Shown piece by piece: positions 1 to 54,733 of a DNA stretch of 54,733 nt. Below the pieces are notes generated by a model. The model was given only the letters and a program-made list of their open reading frames with translations. It had not been told where the DNA came from and searched no databases. Position numbers and translations under genes: made by a program. Where the stretch lies: positions 1 through 54,733 of the forward strand of contig JAJZTW010000021.1 of NCBI GenBank assembly GCA_021847345.1, written 5' to 3'. Positions within the stretch are counted from its first letter, which is position 1; every line of letters begins with the position of its first letter. The stretch comes from Pseudomonadota bacterium (GTDB lineage Bacteria > Pseudomonadota > Gammaproteobacteria > Burkholderiales > Burkholderiaceae_C).

Positions 1-162
1 TCTCAAGCAATCGCTGGGCCGCCCCAAGATTGCTTGACCCCACGGGGGATGAGGCCGGACCAGCTGCTGTGCCTGCGCACAGCAGCGCGCCGGCCGAATC
101 CGAGCAGCCTGCAAGCTGCGAGGTGGAACGGGCTGGGCGCAGCCCGGCCCTGGGGGCGCTCA
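1..162 (-). repeat. Structured intergenic repeat, copy C (long form)
   Basis: This 162-nt element is almost identical to 43304-43466: one substitution at position 15 and one C-run length difference. Read on the minus strand it starts at the TGA stop of the antitoxin gene (160-162). It then has a 6-bp hairpin near 131-146, a 9-bp hairpin (64-72 with 77-85), a C-rich/G-rich mini-palindrome near 38-48, and a 10-bp perfect stem (3-12 with 28-37) around a 15-nt loop. That stem and loop recur with compensatory changes at 34134 and 54312. The copy may extend past the window edge. Confidence 0.85.
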
Positions 163-534
163 AAAGCCTTCGCCTGCGCGCAGCCGGCCGCCCAGGCGTA
201 CCGGCTCATCCAGGAAGCGGTCCATGCGCGCGTCGGCATCGCTCGCGCGCAGGCTGGCCAGGCGGGCGTCGAACTCGGCGTCGAGCTCCGCGAGAGCCGC
301 GCTGCGCCGCTCGCGTTCGCGCTGCGCGATGGCCAGCAGGCGCTCATACTCCTGCGGACTGATGATCACGGCCTCGGGCCGGTTGCGGTGCGTGACCAGC
401 AACGGGCCGGCCTCGGTCATTGCGCGAACGAAGCTGCTCCAGCCCTCGGTCTTCAGCGCCGACGACGGTTTGCGAGTCAGGCTTGGCGCACAGGGGGCGG
501 GTGCGGCCGGCGATTGCGCGGTGGCGTGCGACAT
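160..534 (-). CDS. Phd/YefM-type antitoxin-like protein (orphan)
   Basis: The central part has the prevent-host-death pattern: a short helix (SSFVRAMTEAGPLLVTHR), then RPEAVIISPQEYERLL. In known Phd/YefM proteins this part forms the DNA-binding N-terminal fold that represses the operon. The C-terminal half is charged and helical, where antitoxins usually bind their toxin. I chose the ATG at 534 (124 aa). An upstream in-frame ATG lies inside a TACAAT sequence that looks like a -10 box. About 30 low-complexity Ala/Pro residues precede the domain, which is unusual. No toxin gene is visible on either side, so it may be an orphan or an independent regulator. Its stop codon lies within the repeat at 1-162. 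Confidence 0.75.
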   Translation of the reverse strand: MSHATAQSPAAPAPCAPSLTRKPSSALKTEGWSSFVRAMTEAGPLLVTHRNRPEAVIISPQEYERLLAIAQRERERRSAALAELDAEFDARLASLRASDADARMDRFLDEPVRLGGRLRAGEGF

Positions 535-636
535 GGAGGCGGTTCCCGAGAACTCGATGCTGGACATTGTACCCGAATGGTCCATTTCGGATCCAAGAGG
601 TCCGTATGGTCCGGATTCGGCGCGGCTGCCACGCTG

Positions 637-1329
637 TCACGCCAGCGCGAACTCGACCGCCGCCTGCGCGTGCAGCGTGGTGGTGTCGAGCAGCGGCACC
701 GGGCTTTGCTCTTCGCGGATCAGCAGGCCGATTTCCGTGCATCCCAGCACCACGGCCTGTGCCCCAGCGTCGGCCAGGCCTCGCACGATGTCCAGGTAGG
801 CCCTGCGAGACGGAGCGTGCACGATTCCGGCGCACAGCTCGTCGTAGATCACCCGGTGCACCAGCGCGCGCTCGGCGGGCGGCGGAACCAGCACCTGCAG
901 CCCGTGGCGTGCGCGCAGGCGCTCGATCAGGAACGGCTGCTCCATGGTGAAGGCCGTGCCGAGCAGGCCCACGCGCTGCCAGCCGGCGGCGGACGCGGCC
1001 TGCCCGACGGGGTCGGCGATGTGCAGGAACGGCAGGCTGGTCGCGGACTGGATTGCCTCGGCCACCATGTGCATGGTGTTGGTGGCCAGCATCACGCAAT
1101 CGGCGCCTCCCGCCTGCAGGCGTCGCGCGGAGTCGGCCAGCACCTCGGCGGCGTCGTCCCAGCGCCCGTCGCGCTGGGCCTGCTCGATGGGCCCGAAATC
1201 GACGCTGTGCAGCAGCATCGGCGCCGACCGCAGTGCGCCGAGTCGCTCGCGCACGGCGGTGTTGATTCGCCGGTAGTACTCCGCCGTGGACTCCCAGCTC
1301 ATGCCCCCGATCAGTCCGATGGTCTTCAT
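637..1329 (-). CDS. Aspartate/glutamate racemase family protein, YgeA-like
   Basis: This 230-aa cofactor-independent racemase interconverts L- and D-amino acids. It opens with KTIGLIGGMSWEST, the phosphate-binding start of the family. Instead of the usual paired cysteines it has Thr83 (LATNTMH) and Cys197 (LGCTEIG). As I recall, these are the catalytic residues and positions of E. coli YgeA, a broad-specificity racemase of the same length. The ATG at 1329 follows a strong GGAGGGG ribosome site. A much longer upstream frame is open only because of GC bias. The gene lies 41 nt downstream of the DUF2256 gene on the same strand, so the two could be co-transcribed. Substrate is not evident; supply of D-amino acids for wall or biofilm remodelling is one possibility. 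Confidence 0.88.
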   Translation of the reverse strand: MKTIGLIGGMSWESTAEYYRRINTAVRERLGALRSAPMLLHSVDFGPIEQAQRDGRWDDAAEVLADSARRLQAGGADCVMLATNTMHMVAEAIQSATSLPFLHIADPVGQAASAAGWQRVGLLGTAFTMEQPFLIERLRARHGLQVLVPPPAERALVHRVIYDELCAGIVHAPSRRAYLDIVRGLADAGAQAVVLGCTEIGLLIREEQSPVPLLDTTTLHAQAAVEFALA

Positions 1330-1369
1330 GTGCGCCTTCCCCTCCAGATGGCTGGCGCCGATTTTGCAC

Positions 1370-1543
1370 CTATCGAGGCCCGGCCTGCGAGGCTGCGCCG
1401 GCGTTGCCCGACCCGCGCTCGCGGCGACAGCGCTCCGAGCAGTAGCGGACCTCCGTCCACGAGCGGGCCCATTTGCGTCTCCACGCGAACGGGCGGCCGC
1501 AGTGGGCGCAGATCTTCTGCGGCAGGTGGGGCTTGGCGTGCAT
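1370..1543 (-). CDS. DUF2256 zinc-ribbon-like small protein
   Basis: This 57-aa protein begins [19 protein letters not shown] and carries two cysteine pairs (CAHC and CSERC) separated by an Arg/Trp-rich stretch (WRRKWARSW). That is the layout of the DUF2256 family, small proteins expected to bind one zinc ion. Function is unknown. It starts 10 nt after the stop of the FAD-dependent oxidoreductase upstream. In many proteobacteria DUF2256 genes sit beside cryptochrome/photolyase or FAD-oxidoreductase genes (family recollection), which fits here. The ATG at 1543 is preceded by a GAGGGCAAG ribosome site. The C-terminal 15 residues are low-complexity. Confidence 0.82.
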
Positions 1544-1553
1544 GGGCTTGCCC

Positions 1554-2573
1554 TCAGCCAGCCAGCGATGCCCGAGGCGCGTGCGCCAGCACTTCGCCGG
1601 CAAGCGCCCGGCCGCTGCGCCATGCGCCTTCGACGCGCCCGCCGCAAAGCCAATCCCCGCACAGTCCGAGCCCCGTGGCGGGGTCCCAGGCAGCGGCGGG
1701 GGCGTCGGCCAGCGCGCCGCGCGCGTAGCGCCAGCGGTGGGCGAAGGCGTGCCGCGGCACTCCCCGCGCTCCCAGCTCGGCGAAGGCGCCGAGCATCTGC
1801 TGCACGATCCAGGGCTGCTCGGCTTCCAGGTGCTCGTGGCTCCATGCCGGCTGCGCATGCAGCAGCCAGCATGGCGCGCCCGCGCGCCCGGGCTTGCGGT
1901 GGTCGGCGCAGATCCACGACAGCAGCGGCTGGTTGACGAACGCCGCGTCGAGCTGCGGCAGCGGGTCGTCGTCGTACACCGCCATCACGCTCCAGCAGGG
2001 CTGCATCGGCTCGCTCGCCGCGAGCGCCTCGAGCCGGGCGTGCACGCCGCCCAGCAGGTCACGTGCCTGGGGCGCCGGCAGCGCCAGCAGCACGGCGTCG
2101 AACACCGCATCGAGCCAGCCGTGCTCGGCGCTGCGCAGGTGCCAGCCGTCGTCGTCGCGGCGCAGCTGGTCGATGGTGTGTTGCGGCAGCAGCTGCTGGC
2201 CGGCGGCCAGCCAGCGCGCTGGCGCGGTCATCGCGGGCACGCCGACGAAGCGTCGGGTCGGGCCTTCGCGCCGGCTGCCCGGCGCCGCGTCGCCGAACAC
2301 CCCCAGGCGCGGAGTCCACTCGGCGGCGACGCCGGCTTCGCACCAGCGCCGGACCTCGGCGGCGAACTGCGGGTCGTCGGCGGTGAAATACTGCGCCCCG
2401 TGGTCGCAGGCCCAGCCTTCGCCGCGGCGCGTCGCCGCGCGCCCCGAGGGGCCGCGGCTCTTGTCGAACAAGCGCACCGCGTGCCCCGCGTCACGCAGCG
2501 CGCCGGCGCAGGCGAGCCCGGCCAGGCCGGCGCCCACGACGGCCACGCTGCGCGGGACGCGTTCGCGGCTCAT
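1554..2573 (-). CDS. Renalase-like FAD-dependent NAD(P)-binding oxidoreductase
   Basis: The 339-aa protein has an N-terminal dinucleotide-binding fold ([18 protein letters not shown]) followed by [16 protein letters not shown]. The latter is the adenine/flavin contact typical of bacterial renalase-like proteins, which oxidise dihydropyridine forms of NAD(P)[12 protein letters not shown] soon after is also characteristic of this subgroup. A conserved C-terminal segment ([21 protein letters not shown]) closes the FAD site. It is a cytosolic soluble enzyme with no signal peptide. It is the first gene of a minus-strand run with the DUF2256 and racemase genes, and starts 22 nt downstream of iorB. 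Exact substrate is unknown. Confidence 0.85.
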
Positions 2574-2595
2574 CGGCCCGGCCGGCGCCTTGCGC

Positions 2596-4764
2596 TCAGG
2601 CCTTGGCCAGCGCGTCCGCCGTGATCGGCAGCGTACGCAGGCGCTTGCCGGTCAGCGCGAACACCGCGTTGGCCACCGCCGGCCCCACCAGCGCGGTGGC
2701 CGGCTCGCCGATGCCGCCCGGCTTCTCGCTGCTGGGCACGATGGTGATGTCGACCTGCGGCATCTCGTACATGCGCAGCGGGTCGTAGACGTTGAAGTTC
2801 GTCTGCTGCACCCGACCGTGCTCCATCGTGATGCGCTGCTTGAGCGCAGCGCCGAGACCGAACACGATGGCCGACTGGATCTGCGCTTCCACGATGTCCG
2901 GGTTGACCACATGGCCGAGGTCGACCGCCACCGTCACGCGGTGCACGCGGATGCTGCCGTCGGCGTTGCGGCTGATCTCGGCGACCTGCGCCATGCGCGT
3001 GTCGTAGCCCTGCATCAGCGCGACGCCGCGCGCGTGCCCGGCGGGCAGCGCGCTGCCCCAGCCGGCCTTCTCGGCGGCGAGCTTGAGCACCGCGGCGTGG
3101 CGCGGAGCGTGCTCGAGCAGGGACATGCGGTAGGCCACCGGGTCGACGCCTGCGGCATGCGCGAGCTCGTCGATGAAGCTCTCGTTGGCGAAGGCGTTCA
3201 TGTTGTGGCTGACCGAGCGCCAGTAGCCCACGCGAAAGCCGGTGTCGTGGATGACGAGGTCGAAGCGCGCGTTCGGGATCGCGTAGGCCGGCACCGCGGC
3301 CTCGATCATGAACGGGTCGATCTTGCCCGGGGGCAGGCCGAAGGCGCGCTGGGTGATCGACTGCGAGCAGACCTTGAAATGCAGTGCCTGCGGCTTGCCG
3401 TGGGCATCGAGCCCGGCCTTGAGCTGGTTGACTCCGACGGGGCGGTAGAAGTCATGGGTCATGTCCTCCTCGCGGGTCCACAGCAGCTTGACCGGCTTGC
3501 CCACCGCGCGCGACACCAGCGCTGCCTGGGCGATGAAGTCCAGCTCCAGGCGCCGTCCGAAGCCGCCGCCCAGGTAGGTGGTGCGAACCTCGACGTCCTC
3601 GGGCTTGATGCCCAGCGCCTTGGCCACGGCGCCGGCGGCGCCCTGCTGGAACTGGGTCGAGCCGATGACCAGCGCCTTGTCGCCCTGCACGTGGGCCGTG
3701 AAGTTCATCGGCTCGATCGGGGAGTGCGACTGCAGCGGCGTGACGTATTCGGCCTCGACCACGCGGGCCGAGCCCTTCATCGCGCCAGCGAGGTCGCCGC
3801 GCGGCGCGACGATGTCGAGCACCGGGTCGGTGGAGGCCGCCTTGCGCGTGGTCTCGACCAGCGACACATCGCTGAGCCTGGCCACCGGGCCCTCGTTCCA
3901 CTCGGCCTTCACCGTCGCCAGGGCCTTCTTGGCGCGCCACCAGCTGTCGGCCACCACCGCGACCGCGTCGGGAAGCTGCACCACGTCGATCACTCCGGGC
4001 ATGCCGCGCGCCTGGGTGACGTCGGCGTGCTTGAGGGTGCCGCCGATCACCGGGCACTGGCGCAGCGTGGCATAGACCATGCCCGGCAGGGTCACGTCGA
4101 TGCCGTAGACCGCGCTGCCGTTGACCTTGCTCGGCGTGTCGACCCGCGGCACGCGCGTGCCGACGATTCGAAAGTCCTTCGGATCCTTCAGTCGCGGCTG
4201 CGGCGGCACCGGCAGCGTGGCAGCGGCAGCCGCCATGGAACCGAAGGTGGCCTTGTGTCCGTTCGGGCCGATCAGCATCGCGCGCTCGGCGCGCACGCTC
4301 GACGCCGGCACGCCCCAGCTCTTCGCGGCCGCGGCCACGAGCATTTCACGCATCTGGGCGCCGGCCACGCGAAGCTTGAGCCAGCCGTCGCGCACGGAGG
4401 TCGAGCCACCGGTGATCTGCGCGCCCAGCAGCGCGTTGGTGTAGACGGCGCCCACCGGGGCGGCCTCGACGTGGATCTGGTCCATGTCGACGCCGAGTTC
4501 CTCGGCGATCAGCATGGGCATCGCGGTGTAGACGCCTTGGCCCATCTCCGAGCGCGCCGACAGCACGGTGATGGTGTTGTCCTCGCCGATGTGCACCCAG
4601 GCGTTGGGGTTCGTGGCGGGCGCTGCGGCCGCGAGAGCCTGGCCGCGCGTGCCGGGCAGGCAGACGGCCAGCATGAAGCCGCCGCCGAGCGCGGCGCCGG
4701 CCTTGAGAAAGCCGCGGCGCGAAACGCGCGCCTGTTCGGCGGTGTCGAATGGGGTGTCGATCAT
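2596..4764 (-). CDS. Molybdopterin-binding subunit of xanthine dehydrogenase-family hydroxylase (IorB type)
   Basis: The 722-aa large subunit resembles isoquinoline 1-oxidoreductase beta subunit. It starts with a twin-arginine signal (SRRGFLKAGAALGGG, about residues 14-28), so the folded complex is probably exported to the periplasm. The body carries the aldehyde-oxidase/xanthine-dehydrogenase pattern: TVLSARSEMGQGVYTAMPML near the N-terminus, a central YLGGGFGRRLELDF, and a C-terminal GIGEPATALVGPAVANAVF with the conserved Glu near the Mo cofactor. It starts 15 nt after the stop of the [2Fe-2S] subunit gene, so the two form an operon. The natural substrate, an N-heterocycle or aldehyde, cannot be told. 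The partner c-type cytochrome subunit often seen with such enzymes is absent nearby. Confidence 0.9.
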   Translation of the reverse strand: MIDTPFDTAEQARVSRRGFLKAGAALGGGFMLAVCLPGTRGQALAAAAPATNPNAWVHIGEDNTITVLSARSEMGQGVYTAMPMLIAEELGVDMDQIHVEAAPVGAVYTNALLGAQITGGSTSVRDGWLKLRVAGAQMREMLVAAAAKSWGVPASSVRAERAMLIGPNGHKATFGSMAAAAATLPVPPQPRLKDPKDFRIVGTRVPRVDTPSKVNGSAVYGIDVTLPGMVYATLRQCPVIGGTLKHADVTQARGMPGVIDVVQLPDAVAVVADSWWRAKKALATVKAEWNEGPVARLSDVSLVETTRKAASTDPVLDIVAPRGDLAGAMKGSARVVEAEYVTPLQSHSPIEPMNFTAHVQGDKALVIGSTQFQQGAAGAVAKALGIKPEDVEVRTTYLGGGFGRRLELDFIAQAALVSRAVGKPVKLLWTREEDMTHDFYRPVGVNQLKAGLDAHGKPQALHFKVCSQSITQRAFGLPPGKIDPFMIEAAVPAYAIPNARFDLVIHDTGFRVGYWRSVSHNMNAFANESFIDELAHAAGVDPVAYRMSLLEHAPRHAAVLKLAAEKAGWGSALPAGHARGVALMQGYDTRMAQVAEISRNADGSIRVHRVTVAVDLGHVVNPDIVEAQIQSAIVFGLGAALKQRITMEHGRVQQTNFNVYDPLRMYEMPQVDITIVPSSEKPGGIGEPATALVGPAVANAVFALTGKRLRTLPITADALAKA

Positions 4765-4778
4765 GCGTGGTCTCCGGG

Positions 4779-5243
4779 TCAGGCGTTGCGCAGTTCGGCG
4801 GCGGCGTCCTTGATCGCCGCGCGGATGCGCGCGTAGGTGCCGCAGCGGCACAGGTTGCCGCTCATCGCCATGTCGATGTCCGCATCGCTGGGGTCGAGGT
4901 TCTTGTGCAGCAGGGCCGCGGCGCTCATCAACTGGCCGGACTGGCAATAGCCGCACTGCGGGACCTCGTGCTTGATCCAGGCGCGCTGCAGGGCATGGGT
5001 GTTGTCGGGGGACAGGCCCTCGACGGTCGAGACCTGCTTGCCGGCGACCACGCTCAGCGGGGTCTGGCAGGCGCGCACGACCTCGCCATCCAGGTGCACG
5101 GTGCAGGCACCGCACAGACCGGCGCCGCAGCCGAACTTGGTTCCCTTCATGTCGAGTTCGTCACGCAGCACCCACAGCAGCGGGGTGTCGAGGTCGGCGT
5201 CGGCAACCACCGGTTTGCCGTTGACCTGGAACTTCACGCTCAT
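4779..5243 (-). CDS. [2Fe-2S] iron-sulfur subunit of molybdenum hydroxylase (IorA type)
   Basis: The 154-aa small subunit moves electrons from the molybdenum centre. The N-terminal plant-type ferredoxin domain has [11 protein letters not shown] and one further Cys (VVRACQTPL). The C-terminal helical domain has CGYCQSGQ and [10 protein letters not shown], which bind the second [2Fe-2S] cluster. All eight expected cysteines are visible. Length is normal. The ATG at 5243 follows an AGGAG six bases upstream. A perfect FNR/Anr box at 5300-5313 is placed for control of this gene and the downstream molybdopterin subunit. It has no signal of its own and would travel with the Tat signal of the large subunit. 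Confidence 0.93.
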
Positions 5244-5597
5244 GCATCACTCCTAGCTTGTTGTCGTTGATTTCGTAAGCACGCCGTAAGTAATGCGCAT
5301 TGATCACGATCAACGCAATGCGCAGCACCAACTACGGAAGCGGGCGAAATTTACCTGTTTTTTTGCGTTCACGCAGTCCCCGCGTGCCGGCAGCGGGCGC
5401 ACGTGCCGCCCCGGAGGTCGCTGGCGCGTTTCCGACAAAACCCCGGAGAAGGCCTCAATAACCCGAAAACAAAATGGATAAATGGTTTTCGAGGCATTAA
5501 TCGACGAATAACCACTGGCTTCGGCGCAAACCCCCCTCTTAATATTTTCCCGGGCTCGGATCTTCCCGGGCATCGACCGCAAACCAGGGGGTTCGCC
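5244..5597. other. Intergenic region between iorA and the small protein gene
   Basis: This 354-nt region is clearly more AT-rich than the rest of the window. It holds the FNR-type box and nested palindrome near 5294-5324. It also has a run of seven T (about 5358-5364), an inverted GAAAAC/GTTTTC pair around 5466-5490, and two CCCGGG sites near 5550-5570. It probably carries divergent promoters. No coding sequence or RNA gene is supported; short frames here have no family resemblance. Confidence 0.5.
5300..5313. promoter_or_regulatory. FNR/Anr-type operator upstream of iorAB
   Basis: TTGATCACGATCAA matches the FNR/Anr/Dnr consensus TTGAT-N4-ATCAA at all ten specified bases. Its centre is 5306.5. 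On the minus strand a weak -10-like TACGAA (5276-5271) predicts a start near 5264, which puts the site at about -42, the class II activator position. The AGGAG ribosome site and ATG follow. A second inverted repeat, TGCGCATTG (5294-5302) and CAATGCGCA (5316-5324), overlaps it off-centre by 2.5 bp and could bind another regulator. This is a prediction from sequence and spacing only. Confidence 0.7.
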
Positions 5598-5981
5598 ATG
5601 TCCGCCATCGCTGCCGTCGGTGGGTTCGCGTCGGCCGCGCCGATGGTCGGCGCCGTCGCGGCCGCAGGTGGTTCATCGACCGATGGCTCGGGCGCTGCCG
5701 CGGCGGGGCGATTCCCGAGCGCCTCGACGAGCGGCGCTTCGGGTTTCGACTCCCTGCTGGTGTCGCAGGGCTCGCCCTCCCAGGGGTTGGGCCAGCTCGA
5801 AGCGCTGGCGATCCTGGCGCTGCTCGCGGGCCCCGGGCGGCATCATCACGCCGACGCGATGGGGGCCGTGATCGTCGCGCTCGCGCTGGCTGCCTATGCG
5901 AGCGTGCAGGCGATGGGTCCGCCGCAGGGCCCGTCGGGCGGTCCGGGAGCGGCCGGGGCGGGACTGAGCCTGCGCGCGTGA
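5598..5981 (+). CDS. Hypothetical Ala/Gly-rich small protein
   Basis: This 127-aa product is not recognised. It starts at an ATG with a GGGGG ribosome-site-like stretch 6-10 nt upstream. The first 60 residues are rich in Ala, Gly and Ser. Then come a short Leu/Ala segment (QLEALAILALLAGPG), a histidine run (RHHHAD), a single strongly hydrophobic stretch (MGAVIVALALAAYASVQAM, about residues 83-101) that could span a membrane, and a Gly/Pro tail. It lies 121 nt before the pigment-cluster transporter gene on the same strand. Codon use matches its neighbours. It could be a small membrane protein. Coding status is likely but not certain. Confidence 0.55.
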   Translation: MSAIAAVGGFASAAPMVGAVAAAGGSSTDGSGAAAAGRFPSASTSGASGFDSLLVSQGSPSQGLGQLEALAILALLAGPGRHHHADAMGAVIVALALAAYASVQAMGPPQGPSGGPGAAGAGLSLRA

Positions 5982-6102
5982 TCGCGCAATTTCCCGAATA
6001 GCCGCGATACCCGTTGCGGCTCACGGAGATCGGCGCCCCCGCGCTGCCGGGCGCGGCGTCGCGGGCTACATTGGGCGCAGCGTTCCTCCCGCATGCAAAG
6101 CG

Positions 6103-8028
6103 ATGCAACCCCCGTCCGCAGAGCCGGCGCCGAGCCAGTTCCGACTGTTGTGCCAGCGCCGGTTCGCTCCGTTCTTCGCGGTCCAGTTCCTCGGCGCGGC
6201 GAACGACAACCTGTTCAAGTTCGCGTTCACGCTGCTCGTGACCTACCAGTTGCGCGTGAGCTGGCTGCCGCCGTCGCTGGCCGGGCCGGTGATCGGCGGG
6301 GTGTTCATCCTGCCCTTCGTGCTGTTCTCGGCCAGCAGCGGGCAACTGGCCGACAAGCTCGACAAGAGGCGACTGATCGGCCGGATCAAGTCGCTGGAGC
6401 TGGGCATCATGCTGCTGGCCGCGTGGGGCTTCCTGCACGACTGCGTCGGCGTGTTGCTCGGCTGCGTGTTCCTCATGGGCCTGCACTCGACGCTGTTCGG
6501 TCCGGTCAAGTACGCCTACCTGCCCTGCCAGCTCGGCGAGCGCGAGCTCACCGGAGGCAACGGCATGGTGGAAATGGGAACCTTCGTCGCCATCCTGCTG
6601 GGCAACCTGGCCGGCGGCTTGCTGGTCGGCCTGCCCGGCGGCGGCGCCCGCCAGGCGGCCGGCGCCTGCGTGGTGCTGGCCGCGATCGGCCGCCTGGCGG
6701 CGCTGGCCATCCCGTCGACGCCGGCCAGCGACCCCGGGCTTCGACTGAACCGCAACCCCTTTTCGGAGACCTGGCGCAACCTGCGGCAGGCCCATGTCCA
6801 GCCGGTGCTGTTCCGCTCGCTGCTCGGCATCAGCTGGATGTGGTTCTTCGGCGCCGTGTTCCTGAGCCAGTTCCCCAGCCTGGGACGCGACGTGCTGCAC
6901 GGCGACGAGCAGGTCGCGTCGCTGCTGCTGGTGGTGTTTTCGCTGGGCATCGCCACGGGCTCGCTGCTGTGCGAGCGCCTGGGTCGCGGGCATGTGGAGA
7001 TCGGCCTGGTGCCGCTGGGCGCGATCGGCATGAGCGTGTTCGCCGTCGACCTGTACCTGGCTGCGCACGGGCTGCCGCCGGCGCCGCGGGTCGGCGTGCG
7101 GGAGTTTCTCGGCGTGCAGGCGCACTGGCACGTGCTGTTCGCGCTGTTCGGGCTGAGCCTGTCGGCGGGTCTGTACAGCGTGCCGATGTACGCGCTGATC
7201 CAGCTTCGAGCCGAGCCCACGCATCGCGCACGAATCGCCGCCGCCAACAACATCCTGAACGCGCTGCTGATGGTCGCCAGCGCGGTGGCAGCCGTGCTGC
7301 TGCTGCGCGCCGGCTGTCCGGTGCCGCGGCTGTTCCTGATCGCCGGCCTGGCCAACGCCGTGGTCGCCGGTTACATCTTCCTGCTGGTGCCCGAGTACCT
7401 CCTGCGCTTCTTCGCGTGGGGGCTGACCCATCTGGTGTATCGCTTCGAGGTCCGGGGGGAGGCGGAGCTGCCGAGGCAGGGGCCGGCGGTGCTGGTGTGC
7501 AACCACGTGAGTTTCGTCGACGCGGTGCTGCTCATGGGGGCCAGCCCGAGACCGGTGCGTTTCGTGATGGACCACCGCATGTTCCGCGCCCCGCTGCTCG
7601 GCTGGCTGTTCCGGCTGGTGCGCGCGATCCCCATCGCGCCGCGCGCCGAGAACCCCGCGCTGTACCAGGCTGCGCTCGACCAGGCCCTGCGCACCTTGCA
7701 CGAAGGCGACTTGCTGGGCATATTTCCCGAGGGCGCGATCACCGGCGACGGCCAGCTGCAGGAATTCCGTCCCGGCGTGTTGCGCATCGTCGAGCGCGCC
7801 CGCGCCGAGGGGCTCGAGGTGCCGATCATTCCGATGGCACTGACAGGCTTGTGGGGATCGTTCTTCAGCCGCATCGAGCGCCGCGGCGGGCGCCCGGCGG
7901 CGATGGTGCGGCCCTTGCGCAGGGGGCTGTTCAACCGGGTGTGCCTGCGCATCGGCCCCCCGGTCGCGGCGAATCAGGCCACCACCCAGGGGCTGCGCGC
8001 GACGGTGCATGAACTCGGCCGGGTCTGA
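6103..8028 (+). CDS. MFS lysophospholipid transporter fused to a PlsC-type acyltransferase
   Basis: The 641-aa protein joins two modules. Residues 1 to about 430 are an LplT-like major facilitator domain with about 12 membrane segments, opening with FLGAANDNLFKFAFTLLVTY and containing FGPVKYAYLP, the LplT signature. Residues from about 440 are a PlsC acyltransferase domain with NHVSFVD (His468 of the HX4D motif) and FPEGAITGDG near residue 541. The pairing recalls the LplT-Aas route that flips and re-acylates lysophospholipids, but the AMP-ligase part of Aas is missing; a separate ligase lies downstream at 11577. It is the first gene of the aryl-polyene region and may attach the polyene acyl chain to a lipid. 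A cluster role is inferred from position. Confidence 0.88.
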   Translation: MQPPSAEPAPSQFRLLCQRRFAPFFAVQFLGAANDNLFKFAFTLLVTYQLRVSWLPPSLAGPVIGGVFILPFVLFSASSGQLADKLDKRRLIGRIKSLELGIMLLAAWGFLHDCVGVLLGCVFLMGLHSTLFGPVKYAYLPCQLGERELTGGNGMVEMGTFVAILLGNLAGGLLVGLPGGGARQAAGACVVLAAIGRLAALAIPSTPASDPGLRLNRNPFSETWRNLRQAHVQPVLFRSLLGISWMWFFGAVFLSQFPSLGRDVLHGDEQVASLLLVVFSLGIATGSLLCERLGRGHVEIGLVPLGAIGMSVFAVDLYLAAHGLPPAPRVGVREFLGVQAHWHVLFALFGLSLSAGLYSVPMYALIQLRAEPTHRARIAAANNILNALLMVASAVAAVLLLRAGCPVPRLFLIAGLANAVVAGYIFLLVPEYLLRFFAWGLTHLVYRFEVRGEAELPRQGPAVLVCNHVSFVDAVLLMGASPRPVRFVMDHRMFRAPLLGWLFRLVRAIPIAPRAENPALYQAALDQALRTLHEGDLLGIFPEGAITGDGQLQEFRPGVLRIVERARAEGLEVPIIPMALTGLWGSFFSRIERRGGRPAAMVRPLRRGLFNRVCLRIGPPVAANQATTQGLRATVHELGRV

Positions 8029-8259
8029 CAAGCTGGGAAAGGGCGAACGAGCCCGCCGGCGCAGCCAGGGCAACTGCTGGCGCTGCGCCCCTTGGCGCCT
8101 CGGCGGGGGATGCCCGGGGGATGCCATTTCCCTGACGCAATCGACTAGCATGTTCCAAACCAAGGCGCCGCGACATTCCGGGACGCGCCGGCGCGCGAGG
8201 CACGCGCGCCCGACCGGGTGCGCATGCGCCGGCAACCATGTTTGAAGCAAGGCAAGCGC

Positions 8260-8547
8260 ATGCTGCAGTCCCTGATCCAGAACTATCTCATTCGCCGCAT
8301 CAAGGTCGACCCGGCGCGTTTCGACGACCCCCAGCTGCGGGTCGCCGACCTCGGGCTCGATTCGCTCGGGCTGGTGGAAATGCTGTTCGAGGTCGAGGAG
8401 CGTTTCGGCCTGCGCCTGTCGGATCCGATGAAATTCCAGGACATGCGCTTTCGCGACATGGTCGCGGCCATCGAGGCCGAGCTGCGTGCCCACCACGGCG
8501 GTGAACTGCCCCAGCCCGGCGCGCTGGACATGTATCCGCAACCCTGA
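8260..8547 (+). CDS. Acyl carrier protein 1 of the aryl-polyene cluster
   Basis: This 95-aa ACP has the phosphopantetheine site DLGLDSLGLVEMLFEVEERF with Ser35, then the usual helix III region. I chose the ATG at 8260 because it places the fold at normal distance; an in-frame upstream start would add 14 basic residues. It is the first of two ACPs in the cluster, as in described aryl-polyene systems where two ACPs (ApeE/ApeF) serve priming and elongation. It lies 15 nt before a likely non-standard start codon of the ketosynthase. The 231 nt before it hold no supported gene and probably contain the operon promoter or leader. Confidence 0.9.
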   Translation: MLQSLIQNYLIRRIKVDPARFDDPQLRVADLGLDSLGLVEMLFEVEERFGLRLSDPMKFQDMRFRDMVAAIEAELRAHHGGELPQPGALDMYPQP

Positions 8548-8604
8548 ACGAGGGGCGACGAGCTGAGCGCCGCGCCCGCACCCGACCCTGCCCGGCCGCC
8601 GCGC

Positions 8605-9873
8605 GTGGTGGTGACCGGCATGGGCATGCTGTCGCCGCTCGGCGAGGACGTGCGGCGCAGCTTCGCCGCCGCGCTCGCCGCGCGCAGCGCGGTGCGCCCG
8701 GCGCCGGAGCCTGTCGCCGCCGGCCTGCCCGGCATGCTGGTGGCCGCCGCCGCGGCCGAGCCGGCGTCCCTGCTCGATGACGCCGACGCCGGTCTGGACC
8801 GTGCCACGCAATTCGCGCTGGTGGCCGCCGGCCAGGCCCTGGCCGAGGCCGGCATGCAGCCCCATCCCGCCGACGCGCATCGCGTGGGGGTGTACGTCGG
8901 CGTGGGTTTCGGCGGCGCGTGTTCGCTGGACGCGATGTTCACGCGCTATTTCCACCTGCTGCTCGGCGAGCCGGACGGGCGCCGGCGCGCCAGCGTGATG
9001 CATCCGTTGACCGTGCCGCGCCTGATGGCCAATGCGGCGCAGGCGCTGGTGTCGATGCGCTTCGGCCTGCTCGGCATGGGCAACACCTACTCGGTGGCAT
9101 GCTCGTCGTCGGCCATCGCCGCGGGCGAGGCGATGCGCGCGATCCGTCACGGCTACCTCGACGCGGCGGTGGTCATCGGCACCGAGGCCATGCTGACGCC
9201 GGGCTCGCTGGTGGCGTGGAACGCGCTGCGCGTGCTGGCTCGAGCGGCGGACGGCGACCCCGCCGCCAGCTGCCGCCCCTTCGACCTGCGGCGCAATGGC
9301 TTCGTGCTCGGCGAGGGGGCCGCGGCCCTGGTGCTGGAAAGCCAGCAGCGCGCCAGCTCGCGCGGCGCGCAGGCGCTGGCCGAGCTGGCCGGGTACGGCG
9401 CCAGCAGCGATGCCCACCACCTGACCGCGCCTTCCGTGGCCGGCCAGGTCGCGGCGATGCGCCAGGCGCTGCAAAGCGCGGGTCTGCGCCCGCAGGACGT
9501 GGGCTATGTCAACGCGCACGGAACCGCCACCGAACTCGGGGACGTGGTCGAGGCGCAGGCGCTGGTGGAGGTGTTCGGGCCGGCGCACCAGGGCCCTGCG
9601 GTCAGTTCGACCAAGGCCGTGCATGGGCACCTGATCGGCGCCGGGGGCGCCACCGAGCTGATCCTGGCGATCCAGGCCATGCGCAGCGGCACGCTGCCTT
9701 GCACTGCCAACCTGCTCGAGCCCGATCCGCGCTGTGCCGTCGATCTGGTCATCGGCCGCGCGCGCGCCGGCTGTCGGGTGGACGCGGTGATGTCCAACTC
9801 CTTCGCTTTCGGCGGCAGCAACGCCAGCCTGGTGGCCCGTCGCGTGCATGCGCACGCGGGAGACGGATCGTGA
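8605..9873 (+). CDS. Beta-ketoacyl-ACP synthase 1 (FabF-like, ApeR-type)
   Basis: The 422-aa condensing enzyme has the complete Cys-His-His triad: Cys166 in YSVACSSSA, His305 in NAHGTATELG and His342 in KAVHGHLIGAGG. It should catalyse decarboxylative Claisen condensation on ACP-bound chains. The GTG at 8605 cuts into the first beta strand (VVVTGMGMLSPLG). An in-frame CTG at 8563, seven bases after a GAGGGG sequence, would restore a normal N-terminus of 14 more residues, so a CTG start is plausible. It ends in a 4-nt GTGA overlap with the PAP2 gene. It is one of two active ketosynthases here; the other (18160) pairs with a chain-length factor. Confidence 0.92.
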   Translation: MVVTGMGMLSPLGEDVRRSFAAALAARSAVRPAPEPVAAGLPGMLVAAAAAEPASLLDDADAGLDRATQFALVAAGQALAEAGMQPHPADAHRVGVYVGVGFGGACSLDAMFTRYFHLLLGEPDGRRRASVMHPLTVPRLMANAAQALVSMRFGLLGMGNTYSVACSSSAIAAGEAMRAIRHGYLDAAVVIGTEAMLTPGSLVAWNALRVLARAADGDPAASCRPFDLRRNGFVLGEGAAALVLESQQRASSRGAQALAELAGYGASSDAHHLTAPSVAGQVAAMRQALQSAGLRPQDVGYVNAHGTATELGDVVEAQALVEVFGPAHQGPAVSSTKAVHGHLIGAGGATELILAIQAMRSGTLPCTANLLEPDPRCAVDLVIGRARAGCRVDAVMSNSFAFGGSNASLVARRVHAHAGDGS

Positions 9874-10583
9874 AGGGGGCCGTGACGCGGGCCGCGTCGG
9901 AATCGGTTCCTGCTCGGCGTATCGCCCGCGCGCTGCGCTCCCACGGCGCGCTCAAGGGCATCGGCATCACGCTGATCATGAGCCTGTTCTTCAGCGCCTA
10001 CTTCTACCTGCTGCACCATCCGGACGGCCCCGTGACCACCATGCCGCTGACCGCTCCGGATCGCTGGATCGGATTCGAGCCCTGGGCGCTGGCGCCCTAC
10101 CTCTCGCTGTGGGCCTACGTGTGCCTGCCGGCCGTGCTGATGCATTCGCGACGTGAACTGCTGCGCTTCGGGCTGGGCATCAGCGTCGTGTGCCTGGCCG
10201 GGCTGCTCATCTTCCTGGTCTGGCCCACGCGCGTGCCGTCGATGGCGGCCTACTACGTCGGGCACCCCGATTTCCGCCTGTTGCGTGGAATCGACGCCGC
10301 AGGCAATGCCTGCCCGTCGCTGCACGTGGCATCCGCCGTGTTCGCCGCGCTGTGGTTCGAGCGCGTGCTGCCGAGCCTCGGGCTGGGCCGGCGCACTCGC
10401 CTGTTCAGCTGGCTGTGGTGCGCGCTGATCGTCTACTCGACCATGGCGGTCAAGCAGCATGTGCTGGTCGACGTGCTGAGCGGCGCGCTGCTGGGCGCGA
10501 CCGGTGCGCTGCTGGCGCGCGGCTTGCCGCGCGCGTCGGCGCTGGCGCCGGTGGCCGTCGGCGCGGACCCCGGCGGGCTATGA
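9870..10583 (+). CDS. PAP2-superfamily membrane phosphatase
   Basis: The 237-aa integral membrane protein has about six hydrophobic segments. The PAP2 catalytic pieces are visible late in the chain: CPSLHVASAVF (motif 2 with its His) and KQHVLVDVLSG (motif 3 His-Asp). Such enzymes remove phosphate from lipid phosphates, or act as phosphotransferases when fused to synthase-type folds. The GTG start overlaps the ketosynthase stop (GTGA), so translation is coupled. A PAP2 enzyme inserted between a ketosynthase and an ACP is not part of the core aryl-polyene set I know. It suggests that a phosphorylated lipid or sugar-lipid intermediate is processed here (inference). Motif 1 is not clear. Confidence 0.8.
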   Translation: MKGAVTRAASESVPARRIARALRSHGALKGIGITLIMSLFFSAYFYLLHHPDGPVTTMPLTAPDRWIGFEPWALAPYLSLWAYVCLPAVLMHSRRELLRFGLGISVVCLAGLLIFLVWPTRVPSMAAYYVGHPDFRLLRGIDAAGNACPSLHVASAVFAALWFERVLPSLGLGRRTRLFSWLWCALIVYSTMAVKQHVLVDVLSGALLGATGALLARGLPRASALAPVAVGADPGGL

Positions 10584-10624
10584 TTCCAGCGTGATTTCGT
10601 AGTGTTCTGGGACATCCCGCCGTC

Positions 10625-10915
10625 ATGTCGACCCCCTCTGTCATGCCGCCCGACGTCGACCCGGAGTTCGTCCGGGAAGTCGGCCTGCTCATCATTCAAT
10701 CCCTGGACCTGGATCTCCCGGCCGACGCCATCGACCCCGATGCCCCGCTGTACGGCGACGGTCTGGGCCTGGACTCCATCGACATCCTGGAGGTCGCGCT
10801 GGTGCTGTCCAAGAAATACGGCGTGCAACTGCGTGCGGATGATGCCGACAACCACCGCATCTTCAGTTCCCTGCGACAGCTCGCCGGGCATGTCGCGGGG
10901 CTGCGCGCGACGTGA
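10625..10915 (+). CDS. Acyl carrier protein 2 of the aryl-polyene cluster
   Basis: This 96-aa ACP carries GDGLGLDSIDILEVALVLSK with the phosphopantetheine Ser51. The acidic helix II and the segment YGVQLRADDADNHRIFSSLR are typical of the aryl-polyene ACP that ends with a conserved aromatic-Leu helix. It differs clearly from ACP 1, so the two probably serve different enzymes. The gene follows a 41-nt gap after the PAP2 gene and overlaps the next gene by 4 nt (GTGA). Its position just before the ApeG- and ApeH-like genes copies the usual ApeE-F-G-H order. Confidence 0.92.
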   Translation: MSTPSVMPPDVDPEFVREVGLLIIQSLDLDLPADAIDPDAPLYGDGLGLDSIDILEVALVLSKKYGVQLRADDADNHRIFSSLRQLAGHVAGLRAT

Positions 10916-11580
10916 AGTCCCCCCGCTGCCCTCGCGTGCTGCGCACGCTGGCCACGGGTGCGTGCATGGCCTGTCCGCTGCTGGCATACGCCGCCGGCGG
11001 GCGCGCGCAGCCCGGGCTGGCCGCGGTCGCGCTGACCTGGGGGCCGCTGGCGCTGCTCGGCGCCTGGTGGATCTGGCGCAGCCGGCTGCGGGCGTGGCTG
11101 GGGCTGCTGGCGGCGTTGCTGCTGCTCGGGTTGTGGCACGAGCGCGCGCTGTTGGTCGGGCACCTCGGCGTGGCCTACCTGCTGGAACACGCCGGCAGCA
11201 TGAGCCTGCTGGGCCTGATGTTCGGCAGCACGCTGCGCCGCGGCCAGGTGCCGTTGGTCACGCGCTTCGCTGCCGGCGCGCATCCGGCGATGTCGGCATC
11301 GCTGCGCGCGTATACGCGCGGCGTGACACTGGCCTGGACCGGGTTTTTCGGCGCCATGGCCTGCACGTCGGCGCTGGTGTTCGCGCTGCGCCCGCTTCGC
11401 GACTGGGCGCTGTTCGCCAGTGTCTGGACTCCCGCGCTGGTGGTCCTGATGTTCGTGGCCGAATACGCGGCGCGCACGGTGCTCGTCGCTCCCGCCGAAC
11501 GCTCCGGGCCCTGGGAGGCGGTGCGCGCCTACCTGCGCTACACGGCGACCCGAGACGGCGCCGGCGAGGCGCGGCAGTGA
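10912..11580 (+). CDS. ApeG-like integral membrane protein (COG4648 type)
   Basis: The 222-aa protein is nearly all hydrophobic with about six membrane segments, including LAAVALTWGPLALLGAWWIW and AWLGLLAALLLLGLWHERAL. It has conserved-looking HAGSMSLLGLMFGSTL and AYTRGVTLAWTGFFGAMA stretches. This matches the membrane protein placed between ACP and AMP-ligase in aryl-polyene clusters, whose biochemical role is unknown. GTG start and stop both lie in 4-nt overlaps with neighbours, so production is coupled to ACP 2 and the ligase. Assignment relies on both sequence pattern and position. Confidence 0.82.
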   Translation: MKSPRCPRVLRTLATGACMACPLLAYAAGGRAQPGLAAVALTWGPLALLGAWWIWRSRLRAWLGLLAALLLLGLWHERALLVGHLGVAYLLEHAGSMSLLGLMFGSTLRRGQVPLVTRFAAGAHPAMSASLRAYTRGVTLAWTGFFGAMACTSALVFALRPLRDWALFASVWTPALVVLMFVAEYAARTVLVAPAERSGPWEAVRAYLRYTATRDGAGEARQ

Positions 11581-12962
11581 GCACGCTGCGCGGCAGCCAG
11601 CCGGACAGCGCGGCGCTGCCCCTGCTGTCGCGCAGCCATGCGCACGAGGTGTTCGCGTGGCGCCATGGGCGCCCGCTGCGCGTGGGCGAGTTCCTGGCCG
11701 ACGTGGCACGCGTGGCGGCGGCCATGCCGGCGGGCGCGCATGTGCTCAACGTGTGCCAGGACCGCTACCACGTCGCCGTGGGCTTCGCCGCCGCCATGCT
11801 GCGTGGCAAGCTCAGCCTGCTGCCCCCGACCCGTACCGAGGACATGCTGCGGCGCCTGCGCGAGCAGGCACCCGACCTGTTCTGCCTGGTCGACGCCCCC
11901 TGCGAGCTGGCGCTGCCGCAGATGCCCTATCCGCACGCGGTGCCTCCAGGCACGGGGGTGTCGCAGGCGGTGCCGTGGATCCCGGCCGACCAGGTGGTCG
12001 CCCGGGTGTACACGTCGGGCTCGACCGGGGCGGCGCTGCCGCACGACAAGACCTGGGGCTCGCTGGTCGCGAGCATTCGCGCCGGTGCGTCGAGGCTCGG
12101 ACTGCCGCCGGCCGCCACGCTGGTCGCCACCGTGCCGGCGCAGCACATGTACGGGTTCGAGTCGTCGTTGCTGATGGCCCTGCACGGCGGCCTCGCGTTG
12201 AGCGCCGCGCATCCGTTCTACCCCGCCGACATCGTCGAGCAGCTGGAGCGCGTGCCGGCGCCGCGGGTGCTGGTGTCGACCCCGGTGCACCTGCGCGCCC
12301 TGCTCGCCGCGGGCCTCGACCTGCCTGCGCTGTGCCTGGTGCTCAGCGCCACCGCCCCGCTCGATGCCGAGCTCGCGCATGCCGTGGAACAGCGCACGGG
12401 TGCTGCGCTGCTGGAGATCTACGGATCCACGGAAACCGGCCAGATCGCGACCCGGCGCACCACGCAGGGGCAGGAGTTCACACTGCTCGACGGTGTCGAA
12501 CTGTTGCCGCAGCCCGAGGGTTTCGCGATGGCGCGAGGCGGGCACCTCGCAGCGCCGACCCCCGTGCACGACATCATCGAAACCGTCGGCGCGGAGCGCT
12601 TCCGGCTGCACGGGCGCAGCGCCGACATGGTCAACGTGGCCGGCAAGCGCGGCTCGCTGGCGCATCTGAACCACCAGTTGTGTGCGATCCCCGGGGTGCT
12701 CGACGGCGTGTTCTTCGCACCGGAACACGACGGCGCCTGCGGCGTCGCCCGTCTGATGGCCTTTGCCGTCGCGCCGGGGCTCGACGCCACCGTGCTGCGC
12801 GCCGCGCTGCGCGAACGCATCGACCCGGCCTTCATGCCGCGCCCGCTGGTGCTGCTCGAGCGCCTGCCGCGCAACAGCACGGGCAAGCTGGCGCGAGCTC
12901 GACTCGCCGAGCTCGCCGGCGCCCATGTTCCCTTCCCGCGGGCGGACGACGATGGACCTTGA
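11577..12962 (+). CDS. AMP-dependent acyl-ACP ligase (ApeH-like)
   Basis: The 461-aa adenylating enzyme has the AMP-binding P-loop YTSGSTGAALPHDK (about residues 145-158), the adenine motif YGSTETGQ (about 281) and the C-terminal catalytic lysine in RNSTGKLAR (about 437). In aryl-polyene systems this enzyme activates the aromatic starter acid and loads it onto ACP. The start is a GTG overlapping the previous stop. The 3' end overlaps the dehydratase gene by 11 nt. The starter-making enzyme (ammonia lyase or chorismatase) is not in the window, so the starter must come from elsewhere in the genome. Confidence 0.9.
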   Translation: MSTLRGSQPDSAALPLLSRSHAHEVFAWRHGRPLRVGEFLADVARVAAAMPAGAHVLNVCQDRYHVAVGFAAAMLRGKLSLLPPTRTEDMLRRLREQAPDLFCLVDAPCELALPQMPYPHAVPPGTGVSQAVPWIPADQVVARVYTSGSTGAALPHDKTWGSLVASIRAGASRLGLPPAATLVATVPAQHMYGFESSLLMALHGGLALSAAHPFYPADIVEQLERVPAPRVLVSTPVHLRALLAAGLDLPALCLVLSATAPLDAELAHAVEQRTGAALLEIYGSTETGQIATRRTTQGQEFTLLDGVELLPQPEGFAMARGGHLAAPTPVHDIIETVGAERFRLHGRSADMVNVAGKRGSLAHLNHQLCAIPGVLDGVFFAPEHDGACGVARLMAFAVAPGLDATVLRAALRERIDPAFMPRPLVLLERLPRNSTGKLARARLAELAGAHVPFPRADDDGP

Positions 12963-13254
12963 AGCCGAGCTCGGCGCCTACGACGCGCAGCACCCTGCCT
13001 TCGCCGGGCATTTCCCGGGCAACCCGATCGTGCCGGGCGTGCTGCTGCTCGATGCCGCGCTGCACGCGCTGGGCCTGCCCGGCGTGCAGCCGCAAGCGCC
13101 CTTGCGCCTCGATCAGGTCAAGTTCCTCGGCGTGGTGCGCCCCGGCGAGGCGCTGACCCTGCGCGCCCGGGAGCATGGCGCGACGCTGCGCGTGGGCCTG
13201 CGCCATGGCGAGCGAGACGTGGCCAGCGCCACGCTGGCGCTGGCACGGCGATGA
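12952..13254 (+). CDS. Short hot-dog 3-hydroxyacyl-ACP dehydratase (ApeI-like)
   Basis: This 100-aa single hot-dog domain contains HPAFAGHFPGNPIVPGVLLL, the FabZ/FabA active-site loop with its catalytic His. FabA/FabZ enzymes usually have Glu/Asp on the following helix; here LLLDA supplies Asp. It is shorter than typical FabZ (about 140-150 aa). The partner hot-dog protein is encoded at 20231; in characterised aryl-polyene systems two dehydratase subunits (ApeI and ApeP) work together, so a heteromer is likely. Start and stop both overlap neighbours, by 11 nt and 4 nt. Confidence 0.88.
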   Translation: MDLEAELGAYDAQHPAFAGHFPGNPIVPGVLLLDAALHALGLPGVQPQAPLRLDQVKFLGVVRPGEALTLRAREHGATLRVGLRHGERDVASATLALARR

Positions 13255-14246
13255 GCGCCGCGCGTCGGGACTCGGGCGCGGGCGCCGCGCGGCAGCAGGC
13301 GCCGGGCGCGCCGCGCCGCGCCGCCTGGGCGCGCGACGGCGAGCGCAGCAACGCGTTCATGCTGCGCCTGATGACCTGGATCTCGCTGCGCCTGGGGCGC
13401 CGTCCGGCGCGCCTGGTGCTGCTGGGAATCAGCGCGTATTTCCTGGCCTGCGCGCCGAAGGCACGCCGCGCCTCGCGCGACTACCTGCGCCGGGCGCTCG
13501 GTCGTCAGCCCACGTGGCGCGAGCGCTTTTCGCATGTCCACGCCTTCGCGTCGACGGTGCACGACCGCGTGTTCCTGCTCAATGACCGTGCCGACCTGTT
13601 CGACATCCGGATCCGCGATCGCGAGCCCATCGAAGCCGTGCTGGCGGGCGGGCGCGGGGCGCTGTTGCTGGGGGCGCATTTCGGCAGTTTCGAGGTGCTG
13701 CGCGTGGCGGGCCGCCTGCGCGGCGGACTGCGCATGTCCCTGCTCATGTACCCGGACAACGCACGCAAGATCAACGCGGCGCTGCACGCCATCAACCCTG
13801 ATGCGCAGCAGGACATCATTGCCCTCGGTCGCCCCGACTCGATGTTGCGATTGGGCCAGGCGCTGGATGCCGGCGGCGTGGTCGGCATGCTGGCCGACCG
13901 CTCGCTGCACGAGCATGCACCGGGGCGCCGGCGCTTTCTCGGCGCCGATGCGTCGTGGCCGCTCGGGCCGCTTCGCATCGCCGCCCTGCTGAGGCGCCCG
14001 GTGCTGTTCATGGCCGGGGTGTACCTGGGCGACAATCGCTACGAGCTGGTGTTCGAGCCGCTGGCCGATTTCAGCGACCTGGGCCGCGACGAACGGGCCG
14101 CGGCGCTGGACGCGGCGCTCACGCGCTATGTCGCGCTGCTCGAGCAGCACTGTCTCGCGGCGCCCTGCAACTGGTTCAATTTCTACGACTTCTGGGCCGA
14201 TGCGGGCGGCGCGGGCGCCGCGGGCGCCGCCACGCGTTCGTCCTGA
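13251..14246 (+). CDS. LpxL/HtrB-family acyltransferase
   Basis: The 331-aa protein has the lauroyl-acyltransferase pattern: a hydrophobic anchor around residues 57-72 (ARLVLLGISAYFLACA), the HX4E catalytic motif in GAHFGSFEV (His143), and a later MLADRSLHEH with a conserved Asp-Arg. Enzymes of this fold move an acyl chain from ACP to a lipid acceptor at the inner membrane. It may transfer the finished polyene from ACP to a lipid. The first 35 residues are disordered-looking. It overlaps the dehydratase gene by 4 nt (ATGA) and is followed 13 nt later by the LolA-like gene. Confidence 0.88.
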   Translation: MSAARRDSGAGAARQQAPGAPRRAAWARDGERSNAFMLRLMTWISLRLGRRPARLVLLGISAYFLACAPKARRASRDYLRRALGRQPTWRERFSHVHAFASTVHDRVFLLNDRADLFDIRIRDREPIEAVLAGGRGALLLGAHFGSFEVLRVAGRLRGGLRMSLLMYPDNARKINAALHAINPDAQQDIIALGRPDSMLRLGQALDAGGVVGMLADRSLHEHAPGRRRFLGADASWPLGPLRIAALLRRPVLFMAGVYLGDNRYELVFEPLADFSDLGRDERAAALDAALTRYVALLEQHCLAAPCNWFNFYDFWADAGGAGAAGAATRSS

Positions 14247-14259
14247 GCTGCGACTGCCG

Positions 14260-14892
14260 ATGCCTCGCCGAAACCCAGATCCCGCTCCCGGCCCGGCGGC
14301 CGGCAGACGTCGGCGCGCACTGGCCGGGCTCGCCGCCTGCCTGCTGGGCCTGGCAGCGTCGTCGTTGCCGGCGCTGGCGCAGGACTGGACCCTGCAGGCG
14401 CTGATGCGCGAGCTGGCGGCGCGCAAGTCGGGACGCGCGCGATTCCAGGAAACCAGGACCCTGGCCATGCTGGACGCGCCGATCCACTCGTCGGGCGTGT
14501 TGCTGTTCGCGGCACCCGATCGGCTCGAGGTGCGCACCACATCGCCCAAGCCGCAGACCGTGCTGGTGCGCGGCGACCGGGTCATCCTGGAAGCCGATGG
14601 CGCGCGCCACGAATTCGCACTCTCCGAGCATGCGCAGGTGGCCGCGATGGTCGAAGGCATCCGCGCCACGCTCGACGGCGACCTCGACGCGCTGCGCAAG
14701 GCCTACGCCGTGCGCCTGCGCGGCGACCGCGCGACCTGGAGCCTCGAGCTGGTTCCGCGCCTGCCCGCAGCGCGCGCGCGCATCAGCGAAATCGACGTCG
14801 GCGGGTCGGGCGCCACGCTGCGCAGCATCGCGATCTTCCAGCCCGACGGCGACCATTCGCTGATGGTGCTGCACGAGATGTCCGGGCCGTGA
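14260..14892 (+). CDS. LolA-like outer-membrane carrier protein (ApeL type)
   Basis: The 210-aa periplasmic protein has a basic start, then a signal peptide (LAGLAACLLGLAASSLPALAQ, cleaved about residue 40). The mature part resembles LolA: RFQETRTLAMLDAPIHSSGV and RLEVRTTSPKPQTVLVRGDR are typical of the hydrophobic-cavity fold. It probably carries the polyene lipid across the periplasm to the outer membrane, with the MMPL exporter encoded next through a 4-nt GTGA overlap. This LolA-exporter pair is a hallmark of aryl-polyene and xanthomonadin clusters. It is not the housekeeping LolA. Confidence 0.88.
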   Translation: MPRRNPDPAPGPAAGRRRRALAGLAACLLGLAASSLPALAQDWTLQALMRELAARKSGRARFQETRTLAMLDAPIHSSGVLLFAAPDRLEVRTTSPKPQTVLVRGDRVILEADGARHEFALSEHAQVAAMVEGIRATLDGDLDALRKAYAVRLRGDRATWSLELVPRLPAARARISEIDVGGSGATLRSIAIFQPDGDHSLMVLHEMSGP

Positions 14893-17252
14893 CCCGACGT
14901 TCGATCAGCGTGCTGCTGGTCTGGCTCGTGGTGCTCGCCGGCGCCGCGCTGCTGGTGGCACGGGCGCGCTTCAGCGCCGACATGTCGGCCTTCCTTCCCC
15001 GCGCGCCCGACGCGCAGCAACGCGTGCTGGTCGAGCAGTTGCGCGACGGCCTGGTGTCGCGCGTCGTGATGGTGGGCATCGACGGGGCCACGCCGCGGGT
15101 TCGCGCAGCGCTGTCGACGGCCATGGCGGCGCGACTGCGTGCGTCGGCTGGCTTTGCCTCGGTGCAGAACGGCGGCTCCGGCGCCGACTCGCGGGACTAC
15201 GCCTTCGTCTTCGCCCATCGCTACCTGCTCGGCGCCGGGACCCCTGCGCAGGCCTTCGGCTCGCAGGCGCTGCACCGCAGCATCGCCGATGCCATCGCGC
15301 GCCTGGCTTCTCCGATGAGCGAGGGCCTGCAGCACCTGCTGCCGACGGATCCGACCGGCGCGACATTGCGGTTTCTGAGCCGCGTCGCGCCGACGTCGCA
15401 GCCCCGCATGGTCGACGGCGCGTGGGCCTCGCCCGACGGTTCGCGCGCCCTGCTGCTGCTCATCACCCGCGCACGCGGCACCGACACCGATGCGCAGCAG
15501 CAAGCGCTCGCCGAGGTTCGCGCGGCCTTCGACGCGGCGCGCGCCGGCGGCGGCGCGGCGGCCCGTGCGGCCACGCTGGTGCTCGGTGGCGCGCCGGTGT
15601 TCGCGGTGTACTCGCGTCATGCCATCGAGCGCGGCGTGGCCCGCGCGAGCCTGCTCGGCGGCGTGCTGATCGTCGCGCTGCTGCTGTTGGTGTACCGCTC
15701 GCCGTGGGTACTCGTGCTGGGACTGCTGCCGGTGTTCACCGGCATTCTGGTCGCCACCGCGGTGGTCGGCCTGGGCTTCGGCGTCGTGCAGGCAGTCACG
15801 CTGGGCTTCGGCATCACGCTGATGGGCGAGGCGGTGGACTATTCCATCTACTGGTTCGTGCAGTCGGCCGACGTCGCCGACGCCAGCGGCGGCGCATCGC
15901 CGCGCCGGCAATGGCTGCGCGAGTCGTGGCCGACGGTCCGCCTGGGCATGCTGACCTCGCTGGTCGGATTCGCCTTCCTGCTGCTGTCCGACTTCCCGGG
16001 CCTGGCGCAGATCGGGGCCTTTTCGATGGCCGGCCTGCTTGCCGCGGCGCTGGCCACGCGTTTCGTGTTGCCGCTGCTGGCGCCGCGCGGCGCGGCCGTG
16101 CGCGACCTGTCGCGCGTCGGCGACTGGCTGCTGCGCGCTGCTGCGCTGCTGCGCGGCCTGCGCTGGCTGCCGGGCCTGCTGGTGCTGGCCTCGGTGGCGC
16201 TGCTGGCGGTGCAGCGCCACCATGTCTGGAACGACCGCCTCGGCGCGCTCAGCCCGATGCCGCGGACCCTGCTCGACACCGACGCCGCGCTGCGACGCCA
16301 GCTCGGCGCGCCCGATGGCAGCGAAATGGTCGCGGTGCGCGGCGCCACCCGGCAGGCGGTGCTGCAAGGCGCCGAGGCGCTGGTCCCGCGCCTGCGCCTG
16401 CTGCAGCGCGACGGCGCGATCGGCGGCTTCGACAGCCCCGCGCGATATCTGCCGAGCGAGCGCACGCAGCGCGAACGCCAGCGTGCGCTGCCCGACCCCA
16501 CGCAGCTGCGCGCCGCGCTGCGCGAGGCCGTCGTCGGATTGCCGGTGCGCGCCAGCCTGTTCGAGCCCTTCGTCGCCGACGTGGCGGCCGCGCGTAGCGC
16601 GCCGCCGCTGCGCGTGCAGGACTTCGCGCACACCTCGTTCGCGCTGGCTCTCGACGCCATGCTGCTGCGCGGCTCCGATGGGGGGTGGACGGCGCTGATG
16701 CCCCTGCGCGCGCCGCCGCGCGGCTCCATCGACGTGGCCGCGGTGCGGCGCGCCCTGCGCGGCACCGCAGCGCGCTTCGTCGACCTCGGCGCCACCAGCA
16801 ACGCGCTGTACCGCGGCTACCTGCACACGGCGATCGGGCTGTGCCTGGGCGGCGTGGGCGCGATGAGCCTGCTGCTGTTGCTGGCGCTGGGTTCGGCGCG
16901 GCGCGCCGCGCGCGTGCTGGCCCCGCTGCTGGCCGCGGTGCTGGTGGTGGCGGCGACGCTGGTGCTGCTCGGACAGGCCTTGACCCTGCTGCACCTGGTG
17001 GGCCTGATGCTGGTCGTCGCGGTGGGTTCCAACTACGCGCTGTTCTTCGATCGCGGCGAATCGCGCGGCGGCATCGCCGGGCAGACCCTGGCCTCGCTGG
17101 TGTTCGCCAACCTGAGCACGGTGGCCGGCTTCGGGCCGCTGCTCATCGCCGGCGTCCCGGTGCTCGCCGCGCTGGGGGCCACGGTGGGGCCCGGTGCCTT
17201 GCTGGCGCTGCTGTTCTCGGCCATGCTGTCGGCCCCGGCAGACGAGGACTGA
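14889..17252 (+). CDS. MMPL/RND-family exporter (ApeM type)
   Basis: The 787-aa inner-membrane transporter has the two-repeat RND layout: one N-terminal membrane helix, a large periplasmic loop, five helices (around residues 250-420, with LLVYRSPWVLVLGLLPVFTG and FGFGITLMGEAVDYSIYWF-like features), then the same pattern again to the C-terminus (LMLVVAVGSNYALFFDRGES). The Asp in GEAVDYS and in FFDRG are candidates for proton relay. It belongs to the predicted-exporter group found in aryl-polyene clusters, expected to pull the lipid product out of the inner membrane for the LolA-like carrier. The GTG start overlaps the previous stop. Confidence 0.9.
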   Translation: MTRRSISVLLVWLVVLAGAALLVARARFSADMSAFLPRAPDAQQRVLVEQLRDGLVSRVVMVGIDGATPRVRAALSTAMAARLRASAGFASVQNGGSGADSRDYAFVFAHRYLLGAGTPAQAFGSQALHRSIADAIARLASPMSEGLQHLLPTDPTGATLRFLSRVAPTSQPRMVDGAWASPDGSRALLLLITRARGTDTDAQQQALAEVRAAFDAARAGGGAAARAATLVLGGAPVFAVYSRHAIERGVARASLLGGVLIVALLLLVYRSPWVLVLGLLPVFTGILVATAVVGLGFGVVQAVTLGFGITLMGEAVDYSIYWFVQSADVADASGGASPRRQWLRESWPTVRLGMLTSLVGFAFLLLSDFPGLAQIGAFSMAGLLAAALATRFVLPLLAPRGAAVRDLSRVGDWLLRAAALLRGLRWLPGLLVLASVALLAVQRHHVWNDRLGALSPMPRTLLDTDAALRRQLGAPDGSEMVAVRGATRQAVLQGAEALVPRLRLLQRDGAIGGFDSPARYLPSERTQRERQRALPDPTQLRAALREAVVGLPVRASLFEPFVADVAAARSAPPLRVQDFAHTSFALALDAMLLRGSDGGWTALMPLRAPPRGSIDVAAVRRALRGTAARFVDLGATSNALYRGYLHTAIGLCLGGVGAMSLLLLLALGSARRAARVLAPLLAAVLVVAATLVLLGQALTLLHLVGLMLVVAVGSNYALFFDRGESRGGIAGQTLASLVFANLSTVAGFGPLLIAGVPVLAALGATVGPGALLALLFSAMLSAPADED

Positions 17253-17259
17253 CCCGCGC

Positions 17260-18096
17260 ATGGCCAGGCACACGCATGGTCCGGCCGACGCGGTCCCGCG
17301 CGGCCGCCTGCCGGCTGCGTTGCGGGTCGTCGCCGGGGTGCACCTGCTCGCGCTGTGCGCGGTGCTGGTCATGCCGCGCGCCTGGCCCTGGGCCCTGGCG
17401 GCCGCGCTGCTCAGCCACGCCGCTGTCGCCGTGCTGAGCCTGATTCCGCGCACCCGGCTGCTCGGCCCCAACCTGCTTCGCCTGCCGGCGGCGCACGCCG
17501 GGCGCGGCGAAGTCGCCATCACCATCGACGACGGTCCCGATCCTCGCACCACCCCGGCCGTGCTCGACCTGCTGGACGCGCACGGTGCGCGCGCCAGCTT
17601 TTTCTGCATCGGCGAGCGCGTCGAGCGGCATCCGGAACTGGCCCGCGAGATCGTTCGCCGCGGGCATCGCGTGGAAAACCACACGGCCCGCCATCGCCTG
17701 GACTTCGCGCTGCTCGGGCCCCGGGGCTGCCTTGCCGAGGTCGCCGCAGGCCAGGCAAGCATCCTGCGGGTGACCGGCGTGGCGCCGTGCTATGTGCGCG
17801 CGCCCGCCGGATTTCGCAATCCCTGGTGCTGGACGGCGCTCGAGCGTTGCGGACTGCTCCTGGCCTCGTGGACCCGGCGCGGCTTCGACACCCGCGACGG
17901 CAACCCCGAGCGGGTGCTGGCACGACTGACCCGCGGCCTCGGCGCCGGGGACATCCTGCTGCTGCACGACGGCCATTGCGCGCTCGATGCGCGCGGCGAG
18001 CCGGTGATCCTGGCGGTGCTCGGGTCGCTGCTGCCGCTGCTGCGGGAACGCTCGCTGCGCGCCGTGGCCCTGCCGGTTCCGGGGGATCTCGCATGA
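17260..18096 (+). CDS. Membrane-anchored polysaccharide deacetylase (NodB domain)
   Basis: The 278-aa protein has two hydrophobic segments in its first 70 residues, then a NodB deacetylase domain. TIDDGPDP gives the Asp pair (Asp90-Asp91) and ENHTARH gives the metal-binding His141 and His145 of motif HTxxH. Further along, PAGFRNPW and LLLHDGH match motifs 3 and 5. These enzymes remove N- or O-acetyl groups from sugars. Its place between exporter and ketosynthase suggests that the pigment carries an amino-sugar or that its lipid headgroup is deacetylated (inference). With the glycosyltransferase at 21493 and the PAP2 enzyme it could form a headgroup module. The ATG at 17260 is 8 nt after the exporter stop. 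Confidence 0.87.
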   Translation: MARHTHGPADAVPRGRLPAALRVVAGVHLLALCAVLVMPRAWPWALAAALLSHAAVAVLSLIPRTRLLGPNLLRLPAAHAGRGEVAITIDDGPDPRTTPAVLDLLDAHGARASFFCIGERVERHPELAREIVRRGHRVENHTARHRLDFALLGPRGCLAEVAAGQASILRVTGVAPCYVRAPAGFRNPWCWTALERCGLLLASWTRRGFDTRDGNPERVLARLTRGLGAGDILLLHDGHCALDARGEPVILAVLGSLLPLLRERSLRAVALPVPGDLA

Positions 18097-18159
18097 CACC
18101 CCCCGTGTCGAGCCGCGGCGCCCGCGTCCGCGGGGCCCTCTTACGGTAGGCTGTGCACC

Positions 18160-19401
18160 ATGGTTTCGATGCCATCCTGCCTGCCCGCGCTGCGCCTGGC
18201 CCGCGCCACCGTCACCAGCTGCCTGGGCGCCGGGCTCGCCGTACACCGCGAAGCGCTGCGTAGCGGGCGCAGCGGCCTGTCGCGCTGCGCATTCGACCTG
18301 TGCGAACTCGATACCTGGATCGGCGAGGTCGACGGCGTCGACGCGACCCAGCTGCCTGGCGCACTGGCTGAATTCGACTGCCGCAACAACCGGCTGGCCG
18401 AACTGGCGCTGCGCCAGGACGGCTTCGAGCAGGCGGTGGCGCAGGCCGTGGCGCGCCACGGCGCGGGCCGCGTGGGACTGTTCGTCGGCACCAGCACGTC
18501 GGGAATCCTGCAGACCGAACAGGCCTACCGCCGGCGCGATGCGCAAGGCGCGCTGCCGGCCGATTTCCACTACGCCGGCACGCACAGCACGGCCTCGCTC
18601 GCCGCCTACCTGAGCCGGCGCCTGGGCCTGCAGGGGCCGGCTTGCGTGATCTCCTCGGCCTGCTCGTCGAGCGCCAAGGTGTTCGCCACCGCGCAGCGCA
18701 TGCTGGCGGCCGGGGTCGTGGACTGCGCCGTCGTCGGCGGCGTGGACAGCCTGTGCCTGACCACCCTGTACGGCTTTCATTCCCTGGAGCTGTTGTCGCG
18801 CGCGCCCTGCCGGCCGTTCGACGCCGCGCGCGACGGGCTGTCGCTGGGCGAAGCCGCGGCGCTGGTCCTTCTCGAGCGCGCCGGCGAGCATCCGCTGCCC
18901 GACGACGTGCTGCTGCTGGGGGCCGGCGAGTCCAGCGATGCGCACCACATGTCGGCACCGCACCCCGAGGGCCTGGGCGCGCGCCTGGCGATGCAGCAGG
19001 CGCTGCTGCAGGCCGGCCTGCAGCCGGGCGATATCGACTACATCAACCTGCACGGCACCGCCACGCCCAGCAACGACGCCGCCGAAGGCCGGGCGGTGGC
19101 GGAGCTGTTCGGCGCCGGGGTGGCGTGCAACTCCACCAAGGGAGCCACCGGGCACACCTTGGGCGCCGCCGGCGGGCTCGAGGCGGTGTTGTGCCTGCTC
19201 GCGCTGCGCGACGGGCTGCGGCCCGCCAGCCCCGGCACCCGCGACGTCGACCCCGCGCTGGCCGGGGCCGGGCTGCTGGACTACCGCGTCGACTCCGGGC
19301 ATGCGAGCATCGGTTTCGCGATGAGCAACTCCTTCGGCTTCGGAGGCACCAACTGCAGCCTGGTGCTGGGGCGTGGCGACGCCTGGAGTTCGACGCGATG
19401 A
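18160..19401 (+). CDS. Beta-ketoacyl-ACP synthase 2 (ApeO-type, partner of the chain-length factor)
   Basis: The 413-aa ketosynthase has Cys168 in ISSACSSSA, His298 in NLHGTATPSN and His332 in KGATGHTLGAAG, so it is active. It lacks the VVVTGMG start of FabF and instead begins with ARATVTSCLGAG, as aryl-polyene ketosynthases often do. It overlaps the next gene by 4 nt (ATGA). That gene encodes a cysteine-less partner, and in characterised systems the two form a ketosynthase/chain-length-factor heterodimer that builds the polyene. A 63-nt gap with a GC-rich hairpin precedes it. Confidence 0.93.
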   Translation: MVSMPSCLPALRLARATVTSCLGAGLAVHREALRSGRSGLSRCAFDLCELDTWIGEVDGVDATQLPGALAEFDCRNNRLAELALRQDGFEQAVAQAVARHGAGRVGLFVGTSTSGILQTEQAYRRRDAQGALPADFHYAGTHSTASLAAYLSRRLGLQGPACVISSACSSSAKVFATAQRMLAAGVVDCAVVGGVDSLCLTTLYGFHSLELLSRAPCRPFDAARDGLSLGEAAALVLLERAGEHPLPDDVLLLGAGESSDAHHMSAPHPEGLGARLAMQQALLQAGLQPGDIDYINLHGTATPSNDAAEGRAVAELFGAGVACNSTKGATGHTLGAAGGLEAVLCLLALRDGLRPASPGTRDVDPALAGAGLLDYRVDSGHASIGFAMSNSFGFGGTNCSLVLGRGDAWSSTR

Positions 19402-20237
19402 GCGCGACGTCCGCGGGCCCGACGGCAGCAGCGCTGAGCGCGTTCATCGACGGCATCGGCCTGCTCGGTCCCGGCCTGCCCGACTGGCCTGCGGCGGCTG
19501 CGGCGCTGCGATCGCCCGAGTGCTACCAGCCCGCTCGCACCGAACTGCCGGCGCCGCAGAGCCTGCCGCCGGCGGAGCGCCGGCGCGCCACGGCCTCGGT
19601 GAAACTGACCCTGGCCACAGGACGCGAGGCGCTGGCGATGTCCGGGCGCGCCGCAGACGGCCTGCGCACGGTGTTCGCCGGCTCGGGCGGCGACGGCCTG
19701 AACTGCCACGTGCTGTGCGAGGCGCTGGCGTCGTCGGACCGGCTGATCTCGCCCACGCGCTTTCACAACTCGGTGCACAACGCGCCTTCCGGGTACTGGG
19801 GCATCGCGATGCACGCGATGGCCGCGTCCACGGTGCTGTGCGCCCCGCACGACGGCAGCTTCGCCGCCGGACTGCTCGACGCGCTGGTGCAGGTTCGCAC
19901 CAGTGGCGCCGACGTGCTGCTGCTGGTGTACGACACCGATTACCCGGAGCCGCTGCGCAGCGCGCGGCCGATTCCCGACAGTTTCGGCGTCGCGCTGCTG
20001 CTGGCGCCGCAACCCGCCGCCGTCAGCGTCGCACGCGTCGCGGTCGACCCTTCGTCGGCGTGCCTGCCGGCACCCGCCGACGGCCTCGGGCATCCGGGGC
20101 TGGAGGCCCTGCGCGCGGCCGTTCCCGCGGCCCGCTCGCTGGTCCTGCTGGACAGCGTGGCGCGCGCCGCGCCCGCTCGCGTGCGCCTGGACTACCTGCC
20201 CGGGCGGCCCCTGGAAGTGGACGTGTCGCCATGCTGA
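19398..20237 (+). CDS. Beta-ketoacyl synthase chain-length factor (ApeC-like)
   Basis: The 279-aa protein is a short ketosynthase-like fold without the active-site Cys and His motifs. It contains SVKLTLATGREAL, a segment FHNSVHNAPSGYWGIAMHA, and DALVQVRTSGADVLLLVYD, which match the beta-ketoacyl synthase chain-length-factor family. In aryl-polyene pathways this subunit pairs with the upstream ketosynthase and sets chain length. Translational coupling by an ATGA overlap fits a one-to-one complex. It also overlaps the next gene by 7 nt. Confidence 0.87.
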   Translation: MSATSAGPTAAALSAFIDGIGLLGPGLPDWPAAAAALRSPECYQPARTELPAPQSLPPAERRRATASVKLTLATGREALAMSGRAADGLRTVFAGSGGDGLNCHVLCEALASSDRLISPTRFHNSVHNAPSGYWGIAMHAMAASTVLCAPHDGSFAAGLLDALVQVRTSGADVLLLVYDTDYPEPLRSARPIPDSFGVALLLAPQPAAVSVARVAVDPSSACLPAPADGLGHPGLEALRAAVPAARSLVLLDSVARAAPARVRLDYLPGRPLEVDVSPC

Positions 20238-20710
20238 GCCAGCCGCCCGTCCGCCTCGGGCGCGACTGGATCGCCGCGCATGTGCCGCATGCCGGCAGCA
20301 TGTGCCTGCTCGACGCGGTGCTCGACTGGGGCCCCGGGCATGTGCTGTGCGAAGCCGACAACCACCGGCGGGCGGACCATCCGTTGCGCCAGTTCGGACG
20401 CCTCGGCGCGGCGTGCGGGCTCGAATACGCGGCGCAGGCCATGGCCGTGCACGCTGCGCTGACGGCGCCGCCGCAGGAGCCGCCGCAGGCGCGGCCCGGC
20501 ATGCTGGTCAGCGCGCGCGCTCTCACGTTGCACGTGTCGCGCCTGGACGACGTGGATGCGCCGCTGCAGGTGCGCGCCGAGCGCCTGGGCGCCGGGCCCG
20601 ACCTGCTGCTGTACGAATTCAGCATGCACGCCGGCGGGCGCCTGCTGCTCGACGGGCGGGCGTCGATCCTGCTCGGCGGCGCGCCCTTCGCGGAGGCGAT
20701 CACCCCATGA
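20231..20710 (+). CDS. Hot-dog 3-hydroxyacyl-ACP dehydratase (ApeP-like)
   Basis: This 159-aa hot-dog protein contains HVPHAGSMCLLDAVLDW near residue 15 and GLEYAAQAMAVHAAL near residue 65. The two match the predicted 3-hydroxyacyl-ACP dehydratase group (COG4706) of aryl-polyene clusters. It probably forms a complex with the short dehydratase encoded at 12952. It starts within the chain-length-factor gene (7-nt overlap) and ends in an ATGA overlap with the ketoreductase. Two separate dehydratase subunits explain how every cycle leaves a double bond. Confidence 0.87.
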   Translation: MLSQPPVRLGRDWIAAHVPHAGSMCLLDAVLDWGPGHVLCEADNHRRADHPLRQFGRLGAACGLEYAAQAMAVHAALTAPPQEPPQARPGMLVSARALTLHVSRLDDVDAPLQVRAERLGAGPDLLLYEFSMHAGGRLLLDGRASILLGGAPFAEAITP

Positions 20711-21459
20711 CTCCCATGACATCACGCGGCCTGTCCGCCCCGCGCCGGGCCCTGGTCACCGGCGGCAGCGGCGGCATCGGCGCGGCGATCTGCCGCGCGC
20801 TGGCGCAGTCCGGGCTGCACGTGATCGTGCACGCCAACGGCCGGCTCGAACAGGCGCAGGCGCTGGTCGACAGCCTGCGCGGGCAGGGCCACGAAGCCCA
20901 AGCGCTGGGTTTCGACCTGCGCGATGCCGAGGCCACCTCGGCCGCGCTGGCCGGAGTGCTCGAAGGCGGCGCGGTGCAGGTGCTGGTGAACAACGCCGGG
21001 GTGCACGACGATGCCGTGTTCCCGGGCATGCGCGACGAGCAATGGCAGCGCGTGATCGACGTCGGCGTCAACGGCTTCTACCGCGTGACGCAGCCGCTGA
21101 TGCTGCCGATGATCCGCACCCGCTGGGGGCGCATCATCAACATCACGTCGGTGGCCGCGATCACCGGCAATCGCGGCCAGGTCAACTATGCGGCGGCCAA
21201 GGGCGCGCTGCACGCGGCGACCAAGTCCCTGGCGCTGGAGGTGGCCAGCCGCGGGATCACGGTCAATGCCGTGGCGCCGGGAATCATCGACACGCCGATG
21301 ATCGACGGCAGCTTCGATGCCGCGGCGATCGCCCGCCTGGTGCCGGCCCAGCGCGCCGGCAGGCCCGAGGAGGTGGCCGACCTGGTCGCCTTCCTGGCCT
21401 CGGATCGCGCCGCGTACATCACCGGGCAGGTGATCTCGATCAACGGCGGCATGATCTGA
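20707..21459 (+). CDS. 3-oxoacyl-ACP reductase, FabG-like (ApeQ type)
   Basis: The 250-aa short-chain dehydrogenase has the NADPH-binding TGGSGGIGAAI, NNAGV after strand 4, the catalytic Ser in INITSVAAITG and Tyr-Lys in VNYAAAKGAL. The C-terminus ends with ITGQVISINGGMI, normal for FabG. It reduces the beta-keto group in each elongation cycle. It is the last gene of the plus-strand pigment operon. Its TGA stop is the first codon of a GCGCCCC repeat that also contains the stop of the convergent glycosyltransferase gene. Confidence 0.94.
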   Translation: MTPMTSRGLSAPRRALVTGGSGGIGAAICRALAQSGLHVIVHANGRLEQAQALVDSLRGQGHEAQALGFDLRDAEATSAALAGVLEGGAVQVLVNNAGVHDDAVFPGMRDEQWQRVIDVGVNGFYRVTQPLMLPMIRTRWGRIINITSVAAITGNRGQVNYAAAKGALHAATKSLALEVASRGITVNAVAPGIIDTPMIDGSFDAAAIARLVPAQRAGRPEEVADLVAFLASDRAAYITGQVISINGGMI

Positions 21460-21506
21460 GCGCCCCTGGTCGGCCCCTCGGCCGCGGCCGATTCATTCCC
21501 ACCTTC
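21457..21506. repeat. Intergenic palindromic repeat F between convergent genes
   Basis: This roughly 47-nt segment matches 43467-43513 in reverse orientation with about two differences. Its core is the 14-bp perfect palindrome TCGGCCGCGGCCGA (21478-21491). Both convergent genes end inside it: the ketoreductase stop at 21457-21459 and the glycosyltransferase stop at 21493-21495. It could act as a bidirectional terminator, though no T-run follows. Confidence 0.7.
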
Positions 21507-22305
21507 CGAGGCCAAGACGCCGCGCCAGCAGCAGCGGCAGGCGGGCGAGGAAGCCCAGCACCAGGCGCAGGTGCATCCAGGTCAACAGCAGGTTGTCGCG
21601 CAGGTAGTTGAAGTGCGACACGCCGCCTTCGCCGGCGTCCAGGTAGCGCACCGGTGCCGGCAGGTTGATCGCGGGAACGCCGGCCCAGCTCAGTCGCACG
21701 ACGGCCTCGGGGTCGAAGTCGAATCGGCGCATCCAGCGCTGGTGCACCATGACCTCGCGCAGCGCCGCGACGGGGTAGACGCGAAAACCGTACAGCGAAT
21801 CTCCGATGCCCGCGCCGAGGGTCTCGAGCCGGGCCCAGGCATTGGAGATCTTGCGCCCTTGCACGCGCAGTTGCGGCGCGTCGGCGTCGAACACCGGCCT
21901 GCCCAGGATCATCGCGCGCGGATGGGCTTGCGACTCGGCCATGAAGCGGGCGATGCTGGCGGCGGGATGCTGGCCATCCGAGTCCATGGTCAGGGCGTGG
22001 CTGAAGCCCGCGGCCTGGGCCGCGTCGAGTCCTGCCAGCACCGCCGCGCCCTTGCCGCGATTGGTCGGCAGCACGATGACGCGCAACTGCGGGTCACGCT
22101 TCGCCATGTCGACCAGACCCTGCGCGCTGCCGTCGTCGCTGCCGTCCACCACCACCCATACCGGTGCCCATGCGGCGCGCGCCGCGCGCACCGTGTCGTA
22201 CACCGCGGGCCCGGGGTTGTAGCTCGGGATCAGCACCAGGTGGCTGCTGCTGGGCGGCGCCGGCGTGGCGGGCGGGTCGTGCGCCTCAGGCGTCTTCGTG
22301 GGCAT
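21493..22305 (-). CDS. Family 2 glycosyltransferase
   Basis: The 270-aa GT-A-fold enzyme has LVLIPSYNPG at the start, VVVDGSDDGSAQGL (first nucleotide-sugar contact), NRGKGAAVLAGLDAA, and TMDSDGQHP with the DxD metal site. This resembles dolichyl-phosphate mannose/glucose synthases and similar undecaprenyl-linked enzymes. The C-terminal 30 residues hold a hydrophobic/basic stretch (LLTWMHLRLVLGFLARLPLLL) that may sit on the membrane. Its start overlaps the end of the PlsC gene by 20 nt, so the three minus-strand genes form an operon facing the pigment operon. It may glycosylate the polyene lipid. Confidence 0.87.
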   Translation of the reverse strand: MPTKTPEAHDPPATPAPPSSSHLVLIPSYNPGPAVYDTVRAARAAWAPVWVVVDGSDDGSAQGLVDMAKRDPQLRVIVLPTNRGKGAAVLAGLDAAQAAGFSHALTMDSDGQHPAASIARFMAESQAHPRAMILGRPVFDADAPQLRVQGRKISNAWARLETLGAGIGDSLYGFRVYPVAALREVMVHQRWMRRFDFDPEAVVRLSWAGVPAINLPAPVRYLDAGEGGVSHFNYLRDNLLLTWMHLRLVLGFLARLPLLLARRLGLGRWE

Positions 22306-23065
22306 GGGCAGGCTCGCGCAGCGCGCGTCGGAAGTGGGCGTCGAGCTCGGCGACGAATTCCTGGGCGTCGGCGGGCGCGTCCAGGCGCGGGCCGAGGCGC
22401 ACGCGATAGCGGATCGGCAGGCGCGGGATCCGGCCGGGGCGCCAGGTCTTGCCGAGGAAGTCCGAGTCGGTCTCGATCAGCACCACCTGCACCGGCACCG
22501 CGGCGCGCTTGGCGATCAGGCCCACCATGCCCTTGACCGGACCGATCGGCGCTGCGTCGCTGCGGGTGCCTTCGGGAAACAGCAGCAGCTGCCGGCCCAG
22601 GTGCAGCTCGTCGACGGCGAGGTCGACCATGCGCAGCAGGTTCCCGTTGTCGATGTAGCCTGCCAGGCGGGCCCCCGCGCCGAGCGCCGCCTGTCCCAGG
22701 ATGCTGGACTTGACCACGCAGGCCGATGCGGGAAGTCGCGACAGCACGAGCAGGGCATCGATCAGCGAGGGATGGTTGGGCGCGATGACCATCGGCCCCT
22801 GTCCGCGCAGCGCGTCCAGCGCGCCCAGGTCGAAGCGGCAGGCGCCGATGGCCGTGAGCAGGCGCAGGTAGGCGCGGAAGCCCGCGCCGATCAGCTGGCG
22901 CCCCAGGCGCCGCGCCAGCGCTTGGGGCAGCAGCGCGTCGAGCACCAGCGCGAAGGGGGTCCACAGCAGGCCCATCAGGCCGAACAGCGCCAGCCCGAGG
23001 TAGGTGCGCAGCGCGTCGCGCGCAATGCGCGGGCGCCAACGCCGCGACGCATGCATGCTGCTCAT
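22286..23065 (-). CDS. 1-acyl-glycerol-3-phosphate acyltransferase-like (PlsC domain)
   Basis: The 259-aa protein has an N-terminal membrane segment (LGLALFGLMGLLWTPFALVL), then APNHPSLIDALL (HX4D, catalytic) and LLFPEGTRSD (acceptor-binding motif). This is the third acyltransferase in the cluster, besides the MFS-PlsC fusion and the LpxL-like enzyme. It starts in an ATGA overlap with the FAD-dependent gene upstream and overlaps the glycosyltransferase gene downstream by 20 nt. A role in attaching the pigment to a glycerolipid is inferred; ordinary phospholipid synthesis is the alternative. Confidence 0.89.
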   Translation of the reverse strand: MSSMHASRRWRPRIARDALRTYLGLALFGLMGLLWTPFALVLDALLPQALARRLGRQLIGAGFRAYLRLLTAIGACRFDLGALDALRGQGPMVIAPNHPSLIDALLVLSRLPASACVVKSSILGQAALGAGARLAGYIDNGNLLRMVDLAVDELHLGRQLLLFPEGTRSDAAPIGPVKGMVGLIAKRAAVPVQVVLIETDSDFLGKTWRPGRIPRLPIRYRVRLGPRLDAPADAQEFVAELDAHFRRALREPAHAHEDA

Positions 23066-24399
23066 CGGCTGGAAGCGCCGTCGGGCCCGGTGCGCGGGTC
23101 GATCTGCCGGCGACGCATGCCCCTGGCGCGCAGGCTGCGCCTCAGGTGTCGCAGCGCGTCGAGGTAGAAGATGGCCTTGAGCACGCGCAGTGAGCCCCAG
23201 ATGGGGGTGCTGCCGAACACGTCCCCGGCCAGCACCGACAGCAGTGCCTCCTGGACCCTGAACACGTTGCGCGGGGCCATGAACATGTCGCGCAGGCTCG
23301 GGTGATTGACCCGGTAGATGAACCAGCTGAAGGCCCGCGGCCCGCGGCGCATCGCGCGGTCGAAGGCCCTCATCGCGCGGGCTTCGGCACGCGGCTCGCG
23401 CAGGCTGGCCAGCAGCGCCTCGGCGGCGAACACGCCGCCCTGCATCGCGAACATCACGCCGGACGAGAACACCGGGTCGATGAAGGTGAAAGCGTCGCCG
23501 ACCAGCAGGTAGCCGGGCCCGTGCGTGCGCTCGCAACGGTAGGAGTAGTTGCCGGTGGCCTGCACCGGCGACACGCGCGTGGCGCCGGCCAGGCGGGCCG
23601 ACAGGCCGGGGCACAGGGCAATGGTGTCGGCGAAGAAATCCTCCAGCGCCTTGTCGCGGGTCTTGAAGTAATAGGGCCAGGCCACCGCGCCGACGCTGGT
23701 GGTGCCGTCGGCCAGCGGGATGAACCAGAACCAGCCGTGGTCGAACCAGAAGATGGAGATATGCCCGGCGTCCCTGCCCGGCAGGCGCGTGGCCCCGCTG
23801 AAATGGGCGAACATGGCCGCGCTGTTGTGCCGACGGTCGCGCTGCTTGGCCTTCAGGCGCGTGCCGAGGAAGGTGTCGCGCCCCGACGCATCGACCACGT
23901 AGCGGGCGCGCCAGCTGCTTCGCGTGGCGTCGTCGTGCAAGGCCTCGATCAGTGCGCCGGCGCCGTCGGGCTCGAAGCGCACCTCGCGCGCCTCGCAGCC
24001 CTGCACCACGTGCACGCCGAGGCCCTCGGCATTGCGCAGCAGGATGTCGTCGAACTCGGAGCGCCGCACCTGGTAGGCCATCGGCATGGAACGATTCCAG
24101 GCGTCGGCGAAGGCGAAGCTCTGCGTCTTGCGCGCATGCCAGGGCGAAACGAACTCCGCGCCCCACTTGGGCATGCCGATGGCGCGAACCTGATCGGCCA
24201 CGCCGAGCTGCTCGAACAGCGCCAGGTTCGCCGGCAGCAGCGATTCGCCGATGTGGAAGCGCGGGTGCCGCGCCTTCTCCAGCAAGGCCACGCGAACGCC
24301 GCGCCGCGCCAGCAGCGCCGCCGTGGTCGATCCAGCGGGGCCGCCGCCGATGACCAGTACGTCGTAGCGGGCCTGCGCGTCGAGTCGGGTGGGTGCCAT
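23062..24399 (-). CDS. Flavin-dependent monooxygenase/halogenase-like protein
   Basis: The 445-aa protein has an FAD-binding DVLVIGGGPAGSTTAALLA, HIGESLLPA (the GES/GEA loop of this superfamily), GWFWFIPLADG carrying the WxWxIP signature seen in flavin-dependent halogenases and absent from ordinary monooxygenases, and GDAFTFIDPVFSSGV near the flavin. Xanthomonadins are brominated and their clusters encode a related halogenase, so a halogenation role is plausible, but aryl-polyene clusters also contain non-halogenating relatives. The catalytic lysine of tryptophan halogenases cannot be placed with certainty here. It is first in a three-gene minus-strand operon. A perfect 17-bp hairpin lies 93 nt upstream. 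Confidence 0.82.
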   Translation of the reverse strand: MAPTRLDAQARYDVLVIGGGPAGSTTAALLARRGVRVALLEKARHPRFHIGESLLPANLALFEQLGVADQVRAIGMPKWGAEFVSPWHARKTQSFAFADAWNRSMPMAYQVRRSEFDDILLRNAEGLGVHVVQGCEAREVRFEPDGAGALIEALHDDATRSSWRARYVVDASGRDTFLGTRLKAKQRDRRHNSAAMFAHFSGATRLPGRDAGHISIFWFDHGWFWFIPLADGTTSVGAVAWPYYFKTRDKALEDFFADTIALCPGLSARLAGATRVSPVQATGNYSYRCERTHGPGYLLVGDAFTFIDPVFSSGVMFAMQGGVFAAEALLASLREPRAEARAMRAFDRAMRRGPRAFSWFIYRVNHPSLRDMFMAPRNVFRVQEALLSVLAGDVFGSTPIWGSLRVLKAIFYLDALRHLRRSLRARGMRRRQIDPRTGPDGASSR

Positions 24400-24491
24400 G
24401 GGTCTGCTGCAGCTGCGCCGGGCCGGCCGGGCACGGGCTCGGGGCAAGCGCCCGCGAACGCGCACGCCGCCTGCGTTGTGCCAGCATCATT

Positions 24492-24532
24492 CTAGGAGCC
24501 TGGGCGGCTCCCTCTGCCGCCCAGGCTCCTAG
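24492..24532. repeat. Perfect 17-bp inverted repeat with 7-nt loop
   Basis: CTAGGAGCCTGGGCGGC (24492-24508) and its exact complement (24516-24532) flank TCCCTCT. The hairpin would be very stable in RNA or cruciform DNA. Neither side has a T-run, so it is not a standard intrinsic terminator. It lies 93 nt upstream of the halogenase-like gene start, within its probable leader. Confidence 0.85.
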
Positions 24533-24746
24533 GCAGCCGCGAGCGCGTGGCCGCGCCTCAGGCCGCGCGGGTGTGAAAGCGCACCAGCTCGCGTCCGGCA
24601 GCCTTGGCCAGATCCATCGCCTCGTCGCCGCAGGGGCATGCGATTGCCGCTCCAAGGGCCGATACGATCCCGCGGTCGACCACTCGCGTCCGCGACCAAA
24701 ACCATGACGGCGTCCAGAAAACGACAAATCCCTTCGTCTTGCATGT

Positions 24747-24776
24747 GCGATCCGGACCGCGTGCGGGCCGGATCGC
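24747..24776. promoter_or_regulatory. 30-nt near-perfect palindrome upstream of PiT-like gene
   Basis: Two 14-nt arms (24747-24760 and 24763-24776) pair with one mismatch around a 2-nt GT centre. It ends 39 nt before the permease start codon. This could be a dimeric operator, or a leader hairpin controlling ribosome access, because a G-rich ribosome site follows. No known binding motif is recognised. Confidence 0.55.
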
Positions 24777-24815
24777 GTCCGCGCCAGGACTCGGCGCCCG
24801 CTCGCCGGGGGGGCC

Positions 24816-25763
24816 ATGCACTTCGCTGACATCGCGCTGGTCGTGCTGGCCCTGGCTTTCGCTTGGAGCATGGGCGCGCATTACACCGGGGCCTGCATGG
24901 GCATGCCGGTGGCCACGCACAGCATCGGCACGCGCGCCGCGCTGTGGACCATGGCGCCATTCGCGCTGATCGGCGCGACCTGGTTCAGCCATGCCGTGCT
25001 GCGCCATGTCGGCCACGACATCCTGGTCGGGCAGCGCCTGGGCAGCGGCACGGCGATCGCGGTGCTCGCCGCGGCCTTCGCGCTGACCACCTGGTTCACG
25101 CAACGCCGCATCCCGACCTCGACCATCCAGATCCTGGTGTTCAGCATCGTCGGCGCCGGGCAGGCGCTCGGGCTGGCCATACGCTGGGACACCATCGCGC
25201 GCCTGGCCGTGCTGTGGGTGCTGGCTCCGTTCGCCGCCTTCGCGCTCGGCTACGCCCTCACCCGGCTGCTGGACACCATGCCCGCGCTGACCCATGCTCG
25301 CGGCCTGGCGCTGGCCGGGCGCGCGCTGGTGCTGGTGGGCGCGCTGGCGAGCCTGGCCATGGGTGCCAACGACGTGTCCAACGCGACCGCGGTGTTCCTG
25401 TCCACGGGGCTTTGCGGTCCGCTGCTCGCCGGGCTGCTCGGCGGGCTCGGACTGGCCGCAGGCGTGCTGACCTGGGGGCGCCCGCTGCTCGAGCGCGTGG
25501 CCTTCGGCATGGTGCGCCTGGATGCGCCGATGGCCGTGGCCGCGCAACTGGTCCAGGCGCTGGTCGTGCTGGGCGCGGTCGCCGGTGGCCTGTTCACGTC
25601 GATGAACCAGGCGCTGATCGGCGCGATGGCAGGAGCCGGCCTTGCCCGCGGGCGCGAAACCATCGACTCCAGGGTCGTGCTGGGCGTGCTGCGCGGCTGG
25701 TTGCTCGGGCCCGCCGCCGGCGCCGCGCTGGGTTACGCGCTCGCCGCGCTGACGCGCCTGTAG
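24816..25763 (+). CDS. PiT-family inorganic anion (phosphate) permease
   Basis: The 315-aa membrane protein has about 8-10 hydrophobic segments. The second half carries GANDVSNATAVFLSTG (around residue 183), the signature of PiT phosphate/sulfate permeases. In the first half the equivalent place reads MGAHYTGACMGMPVATHSIG: glycine framework kept, but the Asn-Asp pair is lost. PiT carriers normally have the signature in both inverted repeats, so this is a divergent member and substrate may differ. It is shorter than E. coli PitA. It stands alone on the plus strand, with a strong palindrome 39 nt upstream of the ATG. Confidence 0.83.
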   Translation: MHFADIALVVLALAFAWSMGAHYTGACMGMPVATHSIGTRAALWTMAPFALIGATWFSHAVLRHVGHDILVGQRLGSGTAIAVLAAAFALTTWFTQRRIPTSTIQILVFSIVGAGQALGLAIRWDTIARLAVLWVLAPFAAFALGYALTRLLDTMPALTHARGLALAGRALVLVGALASLAMGANDVSNATAVFLSTGLCGPLLAGLLGGLGLAAGVLTWGRPLLERVAFGMVRLDAPMAVAAQLVQALVVLGAVAGGLFTSMNQALIGAMAGAGLARGRETIDSRVVLGVLRGWLLGPAAGAALGYALAALTRL

Positions 25764-25847
25764 CCGCGCAGTGCAGGATTGGCGATTGCGCACTAGAGTG
25801 GCGATTGCGTCACGGCGCGCCCCGCCTGCGGGCGCCGCAGCAAGCCC

Positions 25848-27167
25848 ATGCCCTCTTCCCCATTTTTCTCGCAGACCGCGGCCGCGTACCGTGCCCGGCT
25901 GCGTCGCACCTTCGTCTCGCTGCGCGGCTACAACTACCGCCTGTGGGCGCTTGGCTCGCTGGTGTCGAACATCGGCACCTGGATGCAGCGCATCGCCCAG
26001 GACTGGCTGGTGCTGGTCGAGCTCACCCGCCACAGCGCAACCGCCGTGGGCGTGGTCATGTCGCTGCAGTTCGGGCCGCCGATCCTGCTCATGCCGCTGG
26101 CCGGCATGGCCGCCGACCATTGCGACCGGCGTCGCCTGCTCATGTTCACGCAGTCGGCGATGGGCCTGCTGGCGCTGGGCCTGGGCCTGCTCGTGCTCAG
26201 CGGCAGCGTCACCCTGTGGGAGGTGTATGGATTCGCCGGTGTGATGGGCTGCGTCAGCGCCTTCGACGCCCCGGCGCGCCAGACCTTCGTCGCCGAGCTG
26301 GTCGGTGACGACGCGCTGCCCAACGCCGTGGCGCTGAATTCCACGCTGTTCAACGGCGCGCGCCTGGTCGGCCCGGCGGTGGCGGGGTTGATGATCGCGG
26401 CCATCGGCACGGCGTGGGTGTTCCTGATCAACGCGGCTTCGTTCCTGGCCGTGATCGGCGCGCTGGCCTCGATGCGTACCGCGCAACTGCAGCGCGCCGC
26501 CCGCGCCGGCGGTCGCCCGTCGGGGATCATCGACGGCTTTCGCTACCTGCGCGGGCGCCCCGACCTGATCGTCGCGCTGAGCATGCTGTTCCTGGTCGGA
26601 ACCTACGGCCTGAACTTTCCCATTTTCGTGTCCACCATGTCGGTCGGCGTGTTCCACGGTGGCCCGGGCCTGTACGGCACGTTGTCGTCGGCGATGGCCG
26701 TGGGTTCGGTGGTCGGCGCCTTGCTGGTGGCCGGACGCAAGGCCCCGCACCTGGTGCTGTTGCGGGTCAGCGCGTTGAGCTTCGGGCTGGGTTGCGCGCT
26801 GGCCGCGCTCATGCCCGGCGCCTGGAGCTTCGGTGTCGTGCTGGCGCTGGTCGGCGCGCTGGCGCAGACCTTCACCACGTCGACCAACAGCCTCGTGCAG
26901 TTGTCGACAGAGCCGGCCATGCGCGGGCGCGTGATGGCCATCTACATGGGCATCTTTCTCGGCTGCACGCCGCTCGGGGCGCCGCTGGTCGGCTGGGTCG
27001 CCGACGCCTTCGGCCCGCGCTGGGCGCTGGGAGTCGGCGCCGCATCGGGTTTCGCCGCCGCCATGCTCGCCACCTGGTACCTGCAGCGCGTCAAGCGCCG
27101 GCGCGGCGGCGCGGGAGGCGCCGGCGGTGCCGGCCCGGTCCAGGCAGACCCGGGCGCAGCGGGTTGA
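25848..27167 (+). CDS. MFS transporter, EntS-like (MFS_3)
   Basis: The 439-aa permease has 12 predicted membrane segments. It opens with RLWALGSLVSNIGTWMQRIAQDWLVLVEL, of which SNIGTWMQ is typical of the MFS_3 group that contains the enterobactin exporter EntS. GMAADHCDRRRLL is the loop 2-3 MFS motif. A Gly/Ala/Arg-rich cytoplasmic tail of about 25 residues follows the last helix. Its role cannot be fixed; export of a siderophore or small metabolite is a family-level guess. It lies 84 nt after the PiT-like gene and 47 nt before the APC permease on the same strand. Confidence 0.87.
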   Translation: MPSSPFFSQTAAAYRARLRRTFVSLRGYNYRLWALGSLVSNIGTWMQRIAQDWLVLVELTRHSATAVGVVMSLQFGPPILLMPLAGMAADHCDRRRLLMFTQSAMGLLALGLGLLVLSGSVTLWEVYGFAGVMGCVSAFDAPARQTFVAELVGDDALPNAVALNSTLFNGARLVGPAVAGLMIAAIGTAWVFLINAASFLAVIGALASMRTAQLQRAARAGGRPSGIIDGFRYLRGRPDLIVALSMLFLVGTYGLNFPIFVSTMSVGVFHGGPGLYGTLSSAMAVGSVVGALLVAGRKAPHLVLLRVSALSFGLGCALAALMPGAWSFGVVLALVGALAQTFTTSTNSLVQLSTEPAMRGRVMAIYMGIFLGCTPLGAPLVGWVADAFGPRWALGVGAASGFAAAMLATWYLQRVKRRRGGAGGAGGAGPVQADPGAAG

Positions 27168-27214
27168 ACCCTTGCCCGCGCAGCGAGCCCTGCAGCCCTG
27201 CTAACCTGGGACCG

Positions 27215-28876
27215 ATGAGCGACCCCTGCCTGAGCGAATCCACGCCGCATCCGGCGCAGCCCGCCGCGCCGCTGGCCGAACTCGAGGACCGCAAGCTGCA
27301 GCGCCGGCTGGGCTTCTGGTCCCTGCTGGCCGCCGGCGTCGGCAGCGTGATCGGCTCGGGCTGGCTGTTCGCGGCGATGTACGCGGCGCGCGCCGCCGGT
27401 CCGGCAGCGCTGCTGTCGTGGATGGTTGGCGGCGTGTTGATGCTGCTGGTCGCGCTGGTGTATGCCGAGCTCGGCATGGCGCTTCCCGAAAGCGGGGGGC
27501 TGGTGCGCTATCCGCTGTATTCCAACGGACGCCTGGCGGCCACCGTGATCGGCATCGCGATGTGGCTGTGCTACGTCGGCAACCCGCCGACCGAGGCCGC
27601 CGGCGTGGTGCAGTACGCGGCAGCCTGGCTGCCCGGCGTGTACGACGCCCGCGCCGGCATGCTGACCGCGCCGGGCGTGGCCCTCGCCATGCTGCTGATG
27701 GGCGGCTTCGTGCTGCTGAACTATTTCGGCGTCGCGTTGTTCGCCAGGTCGAACAACCTGGTCACCGCGATCAAGGTGCTGGTGCCTGCGCTGACCATGG
27801 CCCTGCTGATCGCCAGTGGCTTCGATCATCGGGGCGCAGCCGGCGGTGCCTCGAACCTGCTGGCCCATGGCGGCCTCGCGCCGATGGGGTACGGCGCGGC
27901 GCTGGGCGCGGTGGCGTCGGCCGGTCTGATCTTCTCGTACACGGGTTTTCGCAACATCGTCGAGCTGTCGGGCGAGGCCGTCGACCCGCGGCGCGACGTT
28001 CCGCGTGCGCTGGTCGCCACCATGCTGCTGACCATCGTGCTGTACCTGGGCCTGCAGGTGGCCTTCCTGGTGGCGCTGCCGCCGGGCCTGCTGGCGGGCG
28101 GCTGGCAGGGCGTGAACCTGAAGTCGCCTTTCGCCGACCTGGCGCGCCTGCTCGGGCTGGGCTGGTTGTACTGGGTGCTCATCGCCGACTCGATGATTTC
28201 CCCGTCAGGCTCGGCGATCATTTTCACGTCGGCGAACGCGCGCAACCTGTTCGGCATCGCCAAGAACGGTCTGCTGCCGGCGGCATGGATGCGGGTGCAC
28301 GCGGGCTCGGGCATTCCACGCCGCGCGCTGTTGATCAACTACGTGGTCGGCGCCGCCTTCCTGCTGCCTCTGCCGAGCTGGCATGCGATCGTGCGCCCCT
28401 TGAGCGCGCTGATCGTGTTCACCTTTTCGATCGGCGCGGTGGCCCTGCCGGTGTTTCGCGCCGAGGGGCTCGGTGAGCCCGGCGCGCGCCTGCCAGGCAT
28501 GGCCGTGGTCGCCCCGTTGGCCTTCGTGGTCAGCTCGCTGGTGATCTACTGGGCAGGCTGGGCGGTGCTGCGTCCCACGCTGCCGGTGATGCTCGTGGCG
28601 CTGGCCTGGTACGCGGTGGTGCGCCTGCGCAGCGCGCGTCGGGGCGCGGTATCCGCCGCGGCGGCGCTGCGCGTCGGCAGGGCCGACTGGCAGGGCGGCG
28701 CCTGGTTGCTGGTGTACCTGGCGCTGACCTACTCGTTGTCCTTCGCCAGCACCCGCGCCGGCGCTGGCTGGTTCGGCGAGCTCCCTGGTACCCTTTGCAC
28801 CGTGCTGGTGTCGCTGATCTGCTACCGATGGGGCGTGCGTTCGGGGCGCCGGTACATGCGCGCCATGCGCGGGTGA
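27215..28876 (+). CDS. APC-superfamily amino-acid permease
   Basis: The 553-aa transporter has about 12 membrane segments. The first helix has GVGSVIGSGWLFAA, with the broken-helix G-S-G substrate site of APC carriers. Helix 6 has GLIFSYTGFRNIVELSGEA, a second conserved site. LFGIAKNGLLPAAWMRVH is a typical cytoplasmic loop (ARNLFGIAKNG). It probably imports amino acids or amines by proton symport. It starts at an ATG 47 nt downstream of the MFS gene. The last 80 residues include two extra hydrophobic segments, giving a longer C-terminus than standard APC members. Confidence 0.88.
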   Translation: MSDPCLSESTPHPAQPAAPLAELEDRKLQRRLGFWSLLAAGVGSVIGSGWLFAAMYAARAAGPAALLSWMVGGVLMLLVALVYAELGMALPESGGLVRYPLYSNGRLAATVIGIAMWLCYVGNPPTEAAGVVQYAAAWLPGVYDARAGMLTAPGVALAMLLMGGFVLLNYFGVALFARSNNLVTAIKVLVPALTMALLIASGFDHRGAAGGASNLLAHGGLAPMGYGAALGAVASAGLIFSYTGFRNIVELSGEAVDPRRDVPRALVATMLLTIVLYLGLQVAFLVALPPGLLAGGWQGVNLKSPFADLARLLGLGWLYWVLIADSMISPSGSAIIFTSANARNLFGIAKNGLLPAAWMRVHAGSGIPRRALLINYVVGAAFLLPLPSWHAIVRPLSALIVFTFSIGAVALPVFRAEGLGEPGARLPGMAVVAPLAFVVSSLVIYWAGWAVLRPTLPVMLVALAWYAVVRLRSARRGAVSAAAALRVGRADWQGGAWLLVYLALTYSLSFASTRAGAGWFGELPGTLCTVLVSLICYRWGVRSGRRYMRAMRG

Positions 28877-28913
28877 TGCGAAGCGCGCGCGCAGTCTCGA
28901 AAGCCTGTCCGAC

Positions 28914-30077
28914 ATGTCCTCCCCCAAGCCGCCGTCGCACACCCAGCCGAACATCAACGTGCCGCTGTTCTGGCCGGCCTTGATGGCACAGGACATGGCG
29001 CGCCAGGGTCTCGAGCTGGTCGCGCGCAACGTTCGCTTCCTGGAGGAGGAGAGCCGCCTGCACGGAGGCATCAAGCCGCGCCTGGCAAGCGCGCACGAGG
29101 TGCGGCTGAAGCTTCGCACCCTGAGCCTGTGCGACTACTCCGACGCCGGTGCCGCAGGCCTGCCGACGCTTGTCGTGGCGCCCTACGCCGGGCACACGTC
29201 GATGATCGCCGACTATCAGCAGGGCCAGAGCCTGATGCAGACCCTGCGCGCCGGCGGCGTGCGCCGCCTGCTGCTGACCGACTGGCACAGCGCGACGCTC
29301 GACATGAAGGACTTCGATGTCGACCAGTACCTGGCCGAGTTGCTCGCCTGCGTCGACGATCTCGGCGGACGCGTGTGCCTGGTGGGGCTGTGCCAGGGCG
29401 GCTGGATCTCGGCCATGCTGGCCGCGCGCTTTCCCGACAAGGTGCAGGCCCTGGTGCTGGCCGGCTCACCCATCGACACCCACGCCGGGCACGGGCCGTT
29501 GCTGCGCATGGTGCACGACAGCCCGATGAGCTTCTACGAGGAGCTGGTCGCCAGCGCAGGCGGGCTGATGCCCGGGCGCTACATGCTCGCGGGCTGGAAG
29601 AACATGCACCCGGAGCAGCACTACGTGCAGGAGCACATCGACCTGTACGAACACATCGACGATCCGGCCTGGCTGCGCAAGGCCGAGGCCTTCGACCGCT
29701 GGTACGAGAACCCGCTCGACCTGCCCGGTCGCTGGTACCTGCAGGTCATCGAGCAGCTGTTCAAGCACAACGCGCTGGCCAACGGGCATTTCGTCGGCCT
29801 CGGCAGGCGCCTGCAACTGCGCGACATTTCCTGCCCGCTGTACCTGCTGGCCGGCGAGGCCGACGACATCACTCCGCGCGAGCAGGTTTTCGCCGCCGAG
29901 GGCCTGACGTCCTCCCGGCAGGTGCGCAAGCGCATCGTCCCGGGCGGGCACGTGGGCCTGTTCATGGGCGCGCGCACCCTCGAACAGGCGTGGCCGGAAA
30001 TCGCCGCGTGGCTGGCCGGGCAGGCCGCGCTCAGCCCGCCGCGCCCAGCGGCTGCCGCAGCCCCGGGCGCGGCTTGA
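28914..30077 (+). CDS. PhaC/PHB depolymerase-like alpha/beta hydrolase
   Basis: The 387-aa cytosolic alpha/beta-hydrolase has a lipase-like box with cysteine, VGLCQGGW (Cys160), an acidic residue in AGEADDITP and a histidine in PGGHVGLFMG. The order Cys-Asp-His and the Cys nucleophile are those of polyhydroxyalkanoate synthases (PhaC), but the protein is shorter than class I/II synthases. It fits a PHA-synthase-like hydrolase group seen in PHA-storing Burkholderiales. It could act on hydroxyalkanoate esters. The 3' end overlaps the end of the convergent DUF2917 gene by 47 nt. Confidence 0.82.
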   Translation: MSSPKPPSHTQPNINVPLFWPALMAQDMARQGLELVARNVRFLEEESRLHGGIKPRLASAHEVRLKLRTLSLCDYSDAGAAGLPTLVVAPYAGHTSMIADYQQGQSLMQTLRAGGVRRLLLTDWHSATLDMKDFDVDQYLAELLACVDDLGGRVCLVGLCQGGWISAMLAARFPDKVQALVLAGSPIDTHAGHGPLLRMVHDSPMSFYEELVASAGGLMPGRYMLAGWKNMHPEQHYVQEHIDLYEHIDDPAWLRKAEAFDRWYENPLDLPGRWYLQVIEQLFKHNALANGHFVGLGRRLQLRDISCPLYLLAGEADDITPREQVFAAEGLTSSRQVRKRIVPGGHVGLFMGARTLEQAWPEIAAWLAGQAALSPPRPAAAAAPGAA

Positions 30078-30435
30078 CGCCGCCCGGCGGCGTGCCACGC
30101 GGCAACGAGCCCTGACGCGCTCGCGCCTCGCCAACCCGCGCAAGGGCTTCGGCCGCTTCGCCGGGGGCGGCCACGCGAACCTGCAGCGAACCCCATGCGG
30201 TGGCCACGACCAGGCCGCGGCCGCGAAGCACATGGCACTCGCCCGGCGCCAGGAAGACATCGTCCGCATAGCCTTCCTCGGTGACCCACAGAAGTCCCGG
30301 GCCGTCTTCCGGCCGGGCCTCGGCGTACACGTGCAGCTGGCTGCCGGCGCGTCCGCGCAGATACAGGCTGTCGCCGTCCAGCAGAGCGAGGCGCTGGCGC
30401 TGTACGCGCACTTGTTCGTCATTCTTGAAGATCAT
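30031..30435 (-). CDS. DUF2917 domain protein
   Basis: The 134-aa protein begins MIFKNDEQVRVQRQRLALLDG and continues with a beta-rich segment including LWVTEEGYADDVFLAPGECH and GLVVATAWGSLQVRV. This is the DUF2917 pattern: a small cupin-like fold of unknown function, common in Burkholderiales and often divergent from a LysR regulator, as here. The ATG at 30435 follows a perfect AGGAGG. The last 40 residues are Pro/Gly/Arg-rich and overlap the end of the hydrolase gene on the other strand. Confidence 0.85.
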   Translation of the reverse strand: MIFKNDEQVRVQRQRLALLDGDSLYLRGRAGSQLHVYAEARPEDGPGLLWVTEEGYADDVFLAPGECHVLRGRGLVVATAWGSLQVRVAAPGEAAEALARVGEARARQGSLPRGTPPGGVKPRPGLRQPLGAAG

Positions 30436-30566
30436 GTTGACCTCCTGGGTGGGAATCACCACAAAACCTTTGCAACATAGCGGGAATGCTTGTTTTCCAA
30501 AGGATTTGAAGGGAGATATTAGAAGTAACCCGTAACCCTACAAAGCGAATTTTGGGTATTGCTACC

Positions 30567-30581
30567 ATGCGTACAGTGCAT
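30567..30581. promoter_or_regulatory. LysR-type dyad near the LysR gene start
   Basis: The segment ATGCGTACAGTGCAT is a dyad containing the LysR box T-N11-A (30568-30580). It lies between the divergent DUF2917 and LysR genes, 16 nt upstream of the ATG at 30597, so it could be the autoregulatory site. It overlaps the alternative ATG at 30567. The motif is short and found by eye only. Confidence 0.4.
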
Positions 30582-30596
30582 GATGGAACGCAGCCC

Positions 30597-31586
30597 ATGA
30601 CCAGGCATTTCGCGGGCTCGCCGACCCCTCCGACGCGGCGCATCGACACCGGATTCCTGCGCGCCTTCGACGCCGCCGCGCGCCTGGGCAGCTTCACCGC
30701 CGCGGCGCGCGAACTCTCCGTGACCCAGTCGGCGCTGAGCCGGCAGATCCAGTCCATCGAGTACGAGGTCGGGCTGCGCCTGTTCGAGCGGGACGGCCCG
30801 CGGGTGCGCCTGTCCGCGGCCGGCGAGCGACTGGCCGCGGCGTTGCGACCGGCGCTGGCATCGCTGGACGCCACCGTCGAGGAATTGCGCCAGTCCCTGC
30901 GGCGCCCCAAGGTGCGCATCACCACCTTCGCCTCGTTCGCCAGCCTGTGGCTGATGCCGCGGCTGCCGCTGTTCCAGGCGGAGCACCCCGAGGTCGATAT
31001 CGCCGTGGAGGCATCGGACCAGATCATCGATCTCGACGCCACGGAGCAGGACATCGCGCTGCGCCTGGCGCATCCGGAGCATCCGGCGGTTCGCGGCGCG
31101 CAAGCCCAGGCGCTGTTCGAGGAGCGTATCGCGCCGGTGTGCAGCCCGCGCCTGCTGGCCGAGCTGCAGCGCCGAGGCGCCGGCTTGCAGGCCCCCGGCG
31201 ACCTGCGCCGCACCACGCTCATCGCCGAGGTCGGGCCCGGTGGCACGCCTTCTCGCTCCCTGGCCTACCTGCGCGATCTGTCATGGGAGGCGTGGTTTCG
31301 CAGCGTAGGCCACCGCGACGTGCAGCCGTTGAGCTGGCTGGAGCTGAACTTCACGCACCAGACGGTGCAGGCCGCGCAGGCCGGCATGGGCGTGGCGATG
31401 GGCCAGATGTCCTTGATCCGCCCGCTGCTGGCCGACGGCAGCCTGTTGTTGCCGCTGGGCGCGCCTCAGCGCACCGGCGTCTTCTACTACATGGTGCTGC
31501 GCGAGCAGGCGCGCATGCGGCCCGAGGTCCAGGCTCTGGTGGACTGGCTGCGCGCGCAGCTGCTGCGCGAGCGCGCGCTTCCCTGA
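30597..31586 (+). CDS. LysR-family transcriptional regulator (GcvA-like)
   Basis: The 329-aa regulator has the winged helix-turn-helix at its start: FLRAFDAAARLGSFTAAA, then LSVTQSALSRQIQSIE and LFERDGPRVRLS. The rest is a periplasmic-binding-protein-like effector domain with FASLWLMPRLPLFQ, of the GcvA subgroup. I prefer the ATG at 30597; 30567 and a TTG at 30552 are in frame and possible. It is divergent from the DUF2917 gene, its probable target. The stop abuts the stop of the next, convergent gene with no gap. Confidence 0.92.
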   Translation: MTRHFAGSPTPPTRRIDTGFLRAFDAAARLGSFTAAARELSVTQSALSRQIQSIEYEVGLRLFERDGPRVRLSAAGERLAAALRPALASLDATVEELRQSLRRPKVRITTFASFASLWLMPRLPLFQAEHPEVDIAVEASDQIIDLDATEQDIALRLAHPEHPAVRGAQAQALFEERIAPVCSPRLLAELQRRGAGLQAPGDLRRTTLIAEVGPGGTPSRSLAYLRDLSWEAWFRSVGHRDVQPLSWLELNFTHQTVQAAQAGMGVAMGQMSLIRPLLADGSLLLPLGAPQRTGVFYYMVLREQARMRPEVQALVDWLRAQLLRERALP

Positions 31587-32054
31587 TCAGCGCTTGCGCG
31601 GGCTGCGCTGTTCGGGAGCCTGCGGCGGCAGCGGCTCAGGCGGTGCCGGGTCCGTGGGCTGCGGCGGGGTCTGCGGGTCGCCGCGCCGCTGCGCGTGGCG
31701 CGGGCCGTGGCCGCCGTGACGCGGCCGGTCCGCTTCGCTGCGGCCGCCCGGCCGCGCGGTCGACGGCGACGCGGGGTGCCCCGGCTCGCCGGGTTCGGCG
31801 GGCGCGAGCTGCGGGTCGCGCACCGGGAAAGTGCCCTCGGGCGTGACCGCCAGCGGGTCGCTGGCCGGAAAGGATTCGACCAGCGCGTGGTCGAGTTGCT
31901 GCTCGACACGGCGATTGCGTTCGATCTGCCGGCGCTCGTAGTCCAGGCGCTCCTGGCGCGCAGCCGGGTCGGGGGCCGGCCGTGGCTGGCGCTTCGGGCT
32001 TTCGGCCGCCTCGGCCTCGCGCAGCGGGCGCGATGGATCGGAGTGTTCCCTCAT
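31587..32054 (-). CDS. Small hydrophilic protein with ESFPASDP motif
   Basis: The 155-aa protein is rich in Pro, Arg, Glu and Gln and looks largely disordered. It has one conserved-looking stretch, LDHALVESFPASDPLAVTP (around residue 55). ESFPASDP occurs in many short uncharacterised bacterial proteins. A charged helix (ARQERLDYERRQIERNRRVE) precedes it. The ATG at 32054 follows AGGAG. Function is unknown. It meets the LysR gene end to end. Confidence 0.7.
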   Translation of the reverse strand: MREHSDPSRPLREAEAAESPKRQPRPAPDPAARQERLDYERRQIERNRRVEQQLDHALVESFPASDPLAVTPEGTFPVRDPQLAPAEPGEPGHPASPSTARPGGRSEADRPRHGGHGPRHAQRRGDPQTPPQPTDPAPPEPLPPQAPEQRSPRKR

Positions 32055-32236
32055 CGATGGCTCCTGTCGGGCCCGGCCCGCCGCGTGACGTTGTGGCGAT
32101 GCCTCGGGTGCCCTGAGGACCAATGTAGGCGGCCCGGGCTGGTGCATGCAGCGGCGCGCGCATTGTCCGCGCTGGCCAATGCGCCTTAGCGTCGAAGGGG
32201 CGGCTTGCCCGCGCGCGGCGGGTCAGTCCTGGCGCA

Positions 32237-33097
32237 TCAGGCCAGGCGACGCGCCGCCGCCACGCACAGTACCACGGCGAAGGTGGTGCCGAGCATCGCC
32301 GGGGTGACGGTTTCGCGCAGCAGCGCGGCGGCCAGCAGCAGCCCGAAGAAGGGCTGCAGCAGCTGCAGCTGGCTGACCGCGGCGACGCCGCCCAGCGCCA
32401 GGCCGCGGTACCAGAAGAAAAACCCTACCAGCATGCTGATGAAGGTGACGTAGCCCAGCCCGAGCCAGGCCGCGAGCGGCTTGTCGAGCAACTGTGCCGG
32501 CCACTGCAGGAGCGCCAGCGGCAGCGTCACCGGCAGCGACACCACCAGGGCCCAGCAGATCACGGCCCAACCGCCGAGGCTGCGCGAAAGCCGCGCGCCC
32601 TCGGCGTAGCCCAGGCCGCACACCAGGATGGCGGCCAGCATCAGCCAGTCGGCGTGGCTGGTGCCGCCGCCTCCGGCGTGCAGTGCGTAGGCTCCCACGA
32701 GCAGCGCGCCGGCGCCGGCGAACAGCCAGAAGGCCGGGCGCGGGCGCTCGCCCCCGAGCAGCACCGCGAAGCCGGCGGTGGTCAAAGGCAGCAGGCCGAT
32801 GAACACCAGGGAATGCGCTGCGCTGACCTGACGCAGCGCCAGCGCGGTGAGCAGCGGAAAACCGGCGACCACGCCGCCGGCGACCCAGGCCAGCAGCCAC
32901 CATTGCCTGCCGCGCGGCCGCGGCGGGCGCGCCCCCAGCAACAGCAGCAGGGCCAGCAGCCCGGCGCCGCTGGCGCGCGCCGCGGTGACGAACAGAGGGT
33001 CGAATCCGCGCACCGCGGCACGCGTGGCCGGCAGGGATCCGCTGAACATCAGCATGCCGATGAAGCCGTGCATCCACGCACGGGTCTTGCTGTGCAT
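32237..33097 (-). CDS. EamA/DMT-family transporter
   Basis: The 286-aa permease has ten predicted membrane segments arranged as two EamA repeats. The first starts MHGFIGMLMFSGSLPATRAAV, the second with WAVICWALVVSLPVTLPLALL. Members export amino acids or metabolites. The segment SAAHSLVFIGLLPLTTAGFAVLLGGERP-like region (end of the first repeat) carries the conserved Glu-Arg-Pro. The gene stands alone on the minus strand, divergent from the glutamine amidotransferase gene by 155 nt. Substrate unknown. Confidence 0.88.
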   Translation of the reverse strand: MHSKTRAWMHGFIGMLMFSGSLPATRAAVRGFDPLFVTAARASGAGLLALLLLLGARPPRPRGRQWWLLAWVAGGVVAGFPLLTALALRQVSAAHSLVFIGLLPLTTAGFAVLLGGERPRPAFWLFAGAGALLVGAYALHAGGGGTSHADWLMLAAILVCGLGYAEGARLSRSLGGWAVICWALVVSLPVTLPLALLQWPAQLLDKPLAAWLGLGYVTFISMLVGFFFWYRGLALGGVAAVSQLQLLQPFFGLLLAAALLRETVTPAMLGTTFAVVLCVAAARRLA

Positions 33098-33252
33098 CGC
33101 GCGCTCCGGGGCTGGGGCAATGCACCAGCATAGGGCATGCCGCCGGCGGCTTGCGCGCCCAGGCCGGCGCCGGCGCCCTTCGCAGCGTTAGGCTGGACAC
33201 TCGCGGGCGCGTCGCCGCGCGCCTCCAGACTTGTTGGTCACAGGAGTCGATC

Positions 33253-34086
33253 ATGTGCGAATTGTTCGCAGTCAGCAGTGCCAGGCCCGCGCGTGTGCGC
33301 CTGCGCTTTGCCGAATTCGCCACCCACGGAGCCCCGGTGGAGCCGGTGAGCGGGGTTCCCGGCAACCCCGATGGCTGGGGCGCGGCCTACTTCGACGGGC
33401 CCGACGCCCACGTGCTGCGCGAGCCGGTGCCGGCGGTGCGCAGTGTGTTCGCGCAGGTGCTGGAGCACCACGACTTCCACAGTCCGCTGGTGCTCGCGCA
33501 TGTGCGTCGGGCGTCACGCGGACCGGTCAGCCTGGCCAACACCCAGCCTTTCGTGCGCGAGCTCGGCGGGCGTGTGCACGTGTTCGCGCACAACGGCGAC
33601 CTGCCCGAGGTGCAGCAGCGCTGGCCGCTGGCAGCCGACGCGCGGGCGCTGCCGTCTCGTCCGGTGGGCCAGACCGATTCGGAGCATGTGTTCTGTCAAC
33701 TGCTGGGCATGCTCGAGCCCTTGTGGCGCGACTCCGGCCATGCTCCGAGCCGGCAGGCCCGCCTGCGCGTGGTCGAGGGCTTCGCCGAGCGCGTGCGCGA
33801 GCTGGGGCCGGCCAATTTCCTGTACAGCGATGGCGAATGCCTGTTCGCCCATGCCCATCGACGGCGCCAGGCCGACGGCGTGGTGCGCGAGCCGGGCATG
33901 TACCTGTGGTTGCGCGAGCCGGCGACCGCGCACGAGCACGAGGTCGCCGGGCTGCAGTTGCGTGCCAGCCACGGGCAGGCGCACCGTCTGGCCATGCTGG
34001 CCAGTGTGCCACTGGGGGCGGGGGACTGGCGCGCGCTGCCGGCCGGGACCGTGGTCGGGCTTGCCCACGGCGATCGCTTTGCCTGA
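33253..34086 (+). CDS. Class II glutamine amidotransferase (YafJ-like)
   Basis: The 277-aa protein starts MCELFAVSS. After removal of Met, Cys2 becomes the N-terminal nucleophile of class II amidotransferases. Further conserved pieces are NPDGWGAAYFDG, VLAHVRRASRGPVSLANTQPF, HVFAHNGDLP and GQTDSEHVFC. There is no synthetase partner domain, so it is a stand-alone YafJ-type enzyme whose acceptor is unknown. CAGGAG upstream sets the start. The TGA stop is the first codon of repeat copy B. Confidence 0.92.
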   Translation: MCELFAVSSARPARVRLRFAEFATHGAPVEPVSGVPGNPDGWGAAYFDGPDAHVLREPVPAVRSVFAQVLEHHDFHSPLVLAHVRRASRGPVSLANTQPFVRELGGRVHVFAHNGDLPEVQQRWPLAADARALPSRPVGQTDSEHVFCQLLGMLEPLWRDSGHAPSRQARLRVVEGFAERVRELGPANFLYSDGECLFAHAHRRRQADGVVREPGMYLWLREPATAHEHEVAGLQLRASHGQAHRLAMLASVPLGAGDWRALPAGTVVGLAHGDRFA

Positions 34087-34166
34087 GCGCCCCCAGGGCC
34101 GGGCCTGGGGCCCGACCCGCCCCCCGTGGGGGTCGAGAAAACTTGGGGCGGCCCTGCGTTTTCTCG
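34084..34166 (+). repeat. Structured intergenic repeat, copy B (short form)
   Basis: Starting at the TGA stop of the amidotransferase gene, 34084-34104 match the outer ends of copies C, D and E. A C-rich/G-rich mini-palindrome follows, then a 9-bp stem CGAGAAAAC (34134-34142) with GTTTTCTCG (34158-34166) around a 15-nt loop. The loop is identical to copy A and differs by one base from copies C and D, while the stem differs by paired changes. It could terminate transcription, although no separate T-run follows. Confidence 0.85.
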
Positions 34167-34424
34167 TGAGCAACTGCCCGGTTCGCAGGCGTCAGGGCGT
34201 CAGGGCGCCAGGGCGTTAGGTTTTCGTGATTCGTCGGCTGCGCGTCGGGCTTCGGCGACAAAACCCCTATTCGTGGGGTGTTTTGCTCGACAAAAACGTT
34301 AAGATTTACTGCGCAACCTCTTGGATTTACGCAATATTTGCGCAAAGGCTGCGGCGAGGCGCCGTGACGGGCCGAGCCGGCGGCCCCTGCGTCGAGGTTC
34401 CCCGGACCCCGCCCTCGCCCCGCC
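34167..34424. other. Intergenic region upstream of the GGDEF gene
   Basis: Together with copy B this makes a 338-nt gap. It has a direct GTCAGGGC repetition near 34190-34206 and a hairpin from CAAAACCCC (34259-34267) to GTTTTG (34280-34285). An AT-rich stretch at 34285-34345, including the palindrome TTTGCGCAAA, is probably the promoter zone of the diguanylate cyclase gene. No gene is supported. Confidence 0.45.
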
Positions 34425-35483
34425 ATGCCAGCCAGCGCCCTGAGTACCCAGCACACCGTCGAGCAAGCCAAGGCCCTGGCGTTCCGGGCCGTCGACTTCC
34501 TGGTCGAGCACGACGTTCCGCCCATCCCGCTGAGCTACGGGGTGGCCTACGAATACCTCAGCGGCGGCAGCCCGGAGCTGTGCCGCACGCTGGACGAATA
34601 CCTGCACAGTGGACGCCAGATCGACGCGTTCCTGCTGCGCGACCTGCACGAGCGCCACCTCGCGGTGGACCGCTCGACCCCGCTGCGCGGCGTGGGCAAC
34701 GACCTGCAGCAACTCCTCGGCGACCTGACCCACGACATCGAGGAGGCCGGCCGGGGGGCCGAGGAGTTCGGGCAGGCGCTGGACAGCACGCTGGGGCACC
34801 TGGCGGGCGACCGCGACACCCAGTCCCTGCGCGACATCGCGTCTGGCATGCTGGTGGCCACGCAGCAGGCGCGGCAGCGCAACCATCACTTGCAGCAACG
34901 CCTGCAGATCACCCTGGCGGAAAGCGAGAAACTCAAGGTCGAGCTCGAGCGGCACCGGCGCGAGGCGCTGATCGATCCGCTCACCGGACTGTGGAACCGG
35001 CGCGCTCTCGATCATGAGCTCGACGAGCTCATGGCCGTCGAGCCGGATGCGCCACTGAGCTTGCTGATGCTGGACGTGGACCACTTCAAGCGCATCAACG
35101 ACACCCATGGCCACGCGCTGGGCGACGCCGTGTTGCGTCATGTCGCCGAGGCCATTCGCAAATGCCTGCGCAGCGAGGACCACGCGGTTCGCTACGGTGG
35201 CGAGGAGTTCCTCGTGCTGCTGCCGCGCACGCCGCTGCTCGAAGCCGCGCAGGTGGCCGAGAATATTCGTGCCCGTGTGGCTTCGCTGCGCCTGCGGCGT
35301 CGAAGCGACAACCTGGTGCTCGACCCCTTCACGGTGTCGCTGGGCGTGGCCAGCCGCAGACCGGGAGACACACGCGAAACCCTGCTGCGGCGCACCGACC
35401 ACGCCATGTACCGCTCCAAGGGCATGGGGCGCAATCGCGTCAGCCTCGACGTCGACCAGGGTCTGTCGCCAGGCCACGCCTGA
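34425..35483 (+). CDS. Diguanylate cyclase (GGDEF domain)
   Basis: The 352-aa soluble protein has an N-terminal helical region (residues 1-180) with no recognised sensor domain, a coiled-coil linker (LQQRLQITLAESEKLKVELE), then a GGDEF domain beginning DPLTGLWNRRALD. The active site is GGEEF (258-262), a functional variant. RSED five residues before it is an intact RxxD inhibitory site, so product feedback is expected. It makes c-di-GMP. It is the first of four c-di-GMP genes within 14 kb. Confidence 0.93.
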   Translation: MPASALSTQHTVEQAKALAFRAVDFLVEHDVPPIPLSYGVAYEYLSGGSPELCRTLDEYLHSGRQIDAFLLRDLHERHLAVDRSTPLRGVGNDLQQLLGDLTHDIEEAGRGAEEFGQALDSTLGHLAGDRDTQSLRDIASGMLVATQQARQRNHHLQQRLQITLAESEKLKVELERHRREALIDPLTGLWNRRALDHELDELMAVEPDAPLSLLMLDVDHFKRINDTHGHALGDAVLRHVAEAIRKCLRSEDHAVRYGGEEFLVLLPRTPLLEAAQVAENIRARVASLRLRRRSDNLVLDPFTVSLGVASRRPGDTRETLLRRTDHAMYRSKGMGRNRVSLDVDQGLSPGHA

Positions 35484-35513
35484 GGCCGCGACCGGCCGGG
35501 CGCGCGCGGCGGG

Positions 35514-37130
35514 TCAATGCGCGCCGGCGGCCTCCGCCGATGTGCTGCCCGGCGTGCCGGGACGCACCAGCCAGACCATCACGATCATTCCCAGGAACAG
35601 CCACGCGCTGAGCCGGAACATCTCGTCCACCGAAATGGTCGAGGCCTGCACGTCGATCAGGCGGTTGATCAGGCCCAGCGCCTGCTCGTGCGTCAGGCCA
35701 CCGGCCTGCAGCATGCGCAGCACGGCGGCCGACGGCGCGTGCCCGGCGGTGATGTGCATGGCGAGCTGCTCGTGGTGCAGCGTGGCGCGGTTGTCCCACA
35801 GCGTGGTGTAGATCGATGCCCCGAACGAGCCGGCGGTGATGCGCGCGAAATTCGACAGCCCGGCGGCCGAGGCCACTCGCGTGGGCGCCAGGCCACCGAG
35901 GATGATGGCCAGCAGCGGGATGAAGAAGGTCGCGGTGGCGATTCCCTGCACCAGCGTGGGCAGCGAGTACTGCCAGTAGGTGTCGCCGGCGGTGAAGCGC
36001 GAGCGCATCCAGAACACCAGCGCGAACACCAGGAAGGAAAACGAGGTCACCCAGCGCGTATCGATGCGGTGCGAGTAGCGCCCGACGAAGGGCATGAACA
36101 CGAGCGCGAACAGCCCGACCCAGGCCAGCACGCCGCCGGCCTCGGTGGCCGTGTAGCCGACGTACTCCTGCAGCCACAGCGGCAGCAGCACCAGCGAGCC
36201 GAAGTACATGCCGTAGGCCAGCGCCAGCATGACCGTGCCGAGGGTGAAGTTGGGCAGCGCGAACAGGGTCAGGTCGACCACCGGATGGGTGTCGTGCAGT
36301 TCCCAGATCAGGAACAGCACGAAGCCCACGACCGCGGCCACGGCGAGCGCGATGATGGTGGTGGAGCCGAACCAGTCGAGCTCCTGGCCCTTGTCGAGCA
36401 TGACCTGCAACGAGCCGACCCAGATCACCAGCAGCGCCAGCCCGGTCCAGTCGATGGGCAGCTTGCGCGTGGGGGTCTCGCGCTGGCGGTAGATGGCCAG
36501 CGTGATCAGGCTGCACACCACGCCGACCGGAACGTTGATGTAGAAGATCCAGGGCCAGGAGATGTTGTCGGTGATCCAGCCGCCGAGCAGCGGCCCGGCG
36601 ATCGGGGCCACCAGCGTGGTCATCGACCACATCGCCAGCGCCATGCCTGCCCGCTCGGTGCGGTAGCTCGACAGCAGCAGGGTCTGCGACAGCGGGATCA
36701 TCGGCCCCGCCGACGCGCCCTGCAACACGCGGAACAGGATCAGCACGCTCAGGGTCGGCGCCTGGCCGCACAGGAACGAGAACAGCGTGAACAGCGCGAT
36801 GCTGGCCAGGAACGTGCGCACGGCGCCGAAGCGCTGGGTGAGAAAGCCGGTCAGCGGCACCGCGATGGCGTTGGCCACGCCGAAGGAGGTGATCACCCAC
36901 GTGCCCTGGGACGCGCTGACCCCCATGTCGCCGGCGATCGACGGGATCGACACGTTGGCGATCGAGGTGTCGAGCACGTTCATGAACGTGGCCAGGCTCA
37001 GCGCGATGGTGCCCACGACCAGCGCGCCGCCCTGCAGCGGGCGAAGGTGTGCGGGAGTCGTTCCGGCAGCAGCGGGGCGAGGGGTGGCGGGCTCGCCCGC
37101 GGGGGCGTCGGCCGGAGGGTTCGGGTTCAT
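35514..37130 (-). CDS. DHA2-family multidrug efflux MFS transporter (EmrB-like)
   Basis: The 538-aa permease has 14 predicted membrane segments. ATFMNVLDTSIANVSIPSIA in the first helix is the DHA2 motif (LDxTIVNVALP type). GASAGPMIPLSQTLLL and the motif-C stretch near helix 5 (APIAGPLLGGWITDNISWPW) are clear. Such pumps usually work with an EmrA-type adaptor and an outer-membrane channel, but neither gene is next to it. It is divergent from a MarR regulator over 48 nt that contain a likely operator, so drug- or phenol-induced derepression is expected. Confidence 0.92.
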   Translation of the reverse strand: MNPNPPADAPAGEPATPRPAAAGTTPAHLRPLQGGALVVGTIALSLATFMNVLDTSIANVSIPSIAGDMGVSASQGTWVITSFGVANAIAVPLTGFLTQRFGAVRTFLASIALFTLFSFLCGQAPTLSVLILFRVLQGASAGPMIPLSQTLLLSSYRTERAGMALAMWSMTTLVAPIAGPLLGGWITDNISWPWIFYINVPVGVVCSLITLAIYRQRETPTRKLPIDWTGLALLVIWVGSLQVMLDKGQELDWFGSTTIIALAVAAVVGFVLFLIWELHDTHPVVDLTLFALPNFTLGTVMLALAYGMYFGSLVLLPLWLQEYVGYTATEAGGVLAWVGLFALVFMPFVGRYSHRIDTRWVTSFSFLVFALVFWMRSRFTAGDTYWQYSLPTLVQGIATATFFIPLLAIILGGLAPTRVASAAGLSNFARITAGSFGASIYTTLWDNRATLHHEQLAMHITAGHAPSAAVLRMLQAGGLTHEQALGLINRLIDVQASTISVDEMFRLSAWLFLGMIVMVWLVRPGTPGSTSAEAAGAH

Positions 37131-37152
37131 CGGGATGCGGGGGTATTTATAT

Positions 37153-37173
37153 CAAATGTTATCATCACGTTTG
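37153..37173. promoter_or_regulatory. Probable MarR operator
   Basis: CAAATGTTAT (37153-37162) and ATCACGTTTG (37164-37173) form an imperfect palindrome, 8 of 10 positions paired, centred on 37163. On the minus strand TATAAA, a likely -10 box of the efflux gene, lies at its edge. A MarR dimer here could repress both divergent genes. Confidence 0.5.
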
Positions 37174-37178
37174 TTTCT

Positions 37179-37697
37179 ATGCCGTCGGGCCCCGGCCTGG
37201 CGCGCTCCGCACAGCCGCCGATGGACCGCCAGCGCAATTTCGGATTCCTGCTCGCCGAGCTCAACCGGCGCTACGTGCGCCTGTTCGAGCAGCTTGCGCA
37301 GGGCACCGGGCTGACCCTGACCACCTGCCGCGTGCTCGCCTACCTGGAGCGTCACCAGGGCATCAGCCAGACGCGCCTGGCCGAGCTCGCGGCCATCGAG
37401 CCCATGTCCCTGGTGCGCGTGCTCGACCGACTGCAGGCCGAGGGCCTGGTGCGGCGGCGCCGCGACCTCGCCGACCGGCGCGCGCACCGCCTCGAGCTGT
37501 GCGCGCCCGCACAACCGGTGCTGGAGCGAATCCGTGAGCTGTCGCGGCGCGCGCGCGAGCAGGTCTTCGCCGGCGTCGAGCCGGCCGAGCGCGACGCCTT
37601 CCTGGACCTGCTCGAGAAACTGAGCGACAACCTGGACGCCAGCCGCCTGTCGGAGCCGGGCGGACGCGCCCGCGGCGAAGCCGGCGCGGGCCGCTGA
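37179..37697 (+). CDS. MarR-family transcriptional regulator
   Basis: The 172-aa protein has the MarR winged helix: TCRVLAYLERHQGISQTRLA, ELAAIEPMSLVRVLDRL (recognition helix) and LVRRRRDLADRRAHR (wing with the DRR signature). N- and C-terminal helices form the dimer. Starts at 37179 and 37221 are both possible; 37221 gives 158 aa, nearer the family norm. The C-terminal Gly/Arg tail is low-complexity. It is divergent from the EmrB-like pump, its likely target, as in EmrR systems. Confidence 0.9.
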   Translation: MPSGPGLARSAQPPMDRQRNFGFLLAELNRRYVRLFEQLAQGTGLTLTTCRVLAYLERHQGISQTRLAELAAIEPMSLVRVLDRLQAEGLVRRRRDLADRRAHRLELCAPAQPVLERIRELSRRAREQVFAGVEPAERDAFLDLLEKLSDNLDASRLSEPGGRARGEAGAGR

Positions 37698-37820
37698 CCG
37701 GGGCCGCGCGGCGTGGCGTAGCATGGCAAGCGCGCCGCGCCCCGGCTGCGCATGCGCCTGCTGGCCGGGCGCGAACCGACGCAGCCGCGTTGCCCGTTTT
37801 GGCGCCTTGTCGCATTTGCC

Positions 37821-38693
37821 ATGAACCTGCTCCATCGCCGTTTCGCTCGGCTGTGTGCCGTACTGGCCGCATGCCTCGTCTGCAGCCTTGCGGTCGCCGC
37901 GGCCCCCGCCGCGCAGGCAGGAACGGTGTATACCGTCGCCGTGGTGCCGCAGTTCGCTCCCGTGCGCGTGTACGAGGATTGGCGCCCGTTTCTCGATGCC
38001 CTGCAGAAGGCCACCGGGCTCAGGTTTCACCTGGTGACCTACTCGAGCATCCCGAAGTTCGAAGCTGCGTATGTCAAGGGCACGCCTGATTTCGCCTTCA
38101 TGAATCCCTACGACTTGGTCGTCGCGCATCGCGCGCGCGGCTACCGGCCGCTGGTGCGTGACACCAGGCCCCTGAGCGGAATCCTGGTCGTGCGTGCCGA
38201 CTCGGACATCCACGAGCTGGCGCAGCTGGCCGGCAAGCAGGTGGGCTTCCCGGCGCCGAACGCCTTCGGTGCGTCGCTGTACATGCGCGCGCTGCTGCAA
38301 CGCCAGGGCGTGCGCATCGACCCGGTCTATCTCGGCACGCACCAGAACGTGTACCGCGCGGTGGCGCGCGGCGACGTCGTGGCCGGCGGCGCAGTGCACG
38401 CCACGCTGATGCGCGAGCCGGTCGCGCTGCGCCAGTTGCTGCGCGTGATCTATGTCACGCCGAGCACCGCGCCCCACGCGCTGGCCGTCAACCCGCGCGT
38501 ACCCGACGCGGTGGCCAGGCGGGTGCAGCAAGCCATCCTCGGCATGCCCGCTCGCGCCGCGGACGCCACGTTGTTGCTGCACGTGCAGATGCCGCATCCG
38601 GTGCAGGCGAACTACCGGCGCGACTACGCACCGCTGGAGCGCCTGCACCTGGAGCGCTTCTATGTGCGCCCGCAAGTCGGCGACGCACGCTGA
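37821..38693 (+). CDS. PhnD-like phosphate/phosphonate substrate-binding protein
   Basis: The 290-aa periplasmic protein has a signal peptide (LCAVLAACLVCSLAVAAAPA), then TVAVVPQFAPVRVYEDWRPF, FHLVTYSSIPKFEAAYVKG and DFAFMNPYDLVVA, the PhnD/PtxB-type binding fold. LAGKQVGFPAPNAFGASLYM is the conserved hinge segment. No ABC permease or ATPase is adjacent. Instead a hybrid histidine kinase starts 12 nt downstream, so this protein is probably the ligand-binding half of a sensor. Ligand is unknown; phosphonate-type or other oxyanions are possible. Confidence 0.87.
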   Translation: MNLLHRRFARLCAVLAACLVCSLAVAAAPAAQAGTVYTVAVVPQFAPVRVYEDWRPFLDALQKATGLRFHLVTYSSIPKFEAAYVKGTPDFAFMNPYDLVVAHRARGYRPLVRDTRPLSGILVVRADSDIHELAQLAGKQVGFPAPNAFGASLYMRALLQRQGVRIDPVYLGTHQNVYRAVARGDVVAGGAVHATLMREPVALRQLLRVIYVTPSTAPHALAVNPRVPDAVARRVQQAILGMPARAADATLLLHVQMPHPVQANYRRDYAPLERLHLERFYVRPQVGDAR

Positions 38694-38705
38694 GCCGGGC
38701 GATCG

Positions 38706-41786
<3,081 letters not shown>

Positions 41787-41789
<3 letters not shown>

Positions 41790-41811
41790 GCGCCCCCAGG
41801 GCCGGGCTGCG
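41787..41811 (+). repeat. Partial copy E of the structured repeat
   Basis: Twenty-five bases from the TGA stop of the histidine kinase gene match the outer end of copies C and D. The rest of the element, including the covarying hairpin, is missing. It is a truncated copy between two convergent genes. Confidence 0.7.
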
Positions 41812-41840
41812 GTGAGGGCCCTCGAGGCCGGCCTGCGGGG

Positions 41841-43148
41841 TCAGGCTCGGGCCTGGTCGGGCCGTTCGCTGTGGCCGCCGTCGGAAGCCGTCGGAACGAG
41901 TTCAGGCACGCGCTCGCGCCAGAGCTCCTGCCAGCGCGGCAACTGCTCCCCGGCCAGCGGGCGCGAGATGAAATAGCCTTGCGCCAGGTGCACCCCGTGG
42001 GAGCGACAGAAATCCCAGTCGAGGCGATCCTCGATGCCCTCGGCGACCACTCGCATGCCCAGGGCCTGGCCGAGTCGGGTGCACGAGTCGAACAGCACCG
42101 TGCCGCGCAGCGACGCGTGCGCGGCGTGGGTGAAGTCGCGATCGATCTTGATCTCGTCGAACACCGCGTCGCGCAGCTTGGACAAGGTGGAGTAGCCGCT
42201 GCCGAAGTCGTCGATGGACAACGCAAAGCGCCGCAGTCGCAGCCGGCTCATGATCTCGACCAGCAGCCGGGGATCGTCGCCCAGTTCGCTTTCCGTGACC
42301 TCGATCACCAGCTCCTCGGGTTGCGTGCCATGGTGCCGCGCGCGCTCGCTGACCAGGTCGGCGAAGCCCAGGTCCCCCAGGTCTCGCGCCGACGCATTCA
42401 CCGACATCGACAGCGCCAGGCCCTGGGCGCGCCATCGTGCCTGCTGTGCGAGGGAGGTCTCGAGCACGCTGCGCGTGAGCTCGCTGATCGCACCACAGGA
42501 TTCCGCCAGGGGCACGAAGCGATCCGGCGTGATCAGCCCGTGCGCCGCATGCCGCCAGCGCGCGAGGGCCTCGACGCCGACCAGGCGGCCGTCGCGCAGG
42601 TCCACCTTCGGCTGGTACATGCAGCCGATGTCGCCGCGCGCCAGCGCCTGGCGCAGCGCCTGTTCATCGGGCTGCCAGCCGGCGTCACCGCCGGCGCTCG
42701 TCGCACGCGCATCGGCGCAGCCCCAGGGCAGCGCCTGGAGCTGCTCGAGGCGCGGCGGCTTGGTCAGCGTGCCGGGCACGTTCAGTCCGTGCGAGCGCGC
42801 CAACTGCATCACCGACTCCAGCACTTCGGGCGCCTCGCCGCTGAACGGAACGACGCAGCCCGCGTATCCGATGTCGGCCAGGTGGCGAAAAAACGCCATG
42901 CCGTCGATTCCGGGCATGTTCAGGTCCACCACGATGCCGTCGAATTCGCGCGCGTGCTCACGCAGTCGCTCCAGCGCGGCTGCCGGGTCCGTCTCGCCGA
43001 CGGCTTCGAAGGCGCCGATGCGGCCCAGCATCAAGCCCAGCAGCGTGGCCATGAACGCATCGTCGTCGACGATCAGCACCCGCGACGCCTGCGTCGCCTC
43101 GCCCGCGCTTGCGGCGCGCTCGGGCGATGGCGGGGTGGTCGTGGGCAT
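41841..43148 (-). CDS. Response regulator with EAL phosphodiesterase domain
   Basis: The 435-aa protein has a receiver domain (VLIVDDDAF; phospho-acceptor Asp75 in VVDLNMPGIDG; Ser in VVPFSGE; Lys in LTKPP), then an EAL domain. The EAL motif is GVEALARW (about 192). Other catalytic pieces are all present: SVNASARDL, VIEVTESEL, SIDDFGSGYS, EIKIDRDF, EGIED and QGYFISRPL. It should hydrolyse c-di-GMP when phosphorylated. The gene is convergent with the hybrid kinase, whose HPt domain could phosphorylate it. The upstream region 43149-43303 probably holds its promoter. Confidence 0.94.
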   Translation of the reverse strand: MPTTTPPSPERAASAGEATQASRVLIVDDDAFMATLLGLMLGRIGAFEAVGETDPAAALERLREHAREFDGIVVDLNMPGIDGMAFFRHLADIGYAGCVVPFSGEAPEVLESVMQLARSHGLNVPGTLTKPPRLEQLQALPWGCADARATSAGGDAGWQPDEQALRQALARGDIGCMYQPKVDLRDGRLVGVEALARWRHAAHGLITPDRFVPLAESCGAISELTRSVLETSLAQQARWRAQGLALSMSVNASARDLGDLGFADLVSERARHHGTQPEELVIEVTESELGDDPRLLVEIMSRLRLRRFALSIDDFGSGYSTLSKLRDAVFDEIKIDRDFTHAAHASLRGTVLFDSCTRLGQALGMRVVAEGIEDRLDWDFCRSHGVHLAQGYFISRPLAGEQLPRWQELWRERVPELVPTASDGGHSERPDQARA

Positions 43149-43303
43149 GGGCGGCGCGAGCGGGACATCGTTCGCGCATTGAGCTCGCGCGAAGATGGCT
43201 TTTCGACGAAGCTTACGCTAACGCGGGATTGCCGGGTTTGGTCAAGCGCCAGGGAAGTTCGTCGTCCAGTGCACTATTGCACAGGTTTGCGGAATTTTTC
43301 GGC

Positions 43304-43466
43304 TCTCAAGCAATCGCCGGGCCGCCCCAAGATTGCTTGACCCCCACGGGGGATGAGGCCGGACCAGCTGCTGTGCCTGCGCACAGCAGCGCGCCGGCCG
43401 AATCCGAGCAGCCTGCAAGCTGCGAGGTGGAACGGGCTGGGCGCAGCCCGGCCCTGGGGGCGCTCA
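43304..43466 (-). repeat. Structured intergenic repeat, copy D (long form)
   Basis: This is the second long copy, nearly identical to 1-162 about 43 kb away. On the minus strand it begins TGAGCGCCCCC and ends with the 10-bp stem (43331-43340 with 43306-43315) around a 15-nt loop (43316-43330). Unlike copy C it is not directly at a gene end: repeat G and about 110 nt of other sequence separate it from the stop of the GGDEF/EAL gene. Confidence 0.88.
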
Positions 43467-43629
43467 GAAGGTGTGAATGAATCGGCCGTGGCCGAGGGGC
43501 CGACCAGGGGCGCTGCCATGAAGGCGCAAACCGCAGTCGTAGCACCTGCTACGGCGAGGATTTGCAACCCACAGGGCGGCGTCCAGGGGCGGTCCAGCGG
43601 GCATGGGGGATTCGTTCACACCTTCTCAG
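43463..43629. repeat. 21-nt imperfect inverted repeat bracketing a hairpin
   Basis: Positions 43463-43483 and 43609-43629 are reverse complements at 19 of 21 bases. The right arm overlaps the stop codon of the GGDEF/EAL gene. Between them lies an imperfect hairpin (GCAAA 43526-43530, GTAGC 43539-43543, GCTAC 43548-43552, TTTGC 43561-43565) with a 4-nt loop. The arrangement resembles a small non-autonomous mobile element or a large RNA hairpin, but no target duplication was found. Confidence 0.6.
43467..43513 (-). repeat. Intergenic repeat G (inverse copy of 21460-21506)
   Basis: About 45 of 47 bases match the reverse complement of 21460-21506, including the TCGGCC..GGCCGA palindrome with one change. 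It abuts copy D. The two repeats share the GCGCCCC start, so they may be modules of one repeat family. Confidence 0.7.
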
Positions 43630-46600
43630 GCCTGCACGTGGCGCCGCGCGGGGTCGGCCTCGTTGGCGGCTTCCTCCGCATCGCCCCTTTCGTCGCCGGC
43701 GGCGCCCATGCTCCAGCTGAGCTGGTGCAGCGCGCGCACCAGGCGGTCGGACGCGCGGTCCAGCGCGCCCGCGCCCAGGCTGGCCAGCACCTGTTCGCGG
43801 CGGTCCGCCTCCTGCGCCTCGCGCAGCAACTCGCCGGCCTGCCGGTGGAACTCGGTGTGCAGGTGCCGCGCACGCTGAAAGGCCGTTCGCGTGGCGGGCC
43901 AGATGGTGTCCGCGTGTCGGCGCATCCAGCGTCCCAGCAGGCAGGCATCGTCGCGGCACACCACGCGCCACTGCAGCGCCGAGCCCTCGCCGCGCAGGCT
44001 GCGCATCAAGGTGTCGCGGTACTGCTGGTGGGACACGATGATGCGCTGCCAGTCCAGCGGCGCGATGTCCCGGCTGTACAGCAGCGCCTGGCGCCCCAGC
44101 GCGGTATCGGGGCTGCCGGCATCGAGTTCCCAATGCCAGGTCTGCAGCCACGCCGCGAGTTTCTCGGCCGGCATCGGGTGGGCCAGCGCGTAGCCCTGGC
44201 CGCGCTCGACCCCCAGCGCCAGCGCCATCTCGACCAGTTCCGGGCTTTCCAGGCCCTCCATGGTCACCTGCATGTTCAGGCCCTGGGCCATGCGCACCAG
44301 CGCGCCGACGAAGGAGATGGTCTTCACCGGCTCTTCCTGCGCCTGCTGCACGATGTGCTGGTCGATCTTCACCGTGTGGAAGGGCAGGCTGCGCATGCGC
44401 CGCAGGCTGCTGTAGCCCGAACCCAGGTCGTCCATGATCAGGCGCACGCCCAGGCGCGAAAGGCTGGCGATGGCCTCGTCGCGGCGCTGGCTGTCGAACT
44501 GGTCCTCGTGGGTCTCCAGCAGTTCCAGGTGCAGGCGCGAGGCGTCGATGCGGCTGTGCTCCAGGGCCTGCGCGATCCACTGCGGGCATTCCGGATCCAT
44601 CAGCACGCTGGGCGGCAGGTTCAGGCTGGCGCCCAGGCGCAGGCCCTGCGCGTCCCAGGCGCGCAGCCAGTGCAGGGTCAGCTCGAGCCCCTTGCGGAAC
44701 AGGATGCGCAATTCGTGGTTGCCGAAGGCTTCCAGGAAGGCGCCGGGATGCAGCACCGTGTCGCCGTCCTGCAGGCGCGCCAGCACCTCGACCTCGTCGG
44801 GCTGACCGGTCAGCAGGTTGACCAGCGGCTGTACGTGCAGGCGCAGGCCTCCGCCGTACAGCAGGTCGTGCAGGCGGCTGCGCCGGGTGGCCGCGATCGG
44901 GTGCTGGGTCGGGCCTCCGAGGGCGCGCTGGAACGCCGGCCCCAGGTGATGCTGCGCCGATTCGAGCCACATGCGCATGCCCGCAGCCTCGAATTGCCCG
45001 GGATGTCGTCCGAGCAGCGTGATCACCTGGTGCACGTGGCCGTGGCGGTCGAGCAGCGGAATCGCCGCTGCGCTGCGCACGCCGAAGCGGCTCGCGATGG
45101 GGCCGTAGCCGTCCATCGCCGATTCGTTGGCGTCGGTGGCGATCACGCCGCTGCTCCACGCGCGCTGCGTGGCTCCCGGGCGCTCCAGCGCACCGCGCCG
45201 GAAGTCGGGATCGAGCCCGGCGTCGCGCAGCGCCTGCAGGTAGGCCTGCGCCTCGCCGAATCCGAACTCCAGCACATAGCGGTTGTCGGCATCGGGCCTG
45301 CCGCAGGCCACGCCGCACACTCCGGGCAGCTCGCCCAGGTGGGCCACCACGTGGCGCGGCAACTGCCCCGACTGCTCCCATGCGCCCAGGCGCAGCTCCA
45401 TGGCCGCCAGGTGCGCCTGGCGCTGGTGCTGGACCTCCAGCGCGCCGCGTTGGGCCGCCTGCAGGTCGAGCGCCACGCGCTGCTGCAGCAGGGTCTGCAG
45501 GCGCACGCGGGCATCCAGGCGAAGCGGAAGGCGCTGCGTGGCGCGCTGCAGCGCCGCCCCGTACTGGCTCAGCGCTGCCATCGAGGCCGCGCCATCGACG
45601 CCGATCATCGCGTGCACGCGCCCCAGGCGCAGCGCCGCCAGCTCCTGCTCGTGGCGCTGCAGCCGCGGCTGCAGCAGGCGCCGCAGATGCCGCTGCTGGT
45701 GCTGCTTGAGGCCCTGCACCTCCGGTTCCGTGAGCATCGCCAGGATGCGCGCGTTGGCGCTGTCCGGCGCAAGCTGGCGCCAGTAGGACTCGACGAATTC
45801 CTCGTCCACCGCGACCAGCTCGGCCTGCACCTTGTCGAGCAGCTCCGCGGCCGCCTCGCCGTGAGGGTCGAGTTCGTCCTCCTGCGCGTCGTCCACCTGC
45901 TCGCCGCTGAGCAGCCACCAGCGCTGACGCCGCCCCTTGGCCGCCTTGGTCGCGTACAACGCGCCGTCGGCCTGGCGCAGCAGCGTGTCGGGCTCCTCGC
46001 CATGCTCGGGGTACAGCGCCAGGCCCATGCTCATGCCGACATCGGCCAGCACCCCCGGGCCCAGCTCGAAAGGCTCCTCGACCGCACGGTGCAGGCGCGC
46101 CAGCACGGTGGCCAGCACCTGGCGCGGGTGCGCCGCGTCGAGCTCGTCGAGCACCAGCACGAATTCATCGCCCCCCAGGCGGGCCAGCAGGTCCGATTCG
46201 CGCAACTGGGCCTGCAGGCGCGCGCCGAGCTGCTGCAGCAGGCGGTCGCCGGCGGCGTGTCCGTAGGTGTCGTTGACCGGCTTGAAGTCGTCCAGGTCGA
46301 GCACGCCGATGGCCAGCTGGTGCCCGCCGCGGCGCGCGCGCGCCATCGCATGCGGCAGGTGCTGTTCGAGCGCCAGCCGGTTGGCCAGCCCGGTCAGCGC
46401 GTCGTGGCGCGCCAGATGTGCCTGCTCCGACTCGCGCGCCTGCAGCATCTGCTTGAGGTCGATCTCGGTCAGCGCCTGGCTGATCAGATCCGCGGTGCGT
46501 ACCAGCGTGTCCTGCACGATGGCGTCGAGGTCCGCGCTGTCGTTGGCCACCAGGACCAGCATCGCCCACAGGCGCCCCGAGCGGCGCAGCGGCAGGGTCA

Positions 46601-48461
46601 TCGCCTCCTGCGTGCAGCCGGCCAGCGCGTAGGCTTGCCAGGGCTGGATGAGCACCGAATCGGGGTTGGTCTCGATGGCGCGCACCGCGTCGCGCCAGGT
46701 GCGCGACATCGCGTCCGTTCCGTCGTGCCGGACCTGCAGCGGCAGCGGCTCGAGGGTTTCGCGGGCATGGCCGGCGGCTGCCACGATGCGCAGGCGCCCC
46801 TGTTCGTCGGGCTGGCCGATCCATGCCGCGGCGAACAGGCCGCCTTCGAGCAGGCGCGTGCACGCGGTCTCCAGCAGCTCGCTCTCGCTGCGCGACGCGA
46901 TCAGCACGTCGATCTGCGAGAACACCGTGCGCATGAGCTCACCCTGGCGTTCATGGGCCCGCAACGCGTCCTGTTGCGCGGCCACCAGGTCGACGCGCTC
47001 CAGTCCGCGCCCGATGTATTCGCCCATGTCGCCCAGCAGGTTGGCGAACTCCGGGTCGAAGTCCAGCGCCTCGTCCCAGTACAGCGACAGCACCGCGTCG
47101 AGCCGGCCATGACGCCGGATGGGCAGCGCGGCGCACGCGTGCAGCGCATGGGCCTCGGCATGCGCGCTCCAGGGCCGTCCGGCGCGCGCGAGATCGTCGT
47201 GGAACTGCGCGCTGGCGCTGCGCCACACCGCGCCGAAAGGGCCCGGTGCGTCGGCCGGCGCCCCGAGCTCGCCGCGCGTGCCGCGCAGGTAATCGGTGAC
47301 TCCGGCGCTGGCGAGCACCTGCTCGCGCTGCGCGGCGTCGGCGCGCCCGATCCAGGCCAGGCGAACTCCGCACAGGTCCACCGCGGCCTGGCAGATGCCT
47401 TGCAGCAGGTCGTCCTCGTTGGCGGCGGCGGCGATCAATTCGTGGGTCCTGGCGCGAAACGACTGCATGCGCGACAGGCGCTGCAGCGTGCGCAGCGCCT
47501 GCGTGCTCGCACGCTGCAGCCGACGCGCGCGGCGCTCGCTCGCGGCAAGCAGCCCGGCGCCAAGCACCAGCGCCAACGCCAGCAACGCGACGTAGGGCAG
47601 CAGCGCGCGACCCCACGCGACGAGCAGGGTGCGTTGCGGCACGGCCGCGATGATCACATAGGGCAGGCCGTCCACGCGCACCCAGGCCCCCAGCGCTCGC
47701 TGCGCCACGTCGCCCACGGTGCCGTGGAACGAGCCGCTACCCGAGCCCAGCAGCGAGCGCAGCGGAAGATCCAGGCGTTGCGGGCGCCCGAACGGCGTCA
47801 TGCTCACCGGGTAGCCTGCCTGCGGCAGGCCGTCGACATCGCGCACGACGGTCAGGCTGGCGCTGGGGTAATGGGCCAGCAGGGCGCGCAGCGCCGCAGA
47901 CAGCTGGTGCGGGTGCGTCACCACCAGCCAGCGCCCGCCGCCGATGCGCAGCATCTCCCCGCTCAGCCAGCTTCCGGTGCCCGTGGGGCCGGGCACAGGG
48001 GGCAGCGCGCAGCGCGCGGCGCCGCCCGCGCAGCCCGACCAGGCCTGGCGCGTGCTCGGCGCCAGCGACGCATCGGTCGCCGGATAGGGCGGCGCATCGC
48101 GTGCCGCCGCCAGCACATGCCCGGAGTCGTCGAGCAGCAGCAGGTTGGTGTTGCCCGGCCACAGTGCCAGCGCATGCCGCAGCTCCGGAGCCGGGTCGGC
48201 CCTTCCGTCCAGGTCGGCCGCGATCTGGCGCAGGTGGGACACTCGCGTGTCGAGTTCGTTGCGCATGTCCTGCGCGTACACGTCAGCCCCGGCGCGCAGC
48301 GTGACGAGCGCGCGCCGGCGAGTCGCCGTCCACTGCTGCCAGGCGAAACCGGCGGCCGCCACGACCAGCACCAGCACGAACACGAAGGCTGCCCTGGCGC
48401 GCACGGGCTGCGGGTCCATCACGGGCGTGCGGGAGGGTGTTCGGGCTGGCGGCTGGGGCAT
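43626..48461 (-). CDS. Multidomain c-di-GMP protein: sensor-GAF-GAF-GGDEF-globin-GAF-EAL-CZB
   Basis: The 1611-aa protein (ATG at 48461; an in-frame GTG at 48542 adds 27) has membrane helices at about 24-44 and 281-306 around a periplasmic sensor. GAF domains follow at about 340-480 and 510-650, then GGDEF (motif 763-767, intact RxxD site RESD before it). Residues about 850-1000 resemble protoglobin sensors, with LGRVHAMIGV giving a candidate haem ligand His950. Another GAF-like domain precedes an EAL domain whose signature reads EVL (1225); other catalytic pieces (LNLPPSV, LELLETHED, MDDLGSGYS, VKIDQH, EGLES, QGYALAHP) are kept. The C-terminus resembles a CZB zinc-binding domain, with SHQQYRDTL, ACLLGRW (Cys1507) and RHLHTEFHRQ. 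GGDEF and EAL assignments are firm; globin and CZB are pattern-based. Confidence 0.88.
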   Translation of the reverse strand: MPQPPARTPSRTPVMDPQPVRARAAFVFVLVLVVAAAGFAWQQWTATRRRALVTLRAGADVYAQDMRNELDTRVSHLRQIAADLDGRADPAPELRHALALWPGNTNLLLLDDSGHVLAAARDAPPYPATDASLAPSTRQAWSGCAGGAARCALPPVPGPTGTGSWLSGEMLRIGGGRWLVVTHPHQLSAALRALLAHYPSASLTVVRDVDGLPQAGYPVSMTPFGRPQRLDLPLRSLLGSGSGSFHGTVGDVAQRALGAWVRVDGLPYVIIAAVPQRTLLVAWGRALLPYVALLALALVLGAGLLAASERRARRLQRASTQALRTLQRLSRMQSFRARTHELIAAAANEDDLLQGICQAAVDLCGVRLAWIGRADAAQREQVLASAGVTDYLRGTRGELGAPADAPGPFGAVWRSASAQFHDDLARAGRPWSAHAEAHALHACAALPIRRHGRLDAVLSLYWDEALDFDPEFANLLGDMGEYIGRGLERVDLVAAQQDALRAHERQGELMRTVFSQIDVLIASRSESELLETACTRLLEGGLFAAAWIGQPDEQGRLRIVAAAGHARETLEPLPLQVRHDGTDAMSRTWRDAVRAIETNPDSVLIQPWQAYALAGCTQEAMTLPLRRSGRLWAMLVLVANDSADLDAIVQDTLVRTADLISQALTEIDLKQMLQARESEQAHLARHDALTGLANRLALEQHLPHAMARARRGGHQLAIGVLDLDDFKPVNDTYGHAAGDRLLQQLGARLQAQLRESDLLARLGGDEFVLVLDELDAAHPRQVLATVLARLHRAVEEPFELGPGVLADVGMSMGLALYPEHGEEPDTLLRQADGALYATKAAKGRRQRWWLLSGEQVDDAQEDELDPHGEAAAELLDKVQAELVAVDEEFVESYWRQLAPDSANARILAMLTEPEVQGLKQHQQRHLRRLLQPRLQRHEQELAALRLGRVHAMIGVDGAASMAALSQYGAALQRATQRLPLRLDARVRLQTLLQQRVALDLQAAQRGALEVQHQRQAHLAAMELRLGAWEQSGQLPRHVVAHLGELPGVCGVACGRPDADNRYVLEFGFGEAQAYLQALRDAGLDPDFRRGALERPGATQRAWSSGVIATDANESAMDGYGPIASRFGVRSAAAIPLLDRHGHVHQVITLLGRHPGQFEAAGMRMWLESAQHHLGPAFQRALGGPTQHPIAATRRSRLHDLLYGGGLRLHVQPLVNLLTGQPDEVEVLARLQDGDTVLHPGAFLEAFGNHELRILFRKGLELTLHWLRAWDAQGLRLGASLNLPPSVLMDPECPQWIAQALEHSRIDASRLHLELLETHEDQFDSQRRDEAIASLSRLGVRLIMDDLGSGYSSLRRMRSLPFHTVKIDQHIVQQAQEEPVKTISFVGALVRMAQGLNMQVTMEGLESPELVEMALALGVERGQGYALAHPMPAEKLAAWLQTWHWELDAGSPDTALGRQALLYSRDIAPLDWQRIIVSHQQYRDTLMRSLRGEGSALQWRVVCRDDACLLGRWMRRHADTIWPATRTAFQRARHLHTEFHRQAGELLREAQEADRREQVLASLGAGALDRASDRLVRALHQLSWSMGAAGDERGDAEEAANEADPARRHVQA

Positions 48462-48629
48462 CGCGGCTTCGTACGGATCACGGCCCCGGCGTGGCGACAA
48501 CGGGCCGATGCAGCTCCGGAGCCGTGCTCCGGGCGCATACACCCTCGCATTGTGACAGTGCTTACGCTCGCGCGGAGCAAAAGCCGACCCCGGGTTTCGG
48601 GGGGATTCGCGCGGCCCGCCCGGGGGCCG

Positions 48630-49415
48630 TCAATAGAACACGAAGGTCGCCTGGGTCGGGCTGTTGATCGTGTTGTAGGCGCTGGTGTAGTCGGTCGACA
48701 GCGTGCCCAGCGCGCCGGTGTTCCAGGTCAGCAGGTTCGCCGCGTTGGGGTCGTCGACCACGCTCTGCCCACTCACCAGGTACTGCTCGACGCCGCGCAG
48801 CACGAGGTCCTGCGGGTCGCCGGAGTTCGGCGCCGACGTGATCTGCGTGGCGCCGAGCTGGAACTCGCCGGCGACGCGCGAGGCCGCCAGCGCGTAGTTG
48901 CTCATGCTCAATCCACCCGCCATGGCCTGGGCCATCGACGTGGCGATCGTGGTCAACGGGGTGACCAGCACGTTCACGGTGCCTCCGCCGCCGATGAAGG
49001 CCACCGCCTGCAGCGCGGCGTTGGTCGCGCCGAGCGGGTTCAGGGCCACCGTCGTTCCCGATGCGCGATTCGGGTAGCTTCCCCCGGTGATCTGCACCAG
49101 CACCGGGCCGTAGAAGTTCGGCAGCGCCTGCGAGAACTGACCCTGGGAGTCCGTGCTGATGCACGACGTCGTGAGCAGGGTCCCGGTATTCGCCGGCGGG
49201 CTCACCCCCGTGTTGAGCGGGTTGCCCTGGCCGTTCGCGATCGCGTACAGACAGACGTTGTAGGAACCGGTGACCGGCGCCGTGGCGTCCATCAGCACCT
49301 GCCCGTCCAGCGTGGACCCCGAGTACTTGTTGCTGGTGCCGCCGCCGCAGGCGGCGAGCAAGAGGCTCAGGCTCAGTGCGGCAAGGGTCGCACCGCGGCG
49401 CAATGGGCAAGACAT
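48630..49415 (-). CDS. Putative lipoprotein of unknown function
   Basis: The 261-aa protein has a lipoprotein signal: basic start, hydrophobic core and lipobox LLLAACGGG with Cys23, so it should be lipid-anchored. The mature part starts with a Gly/Ser linker, then beta-rich sequence (YNVCLYAIANGQ, GPVLVQITGGSYPN) and a helical region with NVLVTPLTTIATSMAQAM. The last pattern is seen in carboxypeptidase-regulatory-like surface lipoproteins of Burkholderiales. I do not recognise a specific function. A GGAG ribosome site precedes the ATG at 49415. It lies 26 nt after the smg stop on the same strand. The C-terminus ends in QATFVFY, an aromatic end. Confidence 0.75.
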   Translation of the reverse strand: MSCPLRRGATLAALSLSLLLAACGGGTSNKYSGSTLDGQVLMDATAPVTGSYNVCLYAIANGQGNPLNTGVSPPANTGTLLTTSCISTDSQGQFSQALPNFYGPVLVQITGGSYPNRASGTTVALNPLGATNAALQAVAFIGGGGTVNVLVTPLTTIATSMAQAMAGGLSMSNYALAASRVAGEFQLGATQITSAPNSGDPQDLVLRGVEQYLVSGQSVVDDPNAANLLTWNTGALGTLSTDYTSAYNTINSPTQATFVFY

Positions 49416-49441
49416 GGGTGACAGCTCCGGGCTGGGGGGCT

Positions 49442-49900
49442 TCAATGCACGACGCGGTCGGTGGCTTCGACGAACAGTTCGTCGAGGATCAACGCATCCG
49501 GCTCCTCGTCCAGGCGCCAGAACACCATGAGCACGATGGTCTTGAGCTGCTCCACCGGCAGCTGCCTGATTCCGGTGGCTACCGCGCGTTCGATGACCAG
49601 TTCGCGCAGATGGGGCTTGATCGTTCCCGCCGATTCGAGGAAGTTCAGGTACCCGACAGCATCCACGCCGAGGCATTCGAGTTCGCCGGCCTCGTACAGA
49701 CGGATGGTTCCGTTCGTCGGTGCGTTGGCCAGGCGACTGTCGGCGACGGCGAGGTCCAGGCCGTGCAGCCAGTCCAGCGCATCGCTGATTTCCTCGGTCT
49801 CGAAACCTGCCGCGCTGAGCTTGCGCGACAACTGTCCCGGCTCCGGGCAAGCCTCGGGGTGCCAGTAGGTCTCGTAGACGTACATCAGAATATCGAACAT
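49442..49900 (-). CDS. smg: Smg family protein (DUF494)
   Basis: The 152-aa protein begins MFDILMYVYETYWHPEACP and has LSRKLSAAGFETEEISDALDWL and ELVIERAVATGIRQLPVEQLK, all typical of Smg/DUF494. Its function is unknown; the gene is classically found next to dprA, as here. The start at 49900 gives the family's usual MFDxLxYxxExY opening; an upstream ATG adds six residues. It follows dprA on the same strand after 64 nt. Confidence 0.94.
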   Translation of the reverse strand: MFDILMYVYETYWHPEACPEPGQLSRKLSAAGFETEEISDALDWLHGLDLAVADSRLANAPTNGTIRLYEAGELECLGVDAVGYLNFLESAGTIKPHLRELVIERAVATGIRQLPVEQLKTIVLMVFWRLDEEPDALILDELFVEATDRVVH

Positions 49901-49964
49901 GGTGGGCATTCTATGCATAAGCGCCCCTCGCGGCCCTGGTGTGGATTTCCCGTCGCGGCGGGGT

Positions 49965-51119
49965 TCAACCCCGCCCGATGCGCTGCAGGCGCCCGCCGGG
50001 AAGGCGTTGCACCCGACCGTGCAGCTCCAGCTCGAGCAGTTGTTCGAGCAGCCAGGGCGTCGGGCGCCCGCTGCGCGCCTGCAGCTGGTCGAAGCCGATG
50101 GCGTCGAAGCCCATGCAGTCGAGCACTTGCCGAGCCGCCGAACCCGGCGGCGGGCCTTCGGCGCGCTGCTGCGGCGCCGCGTCGCCGCCGGCCGCCGGGG
50201 CCTGCCAGCCGAGCTCGTCGAACACGTCGTCGATGCTCTCGACCAGGCGCGCGCCGTCGCGCAGCAGGCGATGACATCCTCGCGCCGTGGGGTTGTGGAT
50301 GGAGCCCGGCAACGCGAACACCTCGCGGCCCTGCTCGGCCGCCAGGCGCGCGGTGATCAGCGAGCCGGAGCGAAGCGCTGCCTCGGTGACCAGCACGCCT
50401 GCCGACAAGCCGCTGATGATGCGATTGCGCCGCGGGAAGTGGGCGGGCAACGCGGCCTGGCCCAGCGCGAATTCCGACACCAGCAAGCCATCGCGTGCCA
50501 CTTCGCGTGCCAGGCCCCGATTCGCCGCCGGGTACACGCGATCGCAGCCGGTTCCCAGCACCGCCACGGTCGAGCCGCCCTGCGCGCCGGCGTCGAGCGC
50601 GCCGCGGTGCGCCTGCGCGTCGACGCCGCCGGCCAGGCCCGACACGACGGTCACCCCCGCCCGCGCCAGCGAGCCGGCGAACTCCCGCGAGTCGCGCGCG
50701 CCCTGTGCGCTGGGGTTGCGCGTGCCGACCACGGCCAGCATGCGCGGCCTGCCCAGCAGCGCCGGGTCGCCGCGGGCCCACAGCAGCGGGGGCGGGTCGG
50801 GGATCTCGAGCAGCTGACGTGGATAGTCAGGGTCGGCCAGGGTCAGCAGACGATGTCCCGGTTCGGCGAGCCAGTCGACGGCTCGCGCCAGCAGCTCCCG
50901 CAGCGCCGGAGGCGGCTCGCCCAGCAGTGCGTCGATGGCCGCTGGCGCGAGCAGGCCCCGCAGCCTGGTGGCGTCACATTGCAGGACCTGCTGCGGCAGG
51001 CCGAAGCTTCGCAGCAGCCTGCGCAGCGCGACCGGGCCGATCCCGGGACTGTAGACCAGGCGCAGCCATGCGCGCGTGTCGGCGTCGTCGCCTGGATCGC
51101 CCGGTGGCTCGGGATTCAC
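49965..51119 (-). CDS. dprA: DNA-processing protein DprA
   Basis: The 384-aa protein protects incoming single-stranded DNA and loads RecA during natural transformation. The N-terminal SAM-like region has SPGIGPVALRRLLRSFG. The Rossmann core has VVGTRNPSAQGARDSREFA, VVSGLAGGVDAQAHRGAL, GTGCDRVYPAAN and FPRRNRIISGLS. A C-terminal DML1-like winged helix follows an Ala/Gly/Pro linker. Length is normal. It sits between the LysM gene and smg, all minus strand, a conserved betaproteobacterial arrangement. No other competence genes are in the window. Confidence 0.96.
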   Translation of the reverse strand: MNPEPPGDPGDDADTRAWLRLVYSPGIGPVALRRLLRSFGLPQQVLQCDATRLRGLLAPAAIDALLGEPPPALRELLARAVDWLAEPGHRLLTLADPDYPRQLLEIPDPPPLLWARGDPALLGRPRMLAVVGTRNPSAQGARDSREFAGSLARAGVTVVSGLAGGVDAQAHRGALDAGAQGGSTVAVLGTGCDRVYPAANRGLAREVARDGLLVSEFALGQAALPAHFPRRNRIISGLSAGVLVTEAALRSGSLITARLAAEQGREVFALPGSIHNPTARGCHRLLRDGARLVESIDDVFDELGWQAPAAGGDAAPQQRAEGPPPGSAARQVLDCMGFDAIGFDQLQARSGRPTPWLLEQLLELELHGRVQRLPGGRLQRIGRG

Positions 51120-51141
51120 GCCGGCGCGCCCGGTCAGCGGG

Positions 51142-52296
51142 TCAGGGTTGGGTGACGGTGTCGGGGACTTCCACCTCGCTGCTGCCGCTGAGCACCAGCC
51201 CGAAGCTGACGTGGTGGAAGGTGCGGAACACCATCAGCAGGCCGTCGCGCCGGGAAGGCAGCACGATGCGCTGGTCGTTCGGCGTGGTCGTGTCGACCAC
51301 CTCGCGCGCCAGCTTGCGGATCGCCAGCACGTCGCCACGGCGCAGCCCGTCGGCGCTGCCCAGGTTGATGGCGACGACGCTGCCGTTGCCGGCCATCTGC
51401 ATGCCGTCGTAGATGGAAATGATGCTTCCGCGGACCGGATGCGCAGGCGCCTTGGGCGTGAAATTCAGATACTGGCGCGGGGGAATCGCGATCAGCCTGT
51501 CCCCGACGACCATCTCGCGGTGCATGGTCAACGGTTCCACGGTCGATACGGCGTCGGGCCCCTGGGGCCCGTGCACGACCTGCACGGTCCCCACGTAGTC
51601 CGATTCGTAGGCGATGATCTTGTGCGTGGCGGGGTCGCGCAGCGGCTTCGCCGGGCGGTAGACGTCGAAGCGGGTGTGGCCGTCGACGTCGCCGCGCACG
51701 TAGGCCACGCTGGCCTGGGTGAGCATGACATGGCCAGGCGCCAGCGCGACGATTCGCGGCGACTTGGCGAGCTGTGACGGCTCGACGATCAGCGGGCGTG
51801 TCAGGAAGGGGTCGATGAGCGCCGGATCGAGCGTGGGGATGCCGCTCGGCGGCAGCGCCTTGTACTGCACGCCCGGTTCGACGCGCACCGTCGGGATCTC
51901 GCCCTGTCCCTGCAGGCTCAGCATGGCGCGTCCGTTCGCGATGGTCAGCACCAGGACCTGGCCGGGGAAGATCCAGTGGGGGTTGCGGATGCGCTGCAGG
52001 TTCATGCCCCACAGATCCGGCCAGTTCCACGGCCGCTTGAGGTAGACGCCGGCGATGTGCCACAGCGTGTCGCCCTTGCGAACCTCGTAGCGCGACGGAG
52101 CCCCCGCGGCCAGCTCGCTGACCGGGACTCCGCGCTCGGCAGTCGACTGGGCACGCTCGCGCTGCTGCGCCGGCACCGGGTAGTCGGGCAGGCCGTTGAG
52201 CGGCGGCGCTCCGGTGGCCCAAGCCTGCGCAGCGGCCGTGCCCAACCAGAACACCAATCCGAGCGTGCTGGCGTGGCCAAAGAACTTGCGTTGCAT
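51142..52296 (-). CDS. LysM-domain exported protein
   Basis: The 384-aa protein has a signal peptide (STLGLVFWLGTAAAQAWA) and one LysM domain (YEVRKGDTLWHIAGVYLKRP, ending WIFPGQVLVL) that should bind peptidoglycan. The remaining 260 residues have VEPGVQYKALPPSGIPTLDP and repeated beta segments; this long tail is conserved with dprA-linked LysM proteins of Burkholderiales. It lies 22 nt upstream of dprA and is divergent from def across 392 nt. I chose the ATG at 52296 because it gives a clean signal peptide after GGGGG. Function in envelope maintenance is likely but unproven. Confidence 0.9.
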   Translation of the reverse strand: MQRKFFGHASTLGLVFWLGTAAAQAWATGAPPLNGLPDYPVPAQQRERAQSTAERGVPVSELAAGAPSRYEVRKGDTLWHIAGVYLKRPWNWPDLWGMNLQRIRNPHWIFPGQVLVLTIANGRAMLSLQGQGEIPTVRVEPGVQYKALPPSGIPTLDPALIDPFLTRPLIVEPSQLAKSPRIVALAPGHVMLTQASVAYVRGDVDGHTRFDVYRPAKPLRDPATHKIIAYESDYVGTVQVVHGPQGPDAVSTVEPLTMHREMVVGDRLIAIPPRQYLNFTPKAPAHPVRGSIISIYDGMQMAGNGSVVAINLGSADGLRRGDVLAIRKLAREVVDTTTPNDQRIVLPSRRDGLLMVFRTFHHVSFGLVLSGSSEVEVPDTVTQP

Positions 52297-52688
52297 GAAA
52301 GGGCCCCCAAGAAAGACAATACAGGTTGAAAGACGACAATCCGCTCGGCGCCGTGGCGGATGGCGGATTTTGGCATCTGCCGCAGCCCGGCGCGAGCGTA
52401 CCCGTCCGGCCTGGGGATTTTCGCGGCATCGTGCCGGCGTGAGCCGGCGACGCGCCTTGGCGTGAGCGCCCTTGCGCGGTCGCCGTGCAGCCCCCATATA
52501 TATGCAGGGTAAGCCTCGTCGCTGCGTGGTCAATCCCTCGGCAGGCAAAACCTCGAATGCTTGTTACATTGTCTCCATAAATCCGCGAACGTCGCAATCA
52601 AATTCCCGATTCGAACCTGCGCGAAGTTGCATGAATGCCGCGTGCCAGGCCGATTTGCCGCGGGGCATTTGACGCTTCGGAGTTCTCC
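52297..52688. other. Divergent intergenic region between LysM gene and def
   Basis: This 392-nt region must hold promoters for both directions. It has a 10-bp palindrome CATATATATG near 52496-52505 and a locally AT-rich stretch (52550-52610). GATTCGAACC near 52608 looks like a tRNA T-arm, but no cloverleaf surrounds it. No gene is supported, and no promoter can be assigned with confidence. Confidence 0.45.
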
Positions 52689-53201
52689 ATGGCCCTACTC
52701 GATATCCTTCAATATCCCGACCCTCGCCTGCACAAGGTGGCCAAGCCGGTGGCGGCGGTCGACGAGCGCGTGCGCACCATCGTGGCGGACATGTTCGAGA
52801 CCATGTACGCCGCCAAGGGCGTGGGCCTGGCCGCCACGCAGGTGGACATCCACGAGCGAATCATCGTGGTCGACACGTCCGAGCAGCGCGACCAGCCGAT
52901 GGTGCTGATCAACCCGGAGATCGTGCGGCGAAGCACCGACTGCAAGGAATGGGAGGAAGGCTGTCTGTCGTTGCCCGGCATCTACGACAAGGTCACGCGA
53001 CCCGACACGATCGTCGTTCGCGCGCTCGACGCGCGCGGCGAGGCCTTCGAGATCGAAGCCGACGGCTTGCTTTCGGTCTGCGTGCAGCACGAAATGGACC
53101 ACCTCGAAGGCAAGGTCTTCGTGGACCACCTGTCGGCCTTGAAGCGCAACCGCATCAAGTCGCGCATGCGCAAGCGCCAGCGCGAAGTGCAGCCGGCCTG
53201 A
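52689..53201 (+). CDS. def: Peptide deformylase
   Basis: The 170-aa metalloenzyme removes the formyl group from nascent proteins. All three motifs are present: [18 protein letters not shown] (metal Cys) and QHEMDHLEG (two metal His and the catalytic Glu). Length is normal for the type I enzyme. The ATG at 52689 gives the usual MALLDIL opening. It is followed 24 nt later by fmt in the standard def-fmt order. Confidence 0.98.
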
Positions 53202-53225
53202 ACTCCTGCCCAGGGGTGCGCAACC

Positions 53226-54248
53226 TTGAATCCGAGCCTCGACACCTCCGCCGCTGCGCCGCTGCGCGTGGCGTACGCGGGAACCCCAGAGTTCGCCGCG
53301 GTGGCGCTGGGCGCGCTGCTGCAGGCCGGGTACGACGTGCCGTTGGTGCTGACTCAGCCGGACCGCCCGGCCGGCCGCGGCCTGCGCGAACAGCCCAGCG
53401 CCGTCAAGCAGCTGGCCCTGGGGCACGGCCTTGCGCTGGCCCAGCCTTTCGGGCTGCGCCTGGACGGACGCTTCGCCGACGATGCCCGGTGCGCGCGCGC
53501 GGCGCTGGAGGCGGCCGCGCCGGACGTGCTGGTGGTGGCGGCCTACGGCTTGATCCTGCCGCAATGGGTGCTCGACCTGCCGCGCATGGGTTGCCTGAAC
53601 ATCCACGCCTCGCTGCTGCCGCGCTGGCGCGGCGCGGCGCCCATCCAGCGTGCGCTGGAGGCCGGGGACGCGATCACCGGCGTGAGCATCATGCGCATGG
53701 ACGCCGGGCTGGATACCGGACCGGTGTACCGAATGGAAGAGCTGGCGATCCGCGCCGACGACACCTCGCGGACCCTGCACGACCGCCTGGCCGGTCTGGG
53801 CGCCGATCTGTTGCTGCGCGTGCTGCAGGACCTGCGGGACGACATCGCCGAGCCCACGGCCCAGCCCAATGACGGGGTCACCTACGCGCAAAAGATCGAC
53901 AAATCCGAGACCTGGCTGGATTTTTCCCGACCGGCCGTCGAGCTCGAACGGCGCGTGCGCGCATTCGCACCCCACCCCGGCACGCGAACCCGCCTGGACG
54001 CACTGCAACTCAAGGTGCACGCCGCGCATCTGGGCAGCTCGGGCTCCCGAGGCGAGCCGGGCTGCGTGCTGCGCGCCGATGCCGCCGGCATCGAGGTGGC
54101 GTGCGGCGACGGCACGCTGGTACTGACCCGCGTGCAACGCGCTGGCGGCGCCCACGCCGTGGACGCCGGCGCCTTGCTGCGCGGCCTGCCGATCCAGCCA
54201 GGCCAGAGCTTCGCCAGCGGACCGCCCGACGCCCCCGCGGGCGCTTGA
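53226..54248 (+). CDS. fmt: Methionyl-tRNA formyltransferase
   Basis: The 340-aa enzyme formylates initiator Met-tRNA. The N-terminal domain has RVAYAGTPEFAAVAL, then NIHASLLPRWRGAAPIQRAL with the catalytic Asn-His and the SLLPxxRG motif, and MRMDAGLDTGPVY with the catalytic Asp. The C-terminal OB-like domain follows. The start appears to be a TTG at 53226, nine bases after AGGGG; no better ATG lies near. It is co-transcribed with def. Repeat copy A separates it from htpX. Confidence 0.97.
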   Translation: MNPSLDTSAAAPLRVAYAGTPEFAAVALGALLQAGYDVPLVLTQPDRPAGRGLREQPSAVKQLALGHGLALAQPFGLRLDGRFADDARCARAALEAAAPDVLVVAAYGLILPQWVLDLPRMGCLNIHASLLPRWRGAAPIQRALEAGDAITGVSIMRMDAGLDTGPVYRMEELAIRADDTSRTLHDRLAGLGADLLLRVLQDLRDDIAEPTAQPNDGVTYAQKIDKSETWLDFSRPAVELERRVRAFAPHPGTRTRLDALQLKVHAAHLGSSGSRGEPGCVLRADAAGIEVACGDGTLVLTRVQRAGGAHAVDAGALLRGLPIQPGQSFASGPPDAPAGA

Positions 54249-54289
54249 TTCGCCTGCTTGCCCACCGGCAGGCGGGCGTGTCCGCGGCG

Positions 54290-54346
54290 CCCGGCCCGCC
54301 CCCCGTGGGGGTCGAGAAAACTTGGGGCGGCCCTGCGTTTTCTCGA
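54290..54346 (+). repeat. Structured intergenic repeat, copy A (short form)
   Basis: It shares the C-rich/G-rich mini-palindrome and the entire stem-loop with copy B. The stem is TCGAGAAAAC (54312-54321) with GTTTTCTCGA (54337-54346), 10 bp, around a 15-nt loop. It lies 40 nt after fmt, on the same strand, before htpX. Unlike copies B, C and E it lacks the TGAGCGCCCCC start at the stop codon. Confidence 0.85.
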
Positions 54347-54423
54347 GAGACCTTGCGCCTCGATGGGTTACCATTGTTTCAAAAGGTAATTTCTGGAATG
54401 GCGTGCTGCCGTTCCCCGGATCG

Positions 54424-54733
54424 ATGCCCAACTTCTTGCGCACCCTGTTGCTGCTGGGTGGCGTTGCAGTGCCGGCCGCCATGGTCGGCTGGATGGCAGG
54501 CGGCGGCGCCGGAGCCCTGCTGGGCGCCCTGCTGGGCGCCGGCGCGGGCGTGCTGGTGTGCCTGCTCGGCGAGCGCGTGGTGTTGCGCCTGTACGGCGCG
54601 CGCGAGGTCGACGCGCAAGGCGCTCCGCACCTGCTGGCGATGGTGCGTGAAATGGCCGCGCTTGCCGGACTGCCCGCGCCACGCGTGTTCCTGCTCGACG
54701 CCGACGCGGCCAACGCCTTCACCGTCGGGCGTG
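54424..54733 (+). CDS. htpX: M48-family metalloprotease HtpX, partial (5' part)
   Basis: The frame is open from the ATG at 54424 to the window end, about 103 codons. It starts MPNFLRTLLLLGGVAVPAAM, followed by a second hydrophobic stretch (ALLGALLGAGAGVLVCLLG), then VREMAALAGLPAPRVFLLD and ANAFTVGR, which match the region just before the catalytic HExxH of HtpX-like proteases. The catalytic motif itself lies beyond the window. Location directly after def-fmt is the usual place of htpX in Burkholderiales. Confidence 0.88.
   Translation, partial: MPNFLRTLLLLGGVAVPAAMVGWMAGGGAGALLGALLGAGAGVLVCLLGERVVLRLYGAREVDAQGAPHLLAMVREMAALAGLPAPRVFLLDADAANAFTVGR

What the first reader, a model, noticed from the sequence alone, without database searches (positions are those of the whole stretch)
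34134..54346. Intergenic repeat with a constant 15-nt loop and stems showing three compensatory base-pair changes
Seen directly: copies at 3-37, 34134-34166, 43306-43340 and 54312-54346 share one 15-nt loop (one variable base), closed by 9-10 bp stems. The stem of copies C/D differs from that of A/B at three positions, and each change is matched on the opposite arm (A-T to G-C, C-G to A-T, T-A to A-T). Such covariation implies selection on a folded structure, RNA or single-stranded DNA. I know no named family with this loop. It could be a terminator, a 3'-end stabiliser, a REP-like mobile element or a protein-binding RNA.
Basis: seen in the sequence. Interest (0 to 1): 0.75.

Follow-up and report, generated by a model that had tools for sequence, protein, structure and literature searches.

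The report
Mobile hairpin repeat inserted at stop codons
The four hairpins are copies of a short mobile DNA repeat that often inserts right at the TGA stop codons of genes; it keeps one fixed hairpin tip on stems of almost any sequence, is probably a family already named but not understood (BRE), and the enzyme that moves it is unknown.

Summary
The four hairpins are pieces of an ~81-nt repeat unit (an ~160-nt form also exists). The window's genome holds 118 exact copies of the 12-nt core, against 1 for the reversed control. Stem covariation is real: 147 different stems from Burkholderiales and relatives, all with the apex C-TTGGGGCGGCCCNGC-G, have 82% of cells paired against 50% shuffled. The unit is mobile: of 18 comparable sites in a ~95%-identical congener, 14 lack it. 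Seven junctions are readable, six at TGA (five TGAG) and one at CGAG. Of 50 clusters with a defined left end and an upstream gene, 29 sit flush on the gene's stop codon, which stays intact. The target therefore explains most of the co-orientation with upstream genes, so an RNA role is not required. No Y1 (IS200/RAYT) or Y2 (IS91) transposase was found in this 93%-complete genome. Size, tandem arrangement and host range fit the 'BRE' repeat (PMC3110155), whose letters I could not compare. Best reading: a non-autonomous REP-like/BRE element whose folded hairpin is recognised through its apex by an unidentified recombinase.

The parts
34084..34170 (+). Copy A, complete short unit: TGA stop of predicted gene 33295-34086, then hairpin 1, hairpin 2 (CCCCCGTGGGGG), hairpin 3, right-end TGAG
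   Evidence: empty in congener G015
34134..34166 (+). Hairpin 3 of copy A: variable stem, constant apex at 34142-34158
54286..54349 (+). Copy D: hairpins 2 and 3, left end decayed; hairpin 3 at 54313-54345; begins 38 nt after the stop of predicted gene 53226-54248
   Evidence: absent in G015, flanks there diverged
43303..43466 (-). Long-form copy: hairpin 1 from 43461 down, about 80 nt of extra sequence, hairpin 2, hairpin 3 at 43307-43339
   Evidence: absent in G015
1..162 (-). Long-form copy at the contig end, starting at the TGA stop of predicted gene 160-567 (-); hairpin 3 at 4-36
41787..41811 (+). Left-end fragment of a unit, on the TGA stop of predicted gene 38706-41789
   Evidence: G015 has TGAGTC and an intact gene here

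Best explanation
It is a non-autonomous mobile repeat of the REP/BRE kind. A unit of about 81 nt (or about 160 nt) made of three GC-rich hairpins inserts at TGA(G). The GA(G) ends up at both ends, so the exact cut cannot be placed within it. A new copy that lands on a gene's TGA stop leaves the stop intact and points the same way as the gene, so such insertions are tolerated and accumulate. New copies can also insert at the same site beside old ones, giving head-to-tail arrays. The third hairpin carries a 17-nt apex that hardly changes on a stem of almost free sequence. I infer that a trans-acting recombinase, not identified here, reads the apex on a folded single strand of DNA and needs only that the stem be paired. 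Shown: the unit, target, mobility, covariation and patchy copy number. Inferred: single-strand recognition, the enzyme, and selection through mobility rather than through RNA.
For: Copy number: 118 in this genome; 0 to 53 in 27 congeners; in another genus (g47 of f30) from 0 to 137. Empty sites: of 77 clusters, 19 could be compared with G015 (1.32 Mb held); one is a chance core match without the unit; of 18, 14 lack the unit in G015 and 4 hold a copy or remnant. Readable targets: T|GAG at L034, L047, L008, L391 and copy A, T|GAC at L070, C|GAG at L038 (at L008 and copy A the right side has small differences). At L055 a long copy with a variant core looks inserted at T|GAG directly 5' of an older copy. 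At copy A, 24 of 25 congeners with the gene end found show no core (places partly extrapolated), and at copy D none of 27, so the insertions are the derived state. 29 of 50 clusters are flush on the stop, against 36% expected from TGAG sites outside coding (binomial 0.0012) or 25% from TGA sites (6.5e-7). Structure: 147 distinct stems, covariation score 0.785 against 0.195 shuffled and at most 0.311 slid. Of own-genome units found through their left end, 58 of 65 with paired arms have exactly CTTGGGGCGGCCCNGCG and 7 have one or two changes.
Against: No enzyme is found: Y1 and Y2 transposase domains are absent from this genome, and no autonomous copy was seen. No G.T over A.C excess marks one strand in this genus (own 5 against 7, congeners 9 against 8; a wider set has 28 against 11). 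In 6 of the 14 empty sites (D, L007, L014, L040, L064, L068) the flanks have diverged or been rearranged at the junction, and at the window's 43303 copy only the right side is readable. TGAG itself lies within six letters of GCCCCC in only 31 of 50 clusters, partly because some read TGAGAG. Outside this genus co-orientation is weak (27 against 17, and 17 against 16) and T^GA insertion was not tested. Stop codons are hit more often than TGAG availability predicts, so selection or another preference adds to the target.
Confidence: 0.6

Rival explanations
1. The element is kept because it works in RNA: transcribed from the 3' end of the upstream gene, its hairpins terminate transcription or shield the mRNA from 3' exonucleases, perhaps with a protein bound to the apex; mobility is a side effect.
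For: 58 of 68 clusters with an upstream gene are co-oriented with it (two chance core matches included; 77 of 93 copies). Stable RNA fold, -47.9 kcal/mol. Copy A scores as terminator-like at its apex plus T's (4 such sites in 451 bases, 0.6 expected). A BRE-bearing region of B. pertussis gives an ~80-nt transcript, bprJ1 (PMC3110155, passages read).
Against: The bias is concentrated in insertions on the stop codon, where the target dictates it; away from it 14 are co-oriented and 7 are not. In the wider set the bias is weak. The RNA fold is not unusual for its composition (z -1.47; as DNA z -2.41). Runs of T after the apex come with stems of the GTTTTCTC kind, not GATTGCTTG (by eye). No G.U excess in this genus.
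Confidence: 0.25
2. An ordinary REP/IS200-type element moved by a RAYT or TnpA Y1 transposase encoded elsewhere or lost.
For: Hairpin units, tetranucleotide-like target, no terminal inverted repeat, tandem clusters. Y1 genes, several of RAYT size, exist in 14 of 18 genomes of other groups tested, including 8 of 10 with the repeat.
Against: Y1_Tnp absent in this genome (93% complete) and in G026 (99% complete, 53 copies); within the genus Y1-bearing genomes have fewer copies (p 0.03 in the wrong direction). Y1 is also present in 6 of 8 zero-copy genomes of the other groups, once below the cut-off. No recognisable hairpin beside the 44 Y1 loci (12 weak matches against 9 in the reversed control). 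GTAG or CTAC within a few bases of the ends in 1 of 65 short units, CGTC or GACG in 0.
Confidence: 0.12
3. The matched stem changes come from mutation, not selection: template switching between the two arms of a quasi-palindrome copies changes from one arm to the other.
For: Would produce perfect arms with symmetric G.T and A.C intermediates, as seen in this genus.
Against: It does not explain why the apex stays constant while the stem changes at every pair, nor the empty sites. Not tested directly.
Confidence: 0.08

Closest known systems
BRE, Beta-proteobacterial repeat element (Hot et al. 2011, PMC3110155)
   Same: BRE: 75-91 bp, GC 63.7-78.9%, tandem copies with no or few nucleotides between, mostly intergenic but some inside genes, overlapping gene ends by a few bases, variable copy number, in Bordetella, Polaromonas, Delftia, Acidovorax, Rhodoferax (passages). 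Here: spacing mostly 78-85 nt, GC 72.7-80.0% in 65 short units; the core occurs in Bordetella genomosp. 4 (L164), Polaromonas, Delftia, Rhodoferax, Acidovorax and Achromobacter
   Different: Sequence identity not compared (alignment is in a figure/supplement). The passages I read describe no constant apex, no covarying stem, no TGA target and no empty sites.
Bor repeats of Bordetella (PMC1590033; Bor-1, PMC2267715)
   Same: Intergenic stem-loop repeats of the same order of bacteria; Bor-1 models are 93 and 117 nt (passages)
   Different: Consensus only in a figure; identity untested
GTAG- and CGTC-tagged REPs (PMC3733652)
   Same: Short palindromic units, many copies, clusters (passages)
   Different: No GTAG or CGTC tag (1 and 0 of 65 units); constant apex and free stem; no Y1 transposase here
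MITEs (recalled)
   Same: Short, non-autonomous, clean empty sites
   Different: No terminal inverted repeats; repeat of only GA(G)
Rickettsia palindromic elements (recalled)
   Same: Two units lie inside reading frames here that look like kdpB and kdpD
   Different: Mostly at stop codons and intergenic

Membership tests
REP of the RAYT (GTAG) type | RAYT/Y1 transposase in the genome | tested here: not met
   0 hits in this genome; 18 of 28 genomes of the genus, this one included, without; draft 93% complete
REP of the RAYT (GTAG) type | Transposase gene flanked by the repeat | tested here: not met
   44 Y1 loci, 12 weak matches against 9 in the reversed control; none of the 22 genus loci has the exact core
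REP of the RAYT (GTAG) type | GTAG (or CGTC) tag at one end | tested here: not met
   GTAG/CTAC near an end in 1 of 65 short own-genome units, CGTC/GACG in 0 of 65
IS91/Y2 rolling-circle element | Y2_Tnp gene in the genome | tested here: not met
   Absent in own genome and, this one included, in 20 of 28
MITE | Terminal inverted repeats | tested here: not met
   Left end GAGNGCCCCC and right end ...CTCGTGAG / CTTGAGAG are not complementary (read by eye)
MITE | Target duplication at clean empty sites | tested here: inconclusive
   GA(G) at both ends; duplication and terminal homology cannot be told apart
BRE | Length 75-91, tandem, GC-rich, Betaproteobacterial range | tested here: met
   Of 30 tandem spacings 26 are 78-83 nt, 2 are 84-85, 2 are 161-162; GC mean 76% in 65 short units; Burkholderiales range; BRE figures from PMC3110155
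BRE | Sequence identity to published BRE copies | not testable with these tools
   Letters only in figure and supplement
Rfam RNA family | Covariance-model match above gathering score | tested here: not met
   0 hits in the window; 10 further loci gave one tRNA only
Intrinsic terminator | GC hairpin followed by a T-run in all copies | tested here: not met
   Copy A scores (one region scanned), but GATTGCTTG-type copies have no T-run (by eye)

The most novel reading that the evidence does not exclude
A new kind of single-strand DNA mobility: a conserved 17-nt hairpin tip, shared across Burkholderiales, is recognised by an enzyme that is neither a Y1 nor a Y2 HUH transposase. It drops the element at TGA stop codons, a safe site that also fixes the element's direction in the 3' UTR.
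Probability: 0.25. Interest if true: 0.75.

Novelty: new variant of a known kind. Interest (0 to 1): 0.5.

Why it matters
How palindromic repeats without a known transposase spread is an open question, raised for CGTC REPs in PMC3733652 (passages). Here is an abundant family with recent, polarised insertions, a readable target and a fixed recognition tip that could serve as bait, so the mobilising factor can be sought directly. It also shows how a target sequence alone can produce a strong '3' UTR' orientation bias that looks like RNA function.

Tried and rejected
RAYT/IS200: rejected as the obvious partner. IS91/Y2: rejected for this genome. Autonomous copy: left ends without a listed core turned out to be contig ends, truncations, variant apices or intact copies beyond the 100 places that one search listed; hairpin pairs 0.6-5 kb apart occur in 11 loci, of which I looked at 5 (L107, L140, L177, L199, L380), where the genes between look ordinary by eye. 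Pseudoknot between apex GGGGCGG and upstream CCGCCCC in the short form: seen by eye, absent in the long form, not pursued. Inverted ~390-nt composites (L031, L048, L053) as REPINs: seen, not resolved. My first gene finder picked antisense ORFs and was retrained with amino-acid frequencies. Literature: searches returned no paper; 20, 25, 26, 27, 68, 70, 75, 88 were seen as listings; passages were read in PMC3733652, PMC2817692, PMC2267715, PMC1590033 and PMC3110155. In those searches and passages I found no description of the constant apex or the TGA target; the held library lacks most subscription journals. Not done: covariance model, protein structure prediction, Pfam scans of neighbours, viral or metagenome scans, lagging-strand test. 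The host species was not identified.

Full report
Observation. Two of the four lie on the minus strand. Within the window this is one contrast between two stem types, because the copies of each type are near-identical. The 12-nt core has 118 exact matches in the 3.66-Mb draft genome against 1 for the reversed pattern. That call listed 100 places; these, the window and left ends found later were read, so some of the 118 were not examined one by one.

Anatomy. In element orientation the short unit reads GAG-N-GCCCCC.., a first hairpin, a hairpin of the CCCCC-NN-GGGGG kind, then the variable-stem hairpin with the constant apex, and ends near GAG. The long form has about 80 extra nt between the first two hairpins. 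Of 74 clusters, 13 had no definable left end, 10 belong to a third subfamily and 1 had no upstream gene. In the remaining 50 the four letters before GCCCCC are GAGN in 46 and AGAG in one. Of 30 tandem spacings 15 are 81 nt and 8 are 83 nt. The third subfamily forms inverted pairs about 210 nt apart.

Covariation. In 75 unique stems from 80 of the 119 loci, each of pairs 2-8 shows all four Watson-Crick types, while the closing C-G pair is kept in 69 of 75. A set of 147 distinct stems, chosen for the exact apex CTTGGGGCGGCCCNGCG (so the closing pair is fixed by choice), gives 82.4% paired cells (50.0% shuffled), 489 cells changed on both sides (175.8 shuffled) and score 0.785 (0.195 shuffled; slid controls at most 0.311). 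Two measures do not exceed the shuffles because they are saturated: pairs with a double change (8) and further pair types (37 against 38.2). The few single hits outside Proteobacteria or without a stem (such as L102, L112, L153, L154) are probably chance. Because the apex was a criterion, I also anchored own-genome units on their left end (94 left ends): of 82 non-identical units, 65 have at least 7 of 8 paired arms around a 17-nt apex, 58 of these 65 with the exact apex and 7 with one or two changes; the other 17 (long, cut or decayed forms; not broken down) were not scored. Most of those loci had been fetched through the core, so this control is partial. In this genus G.T and A.C mismatches are balanced and do not say which strand folds.

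Mobility. The congener G015 (about 95% identical) was fetched in stretches totalling 1.32 Mb. Of 77 clusters 19 could be compared; one (L073) is a chance core match. Of the remaining 18, 14 lack the unit in G015; L055 (two against one), L066 (three against two), L031 (a related composite) and L065 (a left-end remnant) are shared in part. The junction is readable at L034, L047, L070, L391, L008 and copy A (target TGA, followed by G in five and C in one) and at L038 (CGAG). At D, L007, L014, L040, L064 and L068 the flanks have diverged or been rearranged, and at the window's 43303 copy only the right side is readable. Copy A shows no core in 24 of 25 congeners in which the gene end was found (places partly extrapolated); the exception, G013, has a relative with a variant apex at about the same stop. 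Copy D shows none in 27 of 27. A second repeat of about 50 nt at window 21457-21507 is likewise absent from G015 and sits on a TGA.

Orientation. Of 68 clusters with an upstream gene 58 are co-oriented. Of the 50 with a defined left end, 29 are flush on the stop; the other 21 split 14 to 7. Outside coding there are 41 free TGAG sites at stops and 73 elsewhere, counted in 49 stretches most of which were fetched for the element, so flush insertions exceed availability modestly (58% against 36%). Target plus purifying selection explain most of the bias. In other genera the bias is weak, 27 to 17 and 17 to 16 (80 of 119 loci). Gene calls come from a home-made codon model, not from a standard annotator.

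Trans factor. Y1_Tnp: none here, 10 of 28 in the genus, with fewer copies where present (Mann-Whitney 0.033). Y2_Tnp: 8 of 28, no association. In other groups Y1 is present in 8 of 10 repeat-bearing and 6 of 8 zero-copy genomes. No hairpins flank the Y1 loci above control (12 against 9). An enzyme in the missing 7% of the draft cannot be excluded.

Distribution and name. 46 of 399 genomes sampled across the order have the 17-nt motif, with 1 to 137 copies; the reversed control has 3 matches in all. Named carriers include Hydrogenophaga, Variovorax, Polaromonas, Rhodoferax, Achromobacter and Bordetella. This and the unit's size fit BRE (PMC3110155: abstract and passages), described as having features of mobile elements and needing further work before any function could be suggested. 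Letters could not be compared.

Function. I put selection through mobility first (0.6) and an RNA 3'-end role second (0.25). Both could hold at once.

Noticed in passing
window 21457-21507 (+): A different repeat of about 50 nt (TGAGCGCCCCTGGTCGGCC...CCACCTTCC) on the TGA stop of predicted gene 20716-21459, absent in G015, whose left end resembles the main unit; a second copy lies next to the 43303 unit.
   Followed up: partly
L380 (own contig C39, 22600-27200): Units with unusual stems and slightly changed apices lie inside reading frames that look by eye like kdpB and kdpD, without breaking them.
   Followed up: partly
window 41787-41826: A left-end fragment marks the edge of a deletion: G015 keeps an intact gene of about 2.5 kb here that looks like a hybrid histidine kinase.
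   Followed up: partly
L031, L048, L053: Composites of about 390 nt with two different inverted hairpin ends and an inner ATAGCCGCCTGCGGCGGCCC inverted repeat; in L031 and L053 between convergent predicted genes.
   Followed up: no
L085, L104, L128, L120: The 3' arm of the stem is GGAGG just before an ATG or GTG, so it could double as a ribosome-binding site (by eye).
   Followed up: no
window 1-37 and other contig ends of G000 (L381, L383, L384, L390): Several draft contigs end inside long-form copies; the repeat seems to break the assembly, so the copy count is a lower bound.
   Followed up: no
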